Source of the DNA: Lentimicrobiaceae bacterium
GTDB lineage: Bacteria > Bacteroidota > Bacteroidia > Bacteroidales > UBA4417
DNA length: 40,141 nucleotides
Assembly: GCA_028697555.1 (NCBI GenBank)
Contig: JAQVEX010000022.1
Location: 1 to 40,141, forward strand
Direction of reading: 5' to 3'
In this document: positions 1-40,141 of the stretch, in pieces
Layout of the letters: every line of letters begins with the position of its first letter
Position numbering within the stretch: the stretch's first letter is position 1
Notes under the pieces: model-generated
Databases searched by the model: none
Told to the model about the DNA's origin: nothing
Seen by the model: only the letters and a program-made list of their open reading frames with translations
Position numbers and translations under genes: made by a program

Positions 1-71
1 AATTCATTTTGCAAAACTAATAGCAGCCGAAGCCCGAAATGCCGAAAATGGGGATTAATATCGTTTGTAAA

Positions 72-104
72 AAACCTAACAGGTTTTTGAAACCTGTTAG
101 GTTT
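72..104. repeat. Perfect 15-bp inverted repeat (hairpin)
   Basis: Arms at 72-86 and 90-104 are perfectly complementary around a 3-base loop. Each arm is itself nearly palindromic (AACCT-AAC-AGGTT). It lies beyond the 3' end of the U32 gene. I recall similar CCTAACAGG...CCTGTTAGG palindromes between genes of other Bacteroidota, but this is memory and not checked. Confidence 0.85.
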
Positions 105-125
105 AAAACCACCACAGCACTTCGA

Positions 126-162
126 CACTTCGATACGCCTTCGGCACTCAGTGAGCGAAGTG
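126..162. repeat. Palindromic element, GCTGAG/TCGAAG core, copy 1
   Basis: Outer arms CACTTCG (126-132) and CGAAGTG (156-162) enclose two small hairpins, GCC-TTC-GGC (137-145) and CAC-TCA-GTG, which gives a three-way-junction shape. Bases 128-151 are identical, in reverse complement, to 34056-34079. Other members of the family lie at 4615-4654, 34004-34029, 34041-34092 and 34114-34137. Confidence 0.7.
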
Positions 163-201
163 CTGCAACCCGAAACCCGAAACTTCGGGACAACCCGCAA
201 C

Positions 202-260
202 AGCCAAAAGCTAATAGCCAAGAGCTAAAAGCCAAAAGCCAAGAGCCAAAAGCCAATAGG
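202..260. repeat. Heptanucleotide repeat tract A
   Basis: Eight consecutive 7-base units of the type AGCCAAA / AGCTAAT / AGCCAAG run without a break in register, followed by AGG. The bases before it (about 165-200) hold a second, less regular series of the type AACCCGA and a TTCGGG palindrome. The tract stops about 20 bases before the U32 stop codon. Open frames through it on either strand are repeat translations, not genes. Confidence 0.85.
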
Positions 261-280
261 ATTCGAACAACAATAATTTG

Positions 281-1528
281 TTATTGATTAAGAACTATCT
301 TGTAAACGTCATCATTCCTACGAAGTATCTCAGATGTGCTAATTGTAAACGTTTCGCCTTTATTGATTTTATCGGCTTCTATATCATCGCTATTCAGCAT
401 TTTTTCAACATGTAGCTCGTAAACGCCGGTTGTTGGACCAATAACAATCAGGTCTTCGTTGACAGATACATCATAGGTATCGACTTTTATTTGTGCTACC
501 ATAATTTTATTGTAAAAATTGATGACCTTGCCGACATACACTTTTTTATGAGTAGCCGATGAGCCGTGCCTTTCAGTCCATTCTCCCAATTTAGCTCCCA
601 TGTAATATCCTTCCCAAAAACCTCTGTTGTACACCGACGAGAGTTTTTTGTTCAGGTCTTCTACCAACTCTTCGTTGAAATTATCGTTAAAATACGCTTC
701 AACGGCTCTATTGTAACATTGTGTAACTGTTTTTACATATTCCGGCGACCTGCCTCTGCCTTCAATTTTAAGAACAGTAACTCCCGCATCTAAAATTTTA
801 TCTAAAATCTGTACGGTTTTCAAATCTTTTGGCGACATAATGTACTCGTTGTCAATCTCCAATTCTACTTCCGAATCTTTGTCGTAAACGCGATATGCTC
901 GGCGACAATCTTGCAAACAAGCTCCTCTGTTAGCCGACAAGTTGTGATTATGCAAGCTCAAATAACATTTCCCGCTGACAGCCATACACAAGGCTCCGTG
1001 GACAAAAACCTCAATTTGAACCAATTCGCCTTTCGGACCTCGTATGTCTTGTTCTTTTATTTGAGTTGTTATTTCTTTTACTTGTTTTATAGATAATTCG
1101 CGTGCCAAAACCATAACATCAGCGAATTGTGAGTAAAACTTAACAGCTTCGATGTTAGTAATGTTGCACTGCGTAGAAATGTGGATTTCAACGCCTATTT
1201 GGCGTGCGTACTGTATAACCGATATATCCGATGCTATTATTGCACTGATTCCGCTTTGCTTTGCGGTTTCTATTATGCTTTTTATTTCTTCAAGCTCGTT
1301 GTCATAAACAATGGTATTCAGAGTTAAATAGCTTTTAACTCCGTTTTGCCTGCATATATCGGCTATATTGCTAATGTCGTCAAGCGAAAAATTTGCACTC
1401 GAACGCGAACGCATATTTAATTTTCCTGCTCCAAAGTATATCGAGCCGGCTCCTCCTTGTATGGCAGCCATCAGCGATTCGTATGAGCCTGCCGGCGACA
1501 TTATTTCTATTTTACCTTTGTAACTCAT
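281..1528 (-). CDS. Peptidase U32 family protein (probable tRNA U34 hydroxylation enzyme)
   Basis: This 415-residue protein belongs to the U32 'collagenase-like' family. The family signature is visible as EVFVHGALCMAVSGKCY (about residues 173-189), and four cysteines (181, 188, 204, 208) are spaced as in members that carry an iron-sulfur cluster. Family members of this size (TrhP/YegQ) are known to make 5-hydroxyuridine at the tRNA wobble position; longer ones (RlhA) modify 23S rRNA. A true protease role is therefore less likely. The start overlaps the stop of the upstream protease gene by four bases (1525-1528), so the two are almost certainly co-transcribed and translationally coupled. Assignment to the family is firm; choice between tRNA and other targets rests mainly on length. 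Confidence 0.88.
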   Translation of the reverse strand: MSYKGKIEIMSPAGSYESLMAAIQGGAGSIYFGAGKLNMRSRSSANFSLDDISNIADICRQNGVKSYLTLNTIVYDNELEEIKSIIETAKQSGISAIIASDISVIQYARQIGVEIHISTQCNITNIEAVKFYSQFADVMVLARELSIKQVKEITTQIKEQDIRGPKGELVQIEVFVHGALCMAVSGKCYLSLHNHNLSANRGACLQDCRRAYRVYDKDSEVELEIDNEYIMSPKDLKTVQILDKILDAGVTVLKIEGRGRSPEYVKTVTQCYNRAVEAYFNDNFNEELVEDLNKKLSSVYNRGFWEGYYMGAKLGEWTERHGSSATHKKVYVGKVINFYNKIMVAQIKVDTYDVSVNEDLIVIGPTTGVYELHVEKMLNSDDIEADKINKGETFTISTSEILRRNDDVYKIVLNQ

Positions 1529-3129
1529 TTCTGTAAAGTAGCATTGCTGTTTAAAATTTGTAACGCTTTTAAATAAGTGCTATCCGTTTTTAAATATATG
1601 GGATAAAAACCTTCATCGTCGTACACATTGCGAGCAATGTAGGCTTTCAGCAAATCGGATATTTTTTGTTTTGAAAAAGCAATCTCTTTTTCGGTAGCTT
1701 TTATTTTGTCTTTTGATGCAAACGCAATAAAACTGCCGAATATATCATTATTTATGTGGAATTTCGCATTAAAATCGTCGAAATCGGAGTAGTTATTTAA
1801 AGCTTTTCTATTCTTGTCGGTGTATTCAAAAGCAAATTTAAATATAGTTCCTTTTCGTAGGCACTTAGCATAAAACGTATAATCACCCACGGTTTCGGCA
1901 GGAACAATTATATCAGGTGTAATACCTCCGCCACCGTACAAAACTCGTCCCATAGGAGTTATGTATTTAACTGTATCGGTGTTATTTTTTGTAGTATCGG
2001 AAGTCTCTTTATCGGCATATCTTTCCATCAATTCCATGTAGTAGTCTTCACTGCCTTTGTCGTAAGGCTTTTGTATGCATCTGCCGGTAGGCGTGTAGTA
2101 TTTGGAAGTAGTAAGTCGCATCGCCGAACCGTCTTTAAAACTTATTTGCTCTTGTACCAAGCCTTTACCAAACGTGCGTCTGCCGATAATAAAGCCTCTA
2201 TCGTTATCTTGAATTGCTCCTGCAACAATTTCCGATGCCGAAGCTGAGCCCTCGTCGGTAAGGACAACCACAGGCAAATCGTCCCACAGTCCTACACTTG
2301 TGGAATACGCTTCTTTTTGCGAACGATGCAGTCCTTTGGTATAAACAATCAATTTATCGGCAGGTAAAAACTCGTCCGAAACAGCTATCGCTTCTTCCAA
2401 GTATCCGCCTGCATTTCCACGTAAGTCTAAAATAAGCTTGTATATCCCTTCGGATTTGAAATCACTTAGAGCAAATTTGAGTTCATCATCGGTGGTAGCA
2501 CTGAACTTGCTTATTTTTATATATCCTGTGCTATCATTGACTTTAAACGCAACATCTATGCTCCAAGTAGGAATAACATCTCGCGTAATATCGAAATACA
2601 ATATTCCGGAAACTCCCAATCGGACTATGCCTACATTTACTACGGTATTTTTAGGTCCTTTAAGGAGTTTCATAGCCTTTTCGTTGTCGATACCAACCGA
2701 AGCTATATTTTCTTTATCAACCTCTACTATTCTGTCGCCGGCTAACAAACCTGATTTCTCCGAAGGACCGCCTACAATTGTACTTATTACCATAACAGTG
2801 TCGTGTTCTATTCGAAACTGAATTCCAATTCCTTCAAAGTTTCCCAATAGTTCTGCATTTGTGTTGTTAAAATCTTCGGCGGGTATGTAAATGGAATGCG
2901 GATCAAGGCTGGAAAGCATGCCATTTATGGCTTTGGTGTGTAAGTCGTCTGTGTCGACACTATCAACATAGTTCTCGTTAATATATTTTATCAAACTTTT
3001 AATATCAATCTTCTCGTCTTTGTTTTGGAATGCAAAGCTGTACTTGTCGCTTATTCTGAAACCAAGTAAGATGCCCAAAAGAAGAACAAAAAGCATCAAT
3101 AAAGGTGTTATGTTTTTTTTATTAGTCAT
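1525..3129 (-). CDS. S41 family C-terminal processing protease (CtpA/Prc type)
   Basis: A 534-residue periplasmic protease. After a short basic N-terminus there is one hydrophobic signal or anchor segment (about residues 6-24), then a PDZ domain beginning at FEGIGIQF (about 98), then the S41 core. The serine of SASASEIVAG (about residue 299) and the lysine of RRTFGKGLVQ (about 322) form the expected Ser/Lys dyad. Such enzymes trim C-termini of exported proteins. I start it at the ATG at 3129, not at the in-frame TTG at 3147, because that TTG is the last three bases of a -7 promoter box (3145-3152) and would lie upstream of the transcript. The 3' end overlaps the U32 gene by four bases. Confidence 0.93.
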   Translation of the reverse strand: MTNKKNITPLLMLFVLLLGILLGFRISDKYSFAFQNKDEKIDIKSLIKYINENYVDSVDTDDLHTKAINGMLSSLDPHSIYIPAEDFNNTNAELLGNFEGIGIQFRIEHDTVMVISTIVGGPSEKSGLLAGDRIVEVDKENIASVGIDNEKAMKLLKGPKNTVVNVGIVRLGVSGILYFDITRDVIPTWSIDVAFKVNDSTGYIKISKFSATTDDELKFALSDFKSEGIYKLILDLRGNAGGYLEEAIAVSDEFLPADKLIVYTKGLHRSQKEAYSTSVGLWDDLPVVVLTDEGSASASEIVAGAIQDNDRGFIIGRRTFGKGLVQEQISFKDGSAMRLTTSKYYTPTGRCIQKPYDKGSEDYYMELMERYADKETSDTTKNNTDTVKYITPMGRVLYGGGGITPDIIVPAETVGDYTFYAKCLRKGTIFKFAFEYTDKNRKALNNYSDFDDFNAKFHINNDIFGSFIAFASKDKIKATEKEIAFSKQKISDLLKAYIARNVYDDEGFYPIYLKTDSTYLKALQILNSNATLQK

Positions 3130-3144
3130 TTTTTTGCGTTTTTG

Positions 3145-3152
3145 CAAAAATA
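3145..3152 (-). promoter_or_regulatory. -7 box of the S41 protease gene
   Basis: Reads TATTTTTG on the minus strand, a full match to the Bacteroidota -7 consensus TAnnTTTG, 16 bases before the ATG. No clear -33 TTG at the usual distance. Confidence 0.55.
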
Positions 3153-3396
3153 CAAAGTTTGGTTAATTTTCAGGATTATTAGAAAATACAATATTTTTTC
3201 ATTGCAATCAGATAAACTTAAAAAAGGCGTCGCTTCGCGGTGAGTGGTGGTTGGTGGTCGGTGGTCGGTGGTCGGTGGTGAGTGATGAGTGTCGCAACTC
3301 GAAACTTACTGCACCACACCCATCACCCATCACTCATCACCCATCACTAAACTAATAGCAACTTTGTGATTAAAAATATTCATCGAACAGTTATGA

Positions 3397-3426
3397 TTGA
3401 TTATTTGTAATAAATAGCTATATTTG
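3397..3426 (+). promoter_or_regulatory. Promoter of the aldolase gene
   Basis: A TTG at 3397-3399, a 19-base spacer and TATATTTG at 3419-3426 match the Bacteroidota -33/-7 pattern. The predicted transcript starts about 30 bases before the ATG at 3463. Confidence 0.65.
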
Positions 3427-3462
3427 CACATAATATATTCATCTATTAAAACCTATAAAATT

Positions 3463-4545
3463 ATGCAACAAAACAAAAACTACACAATAGCTCCCGGAGT
3501 TGTTACGGGCGACGATATACAAAAGATTTTTAGTATCGCAAAAGAAAATAACTATGCATTTCCTGCAGTAAACGTTATCGGAACCGATTCGATAAATTCG
3601 GTATTGCAAGCTGCAAAGGAAGTTAATTCGCCGGTTATTATTCAATTTTCAAACGGCGGTGCACAGTTTTTTGCCGGAAAATTTTTACCCAACGATAAGC
3701 AACAAGCATCTATAGCCGGTGCTATTTCAGGCGCTAGTCATATTCACGCCATGGCTGAAATATATGGTGTTCCGGTTATTGTTCACACCGACCACGCTGC
3801 AAAAAAACTTCTTCCATGGATTGACGGTTTGTTAGATGCAGGTGAAAAATATTACAGCAAAGTTGGCAAACCTCTTTTCAGTAGCCACATGCTCGACCTT
3901 TCGGAAGAACCTTTGCACGAAAATATCGAAATTTGTAAAAGATACTTAGAACGCATGAGCAAAATAGGTATGACCCTCGAAATTGAACTCGGTATTACAG
4001 GCGGAGAAGAAGATGGTGTTGATAATACAGGCGTTGATAGTGCCAGATTATATACACAGCCCAAAGAAGTAGCTTATGCTTACGAAGAATTATCGAAGGT
4101 AAGTAATAGATTTACTATTGCGGCTTCATTCGGAAACGTACACGGCGTTTATAAACCCGGAAACGTTAAGCTAGAACCAATTATCTTAAAAAATTCGCAA
4201 GAATTTGTTAAACAAAAATTCAATATTTCGGAAAACAACCCTATAGACTTTGTATTCCACGGTGGTAGCGGTTCCGACCCCAAAGATATTGAAGAAGCAA
4301 TTTCGTACGGAGTTATAAAAATGAACATCGATACCGACACGCAATGGGCTACTTGGAAAGGTGTTTTAGATTTTTACAACGAAAAACAGGGCTACTTGCA
4401 AGGTCAAATAGGTAATCCGGAAGGCGACGATAAACCTAACAAAAAATACTACGACCCACGTACATGGCTACACAAAGGACAATTATCGATGATTGAAAGA
4501 CTAAAAGTAGCTTTCAGTGATTTGAATTGTTTGAATAGAATGTAA
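3463..4545 (+). CDS. fbaA: Class II fructose-bisphosphate aldolase
   Basis: A 360-residue zinc-dependent aldolase that splits fructose 1,6-bisphosphate into glyceraldehyde 3-phosphate and dihydroxyacetone phosphate, or joins them in gluconeogenesis. HTDHA (residues 108-112) supplies the catalytic Asp and a zinc-binding His. GGEEDGVDN and the late VFHGGSGS hold further zinc and phosphate ligands. Length matches the class IIA (E. coli FbaA-like) form. The ATG at 3463 is chosen because the upstream in-frame TTG at 3424 is inside the -7 promoter box. The gene stands alone. Triose-phosphate isomerase, the next enzyme in the pathway, is encoded at 12127. Confidence 0.96.
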   Translation: MQQNKNYTIAPGVVTGDDIQKIFSIAKENNYAFPAVNVIGTDSINSVLQAAKEVNSPVIIQFSNGGAQFFAGKFLPNDKQQASIAGAISGASHIHAMAEIYGVPVIVHTDHAAKKLLPWIDGLLDAGEKYYSKVGKPLFSSHMLDLSEEPLHENIEICKRYLERMSKIGMTLEIELGITGGEEDGVDNTGVDSARLYTQPKEVAYAYEELSKVSNRFTIAASFGNVHGVYKPGNVKLEPIILKNSQEFVKQKFNISENNPIDFVFHGGSGSDPKDIEEAISYGVIKMNIDTDTQWATWKGVLDFYNEKQGYLQGQIGNPEGDDKPNKKYYDPRTWLHKGQLSMIERLKVAFSDLNCLNRM

Positions 4546-4548
4546 GAA

Positions 4549-4762
4549 AGTGGTTGGTGGTGAGTGGTCGGTGGGTTAGTTTCGAGTTCCGAGTTTCGAG
4601 TTCTGAGTAGTTCGACATTTTAGGTCGCTGAGCTTTCAGAAACGACGAAAATGTAAGGATGTAGGAAGGCTTTTAGTTATGAGTTTCTAGTATCCAAACT
4701 ACTGATTCTGAGTTAAAGACTCCTAACTCAGAACTCCCGACTCAGAACTCAGAACTATACAA
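4549..4762. repeat. Heptanucleotide tract C between convergent genes
   Basis: Three different 7-base series are present: AGTGGTT/GGTGGTG/AGTGGTC from 4549; TTTCGAG/TTCCGAG/TTTCGAG/TTCTGAG up to about 4608; and AACTCAG/AACTCCC/GACTCAG/AACTCAG at 4725-4752. A perfect 9-bp hairpin, TTCTGAGTT (4706-4714) with AACTCAGAA (4725-4733), may end transcription from both sides, but no T-run follows it. A palindromic element sits in the middle (see 4615-4654). Confidence 0.75.
4615..4654. repeat. Palindromic element, GCTGAG core, copy 2
   Basis: ACATTTT (4615-4621) pairs with AAAATGT (4648-4654), GTCG (4624-4627) with CGAC (4643-4646), and CTGA (4628-4631) with TCAG (4636-4639). GGTCGCTGAG is shared with the element at 34041-34092. 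Confidence 0.65.
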
Positions 4763-5617
4763 CTATCCTCTAACGCCTGTTCTCATCAATTCAACAGAGT
4801 TAAAAGTAAGTACCGGATATGGCGAGTGGTTTATCATTTGTTGAGCCTGCGGTCCGGTAAGCATATTAAAAGGCGACGGATCTTTTTCGGTCATAATGCT
4901 TATAAGGTTTGCATCTACTTTTTTAGCATAATCTATAATTGATGTTGTGGTATTATCAACTTTCATACTTTCGACGTGTACTGAAACGTCGCTATTTTCA
5001 ATATATTTTACAACTTGCTTAACATAGTCGTCAACCTTACGCATCATCGATTTATACTTGGAAGTATAAACGCCTAAAACGTAAATTTCGGCATCAAAAA
5101 TTTCGGCAAGATAAACAGTAAAAGGAACTTTTTGGCGTGTTTCTAGCGAACCATCAATAGGCATAACTATTCTTTTCAAATCGACAGTAGGTGCAATTCC
5201 AGCTCTAAGCGTAATAACCGGACATTGAGCTAAAGAAATAACTTTCATAGCATTGCTGCCAATCCAAAACTGCTCAAATCCTGACGAACCGTGTGTTCCC
5301 AAAACTATACAGACAGCTTCTAATTCTTCAGCCGTACCAATAACTTCCTTATACATTTTGCCTTCTCTTATCAAATAATCGATTTTTGAGTTTTTCAAAA
5401 CAGGCTTGTATTTATCTATTAAATGCTTAAACTGTTTTTCAACTTCCTCTATCAATTCTTTTGATGATGACGAATGTATAGTGGTTTTGGTAACACTTGG
5501 GTTGTTGACCCAAATCATATATAAATTTAAGTCGCCCTTTTCGGCTATCGAAACGGCGTGTTCTAACGCATTTATAGAACAACTTGAAAAATCTACTGCA
5601 GCTAAAATATTTTCCAT
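4763..5617 (-). CDS. Universal stress protein, two UspA domains
   Basis: A 284-residue cytoplasmic protein made of two UspA-like halves (about residues 1-145 and 146-280). The first half keeps the ATP-binding pattern G-x2-G-x9-G-S (GTHG at 107-110, GS at 120-121). The second half has no such glycine pattern, so probably only the first binds nucleotide. The family is linked to stress survival; its molecular task varies and cannot be read here. It is last in a minus-strand run with the SPOR protein (57-base gap) and a second protein of the same design (6094-6918), which suggests joint expression of a pair. Confidence 0.92.
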   Translation of the reverse strand: MENILAAVDFSSCSINALEHAVSIAEKGDLNLYMIWVNNPSVTKTTIHSSSSKELIEEVEKQFKHLIDKYKPVLKNSKIDYLIREGKMYKEVIGTAEELEAVCIVLGTHGSSGFEQFWIGSNAMKVISLAQCPVITLRAGIAPTVDLKRIVMPIDGSLETRQKVPFTVYLAEIFDAEIYVLGVYTSKYKSMMRKVDDYVKQVVKYIENSDVSVHVESMKVDNTTTSIIDYAKKVDANLISIMTEKDPSPFNMLTGPQAQQMINHSPYPVLTFNSVELMRTGVRG

Positions 5618-5674
5618 AACATTAGTTTTTTATTATTATTTGTATTGATATTCTATATCTTACTGATTATCATT

Positions 5675-6088
5675 CTAATACAAGTTAATTTCATCGGTTA
5701 TAACAAACGCATTAGGATAATCGGAGTTTATTTCATTTTTTACTTTTTCGGCTTCTATTCTGTTTCTAAAATCACCTACCAAAACTTTATAATATGGTTG
5801 TTGGTACACCAAATAAGTCTTGACAGCGTAACTTTGCCTGAACTGATTAATAATGTTTAAGGCGCTATTTTTAGAATTGGCTCCTGCTTCGGAATATATT
5901 TGCAGACGAAATCCCATATCGGTAGGATTTGTCAGATTCAATTCCTTATAATTTTGCTCAATTTTTTGAATCGATTTATTTGAGATTATTTCAACATAAC
6001 CGGCATTAGTGTTGCTCTGACCTACCAATGGATAGAATCGACACACAATTAAAATAATCAACAAACAAATATTCTTATTAGCAAACAT
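5675..6088 (-). CDS. Exported SPOR-domain protein
   Basis: A 137-residue protein with an N-terminal signal peptide (about residues 1-23, ending near LVGQ). A C-terminal SPOR-like domain starts around GFRLQIYSEAG and continues through YYKVLVGDFRNRIEAEKV. SPOR domains bind peptidoglycan stripped of peptide stems, typically at division sites, so a periplasmic cell-wall role is likely. The gene lies 5 bases after one universal stress gene and 57 before another, all in the same direction. Why a cell-wall protein should share a transcript with two stress proteins is unclear. No lipobox is obvious. Confidence 0.82.
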   Translation of the reverse strand: MFANKNICLLIILIVCRFYPLVGQSNTNAGYVEIISNKSIQKIEQNYKELNLTNPTDMGFRLQIYSEAGANSKNSALNIINQFRQSYAVKTYLVYQQPYYKVLVGDFRNRIEAEKVKNEINSDYPNAFVITDEINLY

Positions 6089-6093
6089 TATTA

Positions 6094-6918
6094 TTACATA
6101 TTAGGATGAATACTTAAAACAGGTACAGGCGAAAAGTTTACAAGTTGCTGCATCAAAGCGCTTGGCATACCGTTTCGGGTTTTTTGTTGTAATTCAACCG
6201 TAACTATAAGCAGGTCGGCTTGCAAACTATTTGTATGCTCAATAATAGCCTGCCCAATGTTATGTGAGTTTATTTGTTCAACTATGTGGCTAATATCTTT
6301 TTTAGCCAAAATATTGGCAACTTTATTTAAGTTGACATCAACAAACTTTTGAACACTACGTAGTCCGCTTTCGTTTATACCTAACAGACAAATATCGGCA
6401 TTTAGCATGGCAGCGAGTTCGGTAGCTTTTTCAACTTTATTCAAAGTAACCGAAGTATGGTCGACAGGCAAAATAATGCGTTTTATATTTTTACCGGCAT
6501 TATGGCTGGCTCTAACGGTTATAACCGGAACGTTGGCAGTAGCAATAACTCTAAAAGCATTTGTTCCAATCCAGTATTTTTGAAAACCTGTAACTCCGTG
6601 TGTTCCCATAACTAAAACCGATTCGGGAGTTTGCTCGGCACAGTCGGTCAATTCTCTATATGTTTTCCCCTTACGTATTTTTGCATTGATATTACCACCT
6701 GTTTTCAATAAAGGCTCATACTTTTTTATCAATTTATCGATTTCTTCTTGCCCTTCTTTCCTAACTTCTTGATATTCGACAGTGGCAAGCTCCGATGAGC
6801 TGTCATCTACCCACAACAAAGTCAAATCGGCTTTGGTATTGTTTGCCAACATAACACCAAACGATAATGCCTTTTCCGAACCCAAAGAAAAATCCGTTCC
6901 AACTATAATATTTTTCAT
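6094..6918 (-). CDS. Universal stress protein, two UspA domains
   Basis: A 274-residue tandem UspA protein. The first domain carries GTHG (105-108) followed after nine residues by GT (118-119), the nucleotide-binding pattern; the second domain lacks it. The design is the same as that of the protein at 4763-5617, so the two are probably old duplicates. I use the internal ATG at 6918 because MKNIIVGTDFS is the normal start of UspA domains; the open frame extends 14 codons further to 6960. It is first in the usp-SPOR-usp run and has the divergent neighbour ahcY about 250 bases away. I found no clear TAnnTTTG box for it. Confidence 0.9.
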   Translation of the reverse strand: MKNIIVGTDFSLGSEKALSFGVMLANNTKADLTLLWVDDSSSELATVEYQEVRKEGQEEIDKLIKKYEPLLKTGGNINAKIRKGKTYRELTDCAEQTPESVLVMGTHGVTGFQKYWIGTNAFRVIATANVPVITVRASHNAGKNIKRIILPVDHTSVTLNKVEKATELAAMLNADICLLGINESGLRSVQKFVDVNLNKVANILAKKDISHIVEQINSHNIGQAIIEHTNSLQADLLIVTVELQQKTRNGMPSALMQQLVNFSPVPVLSIHPNM

Positions 6919-7120
6919 ATCTAAGTGTTTTTTCAGTTTTAAGTCGTACGAAACTTGCATGCTTTTACTAGCTTGGTATTGGTTTGCACATTCGTTTCGT
7001 AACTAACAAATAGTCTTTTTATATTTCAATTTATAAAGTTATTTTGTTCAAAAATAAACAATTTCCACAAAACAAAGGTAATAATTCACGGTAGAAATAG
7101 CATAAATTTTAGAAAAAAAT

Positions 7121-7128
7121 TAACTTTG
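7121..7128 (+). promoter_or_regulatory. -7 box of ahcY
   Basis: TAACTTTG matches TAnnTTTG and lies 44 bases before the ATG. No TTG at the -33 distance. I see no SAH or SAM riboswitch-like structure in the short leader. Confidence 0.5.
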
Positions 7129-7172
7129 CAGCATAATTTAGTGATATTACAAATGTTTTTAAGTTTCTTACT

Positions 7173-8567
7173 ATGAAATACAAAATAAAAGATATAAACT
7201 TAGCTCCTTGGGGTAGAAGAGAAATTGAAATAGCCGAAAAGGAAATGCCCGGCTTAATGAGTTTACGCGAAAAATACGGAAAAGAAAAACCTCTTAAAGG
7301 TGCCAGAATAATGGGTTCTTTACACATGACCATACAAACTGCCGTACTTATTGAAACATTGGTAGAGTTAGGTGCAGATGTACGTTGGGCTAGTTGCAAT
7401 ATTTTTTCAACACAAGACCACGCTGCTGCAGCTATTGCTGCTGCCGGAATACCTGTGTTTGCCTGGAAAGGCGAAACAATTGAAGAGTATTGGTGGTGTA
7501 CTCTGCAAGCTCTTTCATTCCCGGGAAACAAAGGTCCTAATCTTGTTGTTGACGACGGTGGCGACGCTACGCTCCTAATCCACAAAGGATATGATATTGA
7601 AAACAACCCGCATAAACTTAACGAAAAAGGCAACTCAGCCGACGAAATTGCCATAATTGATTTGTTAAACTCGGTTTATAAGGAAGATAAAAACAAATGG
7701 CATGATATGGTTGCACAATGGAAAGGTGTTTCGGAAGAAACTACAACCGGAGTACATCGCCTTTATCAGATGAAAGATGCCGGACAACTTTTAGTGCCAG
7801 CCATTAATGTTAACGATTCGGTTACAAAATCAAAATTTGACAACTTGTACGGTTGTCGCGAATCCTTAGCCGACGGTATTAAAAGAGCAACCGATGTTAT
7901 GCTTGCAGGCAAAGTTGTTGTTGTGTTAGGATACGGAGATGTTGGAAAAGGTTGTGCAAAATCGATGAAATCGTACGGAGCAAGAGTTATTGTTACCGAA
8001 ATTGACCCAATTTGTGCTTTGCAGGCTGCTATGGAAGGTTTTGAAGTTACAACTATGGAAGAAGCCCTAAAAGAAGGAAACATTTTTGTTACAACTACCG
8101 GAAACAAAGACGTTATTACATACGAACACATGACTAAAATGCTTGATCAATCTATAGTTTGTAATATCGGACACTTTGATAACGAAATTCAGGTAGATAG
8201 AATAAATAAAGCTGAAGACGTTGTTAAAACCGAAATAAAACCGCAAGTCGATAAATACACCTTTACAGACGGAAGAGCCATATTTATTCTTGCCGAAGGC
8301 AGATTGGTAAACTTGGGCTGTGCCACCGGACACCCATCGTTTGTAATGAGCAACTCGTTTACAAATCAAACCCTTGCACAAATTGAATTGTGGAAAAACA
8401 ACTACGAAATTGATGTTTATCGCTTGCCCAAACACTTAGACGAAGAAGTTGCACGCTTACACTTGGAAAAAATTGGCGTTAAACTAACTAAACTAACACA
8501 AGAACAAGCCGACTATATTGGTGTTCCTGTTAATGGTCCTTTTAAGGCTGAACACTACAGATATTAG
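7173..8567 (+). CDS. ahcY: S-adenosylhomocysteinase
   Basis: A 464-residue cytoplasmic enzyme that reversibly splits S-adenosylhomocysteine into adenosine and homocysteine, removing the inhibitor left by methylation. Visible signatures are [15 protein letters not shown] (substrate domain), [17 protein letters not shown] (the NAD-binding glycine loop typical of this family) and the C-terminal EHYRY that reaches into the neighbouring subunit. The length fits the longer bacterial form. It is a single gene, facing away from the usp run and towards cdaA, with heptanucleotide tract D directly behind its stop codon. Confidence 0.97.
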
Positions 8568-8578
8568 GGTTTAGTTAG

Positions 8579-8658
8579 TTGCCGTTAGCCATTAGCTGTT
8601 AGCCTTTGGCTAATGAATATACCCAGCCAAGAGCCAAGAGCTAACGGCTAAAAGCTAG
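8579..8658. repeat. Heptanucleotide tract D, inverted arms, between ahcY and cdaA
   Basis: Left arm: TTGCCGT, TAGCCAT, TAGCTGT, TAGCCTT, TGGCTAA (8579-8613). Right arm: AGCCAAG, AGCCAAG, AGCTAAC, GGCTAAA, AGCTAG (8625-8658). The arms are imperfectly complementary and could act as a bidirectional terminator for the two convergent genes. The cdaA stop codon (8655-8657) is made of repeat sequence. Confidence 0.8.
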
Positions 8659-9440
8659 TTGCGAATCATCTTTTCGGTAAGCATCGATTTCAATCCCGAA
8701 GCCTTAATGTTGTGGAAAATTTTACCGTCGTAGAAAAATGATATAAAGCCTGTTTGCTCCGAAACTACAACAGAGAAAGCATCTGTTTTTTCGGTTATTC
8801 CCAAAGCAGACCTATGTCGTAATCCTAACTCTTGCGGAATATCGGTACTGCTCGATACCGGTAAAATACATCTAGCGGCAACTATTTGGTCTTTATCAAT
8901 TATAACTGCACCGTCGTGCAATGGATTGTTTTTAAAGAATATGCTTTCTATTAATTCGGTAGAAGCAATGGCTTCTAACTTTGTGCCTGTTTCTATATAC
9001 TCTTCAAGCCCGTTTTTGTCGCAAATAACTATTAAGGCTCCGGTAAGCGAATTTGAAAGCTTGTTACAAGCCTGAACAATAATATCAATAGTTTGGGTAG
9101 ATCTTTCGGTATTGCTCATTCTTCCCAAAAAAGATTTGAAATATTTTTTAGATATAATACCTCTTGACCCCAATGTTAAAAGGAATTTCCTGATTTCGGG
9201 CTGAAAAACCACTATAAGAGCAAGTAATCCGGCTGACACAAATGCTCCAAACAAAGAGCTTAGCATATCCATGCCCAACATCTTAACAACTTGCCAAATA
9301 ACAAAAATTAAAAATACGCCTATAATAATGTTTATTGCAACAGTACCTCGCAGTAGCCTATAAATTGAAAACAACAAAAGAGTTACAAGCAGTATATCTA
9401 AAGCATCAATAAATGTAAATTTAATAAATAGTAATCCCAT
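8655..9440 (-). CDS. cdaA: Diadenylate cyclase (c-di-AMP synthase, CdaA type)
   Basis: A 261-residue inner-membrane enzyme that condenses two ATP into the second messenger cyclic di-AMP. About three membrane helices occupy residues 10-80. The DAC (DisA_N) domain follows, with the two motifs that define it: DGA (176-178, in NPLHDGAVIID) and RHR (208-210, in LGLRHRSALGI). It follows folP by 42 bases and is probably co-transcribed from the folP promoter. No CdaR-like regulator is present here. Its last bases run into repeat tract D, which supplies the stop codon. Confidence 0.95.
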   Translation of the reverse strand: MGLLFIKFTFIDALDILLVTLLLFSIYRLLRGTVAINIIIGVFLIFVIWQVVKMLGMDMLSSLFGAFVSAGLLALIVVFQPEIRKFLLTLGSRGIISKKYFKSFLGRMSNTERSTQTIDIIVQACNKLSNSLTGALIVICDKNGLEEYIETGTKLEAIASTELIESIFFKNNPLHDGAVIIDKDQIVAARCILPVSSSTDIPQELGLRHRSALGITEKTDAFSVVVSEQTGFISFFYDGKIFHNIKASGLKSMLTEKMIRN

Positions 9441-9482
9441 AGTTGTGCAAATTGTTGTACAAAGGTAAATTAAATATCATAA

Positions 9483-10355
9483 CTATAATGCTACGCCCAA
9501 ATAATTTTGAGCAATTTTTATTGTATGAACTGCTTCTTTTACATCGTGAACCCTAACAATATCGGCTCCATTGAGTATTGCCAATAAGTTTATCATACAA
9601 GTACCGTTCAAAGATTCTTGCGGCGTAATATTCAACAAATTGTATATCATCGATTTTCTTGAAACACCAACCAAAATAGGCAAATTAAGTTTTTCAAAAT
9701 TTTTAAGTTCGCGGAGCAAAGTATAGTTGTGCTCAATGGTTTTGCCAAACCCAAAACCCGGGTCAACAATAATTTGCTCAATCCCTATTTTGTTTAATTC
9801 GGGTATTTTTTGTTCGTAAAATTCAATAATTTCAGATGTTATATCGTCGTACTTTGGGTCGTTTTGCATGTTTTCGGGCGTTCCCTTAATGTGCTGCATA
9901 ATGTAGGGTAGCTTACTTTTAGCAACTGCATCAAACATTGTATCATCAATAGTTCCGCTCGAAATATCATTAATCATACCTGCGCCAATAGCCGCAGTTT
10001 CCTCAACAACTTTACCTCTGTAAGTATCAATAGAAAAAACCGTATCCGGAAACTTTTCAACCAAAACTTCGAGACCGGGTATTATACGTTCCAATTCTTC
10101 GTCAAGACTTACAGCCTTTGAGCCCGGGCGAGTCGATATAGCTCCAATATCAATAATATCGGCGCCCTCGTTAAGCATTTTTTCTGCCCTAAGGCATTGC
10201 TTCGAAACAGTATCGTAAGAACCGCCATCGAAGAACGAATCAGGCGTCATATTTAATATACCCATAACCAAAACCCTGTCTAATTTTAAAGTTTTGTTAG
10301 GACATATGATTTGTTTTGTAGGAAAAGTTGTACTTTTATCAACTGAATTATTCAT
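9483..10355 (-). CDS. folP: Dihydropteroate synthase
   Basis: A 290-residue cytoplasmic folate enzyme joining p-aminobenzoate to hydroxymethyl-dihydropterin diphosphate; it is the target of sulfonamides. All main motifs are present: GILNMTPDSFFDGG (32-45), DIIDIGAISTRPGS (66-79), SIDTYRG, NDISSG, IIVDPGFGFGKT, LVGVSRKS and a closing VRVHDV. The N-terminal 30 residues before the first motif are normal for Bacteroidota versions, so I keep the ATG at 10355. Only 23 bases separate it from the divergent DUF1599 gene, so its promoter lies inside that gene (see 10390-10419). Another folate gene, folB, lies at the right edge of the window. Confidence 0.96.
   Translation of the reverse strand: MNNSVDKSTTFPTKQIICPNKTLKLDRVLVMGILNMTPDSFFDGGSYDTVSKQCLRAEKMLNEGADIIDIGAISTRPGSKAVSLDEELERIIPGLEVLVEKFPDTVFSIDTYRGKVVEETAAIGAGMINDISSGTIDDTMFDAVAKSKLPYIMQHIKGTPENMQNDPKYDDITSEIIEFYEQKIPELNKIGIEQIIVDPGFGFGKTIEHNYTLLRELKNFEKLNLPILVGVSRKSMIYNLLNITPQESLNGTCMINLLAILNGADIVRVHDVKEAVHTIKIAQNYLGVAL
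10310..10338 (+). promoter_or_regulatory. Possible promoter of the DUF1599 operon, inside folP
   Basis: TTTG at 10310-10313, 17 bases, then TACTTTTA at 10331-10338, which misses the TAnnTTTG consensus only at the last base. It lies within the first codons of folP, 40 bases before the DUF1599 start. Confidence 0.35.
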
Positions 10356-10378
10356 TTTATTAAACCGTATTTTTTATT

Positions 10379-10960
10379 ATGAAGCAGGACAAAAGTAATA
10401 TAAATGACGTAAAAGCAAACAAACTTAACGCAGAATTTGAGCCTATAATACAGGAATGTCGCTACATTTTTGAGAAAAAAATGTTGGACTATGGCGTTTC
10501 GTGGCGTGTACTTCGTCCCGAATCCGTTACCGACCAAATTCTCAATAAAGTCAGACGCCTGAAAAACATTGAAATTAAAGGTGTTCAGAAAGTTGACGAC
10601 GACACAAAGTCGGAATTGATGGGAATTGTCAACTATTCGGTTATAGGTCTTATTCTTTTGGAAAACAATTGGGATGAGAGCGATAATATTGAAACAGATA
10701 GAGTTTTAAAACTTTATGATAAAAAAATAAAAAAGGCTATAGAACTGCTAAGTGACAAAAACCACGACTACGACGATGCGTGGCGAGCTATGCGAATATC
10801 ATCGATAATTGATTTTATACACGTAAAGCTGCTAAGAATACAAAGCATTGAAGATAACAAAGGCGAAACTTCCGTGTCGGAAGGCATAGAGTCGAACTTA
10901 GAAGATATTATTAATTATGCTATCTTTGCAATAATAAGAATCTCCGAAAATAAAAAATAA
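10379..10960 (+). CDS. DUF1599 domain protein, two internal repeats
   Basis: A 193-residue soluble protein without signal peptide. Two similar halves can be read: YGVSWRVLRPESVTDQI ... IVNYSVIGLILLE (about 38-96) and YDDAWRAMRISSIIDFI ... IINYAIFAIIRISE (about 129-191). Both run from an aromatic-xx-(S/A)WR motif to an (I/V)(I/V)NY helix. This matches the DUF1599 family, whose function I do not know. It opens a compact plus-strand run with a DoxX-like protein (16-base gap), tpiA and prmA, an order I recognise from Bacteroidales genomes. Confidence 0.85.
   Translation: MKQDKSNINDVKANKLNAEFEPIIQECRYIFEKKMLDYGVSWRVLRPESVTDQILNKVRRLKNIEIKGVQKVDDDTKSELMGIVNYSVIGLILLENNWDESDNIETDRVLKLYDKKIKKAIELLSDKNHDYDDAWRAMRISSIIDFIHVKLLRIQSIEDNKGETSVSEGIESNLEDIINYAIFAIIRISENKK
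10390..10419 (-). promoter_or_regulatory. Promoter of folP-cdaA, inside the DUF1599 gene
   Basis: On the minus strand TTTG (10419-10416), an 18-base spacer and TACTTTTG (10397-10390) match the -33/-7 pattern. Transcription would start about 28 bases before the folP ATG. Confidence 0.6.
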
Positions 10961-10976
10961 AAACTAAATACTAATT

Positions 10977-12116
10977 ATGAAAGAAAAAACTCGTAAGGAA
11001 AAAATATTTAAAATTATTGCTCAAGTCAGTCGAATAATCACCGGTGCAGTATTTATGTTTTCGGGATTCGTAAAGGGTGTCGACCCTATGGGTACTGCAT
11101 ACAAAATACAAGATTACTTGGTTGCATATAATTTCGATTTCTTAATTCCTTTGGCTCTTAGCCTTGCTATTTTACTTTGTGCAGTCGAATTTACCGTTGG
11201 GTTCATGCTTTTCTTCAATCTGCAAACAAGAATATCAGCGTGGATACTATTTTTAATGATGATATTTTTTACCGGACTGACATTATACGACGCAATATAC
11301 GAGCCAGTACCGGATTGCGGTTGCTTTGGCGAAGCTATTATACTTACCAACTGGCAAACTTTTTACAAAAATGTTGTCCTTATTGTCCTTGCTGTTTTCG
11401 TATTTATTTGTAGAAAAAGATTTGTCGGCGTACCGCACAAGTTTGTACAATCGCTAATTTCAATTATCGTGTTTATTCTGTTTATAGGTTTTTCTACATA
11501 CAGCTACAAACATCTTCCTGTTGTTGATTTTTTGGAATGGAAAGTTGGAAACAAACTTTATAACGAAAATCCTCAACCTATCGAATACTACGTTACTTAC
11601 CAAAACAAGGAAACCCTTGAAACAAAGGAATACCTACTTCCCGACTTTCCTTATAACGATAGTGTTTGGATTGAGCGATGGGAGTTTGTTTCTCAAAGAA
11701 CCTACGACCCTAACGATTATCATGGAAAATCTCTAATTATTCAAGATACTATAGGAAATATAGTAACCAACGACATTATCCAAAATCCTGACTACCAGCT
11801 CATTATTACAAGTTATAACTTATCTGACATAACTCCAAAGGCTATTAAGAAAATACAAAAACTTGAAAAAGCACACAATTGCGATACCTTGTCAATTGCA
11901 TTTTTAACTAGTCAGGAAAACGATAATATTAACAGGTTTGCCAACGAAAACGGCATATTCCTAGATTACTACATATCCGACGATATAATCTTAAAAACAA
12001 TGGTAAGGTCGAACCCTGGATTTATGTTGCTGAAAGAAGGTGTGGTTATTAAGAAGTGGAGTTACAGAGATTTTCCCGATTACGACGAATTAAATAAAAA
12101 ATGGTTAAACAAATAA
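10977..12116 (+). CDS. DoxX/MauE-like membrane protein with thioredoxin-like C-terminus (BT_3928 type)
   Basis: A 379-residue protein. About four membrane helices (residues 13-150) form a DoxX/MauE-like unit containing DCGCFG (113-118), a conserved cysteine motif of that fold. A further helix near 155-170 leads to a long C-terminal domain (about 185-379), probably periplasmic. Its last part (LIITSYNLSDITPKAIKKI ... RSNPGFMLLKEGVVIKKWS) reads like a thioredoxin fold without a CxxC pair. The family is common in Bacteroidota; its substrate is unknown, and a role in redox balance or methylamine-dehydrogenase-like maturation is only analogy. It lies 10 bases before tpiA. Confidence 0.85.
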   Translation: MKEKTRKEKIFKIIAQVSRIITGAVFMFSGFVKGVDPMGTAYKIQDYLVAYNFDFLIPLALSLAILLCAVEFTVGFMLFFNLQTRISAWILFLMMIFFTGLTLYDAIYEPVPDCGCFGEAIILTNWQTFYKNVVLIVLAVFVFICRKRFVGVPHKFVQSLISIIVFILFIGFSTYSYKHLPVVDFLEWKVGNKLYNENPQPIEYYVTYQNKETLETKEYLLPDFPYNDSVWIERWEFVSQRTYDPNDYHGKSLIIQDTIGNIVTNDIIQNPDYQLIITSYNLSDITPKAIKKIQKLEKAHNCDTLSIAFLTSQENDNINRFANENGIFLDYYISDDIILKTMVRSNPGFMLLKEGVVIKKWSYRDFPDYDELNKKWLNK

Positions 12117-12126
12117 TATACGCATT

Positions 12127-12882
12127 ATGAGAATAAAATTAGTAGCCGGAAACTGGAAAATGAACAAATCATTTTCGGAAGCTGAAGAACTTCTGTTTGA
12201 CATATCGGAAGAGTTGCAAAACAACAAGAGCAAGGCTGAAGTCGTAATATGTCCTCCATATCTTTATTTAGAAATGGCAACCGATATCGCCGCCGAAAAC
12301 GATTTTGCTATAGGAGCTCAAAACGTTTCTAATTTTGAAAAAGGAGCATACACAGGCGAAATATCTGCAGGAATGTTGCACAAAATGGACGTTTCGTACT
12401 GCATTGTCGGGCACTCCGAACGCAGACAGTATTTTAACGAAACCAATCAGGTTATTGCAGAAAAAGTAAAACAACTCATCAGCAACGATATTACACCTAT
12501 TTTCTGCTGTGGCGAAAAATTAGAAGACAGAGAAAGCGGAAAACATTTTGAAGTTGTTAAATCGCAGATAAAAGAAGCCCTGTTTGACCTTGAAAGCGAC
12601 AAGATTTCGAGTGTTATCATTGCCTACGAACCCGTTTGGGCTATTGGCACAGGCAAAACCGCAACTCCCGAACAAGCTCAAGAAATGCACGAATTTATCA
12701 GAAATACCATAAAAGATAAGTTTACACAAAAAGTATCCGACAATATCACAATTTTGTATGGCGGCAGCTGCAATGCCAAAAATGCTAAAGAGCTGTTTGC
12801 TTGCAAAGATATAGACGGCGGACTTATTGGTGGGGCTTCGCTTGTAGCTGAAGATTTTGTTAAAATTGTTAATTCATTCTGA
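12127..12882 (+). CDS. tpiA: Triose-phosphate isomerase
   Basis: A 251-residue cytoplasmic TIM barrel that interconverts dihydroxyacetone phosphate and glyceraldehyde 3-phosphate. The catalytic residues are visible: Asn9 and Lys11 in AGNWKMNK, His96 in VGHSERR and Glu168 in AYEPVWAIGTGKTAT, the last overlapping the mobile loop. YGGSCNAKNAKEL is the C-terminal phosphate-binding loop. It is third in the DUF1599 run, 10 bases after the DoxX-like gene and 6 before prmA. Confidence 0.97.
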   Translation: MRIKLVAGNWKMNKSFSEAEELLFDISEELQNNKSKAEVVICPPYLYLEMATDIAAENDFAIGAQNVSNFEKGAYTGEISAGMLHKMDVSYCIVGHSERRQYFNETNQVIAEKVKQLISNDITPIFCCGEKLEDRESGKHFEVVKSQIKEALFDLESDKISSVIIAYEPVWAIGTGKTATPEQAQEMHEFIRNTIKDKFTQKVSDNITILYGGSCNAKNAKELFACKDIDGGLIGGASLVAEDFVKIVNSF

Positions 12883-12888
12883 TAAGCA

Positions 12889-13734
12889 ATGAAGTATAAC
12901 GAGTTTGTTATAGAATTGCACACAAATACATCGGAAATTGCCGAAATAGTTTCGGCATATCTGATGTACGACGATTTTGACAGTTTCCAATTTACCGACG
13001 ACAACAATATTTTGGCGTACATAAGCACCGATTTTTCTGTTGCTGACACGCTTGAGAAACTAAAAAACGAGCCGTACAGTAATTGGATAAAAAATGTTGA
13101 AGTAAAACAGTTGGAAGACAAAAATTGGAACCAAATATGGGAAAGTTCGTACGAGCCCGTGATTGTTTCGGATAATTGTATTGTGAGAGCTCCATTCCAC
13201 ACAAATTTACCTGAAGTGGAGTTTGACATCAAAATTATGCCTAAAATGTCGTTCGGCACTGCGCATCACGCAACCACTCTATTGATGATGAAATACATTT
13301 TGGAAATTGAAGATTTTACAAATCTTTCTGTTTTGGATATGGGTTGCGGAACAGGCGTTTTGGCTATACTTGCTGCTATGAAAAATGCCGAAACCATTTG
13401 GGCTGTAGATAACGACACATGGGCTTTTGAAAATGTGAAAGAAAACGTTAAAGCCAACAATTGCGAACATATAAAAACATTTTTGGGTAATGCTAGTATT
13501 CTTGGCAACGAAAAGTTTGATTACATTTTTGCCAATATCAACAAAAACATATTGCTAAACGACTTGCCAACCTACGCCAATTGCTTAAATAAAAACGGAC
13601 ATATATTTCTCAGCGGCTTTTACCTTCAAGACTTGGACGATTTGATTGAGAAAGCCAAAACAGTGAATCTTAGTTTTATAAACTATAAAGAAAAAGATAA
13701 TTGGGTAGCAGCTCATTTTCACACAAACAAATAA
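12889..13734 (+). CDS. prmA: Ribosomal protein L11 methyltransferase
   Basis: A 281-residue SAM-dependent methyltransferase. The N-terminal substrate-recognition domain (about 1-115) is followed by SFGTAHHATT (121-130), typical of PrmA. The SAM site is VLDMGCGTGVLA (148-159), with the acidic end of the next strand at AVDND. FANINKNI is the expected variant of the catalytic-loop motif. It modifies lysines and the N-terminus of ribosomal protein L11 in other bacteria. The start lies six bases after tpiA, so the two are probably co-transcribed. Confidence 0.94.
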   Translation: MKYNEFVIELHTNTSEIAEIVSAYLMYDDFDSFQFTDDNNILAYISTDFSVADTLEKLKNEPYSNWIKNVEVKQLEDKNWNQIWESSYEPVIVSDNCIVRAPFHTNLPEVEFDIKIMPKMSFGTAHHATTLLMMKYILEIEDFTNLSVLDMGCGTGVLAILAAMKNAETIWAVDNDTWAFENVKENVKANNCEHIKTFLGNASILGNEKFDYIFANINKNILLNDLPTYANCLNKNGHIFLSGFYLQDLDDLIEKAKTVNLSFINYKEKDNWVAAHFHTNK

Positions 13735-13756
13735 GCGTTTGTTTAACATTCTGCGT

Positions 13757-16700
13757 ATGAAAAAAATCATAGCCGTTTCTTTATTCTTTTTATTTGCACT
13801 GAAATTTAATTTGTTCGCTCAGGAGCAAATTAAGTTCAGCAATGATACTACTATGTTTTTAAGCGAACTTCAAGCTTATATGACGCAAGTCAGCAAAACG
13901 CAAGAAAAAGAAACACGTCAGGTTTTTAAAGATTTTGAATACGCTTGGATGTCGGAAATGATTCCTAAAAATATAAAAGCCTTAGTTTATCAATATTGTT
14001 TGAGCTTTGATGAGTACAAATTGTATCCTTATCCGTATTTCGTCAAATATCTGAACATTATTCAAATGTTTGCGCATCAAAATCAACCCGAAAACGACCA
14101 AATTTTCTTTCATAAAGGCGTCAACTTTTACTTAAACAACGAAAACAGAAATATAAATCTTTTAAACTATCTAACTCAGATAGAAACCTTTGTACAGTAC
14201 AAATCGCTACAGCGGACAAATACCGAAGAGTGGAAAATAAAAAACTACACTTATAGGTTCGGTTTCGACTCTATTCCGTGTATAATCTTTCCCGAAACCG
14301 ACCTTTCTTGCGTTGTGCGAAACGACAGCTCCAACATATACAAGACTTCGGGCGTTTATTACCCTCTATCGCTGCAATGGAAAGGAAAAGGCGGGAAACT
14401 AAATTGGGAAAGGTTTTTTTACCATCCCGATACGGTTTATGCAAATTTGAAAACGTACGAAATAAATCTGAAATTGACCGAATTTACCGCCGAAAACGTT
14501 GAATATTGCCACAAAGGATATTTCAAAAAGAGCAAACTCCTTGGTAAAATTACCGACAAAGCCGTTGTTGATGCCGATAAAATCATTTCAACGTATCCAC
14601 GCTTTTACATGTACGACAACCAGAAAGTGTTCATCAAAATATTTCCAAACATCGAATATAGCGGCGGGTTCAGCGTTGAAGGAAACAGAGTTATCGGAAA
14701 TTCAATAAATAACGATTTGGCTAAAGTTGTTTTTTTTAGAAACAATGAAGAGTTTATAAACATACAAGCTGATCATTTTTTAATTTATCCAAGCAGATTT
14801 ATTACCGACAAAGGAAGATTAAACATAAGCATAGCCGAAGATTCCATTTATCACCCCGAAGTAATTACACGCTACGATTACGTGCAAAACTTATTAGTCC
14901 TTCAGCGGAACGATATCGGCTTAGGATTGGCTCCGTTTTTTGACACTTATCACAAATTGGATATATTTTCCGATGCAATATATTGGCATCGTAATCAAAA
15001 CCGTATTTCATTCGAGAGCATTAGAGGAATAAGAAGCGAAAGCATAGTCGGCTTTTTTTCAACCGATTTTTTTTCGCAAAAAGAATACGAAGCTCTTCAA
15101 GGAATTGACGATGTTAATCCCGTAGAATTAGTCTCCTTGTACTCTCGAAAAATACACTCACGAAACTTTACCTTAGAAGATTTTACCGAGTGGGCTAAAA
15201 AGCCGAAAGAACAAATAAACCGACAACTTATAATACTTGCCAATAAAGGTTTTATCGATTATGATTTGCAAAATAGAACCGTCCAAGTAAAACCTCGTTT
15301 GATTGAATTTTTGGCTGCACAAAAAGGTGCTAAAGACAGCGACATTATCAGTTTTACGTCGGTTTTGGGCGATAAAACCAATGCCTTCTTAAACTTAAAT
15401 AACTTTAACTTGGATATTGAAGGCGTTTCCGATATTATGCTGAGCGATTTGCAATACGTTTACGTTGTTCCTCGCAATAAAAGCATTACCGTTCAGAAAA
15501 ACAGAAATTTCATCTTTTCCGGTCGAGTTCATGCCGGCTTATTCGATATAGAAACCGAACAGGCATCTTTCGATTACGACAAGTTTATGATAAATATGCC
15601 TGAAATAACCAAAATATCAATGATAGCTTTGGAATGGGAGCCCGATGTTTTCGGAAATAGAAATTTTGTGCCTGTAAAAAATCATTTGGTCGATTTGAAT
15701 GCCGACCTGTATATCGACAATCCCGACAGTAAATCCGGCAGAAAAATGTTCCAGAATTATCCTTTGCTTGTAAGTAAAGATACATCGTATGTGTTTTTCG
15801 ATCGTAGCGATATTGTCGGCGGTGCATACAAAAAAGATAATTTTTATTTTCAGGTTTATCCTTTCGAAATGGATAGTATAAACACAATCCCAACTCCCGA
15901 TGTTATGTTTAAAGGACGTTTGGTTTCGGCTGATATTTTTCCTCCTATAGAAGAAGACTTGAAGATTCAAAAAGACTACTCTCTCGGATTTTTGCACGTT
16001 ATTGAAGAGCCAGGATTGCCCGTTTATAAAGGCATAGGTACATATTCCGACACGCTATTGCTCAGCAATAAAGGTCTTATAGGTAAAGGGCAGTTAAATT
16101 ATTTAACGTCGAATAACAAATCCAACGACTTTTTGTTCACACCAAAGCAGGTGGTAGCTAATGTTGAAAATTACAATTTGGCGAAATATGTTGCCGATGT
16201 CGAGTTTCCCGACGCAGTATCAAAAAGTGCAAGACTTAGGTGGGATACCGAAAACAACATGATGGAAGTCAGCAGCAACCAGGAAGGCGGTTTCAGCATG
16301 TTCGACAATAACGCAAAATTAGACGGTATTCTTAACGTAAGTCCGCAAGGTTTATTCGGAAAAGGCAAATTCTCATTCGAGCACGCCGAAGTTGTTTCAA
16401 ATAAATATACCTTCAAAGCCAATAGCTTTGTCTCTGATACAGCCGATTTTAAACTTTTATCGCCCGACGATAAATCTGATGCTCTTAGAGTTCACATATT
16501 TAAAACAAACATAGACTTCGATTCTCGAATAGGACACTTTATCGCTACAGGTAAAGGTGCGTTGATGGAATTTCCAAAAATTAATTACAATTGCGTTGTA
16601 AATGAATTTGATTGGCTGATGGACGAAAATAAACTCTCGTTGATAAATAAACCTCATATGTCCGAACAAGAGTACTACAACCTAACAAAACAGCAACTTA

Positions 16701-18259
16701 TTAATTTCGACCCGGGCAACGAAATATACTTCTCCACCTCACACAAACGTGGCAAGCTGCAGTTTTACGCACTTAATGCTCTGTACGATTTGAACAGAAA
16801 CAACTTGCAAGTATCGGACGTAAGAATTATTAAAGTCGCCGATGCAGCTATTTTCCCGCATCAAGCTAAAATGAATATAGATAGTACCGGAAAAATTGAA
16901 ACGCTTGTTAATGCCGAAATACTAACCGATATAGTCAATCAGAGATATTATTTTTATAATGCAAATGTTGATATAAGCTCACGAAGCTATTACAAAGCTC
17001 AAGCCTTTTACGACTACAAGCCCGCAAACGGAGATTCGTATACTCTCAAATTAGATTCGATTAAGCCCGTTAAAAACGTTTCTACCGCATACGCACACCT
17101 TGAAGAAACGGACAACTTTAGTTTAAATTATAAATTCAATTACTTGGGTAACATCACCTTGCAGGCAAATTCCGACAGCTTGACGTTAGATGGTGCTTTT
17201 TCAATAGTTAACTCTTGTTACGACAACAAGGAAACAAATTGGGTAAAAATAAATCAAAAGTTGCATCCGCAGAATGTAAAAATTGTTCTTCCTTCCGATC
17301 CCAAAAACGTTAATAATCAAAAGTTACGCACAAGTATTTACTACTCGCTAACAGAGCATAAACCTATGTTCGGATTTTTAGAACCTACCGAAAACGTCAG
17401 CGACCCCGATATTTTTTCGGCTAAAGGGTTTTTGAATTACAACTTTTACACTTCCGAATATCAAATTGCCGATACATCGGTATTAAATAATGGCGAACAG
17501 CCCGGAAACATTGCAAAACTCAATACCATAAGATGCTTTTTGAACGGAGATGGCGAAATTAATTTAACAAGTGAGTTGGGACAATTCCGTCTGAGAAACA
17601 TCGGTAATATCAAATTCTTTACAGCCAACGATTCGACAATAATAAACACGGCTATGGTATTTGATTTTCATTTCCCCGACGAAGCTCTTAAAGTTCTTAG
17701 CGATGATATAAATAACAACGTGTTGCAACACATTGACGCCGGCAATCCCAACTATATCAGAACCCTAAGAACCCTAATGGGAAATAAGGCTGCAAGCAAA
17801 TACTTGGAAGAAATTTCCATATACGGAAAGGCACAAAAATTTCCTGCCGAATTAAATCATTCAATTGTATTGTACGATGTAAATTTGGAATATATCCCCG
17901 ATAGCAGAACATTCGTATGCTGGGGTCCTATGGGTGTGAATAATATCGGAAATAATACGGTTATGAAATACGTTCCCGGCTACATTGAAATGCAAAAACG
18001 CCGCTCAGGCGACGTTATTACTATTTACTTTATGCTCGAAAACAACAGATGGTACTATTTCAACTACGCCAACAACATTTTGCAAGCAATTTCCGATAAT
18101 TCCAATTTCAACGATGAATTAGTTGACCTTAAAGCCAAAGAACGGAGAGTTGCTAAAAGAGGCGAAGCTACATATCAGTTTATTATCGGTACAGCCGATA
18201 AAAAAGCGACTTTCTTACGCAAAATGCGACAAATGCAACGTTCCTTAAACGACGAATAA
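13757..18259 (+). CDS. Very large exported beta-rich protein of unknown function
   Basis: I do not recognise a family. The 1500-residue product begins with a clear signal peptide (MKKIIAVSLFFLFALKF..., cleavage near LFAQ), which is why I start at the ATG at 13757 and not at the TTG 18 bases earlier. No lipobox cysteine and no later membrane helix are evident. Most of it is alternating polar/hydrophobic sequence suggesting many beta strands. Similar strands recur near residues 760-785 (LLLSNKGLIGKGQLNYL) and 853-880 (LNVSPQGLFGKGKFSFE), so repeated units are likely. Around residues 464-530 a helical stretch (FTEWAKKPKEQINRQL, then GFIDYD) resembles a winged helix. A periplasmic or surface role is likely. 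It starts 22 bases after prmA and ends 3 bases before a glycosyltransferase. Confidence 0.8.
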   Translation: MKKIIAVSLFFLFALKFNLFAQEQIKFSNDTTMFLSELQAYMTQVSKTQEKETRQVFKDFEYAWMSEMIPKNIKALVYQYCLSFDEYKLYPYPYFVKYLNIIQMFAHQNQPENDQIFFHKGVNFYLNNENRNINLLNYLTQIETFVQYKSLQRTNTEEWKIKNYTYRFGFDSIPCIIFPETDLSCVVRNDSSNIYKTSGVYYPLSLQWKGKGGKLNWERFFYHPDTVYANLKTYEINLKLTEFTAENVEYCHKGYFKKSKLLGKITDKAVVDADKIISTYPRFYMYDNQKVFIKIFPNIEYSGGFSVEGNRVIGNSINNDLAKVVFFRNNEEFINIQADHFLIYPSRFITDKGRLNISIAEDSIYHPEVITRYDYVQNLLVLQRNDIGLGLAPFFDTYHKLDIFSDAIYWHRNQNRISFESIRGIRSESIVGFFSTDFFSQKEYEALQGIDDVNPVELVSLYSRKIHSRNFTLEDFTEWAKKPKEQINRQLIILANKGFIDYDLQNRTVQVKPRLIEFLAAQKGAKDSDIISFTSVLGDKTNAFLNLNNFNLDIEGVSDIMLSDLQYVYVVPRNKSITVQKNRNFIFSGRVHAGLFDIETEQASFDYDKFMINMPEITKISMIALEWEPDVFGNRNFVPVKNHLVDLNADLYIDNPDSKSGRKMFQNYPLLVSKDTSYVFFDRSDIVGGAYKKDNFYFQVYPFEMDSINTIPTPDVMFKGRLVSADIFPPIEEDLKIQKDYSLGFLHVIEEPGLPVYKGIGTYSDTLLLSNKGLIGKGQLNYLTSNNKSNDFLFTPKQVVANVENYNLAKYVADVEFPDAVSKSARLRWDTENNMMEVSSNQEGGFSMFDNNAKLDGILNVSPQGLFGKGKFSFEHAEVVSNKYTFKANSFVSDTADFKLLSPDDKSDALRVHIFKTNIDFDSRIGHFIATGKGALMEFPKINYNCVVNEFDWLMDENKLSLINKPHMSEQEYYNLTKQQLINFDPGNEIYFSTSHKRGKLQFYALNALYDLNRNNLQVSDVRIIKVADAAIFPHQAKMNIDSTGKIETLVNAEILTDIVNQRYYFYNANVDISSRSYYKAQAFYDYKPANGDSYTLKLDSIKPVKNVSTAYAHLEETDNFSLNYKFNYLGNITLQANSDSLTLDGAFSIVNSCYDNKETNWVKINQKLHPQNVKIVLPSDPKNVNNQKLRTSIYYSLTEHKPMFGFLEPTENVSDPDIFSAKGFLNYNFYTSEYQIADTSVLNNGEQPGNIAKLNTIRCFLNGDGEINLTSELGQFRLRNIGNIKFFTANDSTIINTAMVFDFHFPDEALKVLSDDINNNVLQHIDAGNPNYIRTLRTLMGNKAASKYLEEISIYGKAQKFPAELNHSIVLYDVNLEYIPDSRTFVCWGPMGVNNIGNNTVMKYVPGYIEMQKRRSGDVITIYFMLENNRWYYFNYANNILQAISDNSNFNDELVDLKAKERRVAKRGEATYQFIIGTADKKATFLRKMRQMQRSLNDE

Positions 18260-18262
18260 ATT

Positions 18263-19444
18263 ATGATTTACGTAGCACTACCTGTTTATAATGAGATGCC
18301 ACATTTAAGTCGCACTATAAACTGCGTGCTGTCTCAGTCGGAACAAGATTTTAAGCTGATTTGCTGCGTTAACCAACCAGATGTTTTTTGGACTGACGAA
18401 CATAAAAAACACATTTGCCACAATAATCAATCGGCTATAAATTACCTTAAATCGTTAAACGACGATAGGATAAGTGTTTTGGATTATTCGTCGCAAGGTA
18501 AAGGTTGGAAAAACAATAAAATCGGAGTTGGCATGGCTCGTAAAGTTACAATGGACTATATTGCAAGCATTGCCGAAAAACACGATATAATACTGTGTTT
18601 AGATGCCGATACTGTTTTTTGTAAAGATTATTTTAAATCAATTGCAGAAAACATAAGCCAAAACCCCGATATTATGGCAATATCAGTGCCGTATTATCAT
18701 ATTCTGTCGGAAGACGAAAATTTAAACAAAGCCCTGCTACGTTACGAAATATACATGAGAGCTTATTTGATAAACATGTACCGAATAGAAAATCCGTTTA
18801 GTTTTACTGCATTGGGCTCGGCGATTGCAACTCCTGTGTGGGCATACAACAAAATTGGCGGCATGGCTCCCAAAAAAAGCGGCGAAGATTTTTATTTCTT
18901 GCAAAGTATGGTAAAAAGCGGAAAAATCAGCAATTACAACAGCAAAATGGTATTTCCTGCTACACGATTTTCAGATAGAGTGTTTTTCGGTACAGGTCCT
19001 GCTCTAATTAAAGGAAACAAAGGCGATTGGAGTAGTTATCCCATTTATCCCATTAGTCTATTCGACGACATTGGAAAGACGTTTAACTTGTTTGAAAAAC
19101 TTTTTTTCGGCGATGTTGCTACTCCCATCGACGACTTTTTGATAGAAACATTCGGAAATTTGCCTTGGGAAAAACTAAGAAACAACTGTAAAGACACAAA
19201 CACTTTCGTTAAAGCCTGCTACCAAAAAATCGACGGACTCAGAATATTGCAGTATCTGAAAAAAAATCAAATTCAAGACGACAGCTCCGACACAATATAC
19301 CTTTCGGAATTACTGCAACTCTACAATATTGATATCAGCAAAACCATTGGCAACCTCAACTTAACCGACTTAAACGTCATTGATTTGGACAGAATAAGGA
19401 ATATTTTGTTTGACGTGGAAATGCAGTATCGTTACATGGAGTAA
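18263..19444 (+). CDS. Family 2 glycosyltransferase
   Basis: A 393-residue cytoplasmic GT-A enzyme. It opens with YVALPVYNEMPHLSRTINCV, the usual nucleotide-binding strand. ILCLDADTVF (about residues 112-121) holds the DxD metal site. KKSGEDFYFLQSM supplies the ED acid/base pair seen in inverting GT2 enzymes. No membrane helices are evident, and the C-terminal 130 residues are not part of the core fold. Donor and acceptor cannot be told. It begins 3 bases after the giant exported protein, so the two are surely co-expressed; a shared cell-surface task is a guess. The gene ends at repeat tract E. Confidence 0.87.
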   Translation: MIYVALPVYNEMPHLSRTINCVLSQSEQDFKLICCVNQPDVFWTDEHKKHICHNNQSAINYLKSLNDDRISVLDYSSQGKGWKNNKIGVGMARKVTMDYIASIAEKHDIILCLDADTVFCKDYFKSIAENISQNPDIMAISVPYYHILSEDENLNKALLRYEIYMRAYLINMYRIENPFSFTALGSAIATPVWAYNKIGGMAPKKSGEDFYFLQSMVKSGKISNYNSKMVFPATRFSDRVFFGTGPALIKGNKGDWSSYPIYPISLFDDIGKTFNLFEKLFFGDVATPIDDFLIETFGNLPWEKLRNNCKDTNTFVKACYQKIDGLRILQYLKKNQIQDDSSDTIYLSELLQLYNIDISKTIGNLNLTDLNVIDLDRIRNILFDVEMQYRYME

Positions 19445-19576
19445 TATGGTTATGCCCTTTAGTTCATAGCCCTTAGCCCCCGAAGTCTCGGGGCTGTTAG
19501 CTTTTAGCCATTGGCTATTGATAAGTGTGTCGATATTTCGGGATAACTCGCAACACGCAACACGTAACACGTAACA

Positions 19577-19631
19577 GCCAACGGCTAACAGCCAAGAGCC
19601 AAAAGCTAACAACTTTTTCACATCAAAATAA
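19577..19631 (+). repeat. 55-bp direct repeat, left copy
   Basis: Aligned without gaps to 21142-21196 there are 4 mismatches; the first 26 and last 20 bases are identical. The last 20 bases (19612-19631) correspond to the final codons (YFDVKK) and stop-codon base of the phosphatase gene, here read through without a stop. Confidence 0.85.
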
Positions 19632-19649
19632 AAAATAACTGCGAAAATA

Positions 19650-19682
19650 TTTGCAAAATTCATTTTTTTTGATATAACTTTG
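19650..19682 (+). promoter_or_regulatory. Promoter of the 19754 gene
   Basis: TTTG at 19650-19653, a 21-base spacer and TAACTTTG at 19675-19682 match the Bacteroidota consensus. Transcription would start roughly 65 bases before the ATG. Confidence 0.6.
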
Positions 19683-19753
19683 TAAAATAAGCAATGGTAA
19701 ACAAATAAAAACCATTAAAATCATGAAGATATAACCCTTAAACAACTATAAAA

Positions 19754-20548
19754 ATGAAACATAGTTATAAACCTTTTTTATTTGCAATTGCTTTGTTGTT
19801 AAGTATTTGTACTAGCACTAATGCCCAGCAATTTTCGTGGAAAAAATTTAGCTATGCTGCTACTTTCGAACCCAATATGCAAGTGCTACAAGCTTTTCAA
19901 AAAAAAGGAATTTTTTCGGACGGGTTTTTTGATTTTTATTCTATTGACCTTGCGAGATTAAATTTTAGAACCCATTTATTCAAACGTGCCTATCAGTTTC
20001 GTCGCGATATGGTTTCTAGCCCCAATGAGAATCATTTCACATTTCTTTCGGGTATAAGGTTATATTATCCGTTAAACGATAAGATCAGAATAAGTTCCGG
20101 TGCATTATACCTGAAAGAATATTATTATATTAATTACCATTCGTCCTACACTGTACACAGTGATCCTTTCCTTTATTTCGTTTATGAATATTTTTCGGAT
20201 ATTGTTCGTTTTCCTCTTGCTGTTGAATTTCGTGGCACCAAACCTCGCAAAGTTCGTTTACCGGTAGCCATAGGTTTGAACTTCGATTTTATGTTGAAAG
20301 ATATAGTTTATTATTATAATATTAGAAGTGACAGAGGTGTTGAACGTAAATACCCTTTTAAATTTTATCGTATAGTACCCGAAATAATGTGGGGTCCCGA
20401 ATTTAAAATAACTGACAATTTTTATTTCAAATTTATGTTCGGACATACCTATAGTTCGATATATCAGCGTAGTTTTCGCGAATTTATACCTTTAAACAGT
20501 AGCTTGTCTTTTAAAATGATATTACTATATAAACCCTTTCAACAATGA
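19754..20548 (+). CDS. Exported hypothetical protein, probable outer-membrane barrel
   Basis: I do not recognise a family. The 264-residue product has a standard signal peptide (about residues 1-24, ending TNAQQ). The rest is rich in aromatic residues and in short alternating strands such as KIRISSGALYLKEYYYI, FYFKFMFGHTYSSIY and LSFKMILLYKPF, as in small outer-membrane beta barrels. It overlaps the following lipoprotein gene by four bases (20545-20548), so the pair is translationally coupled. Both genes lie between two 55-bp direct repeats, and the region looks lower in G+C than its flanks, so recent gain is possible. It has its own promoter. Confidence 0.72.
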   Translation: MKHSYKPFLFAIALLLSICTSTNAQQFSWKKFSYAATFEPNMQVLQAFQKKGIFSDGFFDFYSIDLARLNFRTHLFKRAYQFRRDMVSSPNENHFTFLSGIRLYYPLNDKIRISSGALYLKEYYYINYHSSYTVHSDPFLYFVYEYFSDIVRFPLAVEFRGTKPRKVRLPVAIGLNFDFMLKDIVYYYNIRSDRGVERKYPFKFYRIVPEIMWGPEFKITDNFYFKFMFGHTYSSIYQRSFREFIPLNSSLSFKMILLYKPFQQ

Positions 20549-20952
20549 AACCTAAATATTTTTTAATAAGTCTTTTGTCAATTTTTGTTTTATTAAGTTC
20601 TTGCTACCAAGAACCTTACTATCATACCCAGGTTTTTTTGGTGAATAACAGTTCTGATACTATTTTTTGCAATTATAAAACAATGAAAAACAATTCAGAT
20701 ACACTATTACCCGATAGTTTCGAGCATAATAAAAAAATTCCTCCATCAAAGAGAGTTTCTTATAATTATTATTGTGCTGAACGAACATTTGGCTACATAG
20801 GAAGGAAGTCTGCTATGATAACTGTTTTTGATGATGAAGTAATACGAACTACCAGTTGGGATACAATAAAAAAATACGACTTAGTAGAAAAACGATATTT
20901 GCTCGACATAGATTTGCTCGAACAAAACGATTACGTACTAACATATCCGTAA
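20545..20952 (+). CDS. Small lipoprotein of unknown function
   Basis: A 135-residue protein with a lipoprotein signal peptide: hydrophobic residues 5-18 followed by LLSSC, so Cys20 is the likely lipidated residue. The mature part has no motif I recognise; it reads like a small beta domain (QVFLVNNSSDTIFCNYK, then RVSYNYYCAERTFGYIG). The ATG overlaps the stop of the upstream barrel-like gene, which suggests that the two proteins work together in the envelope. Three sequence lines inside it (20581-20760) contain 52 G/C in 180 bases, about 29%, lower than single lines I counted in the flanking genes (about 38-42%). That is a small sample. Confidence 0.72.
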   Translation: MKPKYFLISLLSIFVLLSSCYQEPYYHTQVFLVNNSSDTIFCNYKTMKNNSDTLLPDSFEHNKKIPPSKRVSYNYYCAERTFGYIGRKSAMITVFDDEVIRTTSWDTIKKYDLVEKRYLLDIDLLEQNDYVLTYP

Positions 20953-21039
20953 TAAGTCCCAACTTGTCTACATTTTTTGAAAAAACACTTCTAAATAGAG
21001 ATGTTACGGTAAAAATGAGCTATAGATACAAGGAATATT

Positions 21040-21174
21040 AGTCGGAAGTCGGAAGACAGAAGTCAGAAGTTCCGAGTTATGAGTCGGGAGTATTGAGTTG
21101 AAAAACTCGTAACTCAGAACTCAGAACTCAGAACTAACTCTGCCAACGGCTAACAGCCAAGAGCCAATAGCCAA
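21040..21174. repeat. Heptanucleotide tract F between convergent genes
   Basis: Units change along the tract but keep a 7-base step: AGTCGGA, AGTCGGA, AGACAGA, AGTCAGA, AGTTCCG, AGTTATG, AGTCGGG; then three AACTCAG; then AACGGCT, AACAGCC, AAGAGCC, AATAGCC. The AGTC-type units on the left and AACTCAG units on the right are roughly complementary. The tract abuts the stop codon of the phosphatase gene. Confidence 0.8.
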
Positions 21175-21196
21175 TTACTTTTTCACATCAAAATAA
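21142..21196 (+). repeat. 55-bp direct repeat, right copy
   Basis: Partner of 19577-19631, in the same orientation. This copy includes the genuine 3' end of the phosphatase gene (21175-21196), so it is probably the original and the left one the copy. Confidence 0.85.
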
Positions 21197-22125
21197 TAAA
21201 TCGGTTCACCTTTGTAGTTAATAAAGGTCATTCTAACTACATTCTTTCCTACCGAAATAACCGAGAAACCTTCGTCAGATGAACAAAACTGTGTATCGGG
21301 ACCTTTTATAGGTTTTCTGCCTTTTGAAGCCGAACCGTTTACAATATACTGAACACCTGTATTCGGTTTTGTAAGATGTTGAAACGTATGCGAGTGTCCG
21401 GCTGCATATATATCAACATTATGACGGCGTAAAATAGGGTCAAGTTTTTTTACAAGGTCTTTTTCGTCAACACGTTTCTTTTCCGATACATAAATCGGGT
21501 GATGACCCACAACAATTTTAAATTCGGCTTTCGACTGTGCCAACTCTTTTTCTAACCAACGAAGTTGAGCCGTGCTATCCTGTTTTTGAATATCAGGATA
21601 TTTATCGCTTTCCTCGTGGTATTTGTTAATAAGTGGCGAAGTATCTAAAAAGAAAATATCTACCGACGAATAATCTCCGTCAGAATCTGCCTCAATATGC
21701 TTAACATAATATCTGGCAGGCATTTCCCAACGTCTTGAAACATTAGAATAGTCTAACACCGCCTGTGTATTGCCTCTGTACTCGTGATTGCCAAGTATAG
21801 GATACCAGCTAACTTGCAGATCGCCATGCGAATATATAAGCTCGTAATTGGTCATCCAAATTGGGTCGTTTATACTTTGTACACCATTATAATGATGTAC
21901 ATCGCCGGCTGCAACAACAAACTCAATATCTAACTCGTCTGCCATGTTTCCCATTACCTCGGCTACATCTTTCTGAAAATACGAGCCGTTGCGTCCTAAG
22001 TCGTTGGCAAGATAAAAATTGAATCCGTCATCAAATACTATTTTTGTAGTCGCACCCCTTTGGGCGAATATGGGACTTAAAAATAGTACCGCAAGAACTA
22101 ATAAAATTATTTGTTTATTTTTCAT
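21175..22125 (-). CDS. Secreted metallophosphoesterase, acid phosphatase (ACP5-like)
   Basis: A 316-residue exported enzyme of the purple-acid-phosphatase superfamily. The signal peptide covers about residues 1-21 (ending IFAQ). Metal-binding motifs appear in order: DLG (42-44), GDVHHY (74-79), GNHE (112-115), VGHHP (206-210) and AGHSHTF (242-248). Typical members read GDxxY with the Tyr binding iron; here an extra residue moves the Tyr and puts His78 in its place. It follows a TonB-dependent receptor gene by 20 bases, so the pair may release and import phosphate or another product of phosphate-ester cleavage. Substrate unknown. Confidence 0.9.
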   Translation of the reverse strand: MKNKQIILLVLAVLFLSPIFAQRGATTKIVFDDGFNFYLANDLGRNGSYFQKDVAEVMGNMADELDIEFVVAAGDVHHYNGVQSINDPIWMTNYELIYSHGDLQVSWYPILGNHEYRGNTQAVLDYSNVSRRWEMPARYYVKHIEADSDGDYSSVDIFFLDTSPLINKYHEESDKYPDIQKQDSTAQLRWLEKELAQSKAEFKIVVGHHPIYVSEKKRVDEKDLVKKLDPILRRHNVDIYAAGHSHTFQHLTKPNTGVQYIVNGSASKGRKPIKGPDTQFCSSDEGFSVISVGKNVVRMTFINYKGEPIYYFDVKK

Positions 22126-22145
22126 ACCTTTAAATTATCAGTGTT

Positions 22146-24917
22146 TTAAAAATTGAACTTAACACCAGCATCAAAGCGGAAGTTGTAATATTCAACCTGC
22201 ATAGTGTATTCTTTGCTTCCTTGATAATAACGTAAAGGTTGGTTAAGAATATTGTTTACGTTGGCGAAAATATTCAAATATTTACCCAATTTATAGTTTG
22301 CGTTAAAATCTAAATAATTTACGCGGTCGTAGTATCTGTCTTTGTACGCTTCAGTTCCTAACTCGTCAATAAAGTCGGATGCAAGGTTATAAGATATACG
22401 TGCCGAGAATTTCTTGGTTTCAAATCCTAATGCTGCGTTGAAAGTATGTTTTGGTGTTCCCGGAAGACTCAACTCCTCGTTTTCACGTCCTTCGTAGTTG
22501 AAGTTCTTAACCGATGAGTGATTGAAAGTGTAGTTTGTATAAACATTGAAATAACGTAAAAATCCGGGTAAGAAATACAAGTTTTGTTGTACAGCGACTT
22601 CAAATCCTAACAAATCGGCATCGCCACCATTAATGGGTTGTGTAAAAGTTTTCCATAACCTATTTAAGTAATAATAGTCGGCATAACGTACATCAACAAT
22701 AAAATCGGAAATATCTTTGTAAAATACACCTGCCGAAAGCAATCCGTTTCCGTTGGTATAGTATTCCAACATGAGGTCGAAGTTCATAGATCTGGTTGGT
22801 GACAATTCAGGGTTACCAATCGATATTTCTTCATCTCCGTATTTGATAGATTGTCTTGGTGCTAAGTCGGTGTATTTTGGTCTTGCCAAAGTATTCGACC
22901 AAGCTCCCTTAAGTTTTAAATTTTTAGTTATGTTCCATTTAGCAATTAAGTTGGGTAAAAAGTTGGTATAACTTTTATCTTCACCTACAATTGGAGTGAT
23001 TATATCTTCATCTTCATCCCACATATTTGCTTCGTAGTTGGATAAGGTTCTTTCCATTCTCAATCCTAAAATTAAATCCAATTGTCTGAACAAACGTTGG
23101 TCGTAACGTACATAAGCAGCGGTAACAACTTCTTTTGCTTTAAAATTGGCAAGTTGTTCTTCAAGAATTTCTTCTTTCTCATAATCAGGATTACCTTCTA
23201 ACGGAATATCTCCAAAATATTTTCTGTCGGGGAACAAACCTGCTTTATAATCGCCTGCAAGGAAATTAGAACGAGTTTGGTCTATAAGGTGGTCATATAC
23301 AAGTTGATCAAAAGCGTCTTGGTCAACAGGTTCATATTCGTAGAAGTCAACGGTGTTGCTTTTGTTTTTCACTTTGTGAGATGCACCAAATGCAATTTCA
23401 CTCTTGTTTTTCTTCGATGGATTTATGGGTAATTTGAAATCAACTTTACCGGAATAGTCTTCGTCGTAGGTATATTTGTCAGACTCGGTAAATTCGCGGA
23501 ATTTGAATTGTGTGAAATCGTTTATATCTTTATTAAAGCCCGAAGCCATTGGTACACGTGGATTAGATAAATCGTTAGTAAACTCAACTCCGCTTAATCT
23601 GTAATTAATGTATCTCTCGTCGGGACGATATTCCGAAGCCCTTGAGTAATTAGTTTTCCATTTCATAGCCAAACGATTGAAGTGGTGTTCTCCTCTCAAA
23701 GTGTAGGTTTGCACCTCCTGATCTTCCAAACGTGTATATCTGGTAGGTTCAGTTCCGAATTTAACCTGACGCTCTATACGTGCGCTATATTCGTCTTCGC
23801 CTTCAGGTTTAATATTTCTGATTCTCATTCTGTATCTGTTTTCCCAATCGTAGCGTTTGTTGTACATGCCGCTCAACTCTATTTTGTGGTCGGGATTAAA
23901 TACATAATCTAAAGCTAAAGAGTAGCTCTGACGTTGGCGATGAACAAAATACTGACGAATTTGATAATCGTCAACATAAAGTTTTCCGTCATCATCTTTG
24001 CTCCATTCAAACTCAACGTTATCTGAACCTAAAGGGTTATCTTGAAACGAAATAGAAGCAACAAAACCTAGTTTTTCTTTAAAAACACGATTTCCATAAC
24101 CTAATCCGAAATTCCAAGTCGGTTTTTGTGAAATTGTGTTATATCCGCTTCCAACTAATGCAGTAATTCTTTGATTTGCAGGTTGGCTCTTAGTAACTAA
24201 GTTAACCGAACCACCAATAGCGTCAGCATCCATATCGGGTGTAACAACTTTGTTTACCTCAATAGCCTGAATCATATCTGCCGGTATAAGGTCTAACTGT
24301 ACCGAACGAACTTTAGCCTCGGCTGAAGGAACACGTGTTCCGTCAATTGTAACCGAACTCAAATCAGGAGACGTACCTCTGATATGTCCGAAACGAGCCT
24401 CACCTTGATCGTATTGTACGCTAATTCCGGGAATACGTTTTATAGCATCACCTATATTGGAATCTGGGAAACGAGATACTTGATCGGCTGAAATAACATT
24501 GGTAATGTTAATATCGCTACGTTGTTGCGACATAGCTTTATTTTGCGCATTACTGGCTGTAACAACAAATTCCTGCATCAACAAACCTTCTGCAAGAACT
24601 ATAGTACCGGTAGAAACCGTACGATTGTTTTCGATAACTATGGATGCCTTTTCGGGTGTAAATCCTACGTAGGAGATGTTTACCGTATAAGTACCATTGG
24701 GCAATCCTACAATACGGAAAAAACCATCGTGGTCGGAAATGGTTCCCATGCTTGTCCCTTCAATAGTAATTGTTGCTCCGGGCAGTACGTAACCCTTTTC
24801 GTCAACTACTCTACCGGTAACTGAACCAGGGCTTGCACTACTTGGATTTTCATCGGCAAAAGCCGAAAAAATCGACAAAATAAAGATTAATAATAGTGGT
24901 AATGTTAATTTTTTCAT
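22146..24917 (-). CDS. TonB-dependent outer-membrane receptor
   Basis: A 923-residue outer-membrane importer. It has a signal peptide (about 1-21) and a carboxypeptidase-regulatory-like domain (about 32-112: GSVTGRVVDEKGYVLPGATI). The plug begins around residue 130 (VISADQVSRFPDSNIGDAIKRIPGISV, shown in part: IGDAIKRIPGISV) and contains SSVTIDGTRVPS. A 22-strand-type barrel ends in the classic C-terminal Phe (GVKFNF). The plug resembles the TIGR01782-like receptors, which often sit beside genes for phosphatases or glycoside hydrolases. No SusD-like partner follows; instead a secreted phosphatase does. Substrate unknown. I found no clear TAnnTTTG promoter box in the 80 bases upstream. Confidence 0.95.
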   Translation of the reverse strand: MKKLTLPLLLIFILSIFSAFADENPSSASPGSVTGRVVDEKGYVLPGATITIEGTSMGTISDHDGFFRIVGLPNGTYTVNISYVGFTPEKASIVIENNRTVSTGTIVLAEGLLMQEFVVTASNAQNKAMSQQRSDINITNVISADQVSRFPDSNIGDAIKRIPGISVQYDQGEARFGHIRGTSPDLSSVTIDGTRVPSAEAKVRSVQLDLIPADMIQAIEVNKVVTPDMDADAIGGSVNLVTKSQPANQRITALVGSGYNTISQKPTWNFGLGYGNRVFKEKLGFVASISFQDNPLGSDNVEFEWSKDDDGKLYVDDYQIRQYFVHRQRQSYSLALDYVFNPDHKIELSGMYNKRYDWENRYRMRIRNIKPEGEDEYSARIERQVKFGTEPTRYTRLEDQEVQTYTLRGEHHFNRLAMKWKTNYSRASEYRPDERYINYRLSGVEFTNDLSNPRVPMASGFNKDINDFTQFKFREFTESDKYTYDEDYSGKVDFKLPINPSKKNKSEIAFGASHKVKNKSNTVDFYEYEPVDQDAFDQLVYDHLIDQTRSNFLAGDYKAGLFPDRKYFGDIPLEGNPDYEKEEILEEQLANFKAKEVVTAAYVRYDQRLFRQLDLILGLRMERTLSNYEANMWDEDEDIITPIVGEDKSYTNFLPNLIAKWNITKNLKLKGAWSNTLARPKYTDLAPRQSIKYGDEEISIGNPELSPTRSMNFDLMLEYYTNGNGLLSAGVFYKDISDFIVDVRYADYYYLNRLWKTFTQPINGGDADLLGFEVAVQQNLYFLPGFLRYFNVYTNYTFNHSSVKNFNYEGRENEELSLPGTPKHTFNAALGFETKKFSARISYNLASDFIDELGTEAYKDRYYDRVNYLDFNANYKLGKYLNIFANVNNILNQPLRYYQGSKEYTMQVEYYNFRFDAGVKFNF

Positions 24918-25234
24918 TGGTTTTGTTATTTTATTGTTAATATGTTACAAAAAAACCATTTTAATATTACACAACTGTTAAGGAAAAAATAAGTATTTGT
25001 TAAGGGGGTGAGTGGTGAATGGTGGTGGGTGATGGGTGAAGGGTGAGTGGTGGATGGTGAATAGTGAGTGGGTGGTGGGTGATGGGTGATGGGTGAAGGG
25101 TGAGTGGTGGATGGTGAGTGGTGAATGGTGGTCGGGAGTTAGGAGTTAGGAGTTTAGTTCCCGAAACTTCTGAACAACTCTCACTAACCACCAACCACTG
25201 ACCACTGACCACCAACCACCAACCACTAACCACC

Positions 25235-25269
25235 CTGCGTAAAAAAAATGATACATTTTTTTTACGCAG
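25235..25269. repeat. Perfect 16-bp inverted repeat with 3-base loop
   Basis: CTGCGT plus eight A and TG (25235-25250) pairs perfectly with CA plus eight T and ACGCAG (25254-25269) around ATA. The T-run is inside the stem, so it is not a standard terminator. It lies 80 bases upstream of the sigma factor -7 box. It could be an operator, a cruciform or a miniature mobile element. Confidence 0.85.
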
Positions 25270-25348
25270 TACGCAACCAAACAGCCAAAAACTTCCCCTT
25301 TACCAATACAGAAATTGCTGATAATATGATATAATAACAGAAAAACAG

Positions 25349-25356
25349 TACCTTTG
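25349..25356 (+). promoter_or_regulatory. -7 box of the ECF sigma operon
   Basis: TACCTTTG matches TAnnTTTG. It is 20 bases before the GTG start, which supports that start, although the leader would be short. No -33 TTG at the usual spacing. Confidence 0.45.
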
Positions 25357-25376
25357 ATGAGTTAAATTAATATTCT

Positions 25377-25928
25377 GTGCAGTTTAAAGTAGAAAAGCAA
25401 GATTCTGTTGAAAAAGATATAGTTGAAGGTTGTTTGAAAAACGACCGACAGGCTCAGTATTCTTTGTACCAAAGATATTGTGATGCCATGTACACTATAT
25501 GCTACAGAATTACAGGCAACTACGACGATGCTAACGAAGCTCTGCAAGAAGCATTTATACAGGTTTTTACCGACTTGCATCAGTTTAAATTTAACTCAAC
25601 ATTGGGAGCTTGGATTAAAACAATTGTTGTGCGAACTGCTATTAGAATTATAACTAAGGAGCGAAAGTTGGTCAATGCTGATATAGATGAAGTACACGAC
25701 GATGATCATGTTGTTATTCCGTCAGCAATTGATGGCGAACTGTTAGAACAGGCGATACTTTCGCTACCCGACGGGTATAGAACAGTGTTTTTGCTTGTTG
25801 AAGTAGAAGGATACACTCACGAAGAAGTTGCAAAAATGTTGAATATAGCAGTGGGTACTTCAAAATCGCAGCTGTTTCGTGCAAAAAAATTGTTGCAGAA
25901 AAAAATTGGAACATTATTATTTAACTGA
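25377..25928 (+). CDS. ECF-type RNA polymerase sigma factor
   Basis: A 183-residue sigma-70 family factor of the extracytoplasmic-function group. Region 2 (about 20-90) includes SLYQRYCDAMYTICYRITGN and the DDANEALQEAFIQVF -10 recognition helix. Region 4 (about 120-178) shows LPDGYRTVFLLVEVEGY and the helix-turn-helix THEEVAKMLNIAVGTSKSQL. Regions 1.1 and 3 are absent, as expected. The start is GTG; the next in-frame ATG lies too far inside region 2. The following gene begins one base after the stop and encodes a membrane protein with features of an anti-sigma factor. A TonB-dependent receptor gene is divergent and could be a target, but that is only proximity. Confidence 0.94.
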   Translation: MQFKVEKQDSVEKDIVEGCLKNDRQAQYSLYQRYCDAMYTICYRITGNYDDANEALQEAFIQVFTDLHQFKFNSTLGAWIKTIVVRTAIRIITKERKLVNADIDEVHDDDHVVIPSAIDGELLEQAILSLPDGYRTVFLLVEVEGYTHEEVAKMLNIAVGTSKSQLFRAKKLLQKKIGTLLFN

Positions 25929-25929
25929 A

Positions 25930-27297
25930 ATGAACGACAATAAACTTTTTCAAAATCTCCCAACGCACTCGCCTTCAAGTGATGTATGGAACGGTATTGA
26001 AAAAAAATTAGACCAAATTCAGTTGGATAAAACCATACAAGAAGCTAAGAAAAACTTGCCCGTACATTCGCCCGACCAATCGGTTTGGATAGCAATAAGT
26101 GCCAGATTGGCTCGCATCAGGTCGGTAAAAAGATTTAAAACCTATTCGGCAATATCATTGGCTGCAGCTTCAATCGCATTACTGATTATTGCTTTTTCGT
26201 GGTTAAACAATAATGTATCAACAATAAACGAGCCGGAAAATATAATTGTTCAAACTCAGCCAAAACCTGATATTATTGACAATAATGTAGGTCAAGAGCC
26301 GATAAAATCTACCGAAAAAAGCGAAACTATTTTACCTATAATCAGTCCAAAACAACAAAACATTTCACATAATATCGCATCTACTAATAATTTAGTTGAT
26401 GAAACATTAAGTACTGATATTGCAACTTTCCTTGATTTAACTATACCCGAAAATGAACTTTTGAGCGATGTTTTAAATATTGAAAGTGAATTGTTGTCTT
26501 TGGCAAGCAATGCGCAAACCATTGATGCTCCACTATTTATAAGCAAGTACGACTACACAATTCCGCAATTATTCGAAGAATCGACAAAACATTACTACAC
26601 TTTTGATGGTTTGGAGCACACAAATGCTAAGTCGAATAATTTTGCTTTAGCGGTAAATTATCTGCCCGAAAATGTTTACAACGGAATAAGCAATAGTATG
26701 TTCCACAATGTTGGTCTTACTGCAGGTTTTGAAAAAGAAAAGGTCAAATTTTTTGCCAACGTGGGCATGTCTTTTAATTCGGAAAAATACGAGATGGCTG
26801 TCAATTACGAAACTTATAAACCTATGTTGGGACATGTAACACCAGGCTCTGAAGATCCTGATACCCTTGGCTTTAGAGTTACTAATCACAATTCTAACAT
26901 GTTCATCAATGCAAATTACAACTATTTTACAACAAGTTTTGGTGTTGGCAGAAAAGTTTTTAGCGTAGGCAATTTCTCAACGTGGATAAGTTCGGCAGCA
27001 GGCTTCGGACTTATGACTTCGCAATCTGATATTAATAAAATCGGTGAAACATCTTTCAAAAACATGCCGTATTTCAGACAAATAAATGAAACCGAAATTG
27101 AAGCGCCGAACTATAACAATTTTTACGTAGATATGCTGTTGGGACTCGACCTTAACTATAAAATTATCGACAAACTAAGTGTAACACTCACGCCCGTTGG
27201 CAGATGGTTTTTCAAACCTATTTTTATTGGCAAAGATAATCAACCCACCGACGAACTCACATTAGGCATTAAAACGGGTATTAGATACAATTTCTGA
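25930..27297 (+). CDS. Probable anti-sigma factor with single membrane helix and barrel-like C-terminus
   Basis: A 455-residue protein. The cytoplasmic N-terminus holds a duplicated motif, LPTHSPSSDVWNGIEKKL (10-27) and LPVHSPDQSVWIAISARL (43-60), 33 residues apart. One membrane helix follows (about 73-92) after a basic stretch, then a low-complexity periplasmic linker (about 95-220). The C-terminal 220 residues look like outer-membrane beta strands (NVGLTAGFEKEKVKFFANVG, LNYKIIDKLSVTLTPVG) and end in aromatic IRYNF. Position after an ECF sigma gene, starting one base past its stop, suggests the N-terminus holds the sigma factor. I use the ATG at 25930; the frame stays open further upstream inside the sigma gene. 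DusB follows after 7 bases. Confidence 0.78.
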   Translation: MNDNKLFQNLPTHSPSSDVWNGIEKKLDQIQLDKTIQEAKKNLPVHSPDQSVWIAISARLARIRSVKRFKTYSAISLAAASIALLIIAFSWLNNNVSTINEPENIIVQTQPKPDIIDNNVGQEPIKSTEKSETILPIISPKQQNISHNIASTNNLVDETLSTDIATFLDLTIPENELLSDVLNIESELLSLASNAQTIDAPLFISKYDYTIPQLFEESTKHYYTFDGLEHTNAKSNNFALAVNYLPENVYNGISNSMFHNVGLTAGFEKEKVKFFANVGMSFNSEKYEMAVNYETYKPMLGHVTPGSEDPDTLGFRVTNHNSNMFINANYNYFTTSFGVGRKVFSVGNFSTWISSAAGFGLMTSQSDINKIGETSFKNMPYFRQINETEIEAPNYNNFYVDMLLGLDLNYKIIDKLSVTLTPVGRWFFKPIFIGKDNQPTDELTLGIKTGIRYNF

Positions 27298-27304
27298 TTT
27301 TACC

Positions 27305-28273
27305 ATGCAAATTGGAAATATTAATTTAGGAAACAAGCCGGTTCTATTAGCGCCGCTTGAAGATATTAGCGACTCGGCGTTCAGACTAATATGCAAAAAA
27401 CACGGTGCCGATATGGTCTTTACCGAATTCGTCGCTTCCGAAGCATTGATAAGGAATGTTCAAAAAACCATTGATAAAATGGTGTTCATTCCCGAAGAAA
27501 GACCTATAGGCATTCAACTGTTTGGGAATGATGTAAATACAATGGCTGAATCTGCTAAAATAATTGCACAATTCAAGCCTGATACTATTGATATTAATTT
27601 CGGATGTCCTGTAAAAAAAATCGCACTCAAAGGTTCGGGAGCAGCTTTGCTCAAAAATATACCTCTTATGGTTGACATAACAAAAGCTATTGTCGATGCT
27701 GTTAATATTCCGGTAACCGTAAAAACCCGATTAGGCTGGGATCAAACTGATAAGCCAATAGTTGAAATAGTACAACGCCTGCAAGATGTGGGTGTTGCTG
27801 CTGTTACAATTCACGCTAGAACTCGCTCGCAAATGTATTCGGGCTTAGCCGATTGGACACTGATAGGCGAAATAAAGAATATGCAAAGCATTAAAATTCC
27901 TATAATCGGCAACGGCGATGTTAATAGTGCCGAAGTCGCTAAGCTAATGTTCGACAGGTACGGAGTTGATGCAATTATGATTGGAAGAGCTGCAATAGGA
28001 AATCCGTGGATATTCAGTCAAGTTAAAGAGTACCTCAACAAAGGTATTATAACAGATGATGTTGATTTAAAAACTAGGATAGACACTTGTTTGCAACACC
28101 TGAAAATTGCAATTGATAACAAAGGCGAAACCAAAGCTATTATTGAAATGAGAAGACTTTACTCGGGATATTTTAGAAACGTTTACGACTTCAAAAAAAT
28201 AAGATTAAAACTACTAACAGCTAAAAGCTACGCACAAGTACAAGATATTTTATTAAGTGCTGTTTCTTTGTAA
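27305..28273 (+). CDS. dusB: tRNA-dihydrouridine synthase B
   Basis: A 322-residue FMN enzyme that reduces specific uridines in tRNA to dihydrouridine. The TIM-barrel signatures are all present: APLEDISDSAFR near the start, IQLFGNDV, DINFGCPVKKI (with the catalytic Cys), VTVKTRLGWD, VTIHARTRSQMYSG, IIGNGDV and AIMIGRAAIGNPWIF. The DusB subgroup fits length and neighbour motifs. It is third in the sigma/anti-sigma run with only a 7-base gap, so it may be read through from the sigma promoter; a functional link is not evident. Confidence 0.94.
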   Translation: MQIGNINLGNKPVLLAPLEDISDSAFRLICKKHGADMVFTEFVASEALIRNVQKTIDKMVFIPEERPIGIQLFGNDVNTMAESAKIIAQFKPDTIDINFGCPVKKIALKGSGAALLKNIPLMVDITKAIVDAVNIPVTVKTRLGWDQTDKPIVEIVQRLQDVGVAAVTIHARTRSQMYSGLADWTLIGEIKNMQSIKIPIIGNGDVNSAEVAKLMFDRYGVDAIMIGRAAIGNPWIFSQVKEYLNKGIITDDVDLKTRIDTCLQHLKIAIDNKGETKAIIEMRRLYSGYFRNVYDFKKIRLKLLTAKSYAQVQDILLSAVSL

Positions 28274-28316
28274 AAATATTGCCTGCAAAGCTTTAAATAA
28301 ACGGTTTAATTGGAAA

Positions 28317-28402
28317 TAGCCGTTAGCTGTTAGCTGTTAGCCGTTAGCCGTTGGCTAAACCTAGCTAACAGCCAAGAGCCAAAAGCTAATGGCTAAAAGC
28401 CA
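28317..28402. repeat. Heptanucleotide tract H, inverted arms, between convergent genes
   Basis: Left arm: TAGCCGT, TAGCTGT, TAGCTGT, TAGCCGT, TAGCCGT, TGGCTAA without a break (28317-28358). Right arm: AGCTAAC, AGCCAAG, AGCCAAA, AGCTAAT, GGCTAAA, AGCCA. The arms are imperfectly complementary. Closely similar to tract D. It may terminate dusB and the DAHP synthase gene. Confidence 0.85.
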
Positions 28403-28474
28403 CGCACCTCAACTTCAAAGTTTTATCAGACGGTAATACCAAAAAATTCTACGTTTACCAACACTTACTACACT

Positions 28475-29554
28475 CTAAATATCTTCATCATTAAAAATAT
28501 CTTCCTGTAGTCGTATTGACTCTTCGTGAATAATATTTATAAGCGATTTAATAAAAGCCGAATCGTAGCCCATGTTTTGTGCTATATCAAGTCGGTTTTT
28601 GAACATTTCGCGCCATCTCTCAATCTGCAATATGGTAATATTATTGTTTTTCTTATAAACGCCTATTTCTTTAATAATATTAAACCTTTTGTTTAAAATA
28701 TCTAAAAGTTCAGCGTCAAGTTTGTCGATTTCTTGTCTTAGCAATTCCATCTTGTTGTCAGTTTTGTCCTCGCTAAAACCCTTACGATAAACAATTTTGC
28801 TGAGCATATCGGCTAATTGCTCCGGAGTTATTTGTTGTTGCGAATCGGTAAGGGCTTCGTCGGGATTGATGTGAGTTTCAACCATAAGTCCCGATAACTC
28901 AAGGTCGAATGCCTTTTGAGCAATTTGCAACAATACGCTCCTTTTGCCTCCAATATGGCTTGGGTCGTTGATAATAGGCAGATTTGGAAACTGTCGTTTT
29001 AGCTCTATAACAACTTCCCACATAGGTTGATTTCGGTACTCGGTATTTTTGTAATAAAAAAATCCTCGGTGAACTGCCACAATCTTAGTTATCCCGACAT
29101 CATTAAGGCGCTCCATAGCACCTATCCATAAATTAACATCGGGATGCAAAGGATTTTTTACTAAGACGGGAATATCAGTCCCTTTAAGAGCATTGCAAAT
29201 ATCATTTACCAAAAACGGATTTACAACCGTTCTAGCTCCCAACCAAACAACATCAATACCGCTATTAAGCGCTTCTTCCACATGCTGAGCACAAGCAACT
29301 TCGACGGCAGTCAACAGCCCGGTTTCTTTTTTCACATCTTTAAGCCAAAGTAAAGCTTCGGAGCCAACACCTTCAAATCCCTTAGGGCGAGTGCGCGGCT
29401 TCCATACCCCCGAACGAAAAATTCTAACTTCGGGAATTTTTCGCAAAGCAATAGCCGTCTGCATTACCTGCTCGTAACTCTCGGCACTGCACGGACCACT
29501 CACTATTAAGGGCTTATCCGTACCCAACCACTCTTGTAATGTTGTAATTTCCAC
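28475..29554 (-). CDS. Bifunctional DAHP synthase / chorismate mutase
   Basis: A 359-residue fusion acting at the entry and at the branch point of aromatic amino-acid synthesis. The N-terminal part (about 1-255) is a type I-beta DAHP synthase: SGPCSAES (19-26), KPRTRPKGFEG, VKNPLHPD and IINDPSHIGGKR bind phosphoenolpyruvate, erythrose 4-phosphate and metal. The C-terminal helical part (about 268-350: LLRQEIDKLDAELLDILNKR) is an AroQ chorismate mutase. The fused order is usual in Bacteroidota. The open frame extends to a TTG at 29578, but that TTG belongs to a -7 box, so I start at the GTG at 29554, which gives the normal short N-terminus. Confidence 0.93.
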   Translation of the reverse strand: MEITTLQEWLGTDKPLIVSGPCSAESYEQVMQTAIALRKIPEVRIFRSGVWKPRTRPKGFEGVGSEALLWLKDVKKETGLLTAVEVACAQHVEEALNSGIDVVWLGARTVVNPFLVNDICNALKGTDIPVLVKNPLHPDVNLWIGAMERLNDVGITKIVAVHRGFFYYKNTEYRNQPMWEVVIELKRQFPNLPIINDPSHIGGKRSVLLQIAQKAFDLELSGLMVETHINPDEALTDSQQQITPEQLADMLSKIVYRKGFSEDKTDNKMELLRQEIDKLDAELLDILNKRFNIIKEIGVYKKNNNITILQIERWREMFKNRLDIAQNMGYDSAFIKSLINIIHEESIRLQEDIFNDEDI

Positions 29555-29575
29555 TTTATCTGTTTTTATCTTTTG

Positions 29576-29583
29576 CAAAGGTA
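29576..29583 (-). promoter_or_regulatory. -7 box of the DAHP synthase gene
   Basis: TACCTTTG on the minus strand matches TAnnTTTG and lies 21 bases before the GTG start. Its last three bases are the apparent TTG start of the longer frame, which argues against that start. Confidence 0.55.
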
Positions 29584-29712
29584 TAATTAATATTGTTTTT
29601 TATAGAAAATTTAAAAAAATCGACTGTATGTAAAATTTGTTTGTTTTGGTTGTGCAACTTTTCGTTAATTAGTTTCTTGTAATTAATTGTAATTTTATCT
29701 TAATAAAAACTT

Positions 29713-29748
29713 TTTGTTATGCCTTATAATGAAAATTTATTAAATTTG
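29713..29748 (+). promoter_or_regulatory. Possible promoter of the YeiH-type gene
   Basis: TAAATTTG (29741-29748) is a full -7 match; TTTG at 29713-29716 is 24 bases upstream, a little far. The leader would be about 110 bases. Confidence 0.45.
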
Positions 29749-29773
29749 CCTTCATAATTAACAAATAAGATAT

Positions 29774-29833
29774 AACACGTCGTCAATATTAAACAATCTC
29801 ATAACCAATAATTACGTAATATTGTGGCGTGTT
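29774..29833 (+). promoter_or_regulatory. Possible leader hairpin before the YeiH-type gene
   Basis: AACACGTCGT (29774-29783) can pair with GTGGCGTGTT (29824-29833) using three G-U pairs; TTTCTTT follows. It ends 30 bases before the ATG and could be an attenuator. The loop is long (40 bases), so support is weak. Confidence 0.25.
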
Positions 29834-29863
29834 TTTCTTTTATAATTAATAAAACAAATTTAC

Positions 29864-31165
29864 ATGAGTATGAAATCAAAAAAATTACAACTAACAGAAG
29901 ACTGGACGGCTAATTTATTGGGTTTTATTATCATTTTTATTGCCGTATTTATGCTTTCTCCTCATTTTGGAAACATGAGCATAAAATGGCCCACTTTTAA
30001 ATGGGACAGTGCCGAAACACTTACCGGAAAAGTTTTGTCATTGAACAATTTGGGCAAAATAGGAATTTTGTTTATCGTGTTTTACATATTCACAGCCCTT
30101 GCAGGTATATTTACCAACAAACCTTTAAAAAACATGTTGAAAATTTATCCTGCAGTTTTCGTATTAACAATATTGGCTTGCATAATTTCGGGCAATCACT
30201 ACATGGATACATGGGGATTAGAAACTGTTATCTTCTGTCTTCTCTTCGGGTTGATAATAAGCAACTTTTTCAAAATGCCACAATGGGTAAAAGACGGTCT
30301 GACCTCCGAATTGTTTGTTAAAATAGGGTTGGTTCTTTTGGGTGCCGGAATTTTATTCAAATCGATGATGGAAGCCGGAGTTTACGGCTTAGTACAAGCT
30401 ATTGTGGTTATTTTGGTTGTATGGAATTTTTGTTTCTGGCTAAGTAAAAAAATGGGTGTTGACAGAGACCTTGGTGTAATGCTATCGAGTGCGGTTTCAA
30501 TATGCGGTGTTTCGGCTGCTATTGCTACCTCCGGTGCTATCAAAGGCGATAAAGTTAAGCTGTCATACGTAATTTCGTTGGTACTTGTTGTGGCTGTGCC
30601 TATGATTATATTGCTGCCCTTAATAGCTCGATGGTTAGGCTTCTCGGAAGTATTGGCAGGAGCATGGTTTGGCGGAACTATCGATACCACCGGTGCTGTT
30701 GCCGCCAGTGGTGATTTCTATGGCGATATTGCCGAACAAGTTGCTATGATTGTTAAATCGTCGCAAAACGTACTGTTGGGTATCGCTGCTTTTGTTATCT
30801 CAATATATTGGTCTATTACAGGACAATCGGATCGCGAAGAAAAACCCACAGCAAGAGTTATTTGGGACAGATTCCCAAAATTTGTATTAGGATTTGTTGC
30901 CGCATCATTAATATTTTCGTTTATATTTTCCGGCGAAACAGTTGGCGCTACTAAAGGAGTCCTTAAATCGGCACAAAAATTATGGTTTGCATTGGCGTTT
31001 ACATCTATAGGTTTGGAAACAAATTTCAAACAACTTATAAGCAAAACCAACCGCAAAGCAACTTACACCTTCTTGATAGCCCAATTATTTAACATTTTCG
31101 TTACCCTACTGGTAGCTTGGTTACTATTTGAAGTAATGGGCGGTGGAGATTCGTTTCTTGAATAA
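29864..31165 (+). CDS. YeiH/UPF0324 family membrane protein (putative sulfate exporter family)
   Basis: A 433-residue inner-membrane protein with about ten hydrophobic helices. The family hallmark AWFGGTIDTTGAVAASG is present (about residues 266-282), as is LSSAVSICGVSAAIATSGAI (about 207-226). These paired motifs resemble the re-entrant loops of secondary transporters. The family is labelled 'putative sulfate exporter', but its substrate is not firmly shown. It is a single gene with its own promoter and a strong intrinsic terminator 23 bases behind the stop. It is divergent from the DAHP synthase gene. Confidence 0.88.
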   Translation: MSMKSKKLQLTEDWTANLLGFIIIFIAVFMLSPHFGNMSIKWPTFKWDSAETLTGKVLSLNNLGKIGILFIVFYIFTALAGIFTNKPLKNMLKIYPAVFVLTILACIISGNHYMDTWGLETVIFCLLFGLIISNFFKMPQWVKDGLTSELFVKIGLVLLGAGILFKSMMEAGVYGLVQAIVVILVVWNFCFWLSKKMGVDRDLGVMLSSAVSICGVSAAIATSGAIKGDKVKLSYVISLVLVVAVPMIILLPLIARWLGFSEVLAGAWFGGTIDTTGAVAASGDFYGDIAEQVAMIVKSSQNVLLGIAAFVISIYWSITGQSDREEKPTARVIWDRFPKFVLGFVAASLIFSFIFSGETVGATKGVLKSAQKLWFALAFTSIGLETNFKQLISKTNRKATYTFLIAQLFNIFVTLLVAWLLFEVMGGGDSFLE

Positions 31166-31188
31166 TAATTGACTATAACTATAAATTT

Positions 31189-31223
31189 AAAAAGGCTGAC
31201 CTTATACTTAAGTCAGCCTTTTT
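31189..31223 (+). terminator. Intrinsic terminator of the YeiH-type gene
   Basis: A perfect 12-bp stem, AAAAAGGCTGAC (31189-31200) with GTCAGCCTTTTT (31212-31223), closes an 11-base loop; the right arm ends in five T. It is the clearest standard terminator in the window. Confidence 0.9.
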
Positions 31224-31263
31224 GGGTTTTGGGGGGGTATTATCGTATGGTTTGCTGCTTTGA

Positions 31264-31309
31264 GCAAGAGTTGAGGCAAGAGTTAGGGCAAGAGTTAGGG
31301 CAAGAGTTG
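31264..31309. repeat. 12-bp tandem repeat (tract I)
   Basis: Unit GCAAGAGTTAGG: GCAAGAGTTGAG, GCAAGAGTTAGG, GCAAGAGTTAGG and a partial fourth. It differs from the other tracts in its 12-base step. The rest of the 31166-31463 gap holds the terminator, and the YjjG promoter box. Confidence 0.8.
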
Positions 31310-31430
31310 AAAAATAATACAAGATATTCGAAAGTGCTTGAAAAGCTGAGCAACACTTTGCTTTAAATTTATTCAAACTCAAAACTCATTTCCCCACACA
31401 AACCCTCCAAAACCATTCTCAACAATTTTA

Positions 31431-31438
31431 TAAATTTG
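31431..31438 (+). promoter_or_regulatory. -7 box of the YjjG-like gene
   Basis: TAAATTTG is a full match to TAnnTTTG, 25 bases before the ATG. No -33 TTG seen. Confidence 0.5.
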
Positions 31439-31463
31439 CCCTTCAAATTTGTTGAAAAGAAAT

Positions 31464-32171
31464 ATGAAAGAAACAAAATTATATAAGCACGTTTTTTTTG
31501 ATTTAGACCAAACCTTATGGGATTTTAAACGGATTTCGTTGGAAGTTAAAGAAGAATTGTTTTACAAATTCAACATCTCCATAATCAATAACGACATTGA
31601 TTATCAGAGATTTAAGGAAAAATACGAAGAAATAAATGCAGGGTTGTGGGAGATGTACAGAAACGACGAAATAGATAAATACACGCTTAATTTCAGAAGA
31701 TTTAACGACACAATTGCAGCTTTCAATATAGTTGACAAAGAGCTTGGTAAACAGATGGCAGATTATTTTGTACACGAAATCGGTAAAAAGACTTACTTTT
31801 TTGAAGGTGCCTTAGATTTGTTAGATTATTTGCAGAAAAAATACTCGCTACATGTTATAACCAACGGTTTTGAAGAAGTTATGCACGAAAGGTTTAAAAG
31901 AAACGATTTGTACAAACACTTTACAACCATAACTACTAGCGAAATGGCAAAGAGTATGAAACCTCATAAAGAAATATTCAGTTTCGCTCTATGTGCTGCC
32001 TCAGCCAATGCAAACGAAAGCATAATGATAGGCGACAATTACGACGTGGATATTATGGGAGCTCACAATGCAGGCATTGACACAATATGGGTCTACACGG
32101 AAGAAAATATTGCTGAAAATTGTGCAACCTATACGGTGAAAAATTTACTGGAAATAAAAACGATTTTATAA
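31464..32171 (+). CDS. HAD-superfamily nucleotidase (YjjG-like)
   Basis: A 235-residue cytoplasmic hydrolase. HAD motif I is FFDLDQTLWDF (about residues 11-21) with the nucleophile Asp; motif II is HVITNGFE; motif III is the Lys of SMKPHKEIF; motif IV is IGDNYDVDIMGA. A helical cap follows motif I. The family removes phosphate from (mainly non-canonical) pyrimidine nucleotides in E. coli, and the exact substrate here is not certain. I use the ATG at 31464 in place of a TTG five codons upstream, in line with the -7 box. Its stop is only two bases from the stop of the convergent lipoprotein gene. Confidence 0.88.
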   Translation: MKETKLYKHVFFDLDQTLWDFKRISLEVKEELFYKFNISIINNDIDYQRFKEKYEEINAGLWEMYRNDEIDKYTLNFRRFNDTIAAFNIVDKELGKQMADYFVHEIGKKTYFFEGALDLLDYLQKKYSLHVITNGFEEVMHERFKRNDLYKHFTTITTSEMAKSMKPHKEIFSFALCAASANANESIMIGDNYDVDIMGAHNAGIDTIWVYTEENIAENCATYTVKNLLEIKTIL

Positions 32172-32173
32172 AC

Positions 32174-32674
32174 TTATCTTGCAAGCACGTAGTAAGGACT
32201 CTTCACAACATTGCTTTGGTTGTGTGCCCTATCGGTAATAAAAATTTCAAAAGCAACCGTATCGCTGATAAGTACAGGCGTTATAAAGTACAATTCAAGC
32301 AACATAGTTATTTCGCCTTTTATGTTTTTATTGTCGCCTTCGGGTGTCAGATAAGGAAGTCGAGCATTTAAAGTAAAAGTAGAATCAGGTGGCAAAAGCT
32401 CTACATCGTTGCCATTCTTGAGCTGAAATAGTTTGATAAAAAAATCGTACGTCAAGTTATTTGTATCCGTTGATAAAAAACCCAAATCGCCGTCGCCATC
32501 GGTGTATGAAATGGTAACATAACCAAGCGAATCGGTATCGTTATGAGCTTTTACAACGGAAAAGCCAACAAATTCAATGTATGGAATCTCCGAATACTGA
32601 ATTTTATTTACGCAAGAATTGAAAAATATTGCAACTATTCCTAAAAAAAAGACTACTTTTATTGAGTGTTTCAT
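32174..32674 (-). CDS. Lipoprotein of unknown function
   Basis: A 166-residue protein with a lipoprotein signal (residues 1-20, FFNSC, lipidated Cys21). I start at the ATG at 32674, because the open frame upstream to 32710 has no signal-peptide character and crosses the -7 box at 32691-32698. The mature part contains ISYTDGDGDLGFLSTDTNNL, an acidic, possibly calcium-binding DGDGDLG loop that I have seen in other Bacteroidota lipoproteins, within a beta-rich domain. No further function can be read. It is convergent with the YjjG-like gene (2-base gap) and divergent from the LuxE-like gene (38-base gap). Confidence 0.78.
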   Translation of the reverse strand: MKHSIKVVFFLGIVAIFFNSCVNKIQYSEIPYIEFVGFSVVKAHNDTDSLGYVTISYTDGDGDLGFLSTDTNNLTYDFFIKLFQLKNGNDVELLPPDSTFTLNARLPYLTPEGDNKNIKGEITMLLELYFITPVLISDTVAFEIFITDRAHNQSNVVKSPYYVLAR

Positions 32675-32690
32675 TTCATTAATTTTAAAA

Positions 32691-32698
32691 CAAAGATA
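32691..32698 (-). promoter_or_regulatory. -7 box of the lipoprotein gene
   Basis: TATCTTTG on the minus strand matches TAnnTTTG; TACTTTTG (32708-32701) a few bases upstream also matches, so the exact box is open. Both lie in the 38-base divergent gap. Confidence 0.45.
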
Positions 32699-32712
32699 AC
32701 AAAAGTACAAAC

Positions 32713-33702
32713 ATGGAAATACATTCGCTGAAAAACGAGATTTTTAAAATTAATTCCAATGAAGAATTTACAAATCTCGCATTGCAGATTTTTAAATATC
32801 AGTACGCAAACAATAATATTTACAAGATGTTTGTCGATAATTTAGGTGTGAATATTGACAGTATTTCCAACATTGAACAAATACCGTTTTTGCCTATTCA
32901 ATTTTTTAAGACTCACAGAATAACCTGCGGCGATGCTCCCGAAGAAGCCGTTTTTATTAGTAGCGGAACCACTCAGCAACAGCGAAGCAAGCATTATATA
33001 TTAGATTTAAACCTGTACGAAAAAAGTTTTACCAAAGGTTTTGAATATTTTTTCGGCAATATCTCCGATTACATCATATTCGGACTGCTACCTTCGTACT
33101 TGGAACAAGGTAATTCGTCTTTAGTTTACATGGTTGAAAAACTAATGATAAAAACCAAAACCAATTATGGCGGATTTTATCTAAACGATTTCGAGAAATT
33201 AAAATCTGATATTGAAAAAGTGCAAAATACTGATAAAAAGATAATGCTTTTCGGCGTTACTTACGCACTATTGGATATGGCTAATACTTGTCCTATAAAA
33301 ATTAAAAACGCAATAATTGTAGAAACCGGCGGCATGAAAGGTCGTAAGGAAGAAATAGACAGAGAAGAGCTGCACAAGGTTTTAAAAAAGAGTTTTGGTG
33401 TTGATAATATTTACTCGGAGTACGGCATGACCGAATTGCTATCGCAGGCGTGGTCGTTGAAAGATGGTGTTTTCAAAACTCCTCCATGGATGAAAGTCTT
33501 ACTAGCCGACACAAACGACCCACTCAACGTATCCACCGAAAACAAAAGAGGTGGAATTAACATAATTGATTTGGCAAATATAAACTCCTGCTCGTTTATA
33601 GCTACGCAAGATTTAGGCAAAATGCACCACTATAATTCTTTTGAAGTGTTAGGACGATTTGATAGCAGCGACGTTAGGGGATGTAGTCTTATGTACGTGT
33701 AA
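32713..33702 (+). CDS. LuxE-like acyl-protein synthetase / acyl-activating protein
   Basis: A 329-residue cytoplasmic protein of the adenylate-forming superfamily, LuxE branch. FISSGTTQQQRS (81-92) is the nucleotide-binding loop; NIIYSEYGMTELLSQAW-like sequence (YSEYGMTELLSQAW, about 235-248) is the second adenylation motif. LuxE proteins activate fatty acids with ATP for transfer, in light-emitting bacteria together with LuxC and LuxD; neither is present here. In Bacteroidota such lone genes are often tied to surface-glycan or lipid acylation, which is inference. The upstream neighbour is a divergent lipoprotein gene. The gene ends at repeat tract J. Confidence 0.85.
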   Translation: MEIHSLKNEIFKINSNEEFTNLALQIFKYQYANNNIYKMFVDNLGVNIDSISNIEQIPFLPIQFFKTHRITCGDAPEEAVFISSGTTQQQRSKHYILDLNLYEKSFTKGFEYFFGNISDYIIFGLLPSYLEQGNSSLVYMVEKLMIKTKTNYGGFYLNDFEKLKSDIEKVQNTDKKIMLFGVTYALLDMANTCPIKIKNAIIVETGGMKGRKEEIDREELHKVLKKSFGVDNIYSEYGMTELLSQAWSLKDGVFKTPPWMKVLLADTNDPLNVSTENKRGGINIIDLANINSCSFIATQDLGKMHHYNSFEVLGRFDSSDVRGCSLMYV

Positions 33703-34003
33703 TGGCGATTGGTAGTGGCTTGTCCCGAGAATTCGGGAGTGGTCGGTGAATGGTGATTGGGGTAGTTCTGAGTATTGAGTTGCGGGGTGCGGGTTACGGG
33801 TTGCGAGTTGCGGGTAAGTTTTGTCCCGAAGTTTCGGAAGAGTGTCTGCGATTTTGTTAAACTATTTTGCAATCAATAAACTTCGCTCTTTTCGTTTAGA
33901 TTATCTTTCACGGTAAGGAAAAACAATAGCCAAAAATTTTAGTTTAAAAAGGACGGCATACATTTCTTCTGAATGGAGTTCGAAATAAATCCTTAGTGAG
34001 AAC

Positions 34004-34029
34004 GGGGGCTTCGACGCCGCTCAGCCACC
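34004..34029. repeat. Palindromic element, copy 3 (reverse orientation)
   Basis: GGGGGCT (34004-34010) pairs, with one mismatch, with AGCCACC (34023-34029). On the minus strand it reads GGTGGCTGAGC ... GTCGAAGCC, i.e. the family core with changed outer bases on both arms. Confidence 0.55.
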
Positions 34030-34040
34030 GCACCCGCTAA

Positions 34041-34092
34041 CAATATTTTCGGTCGCTGAGTGCCGAAGGCGTATCGAAGCGCGAAAATATTG
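34041..34092. repeat. Palindromic element, copy 4
   Basis: CAATATTTTCG (34041-34051) and CGAAAATATTG (34082-34092) pair perfectly over 11 bases; CGCT (34054-34057) and AGCG (34078-34081) extend the stem, and GCC-GAA-GGC (34062-34070) forms an inner hairpin. It shares 24 identical bases with copy 1. Confidence 0.75.
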
Positions 34093-34113
34093 GAACTTCT
34101 AATTTCTGACTTT

Positions 34114-34137
34114 GGTTGCTGAGCTCGCCGAAGCACT
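34114..34137. repeat. Palindromic element, copy 5 (degenerate)
   Basis: GGTTGCTGAG (34114-34123) followed by GCCGAAGCA keeps the family core with weaker arm pairing. Confidence 0.45.
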
Positions 34138-34178
34138 AATTTCTAACTTTATTTGCCAACAGCTAATAGCCAATAACC

Positions 34179-35723
34179 TCACCTATACACCGAATACAAC
34201 ATCCTATTTAATCTAAAAACATAAAAATCATAAACATTTTTATTGCATCTGTATATCCTGATAGTATCGGGAATGCTGTATTGCTCAAATGCTATGCCCG
34301 TCATAGTTCCCAAAGGACGATAATCAATACTTGAAGTTAAATAATAAGCATCGGAACCTTTGTTTAAGATTGGCTTTTTGCTGTTAATCCACGCATATTC
34401 ATGAATATCAATAGTATCGCCGTAGGCATAAACAACATGCTGTGGCGATTTTCTTTCGATATAATACTCGTAATTGGCTGCAGGAAACCACCTTGACGCC
34501 AATATAGGAGCATCTTTTTGCATCAGACCTTCATCTTCGTAATGCTTCGCTAACTTGATAAATTCATCGTTCAGGAAATCCCAACCGTACAATTCTAAAG
34601 AAAAATCATCGATGATGAGATTTTTGTTCTTGCTTATTTTTTCGATAGGAATAAACCCTGTTTTTATCTGTAAAGGAGCTACCAAAATAAAAGCTATAAA
34701 ATATGAAGCAATAATTCCAATATACAACTTTGCACGTTTGCGTTTGCTTATATATTCAGCCAATAATAGCGACAACATCAGGTATCCTACTCCATTCCAA
34801 TGCGGTAATGTTTGTTTATAAAGCGATGCAACAATAAAAACAAAAATAATCGGCAACGATAAATACAATATAAAACCTTGCGGTGTAGATTGCTTCTTGA
34901 ACAAATGCTTGATATTCAAAACTATAATAAACAAAAGCGACACAAAAATAAACGGATTTGTGTATAATGCGTTTCCACCGACAAATTGAATGAAATACTG
35001 CCAATTTATTTCAGGACTACCAATAGCTACACGACTTTCGTGAAAAACAAAGCTTACAAAGTTGTTATTGATATTCCAAATAAGCGTTGGTAACAGCGAC
35101 AACAAAATAATAAACTGTCCTATGTAAAAAGTTTTAGTTTTTAACCATTTGCGGCGGTATATTACGATGAAAGCTAAACTGCCTATCCATAAAAATGCGG
35201 CGGTATATTTCGACATCAAAGCCAAAGCCGTGAAAAAACAAGCCCACAAAAAGTTGTGTCGTACCCTGATTTTGTTGTCTTTGTGTATGAAAAACGCATT
35301 GACAAAGAAATAAAAAGCCAGTAACCAAAACGTCGTCAGCGGAGCATCGGGTAAAATGAAAATACCTGTAATTATAAATCCGTACAAATTGAACGTGTAA
35401 AGCAAAGCCGCAATAAAAGCGGACTTACTATCCCACAGTTTTAGAGCAATAAAGTAAATAAGCCAAGTGTTAAAAGTGCCTAAGACGACAGCCGCCAATC
35501 GTATAAACAACTCCGATGAAAACAATAAATTAAGAGTAAAAAGCTGAATAATCCAACCAACCATACCCGGATGGTCGAAATGGCTTAAGCTCGGAAACTT
35601 GGCATAAACATAATAATATGCCTCATCGTTGCCAAGCGGAAATGCACAAGCCAGCACAAGGCGTACTGCAAAAGAAATTATCAGAAGCCAACCCAAAGGC
35701 GTAATAACTCTTAATTTGCGCAT
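34179..35723 (-). CDS. GT39-type membrane glycosyltransferase (ArnT/PMT-like)
   Basis: A 514-residue inner-membrane protein with a dozen or so helices. The first periplasmic loop carries GNDEAYYYVYAKFPSLSHFD (about 32-51), with the catalytic acidic residue expected in GT39/GT83 enzymes; a later loop has ILPDAPLTTFW. Such enzymes move sugar from a polyprenyl-phosphate carrier to protein or lipid on the outer face of the inner membrane. The C-terminal 150 residues form a soluble, probably periplasmic domain. It is last in a four-gene operon after the PHP-like protein (18-base gap). Substrate and acceptor unknown. Confidence 0.88.
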   Translation of the reverse strand: MRKLRVITPLGWLLIISFAVRLVLACAFPLGNDEAYYYVYAKFPSLSHFDHPGMVGWIIQLFTLNLLFSSELFIRLAAVVLGTFNTWLIYFIALKLWDSKSAFIAALLYTFNLYGFIITGIFILPDAPLTTFWLLAFYFFVNAFFIHKDNKIRVRHNFLWACFFTALALMSKYTAAFLWIGSLAFIVIYRRKWLKTKTFYIGQFIILLSLLPTLIWNINNNFVSFVFHESRVAIGSPEINWQYFIQFVGGNALYTNPFIFVSLLFIIVLNIKHLFKKQSTPQGFILYLSLPIIFVFIVASLYKQTLPHWNGVGYLMLSLLLAEYISKRKRAKLYIGIIASYFIAFILVAPLQIKTGFIPIEKISKNKNLIIDDFSLELYGWDFLNDEFIKLAKHYEDEGLMQKDAPILASRWFPAANYEYYIERKSPQHVVYAYGDTIDIHEYAWINSKKPILNKGSDAYYLTSSIDYRPLGTMTGIAFEQYSIPDTIRIYRCNKNVYDFYVFRLNRMLYSVYR

Positions 35724-35741
35724 TTATTATTATCTTAAATT

Positions 35742-36986
35742 TTATACTTTACGTTTGCGTCTGTTTACTCTTCGTGTTACCGTATAAGCGACTGCAAATA
35801 TCGCAGCAGCAACAATTATTAACCTAACTATAAATGTTTTGGCATTATTGACGACCGCCTTCGGCATTGGCGGAATATCGCCATCGGATGAACGCATAAT
35901 CGGATTGAAAAACAATTGTATTCCGTCGAAAAACTGTTCGGTTTTCAGATAAGCTACAAGTCTTACGTAAGTGTCGCTTGGTTTTACGACATAGTAAGCA
36001 CTTTTGCCGCCTTCTACACGTTTGAGCAACCTACCGTTTTGTCCAAAAAAATCGTATCTGGAAACATTTTTTGTCATCTCAACACAAAACGTATCATTTA
36101 CAAGAGTAATCTTTGAAGGCATGCTCATACTGTCAAGTCTGGCTTTTCTAATTTCCCACGATTCCACATCGTGATTTTTGACCCAAACTCCTATGTTATT
36201 CCCTTCGGACAAGGATTTAAACACATCTTCTCTTTTATTACTTTCGGTATTTACAAGATTAAACCTTGAAGCCACCCCGTAGCAATTATAAACATCGTGC
36301 ATGTCGTCGTTTGCCAACAACAAAGCCGGTCTGCCTGCCGACAAAGCACTATCCCAGTGCGATATTGAATTTTCGTAACCGTTAAGCACTTCAATAAAAT
36401 CGTAACTTGTCAGATAAGAAAAATCTTTTGGTCTATAACCGTGGAAAAAAGCCGGATGATTGACACAAAGCAAATCACAGTGTTTTTTCAGCAAATCTAT
36501 CATATATTGTTTCTGGCTAAGCGTTTGATACAGTGGCAAATCGAACCAAACCACTTTTTTTGCTCCCAAATTCAAATGATGATTTTTAAATATGCTGTAA
36601 CCGTGTTCGTAATTGGGTATGTAGCTTTCTTCGTCGGATTTGTATTCATTAATGGTTTGATAATTACTTATGGAAAGCGAAGAAAAACCCATGTACTCGT
36701 AGCGTTCAAAAATTGCTTCATCTGTGTTTTTAGAACCGTTTGTAAAACCTCCCCATGCATTTGAATGCATGTGGAAATTACCTCTGATTGTATTTTCGGC
36801 TTTAAAGTTTTTGTACGGATTGTATAAAAAATTGCCTTCAAATTTATTTTTATCCGGAAAATCGTAACGCGGAACAAATAAATGCACAAGTGCGGCAACT
36901 ACAACCAAAAATAATATAAATAACAGTACAGATTTAATTACAATCCATAAGGGTTTAAAAATGTATTTAACAATAAACCTATTCAT
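35742..36986 (-). CDS. Membrane-anchored PHP-domain-like protein
   Basis: A 414-residue protein with one helix at each end (about 12-37 and 385-402) and a very basic tail (RRVNRRKRKV), so the middle should be periplasmic. That middle resembles a PHP phosphoesterase: FHMHSN (71-76) gives the HxH pair, VNHPAF (175-180) a further His, FIEVLNG (197-203) an acid, and LLANDDMHDV (223-232) the final D-x-H. The usual TDH motif is replaced by SNY (107-109), so the metal site is altered or lost. A beta domain (about 290-360) follows. Its start overlaps the stop of the Omp28-type gene by eight bases. Confidence 0.78.
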   Translation of the reverse strand: MNRFIVKYIFKPLWIVIKSVLLFILFLVVVAALVHLFVPRYDFPDKNKFEGNFLYNPYKNFKAENTIRGNFHMHSNAWGGFTNGSKNTDEAIFERYEYMGFSSLSISNYQTINEYKSDEESYIPNYEHGYSIFKNHHLNLGAKKVVWFDLPLYQTLSQKQYMIDLLKKHCDLLCVNHPAFFHGYRPKDFSYLTSYDFIEVLNGYENSISHWDSALSAGRPALLLANDDMHDVYNCYGVASRFNLVNTESNKREDVFKSLSEGNNIGVWVKNHDVESWEIRKARLDSMSMPSKITLVNDTFCVEMTKNVSRYDFFGQNGRLLKRVEGGKSAYYVVKPSDTYVRLVAYLKTEQFFDGIQLFFNPIMRSSDGDIPPMPKAVVNNAKTFIVRLIIVAAAIFAVAYTVTRRVNRRKRKV

Positions 36987-37884
36987 TAATTACGACTTTG
37001 CATTCGGTTACTTGCAGGATTTCTCTAGTGTTTAAGTCGGAAATAAATGCGACAACCGTACAGTTTTCGGGTACGGGAGTGTTTATTGTATTAATTCTCT
37101 TCACATGAACAGGAAAAGTCTTAATAATCGGGTCTGTTGAAGTTTCTTCAGCGCTAAGAATTGGTGTTCCCCAGGTGCCATTAACGGCTCCAACCAAAAC
37201 ATGATTATGTTCGTAATCTTCAATTGTAGGCGTGCTTCCAACATTCGGATCGTTATTATGTTGCGGAGCAATAATCTTATCTTGAATTATAACTACGTTA
37301 AGATTTAAAGCCCTGCCTGAAATAGGCGTTAAAAAAGTTGTTTTTGTATGAATACAAAGATTATCCAATTCAGCATCGTAATCATTAATAATTTGCAGTT
37401 CTACTTCGGGAGTTGCATTTTTTGCTTCTCTAATACCGTTATTCCAAGCCGATGGCTGATAGACATGCGCTCCTTCTAAGTATTTCAATCTGTTTATCAT
37501 TCCATTGGGATTTCCGTTTAGTCCGACTTTAAAATAGTCGTCCCACTCGGTTCCGCAAGTCGTTCTGAAATCATATCCGCCGGCAGGATTTGCAAAGAAA
37601 CCTGCATGAACGGCTACAACAACCAAAGTATCTTTGTACCTCGCCTTCAAATCGCTTGCTATTAGTGCTGCCTTAGGACAGTTTACGCAAAGGTGTCCGG
37701 TATAATCTTCCAACAAAACTCGTTTGTACGGCGACTGAACAGTCGGAAACTCAGGAGTAACACAATTGAACGAAGTATCTATTTCTTGCTTTTCAACGTA
37801 AGGCGAATCTATCACATCACAACTGCTAAAAGCATAAGACAAACCGATTATAATTGCTACTATGTATAATATATTTCTTTTCAT
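36979..37884 (-). CDS. Omp28-type outer-membrane lipoprotein with thioredoxin-like domain
   Basis: A 301-residue lipoprotein: signal peptide ending YAFSSC, lipidated Cys22. After a short linker, RVLLEDYTGHLCVNCPKAA (about 55-73) holds a CxxC pair (Cys66, Cys69) at the place expected in a thioredoxin fold. TLVVVAVHAGFFANPAGG and a GNPNGMINR segment continue that fold. The C-terminal half is a beta-rich domain typical of Omp28-related proteins. It lies between a barrel gene with a C-terminal cysteine pair (18-base gap) and the PHP-like gene (8-base overlap). A role in thiol chemistry at the outer membrane is possible but not shown. Confidence 0.87.
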   Translation of the reverse strand: MKRNILYIVAIIIGLSYAFSSCDVIDSPYVEKQEIDTSFNCVTPEFPTVQSPYKRVLLEDYTGHLCVNCPKAALIASDLKARYKDTLVVVAVHAGFFANPAGGYDFRTTCGTEWDDYFKVGLNGNPNGMINRLKYLEGAHVYQPSAWNNGIREAKNATPEVELQIINDYDAELDNLCIHTKTTFLTPISGRALNLNVVIIQDKIIAPQHNNDPNVGSTPTIEDYEHNHVLVGAVNGTWGTPILSAEETSTDPIIKTFPVHVKRINTINTPVPENCTVVAFISDLNTREILQVTECKVVINE

Positions 37885-37902
37885 GATATTGTTTTTAAAC
37901 GA

Positions 37903-39594
37903 TTAAAAATTAGTGGTTAAAGATACGGTTAATCCGTTTGAAGCCGGCATTTCGCGACATACTCCGCCTACACAAACAACGCCTTTGCGCTGACGTCCGT
38001 ACGAAATTTGAATGCGGTTTGCTCCATTGTTATACGCCATAGCTACCAAAGGATAGTGTAGTCGTTGGTCGGGATTTGGGTTTCCAAAATTATACATATT
38101 GGCAACGCTGAAAAACCACTTCGGAGCTACAGAATACTCAACAAGAGCATAAGCCCAATCGCCTTCTTCCTGCTCTGTGAACATTGCCTGTGCTTCAAAT
38201 CTGATTGATTGCTTGGTAGTAATTCTGTAAGAGTTATCGGCAATAAATATGTGAGCTTTCATGTAGTCGCCATGACCTTGAACAACAAAGTTGTCGATGC
38301 CTTGATACATGTAAGTAAAAATTAATTTATACGATTTGGTAAACCTATGACCAATTTCCAAAATCAAGTCTTTGTAGTAGTTATCTTTGCCGGGTTTAAA
38401 AAACGATGAGGTGTAACCAAGTGTTCCGTTAGTGGTTTCAAAAATTTCTTCACCCGGTACAGGAGTTTTCTCAATTCCGTTTACTATCGAACCCGACAAT
38501 GACAAGTCAACACCGTATTTGCCACCCAAAAGAGTGTTACGCTTGATTTTGTAATTAATTTGAGCTTGCAAACCCATTTCATTGTTAGGCAAAGTTGCGT
38601 ACGGATATAGCGAAGCCAAAGAATAAGTCTGTTGCTTAGTTATCGATGGCAAGTAGTTTATATCAAGAGCTTTGTCGGCTCCCGTACGTCTCGATTTAAA
38701 AGTCATATTATCCAAGCGTTTTGCTTGTATAAAAGCTCCAAAACCTCTTTGGTTGTACGATAAGCTAACAAGCATTGCTTCGCCTGGTTTGTAAATATAG
38801 CCGTTTTTGTCGTTAGGATCGTTGACTTTTCTGACGTACTCGCCGGTTAGACTGAAGTTTTTATAAATCATATTTATTCTACCTGCGCCAGCACCAACAT
38901 TTAAAGGCAATATCAGCAACTCGTTGGGGTGATTTGAATCTTTATATTTGTTGTATATCTGTTCGTTATCTTCGTATTTGCTGACAAAGCTACCGCCTAA
39001 GTTTATTTTCAACGGCGAGTTTTCAAATGATGGAATAAGATCGTTTAAAAATACGTCAGCATCAATACCTCTAACGATGCCGGGTCCTTTTTCCCAATAA
39101 TATCTTTGCGTTCCGTAAATAGCTTTAAGGTCGATGCTTTTGTGCGGTCTGAATTTAACTCTTAATCCGTACAACGAATTATCCAAACCCAAATTATGCT
39201 CTTCGTACGTTCTGAAAATCATACCGCTACCAAATTGCTCGTAGATATTTCCTGCTGTAATCTGGAATTGTCCTGTTTTGTAATCGACGTGCCAGTATGG
39301 GATACCGCTACCTTTATATTTGATGTCGTATCCGTTTATTGGATTCAAATAAGTTTCAAAACGCATTCCGGCATTGAAATTTCCCGAAGTGTAAATGATG
39401 TTAGTCCAACTGTTCATCAACATTTTTTCGCTAACAGGTTTTGCTCCAATAAGCGAGTCGGGTCTGTAATACTGAGCATCCATCTGAAAATTACCATTAA
39501 TACGACCTCCCAAAATTTCGTTTTGAGAAAAAACAGTCATCGGCAAAGCGGCAATAAGCAAAATTGCAACTAAAATATGTTTGTGTGTTTTCAA
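37903..39594 (-). CDS. Outer-membrane barrel protein (DUF6029-like)
   Basis: A 563-residue protein with a signal peptide (about 1-23, ending VFSQ), many amphipathic strands with aromatic girdles (NFNAGMRFETYLN, YKLIFTYMYQGI, KWFFSVANMYNFG) and a C-terminal TTNF, so it is an outer-membrane beta barrel of roughly 20 or more strands. Just before the last strand lies GRQRKGVVCVGGVCREMPAS with two cysteines (541 and 546). I associate this motif with the DUF6029 family, without certainty. It is first in the four-gene minus-strand operon and follows its own promoter. Function unknown. Confidence 0.82.
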   Translation of the reverse strand: MKTHKHILVAILLIAALPMTVFSQNEILGGRINGNFQMDAQYYRPDSLIGAKPVSEKMLMNSWTNIIYTSGNFNAGMRFETYLNPINGYDIKYKGSGIPYWHVDYKTGQFQITAGNIYEQFGSGMIFRTYEEHNLGLDNSLYGLRVKFRPHKSIDLKAIYGTQRYYWEKGPGIVRGIDADVFLNDLIPSFENSPLKINLGGSFVSKYEDNEQIYNKYKDSNHPNELLILPLNVGAGAGRINMIYKNFSLTGEYVRKVNDPNDKNGYIYKPGEAMLVSLSYNQRGFGAFIQAKRLDNMTFKSRRTGADKALDINYLPSITKQQTYSLASLYPYATLPNNEMGLQAQINYKIKRNTLLGGKYGVDLSLSGSIVNGIEKTPVPGEEIFETTNGTLGYTSSFFKPGKDNYYKDLILEIGHRFTKSYKLIFTYMYQGIDNFVVQGHGDYMKAHIFIADNSYRITTKQSIRFEAQAMFTEQEEGDWAYALVEYSVAPKWFFSVANMYNFGNPNPDQRLHYPLVAMAYNNGANRIQISYGRQRKGVVCVGGVCREMPASNGLTVSLTTNF

Positions 39595-39629
39595 AATAAT
39601 AAGTTTTAGTTTTTCTTAATATAACGCAA

Positions 39630-39637
39630 CAAATCTA
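39630..39637 (-). promoter_or_regulatory. -7 box of the barrel/Omp28/PHP/GT39 operon
   Basis: TAGATTTG on the minus strand is a full TAnnTTTG match, about 36 bases before the ATG. A TTG lies 23 bases further upstream. Confidence 0.5.
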
Positions 39638-39689
39638 CACTTTTTTTAATAACTAATCGTCAAGTTAATAATAAGTTGTTTGTTTTTTG

Positions 39690-39763
39690 CGACCTCGGAG
39701 GGATTCAAACCCCCGACCTTCAGAACCGGAATCTGACGTTCTATTCAGCTGAACTACGAGGTC
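39690..39763 (-). tRNA. tRNA-Arg (anticodon CCG)
   Basis: All four arms fold: acceptor GACCTCG/CGAGGTC (perfect), D arm GTTC/GAAC, anticodon arm TCAGA-TTCCGGT-TCTGA with CCG at the anticodon place, and T arm GGGGG-TTTGAAT-CCCTC with one G-U pair. The discriminator base is G and no CCA is encoded. It reads the CGG codon. Confidence 0.97.
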
Positions 39764-39780
39764 TTATTTATATATAATCA

Positions 39781-39788
39781 CAAAAATA
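39781..39788 (-). promoter_or_regulatory. -7 box of tRNA-Arg
   Basis: TATTTTTG on the minus strand, 17 bases upstream of the tRNA 5' end; directly back to back with the folB box. Confidence 0.5.
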
Positions 39789-39789
39789 C

Positions 39790-39797
39790 TATTTTTG
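39790..39797 (+). promoter_or_regulatory. -7 box of folB
   Basis: TATTTTTG, a full TAnnTTTG match, 14 bases before the ATG. No -33 TTG visible. Confidence 0.5.
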
Positions 39798-39811
39798 CTG
39801 AAAATATATTT

Positions 39812-40141
39812 ATGAGTACAATTTTTATCGAAGGCATGCAGTTTTTGGCTTACCATGGCTGCTACAAAGAAGAGAAAATTATTGGTAATTATTTTGAAGT
39901 AAATGTCAGCATAGATTACGATACATCGGCTGTTGAAAACAGCGATGACTTAGAAAACACGATTAATTACCAAAGTGTTTACAAATTGGTTAAAGCCGAA
40001 ATGGAAATTGCTTCCAAAACCATTGAACACGTTGGTTACAGAATTTTAAACTCAATTTACAAAGAGTTTCCGGCTGTAAAAAACGTGAAAGTTAAAGTCA
40101 GCAAACTCAATCCAATGCTACTCTCGGGCGGAGTTGTCGAT
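39812..40141 (+). CDS. folB: Dihydroneopterin aldolase, cut by the window edge
   Basis: The first 110 codons of a folate-pathway enzyme that cleaves dihydroneopterin to hydroxymethyl-dihydropterin and glycolaldehyde. The N-terminal IEGMQFLAYHGCYKEEK is the family signature with the Glu at 20/21; IEHVGYRIL (71-79) and VKVSKLNPM (94-102, Lys98) supply the remaining active-site residues. Family members have about 120 residues, so only some ten are missing beyond the window. It is divergent from tRNA-Arg. folP, which acts two steps later, is about 29 kb away, so the pathway genes are not in one operon. Confidence 0.94.
   Translation, partial: MSTIFIEGMQFLAYHGCYKEEKIIGNYFEVNVSIDYDTSAVENSDDLENTINYQSVYKLVKAEMEIASKTIEHVGYRILNSIYKEFPAVKNVKVKVSKLNPMLLSGGVVD

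Follow-up and report, generated by a model that had tools for sequence, protein, structure and literature searches.

The gaps between genes in a Lentimicrobiaceae bacterium (GCA_028697555.1) hold mirror-image elements in which a tandem array of 7-bp units is followed, after a short centre, by an array in reverse-complement form. The two arms almost always stand in one strand order, GT-rich first and AC-rich second. We tentatively propose, with a probability of about 0.4, that these dyad-symmetric elements grew by 7-base slippage on a hairpin-prone centre and were kept imperfect by the removal of long perfect stems.

Period-seven tracts in gaps and genes

The window analysed here, the whole stretch of 40,141 nt from contig JAQVEX010000022.1, had initially been described as carrying nine intergenic tracts with a common 7-bp period. 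Tandem Repeats Finder assigned period 7 to each of the nine, in agreement with the printed sequence. Identity at lag 7 was 0.39 in the gaps of the window, compared with about 0.29 at lags other than multiples of seven, and 0.26 in its genes. In a 440 kb sample of the same genome, the 192 gaps of at least 40 bp had a lag-7 identity of 0.397, with harmonics up to lag 35, versus 0.285 in open reading frames (ORFs), a value that 12 kb of masked N pushes up slightly. The autocorrelation check proposed in the initial annotation, which expected a peak at lag 7 and its multiples in gaps only, came out as anticipated in this sample.

Lag-7 tract covered 8,439 bases of these gaps against 320 in dinucleotide shuffles (26-fold), and other lags (5, 6, 8, 9, and 11) covered 309 to 701 bases against 223 to 300 in shuffles (1.0- to 2.6-fold). 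Within ORFs, which were defined by a simple length rule and not by a gene finder, tract made up 2,159 of 388,791 bases versus 783 in shuffles, and 16 of the 17 tracts of at least 40 bp found there were in ORFs of 513 bp or less. Across the 440 kb, genes are nearly devoid of tracts. The further claim that a tract occurs in all convergent gaps of more than two bases is true of the window (5/5) and fails in the larger sample, where tract was present in 27/35 convergent, 42/107 tandem, and 14/39 divergent gaps, and in 6/11 gaps at the edges of stretches.

Unit families and mirror-image arms

The 7-mer units, at first taken to be unrelated, can be summarised as about five families (A to E), each used in both orientations: GGTGGTC and ACCACCA are one family on opposite strands, and so are TAGCCGT and AGCCAAA. 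In what follows, L denotes the G/T-rich form of an arm, R the AC-rich (reverse-complement) form, and LR a junction at which L comes first. Tandem Repeats Finder and the family calls gave these elements in the window (no strand is assigned):

201..256, family C arm, AC-rich form (RGCYAAN, eight units), partner arm not seen
3239..3287, family A left arm, GT-rich form (RGTGRNN, seven units), in a divergent gap
3321..3348, family A right arm, AC-rich form, four units, folding onto 3239-3287
4549..4604, left arms, GT-rich form: four units of family A, then three of family B
4716..4750, family B right arm, five units (AACTCAG type)
8585..8612, family C left arm, four units (TTRGCYN)
8624..8651, family C right arm, four units; the centre to the arm at 8585..8612 is 11 nt (4 modulo 7)
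19497..19517, family C left arm, three units
19544..19609, right arms: four units of family D running in phase into five of family C (AACACGT to AACAGCC)
21074..21087, family B left arm, two units; a longer AGTCGGA-type tract starts at 21040
21102..21174, right arms: four units of family B, then four of family C
25007..25156, left arms: about 18 heptads of family A, within which lies an imperfect 57-bp duplication, followed by three units of family B
25179..25234, family A right arm, eight units
28323..28357, family C left arm, five units
28362..28396, family C right arm, five units, with a 4-nt centre (AACC) to the arm at 28323..28357
33738..33810, left arms in a convergent gap: three units of family A, then three of family D
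34160..34173, family C right arm, two units, at the far edge of the convergent gap that holds the arms at 33738..33810

Facing arm pairs (a 7-mer array, a short centre, and the reverse-complement array) were found at 100 of 159 places. Two genome samples, the second taken after the unit families had been fixed, together gave 101 LR junctions and 2 RL junctions (59 and 0 in the first sample, 42 and 2 in the second). This tally takes in all adjacent arrays, including those that overlap by more than 14 nt. One of the two RL junctions sits between near-identical copies of a family C element, 116 bp apart. The same order was recovered by a family-free test of strand skew with strict arms, which gave 36 and 26 LR versus 0 and 0 RL in the own genome and 10 LR versus 0 RL in other genomes; a looser test gave 54 versus 4 and 9 versus 3, respectively. 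Both arms belonged to the same family at 65 of the 101 junctions, with about 26 expected (38/59 in the first sample, 15.4 expected, maximum 31 in 10,000; 27/42 in the second, 10.7 expected).

Centre length modulo 7 was 0 in 14 of 21 family B elements and 4 in 17 of 27 family C elements, and the second sample alone showed the same dyad phase (5/6 and 11/15). The centres of family C have a common length, and their sequence is not shared. Dyad phase was weak in family A (4/10) and family E (3/6). Nested families also follow an order, with A outside B (19 vs 1 in the first sample, 4 vs 0 in the second) and C outside A (6 vs 1 and 5 vs 2); pairs other than A/B replicate less well. The initial description was right about the period and missed the mirror arrangement, the order, the fixed phase of the dyad, and the fact that perfect stems are avoided.

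That avoidance was measured on the 73 combinations of locus and family in which both arms belong to the one family (A, B, C, or E). Perfect stems of at least 14 bp between same-family arms, counted on the arms alone with the centre left out, occurred at none of the 73 loci (8.6 expected), and those of at least 12 bp at six (23.6 expected). Complementarity at the variable positions was 0.383 versus 0.450 (0 of 20,000 shuffles; 3 of 10,000 for the second sample alone). Both the stem rule and the dyad rule emerged from the pooled samples, which were split later, so for these rules the second sample serves as a replicate and not as a blind test. Two same-family arms resemble each other less within an element than when they come from different elements, and identity within a locus lies under the between-locus level even at loci with short stems. 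Within-locus pairs are depleted in Watson-Crick pairs (ratio 0.84), with G.T at 1.06 and A.C at 1.12.

Changes of unit keep the heptad phase. The in-phase switch from AACACGT to AACAGCC at 19545-19610, already noted in the initial annotation, proved to be general: close family switches had the modal offset in 40 of 70 cases, against 27.3 expected, and none of 20,000 simulations reached this number. Neighbouring heptads are identical above chance, as in simple sequence repeats (SSRs) formed by slippage; equality between adjacent heptads, relative to heptads of different arms, was 0.34 vs 0.095 in family A, 0.32 vs 0.083 in B, 0.48 vs 0.18 in D, and 0.41 vs 0.21 in E, and weak in C, at 0.14 vs 0.10. 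Neighbour identity in four of the five families and phase across unit changes support the suggestion, made from the window, of a copying process that conserves a length of 7 bp. Growth from the centre or from the gene edge was rejected, as neighbour identity was alike in outer (5.83 of 7) and inner halves (5.75), with only the innermost step lower (5.39). Unit cores are conserved and their variable positions are fixed; the family C core, TT.GC, is retained across many loci, and units recur in another class of Bacteroidota. Restriction sites were also rejected as the origin of unit choice: the commonest family C units lack GGCC, yet GGCC is avoided across the whole sample.

Gene context and possible origins

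In the analysis of distances to genes, which covered 149 of the 159 groups, arms lay at a median of 14.5 and 12 nt from stop codons versus 78 and 100 nt from start codons. Single L arms were closer to the left gene in 22 of 28 cases and single R arms closer to the right gene in 25 of 29. When convergent gaps were set aside, 21 of 29 single arms, L and R together, followed this side rule. Elements with both arms are found in divergent gaps too. A transcription-linked strand skew was rejected because the order holds in divergent gaps and, in the case of most single arms, at start-codon edges.

The proximity of arms to stops and the enrichment of tracts in convergent gaps (27/35) would suit RNA hairpins selected at transcript 3' ends as bidirectional terminators or stabilisers. 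Folding with RNA parameters, done for 51 of the 59 LR groups of the first sample, is consistent with this, as 96% were more stable than dinucleotide-shuffled arms (mean z -3.7) and so have the stable hairpin of an intrinsic terminator. However, real arm pairs folded barely better than between-locus swaps (73% lower, mean z -0.47, a slight advantage) or than pairs in which one arm's heptads were reordered (59% lower, mean z -0.61). U-tracts after the stem were rarer than in the gap background (6.1% of 197 outward flanks vs 20% by a 6-of-9 T rule; 6.1% vs 11.4% by a five-T rule), and intrinsic terminators were rejected on this test. RNA pairing as a selected trait was rejected as well, with G.U not above A.C and Watson-Crick pairs depleted, and the presence of both arms in divergent gaps also argues against a 3'-end function, which we judge unlikely. 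The only Rfam match above the gathering score in the window was a tRNA at 39690-39763, with no match to a tract.

REP/BIME elements are dispersed intergenic palindromes associated with RAYT transposases. The elements described here are likewise dispersed intergenic palindromes, in a genome with three matches to Y1_Tnp (transposase), and they could be mobile palindromes that insert into each other's centres, yielding nested families on one dyad, with 7-bp slippage as a secondary process. The fixed dyad in B and C, the nesting of A outside B, and the near-duplicate element 116 bp away fit such insertion, as does the finding that 16 of 29 CCCGAA-TTCGGG palindromes fall within element spans (18.5 kb of about 808 kb). 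Unlike in REP/BIME, the arms are 7-bp arrays, and no lag-7 tract was found at the three Y1_Tnp loci (3.2-3.3 kb each), so mobility through these genes was rejected. Family C centres that are alike in length and not in sequence, and same-family arms less alike within one element than between elements, also count against insertion. One tract searched against plasmid and phage collections had no match.

Less probable again is that the arms are oriented sites, with a protein binding the GT-strand 7-mers (Chi-like, uptake, or polar motor) and a break or boundary between the arms. An order largely independent of gene direction, conserved cores with fixed variable positions, and units common to several classes point that way, but one genome has five families, and tracts are nearly absent from genes, which sets them apart from Chi and uptake sequences. 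A telomere-like origin, in which a reverse transcriptase adds GT-rich 7-mers to broken 3' ends that are then joined head to head, would account for the near-constant 3' direction of the GT-rich strand towards the centre, a feature of fused telomeres; it is nearly refuted, as the genome (97.9% complete) has no RVT_1 match, on which ground telomerase-like addition was rejected, and random joins would not be expected to produce a fixed dyad phase. Equally implausible is an assembly artefact: some elements lie at contig starts, but a single read can span arms of 14-35 nt and their short centres, and the pattern recurs in many contigs and other genomes.

Under the slippage reading, which we prefer, 7-base slippage would add and remove units, and the two arms of an element would originate jointly, either when copying crosses the centre or when whole hairpins spread. 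Such a joint origin would explain the shared family and the fixed dyad. Over-complementary elements would be deleted or cleaved, for which the SbcC-type protein encoded in the genome is a candidate, and elements may persist near stop codons as a result of exclusion from promoters and genes. As for the order, our favoured conjecture is that 3' ends rich in GT could prime copy-back through G.T pairing, which AC-rich ends could not. Several observations count against this account. In family C, adjacent heptads show scarcely more resemblance than heptads drawn from different loci, and slippage and drift do not explain why the TT.GC core is kept despite weak neighbour identity. If copy-back had occurred recently, a few almost perfect arm pairs would be expected, of which there are none among the 73, and identity below the between-locus level even with short stems means that long-stem removal alone is insufficient. 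The mirrored family order (A outside B) demands an extra assumption, the recurrence of units in another class of the phylum suggests recognition or spread, and the weak dyad phase in A and E and the exceptions in the looser skew test are further difficulties.

Many units in one genome obey the same rules, which are therefore likely to be a property of the process and not of the sequence. It is conceivable, if doubtful, that a sequence-indifferent rule operates across classes of Bacteroidota and in Xanthomonas, whereby satellites of 7-base units grow at hairpin centres in one chemical direction and over-complementary arms are removed. If that is true, the order of GT-rich 5' and AC-rich 3' arms would betray a copying step at hairpin tips that is strand-asymmetric and new to the literature. 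Three measurable predictions on the birth, copying, and pruning of repeats come from the order, the fixed dyad, and the missing long perfect stems. Copying in 7-base steps is likely, and if it holds, these elements would show both how such repeats are born and how they are restrained.

Relation to known heptamer repeats

The STRR of cyanobacteria are intergenic 7-bp tandem units, for which we know of no mirror-image order or dyad phase. Rehm et al. 2015 (PMC4692102) report, for the GGGAATC heptamers of Xanthomonas, two convergent repeats near each other in 70 and 75 cases. In the relevant passages of that paper these repeats share with ours a 7-bp unit, a mostly intergenic location near ORF edges, and the strand order of convergent pairs; the present elements have the same tandem intergenic unit and convergent pairing (101 LR vs 2 RL). 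Those passages describe one G-run unit with quadruplex potential, whereas about five families occur here, most without G-runs, and as read from the sequence, the commonest units of families B, C, and E contain no G-run (GGG) for a quadruplex. The dyad is fixed in two families here, and tests of arm complementarity and dyad phase are absent from the same passages of PMC4692102.

TAACTGA heptamers are described from Beggiatoaceae, cyanobacteria, and five Bacteroidetes, in intergenic arrays at times mixed with other heptamers (MacGregor 2015, PMC4679880, in the parts that deal with these arrays). The initial view that varied heptamers had no described counterpart in Bacteroidota was thus too strong; no other counterpart in this phylum was among the matches listed, and those listed for one unit string included no work on bacterial repeats. 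The indels between TAACTGA arrays of two Cyanothece strains are mainly in 7-nt steps (PMC4679880, same parts). According to them, TAACTGA repeats are direct, with one indirect repeat known, and lie mostly just 5' of start codons in the main genome, whereas ours are inverted pairs with arms closer to stops than to starts. Judged from the family consensuses, TAACTGA is not a unit here. As cited in the same parts of PMC4679880, Mrazek et al. 2007 found heptanucleotides to be the commonest class of long SSRs in most genomes and proposed slippage; inverted phase-locked pairs, as seen here, are not mentioned in that citation. Satellites derived from heptamers are mentioned in PMC6749651, the pertinent passages of which contain no inverted pairs. 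In the parts considered, this literature mainly treats heptamer units singly, which leaves their pairing unaccounted for. Among named relatives, one short lag-7 tract (strict threshold) was found at 3 of 37 loci and none at the rest; the nearest genomes compared were about 50-59% identical in one protein.

Period-7 tracts and their unit families

The genome to which the window belongs, as contig 22 of 88, comprises 2,325,906 bases and is 97.9% complete. Most of the nearest named relatives of one window protein belonged to Flavobacteriales or were other Bacteroidota MAGs, and identity over the matched segments was about 45-58%; the organism is therefore probably a poorly studied member of Bacteroidota. 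Period-7 repeats were found at all nine places where the initial annotation had described intergenic tracts with a common 7-bp step. Within the window, lag-7 identity was 0.39 in gaps and 0.26 in genes; lags other than multiples of seven gave about 0.29 in gaps. A first sample of 440 kb was composed of the window and 20 stretches of the same genome. This sample has 192 gaps at least 40 bp long, and a lag-7 tract was present in 89 of them (9.8 in shuffles); for lags 5, 6, 8, 9, and 11, a tract was found in 8 to 17 gaps versus 6.8 to 9.6 in shuffles. ORFs were nearly tract-free.

The units had been described as unrelated. Instead, most of them belong to five families (A-E) that are seen on both strands, with patterns derived from a mixture model of the tracts (6 or 7 clusters). 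In what follows, L denotes the GT-rich reading of a family and R the reverse complement of that reading. Family E is an exception, in that its L form is not rich in G and T and was assigned from neighbouring families.

Heptad families and their L-form patterns
Family A, GT-rich reading RGTGRNN
Family B, GT-rich reading GAGTYNN
Family C, GT-rich reading TTRGCYN
Family D, GT-rich reading CGNGTTR
Family E, L-form reading CAATKAN

Positions 31260-31310 of the window, in a tandem gap without a long 7-bp tract, are occupied by 4.3 tandem copies of the 12-bp unit TTGAGGCAAGAG, a repeat of different period. A 1,506-aa ORF at 13739-18259 had no Pfam match at E 0.001.

Strand order and position of the arms

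A second sample of 20 further stretches of the same genome was drawn once the families had been fixed. Both forms were present in 100 of the 159 groups from the two samples. When heptads were grouped within 200 bp, junctions between heptad arrays (arms) in the first sample were LR (L before R along the strand) in 59 cases, LL in 57, RR in 34, and RL in none, and in the second sample 42, 37, 43, and 2, respectively. In stretch L211, a family C element (two facing arms around a short centre) occurs in two near-identical copies, and one of the two RL pairs lay between them; the other RL pair consisted of two arms about 140 bp apart. Strict arms defined by strand skew, independently of unit families, gave 36 and 26 LR and no RL in either own-genome sample. 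Stretches of other genomes gave 10 LR and 0 RL; these ten are partly dependent (one element is apparently orthologous between genomes G003 and G013), and the stretches of G046, G048, G033, G180, and f63 (a family in another class of the phylum) were mostly chosen for carrying tracts. A looser arm definition resulted in 54 LR and 4 RL in the own genome, and 9 and 3 in the others. The evidence for the GT-first order is strong in the own genome and suggestive in other genomes.

Arms lay close to stop codons (median distances of 14.5 and 12 nt) and further from starts (78 and 100 nt), and LR groups in tandem gaps were closer to the upstream stop in 19/19 and 21/26 cases. Single L arms were closer to the left gene (22/28) and single R arms to the right gene (25/29). 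Outside convergent gaps, 21 of 29 single arms, L and R pooled, were closer to the gene of their own side; an exception was L in plus-strand tandem gaps (0/2). The placement of single arms follows the gene less than it follows the edge of the gap. Directly after a family A right arm, a separate perfect A/T-rich hairpin at window positions 25235-25269 (GCGTAAAAAAAATG / CATTTTTTTTACGC) looks like a two-way terminator.

The dyad, arm matching and origin of the elements

In the first sample, the two sides of the LR junction shared a family in 38 of 59 cases (15.4 expected, maximum 31 in 10,000 shuffles); in the second they did so in 27 of 42 (10.7 expected). The spacing of innermost heptads was 0 mod 7 in 14/21 cases for family B (5/6 in the second sample alone) and 4 mod 7 in 17/27 for family C (11/15), although this rule and the stem avoidance were both discovered on pooled samples that were divided only later. 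Phase was weak or cases too few for families A and E (4/10 and 3/6 at the commonest phase). A fixed phase is not required for pairing, since a loop of any length permits the arms to pair; it means that the centre also varies in steps of seven or that the dyad is common by descent. The 4-nt tips of family C vary in sequence, and therefore length rather than sequence is conserved. Families succeeded each other in phase in 40 of 70 cases (27.3 expected), and their order was partly mirrored, with A outside B in 19/20 and 4/4 cases in the two samples and less regularity for other pairs.

At variable positions, same-family arms matched less within a locus (0.383) than between loci (0.450; 73 loci, 0 of 20,000 shuffles), and likewise in each sample alone (0 and 3 per 10,000). 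Perfect stems of at least 14 bp were absent between same-family arms of the 73 loci (8.6 expected), and those of at least 12 bp occurred in 6 (23.6 expected); in loci without long stems the match was still under the between-locus level. Watson-Crick pairs were reduced (0.84), while G.T (1.06), A.C (1.12), and other mismatches (1.19) were all raised. An assembly filter is an unlikely source of this avoidance, because arms of 14-35 nt and short centres fit within one read. Adjacent heptads of families A, B, D, and E were identical far more often than heptads of different arms, and also more often than in within-arm order shuffles; for family C the excess was weak. Within the array at window positions 25007-25133 lies an imperfect duplication of 57 bp.

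These patterns may reflect slippage on a hairpin-prone dyad together with removal of perfect stems, the reading we favour, at a probability of about 0.4; in behaviour the elements resemble simple repeats that have grown by slippage along a palindromic scaffold. That they act as RNA hairpins seems doubtful, and U-tracts were deficient in their outward flanks (6.1% of 197 versus 20%). An origin as mobile palindromes we consider just as improbable. None of these readings, slippage with stem removal included, accounts for the GT-rich form coming first or for the family C core being kept despite differing neighbours. Among published cases, as far as the portion available to us describes them, the closest are the convergent GGGAATC heptamer repeats of Xanthomonas, which share the LR order; the elements described here differ from them in their many units, fixed dyad, and lack of long stems.

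Distribution among genomes and other repeated motifs

The family C pattern (four heptads) gave 254 and 256 matches in the own genome (two strands, overlaps counted). It was absent from all 15 same-genus genomes and present in five others of the order (60 searched, own included). A family A pattern was found in the own genome and 13 others among 395 of the phylum, of which 11 belong to f63. By eye, in 20 stretches of f63, tracts often begin at or near apparent stop codons, and the arm order is preserved wherever both arms are visible. Same-genus genomes have different heptads, and the habit is therefore more widespread than the units. For instance, stretch L131 of the same-genus genome G004 carries another unit pair at about 1.3-1.8 kb, where a CACTAAG array comes after a very long array of the GGAAACA type. 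At about 8800-9300 of stretch L120 (G033), heptad arms flank a GGTGGCTGAGCTTGTCGAAGCCAC-type palindrome, beside which runs an apparent 8-base series, CAACAAAT CAACAGAT.

Short sites were counted in about 0.8 Mb of the own genome (the window and stretches L046-L065 and L206-L225). GGCC occurred 31 times versus 897 expected from base composition (0.03), and GATC (0.13) and CTAG (0.17) were rare too, a scarcity that likely reflects restriction-site avoidance; the cytosine-C5 methylase family had one match, in stretch L229. The same sample contained 29 CCCGAA-N-TTCGGG palindromes (e.g., L212 about 6430 and L225 about 9360), 16 of them within the spans of heptad elements, which make up about 2% of the sample.
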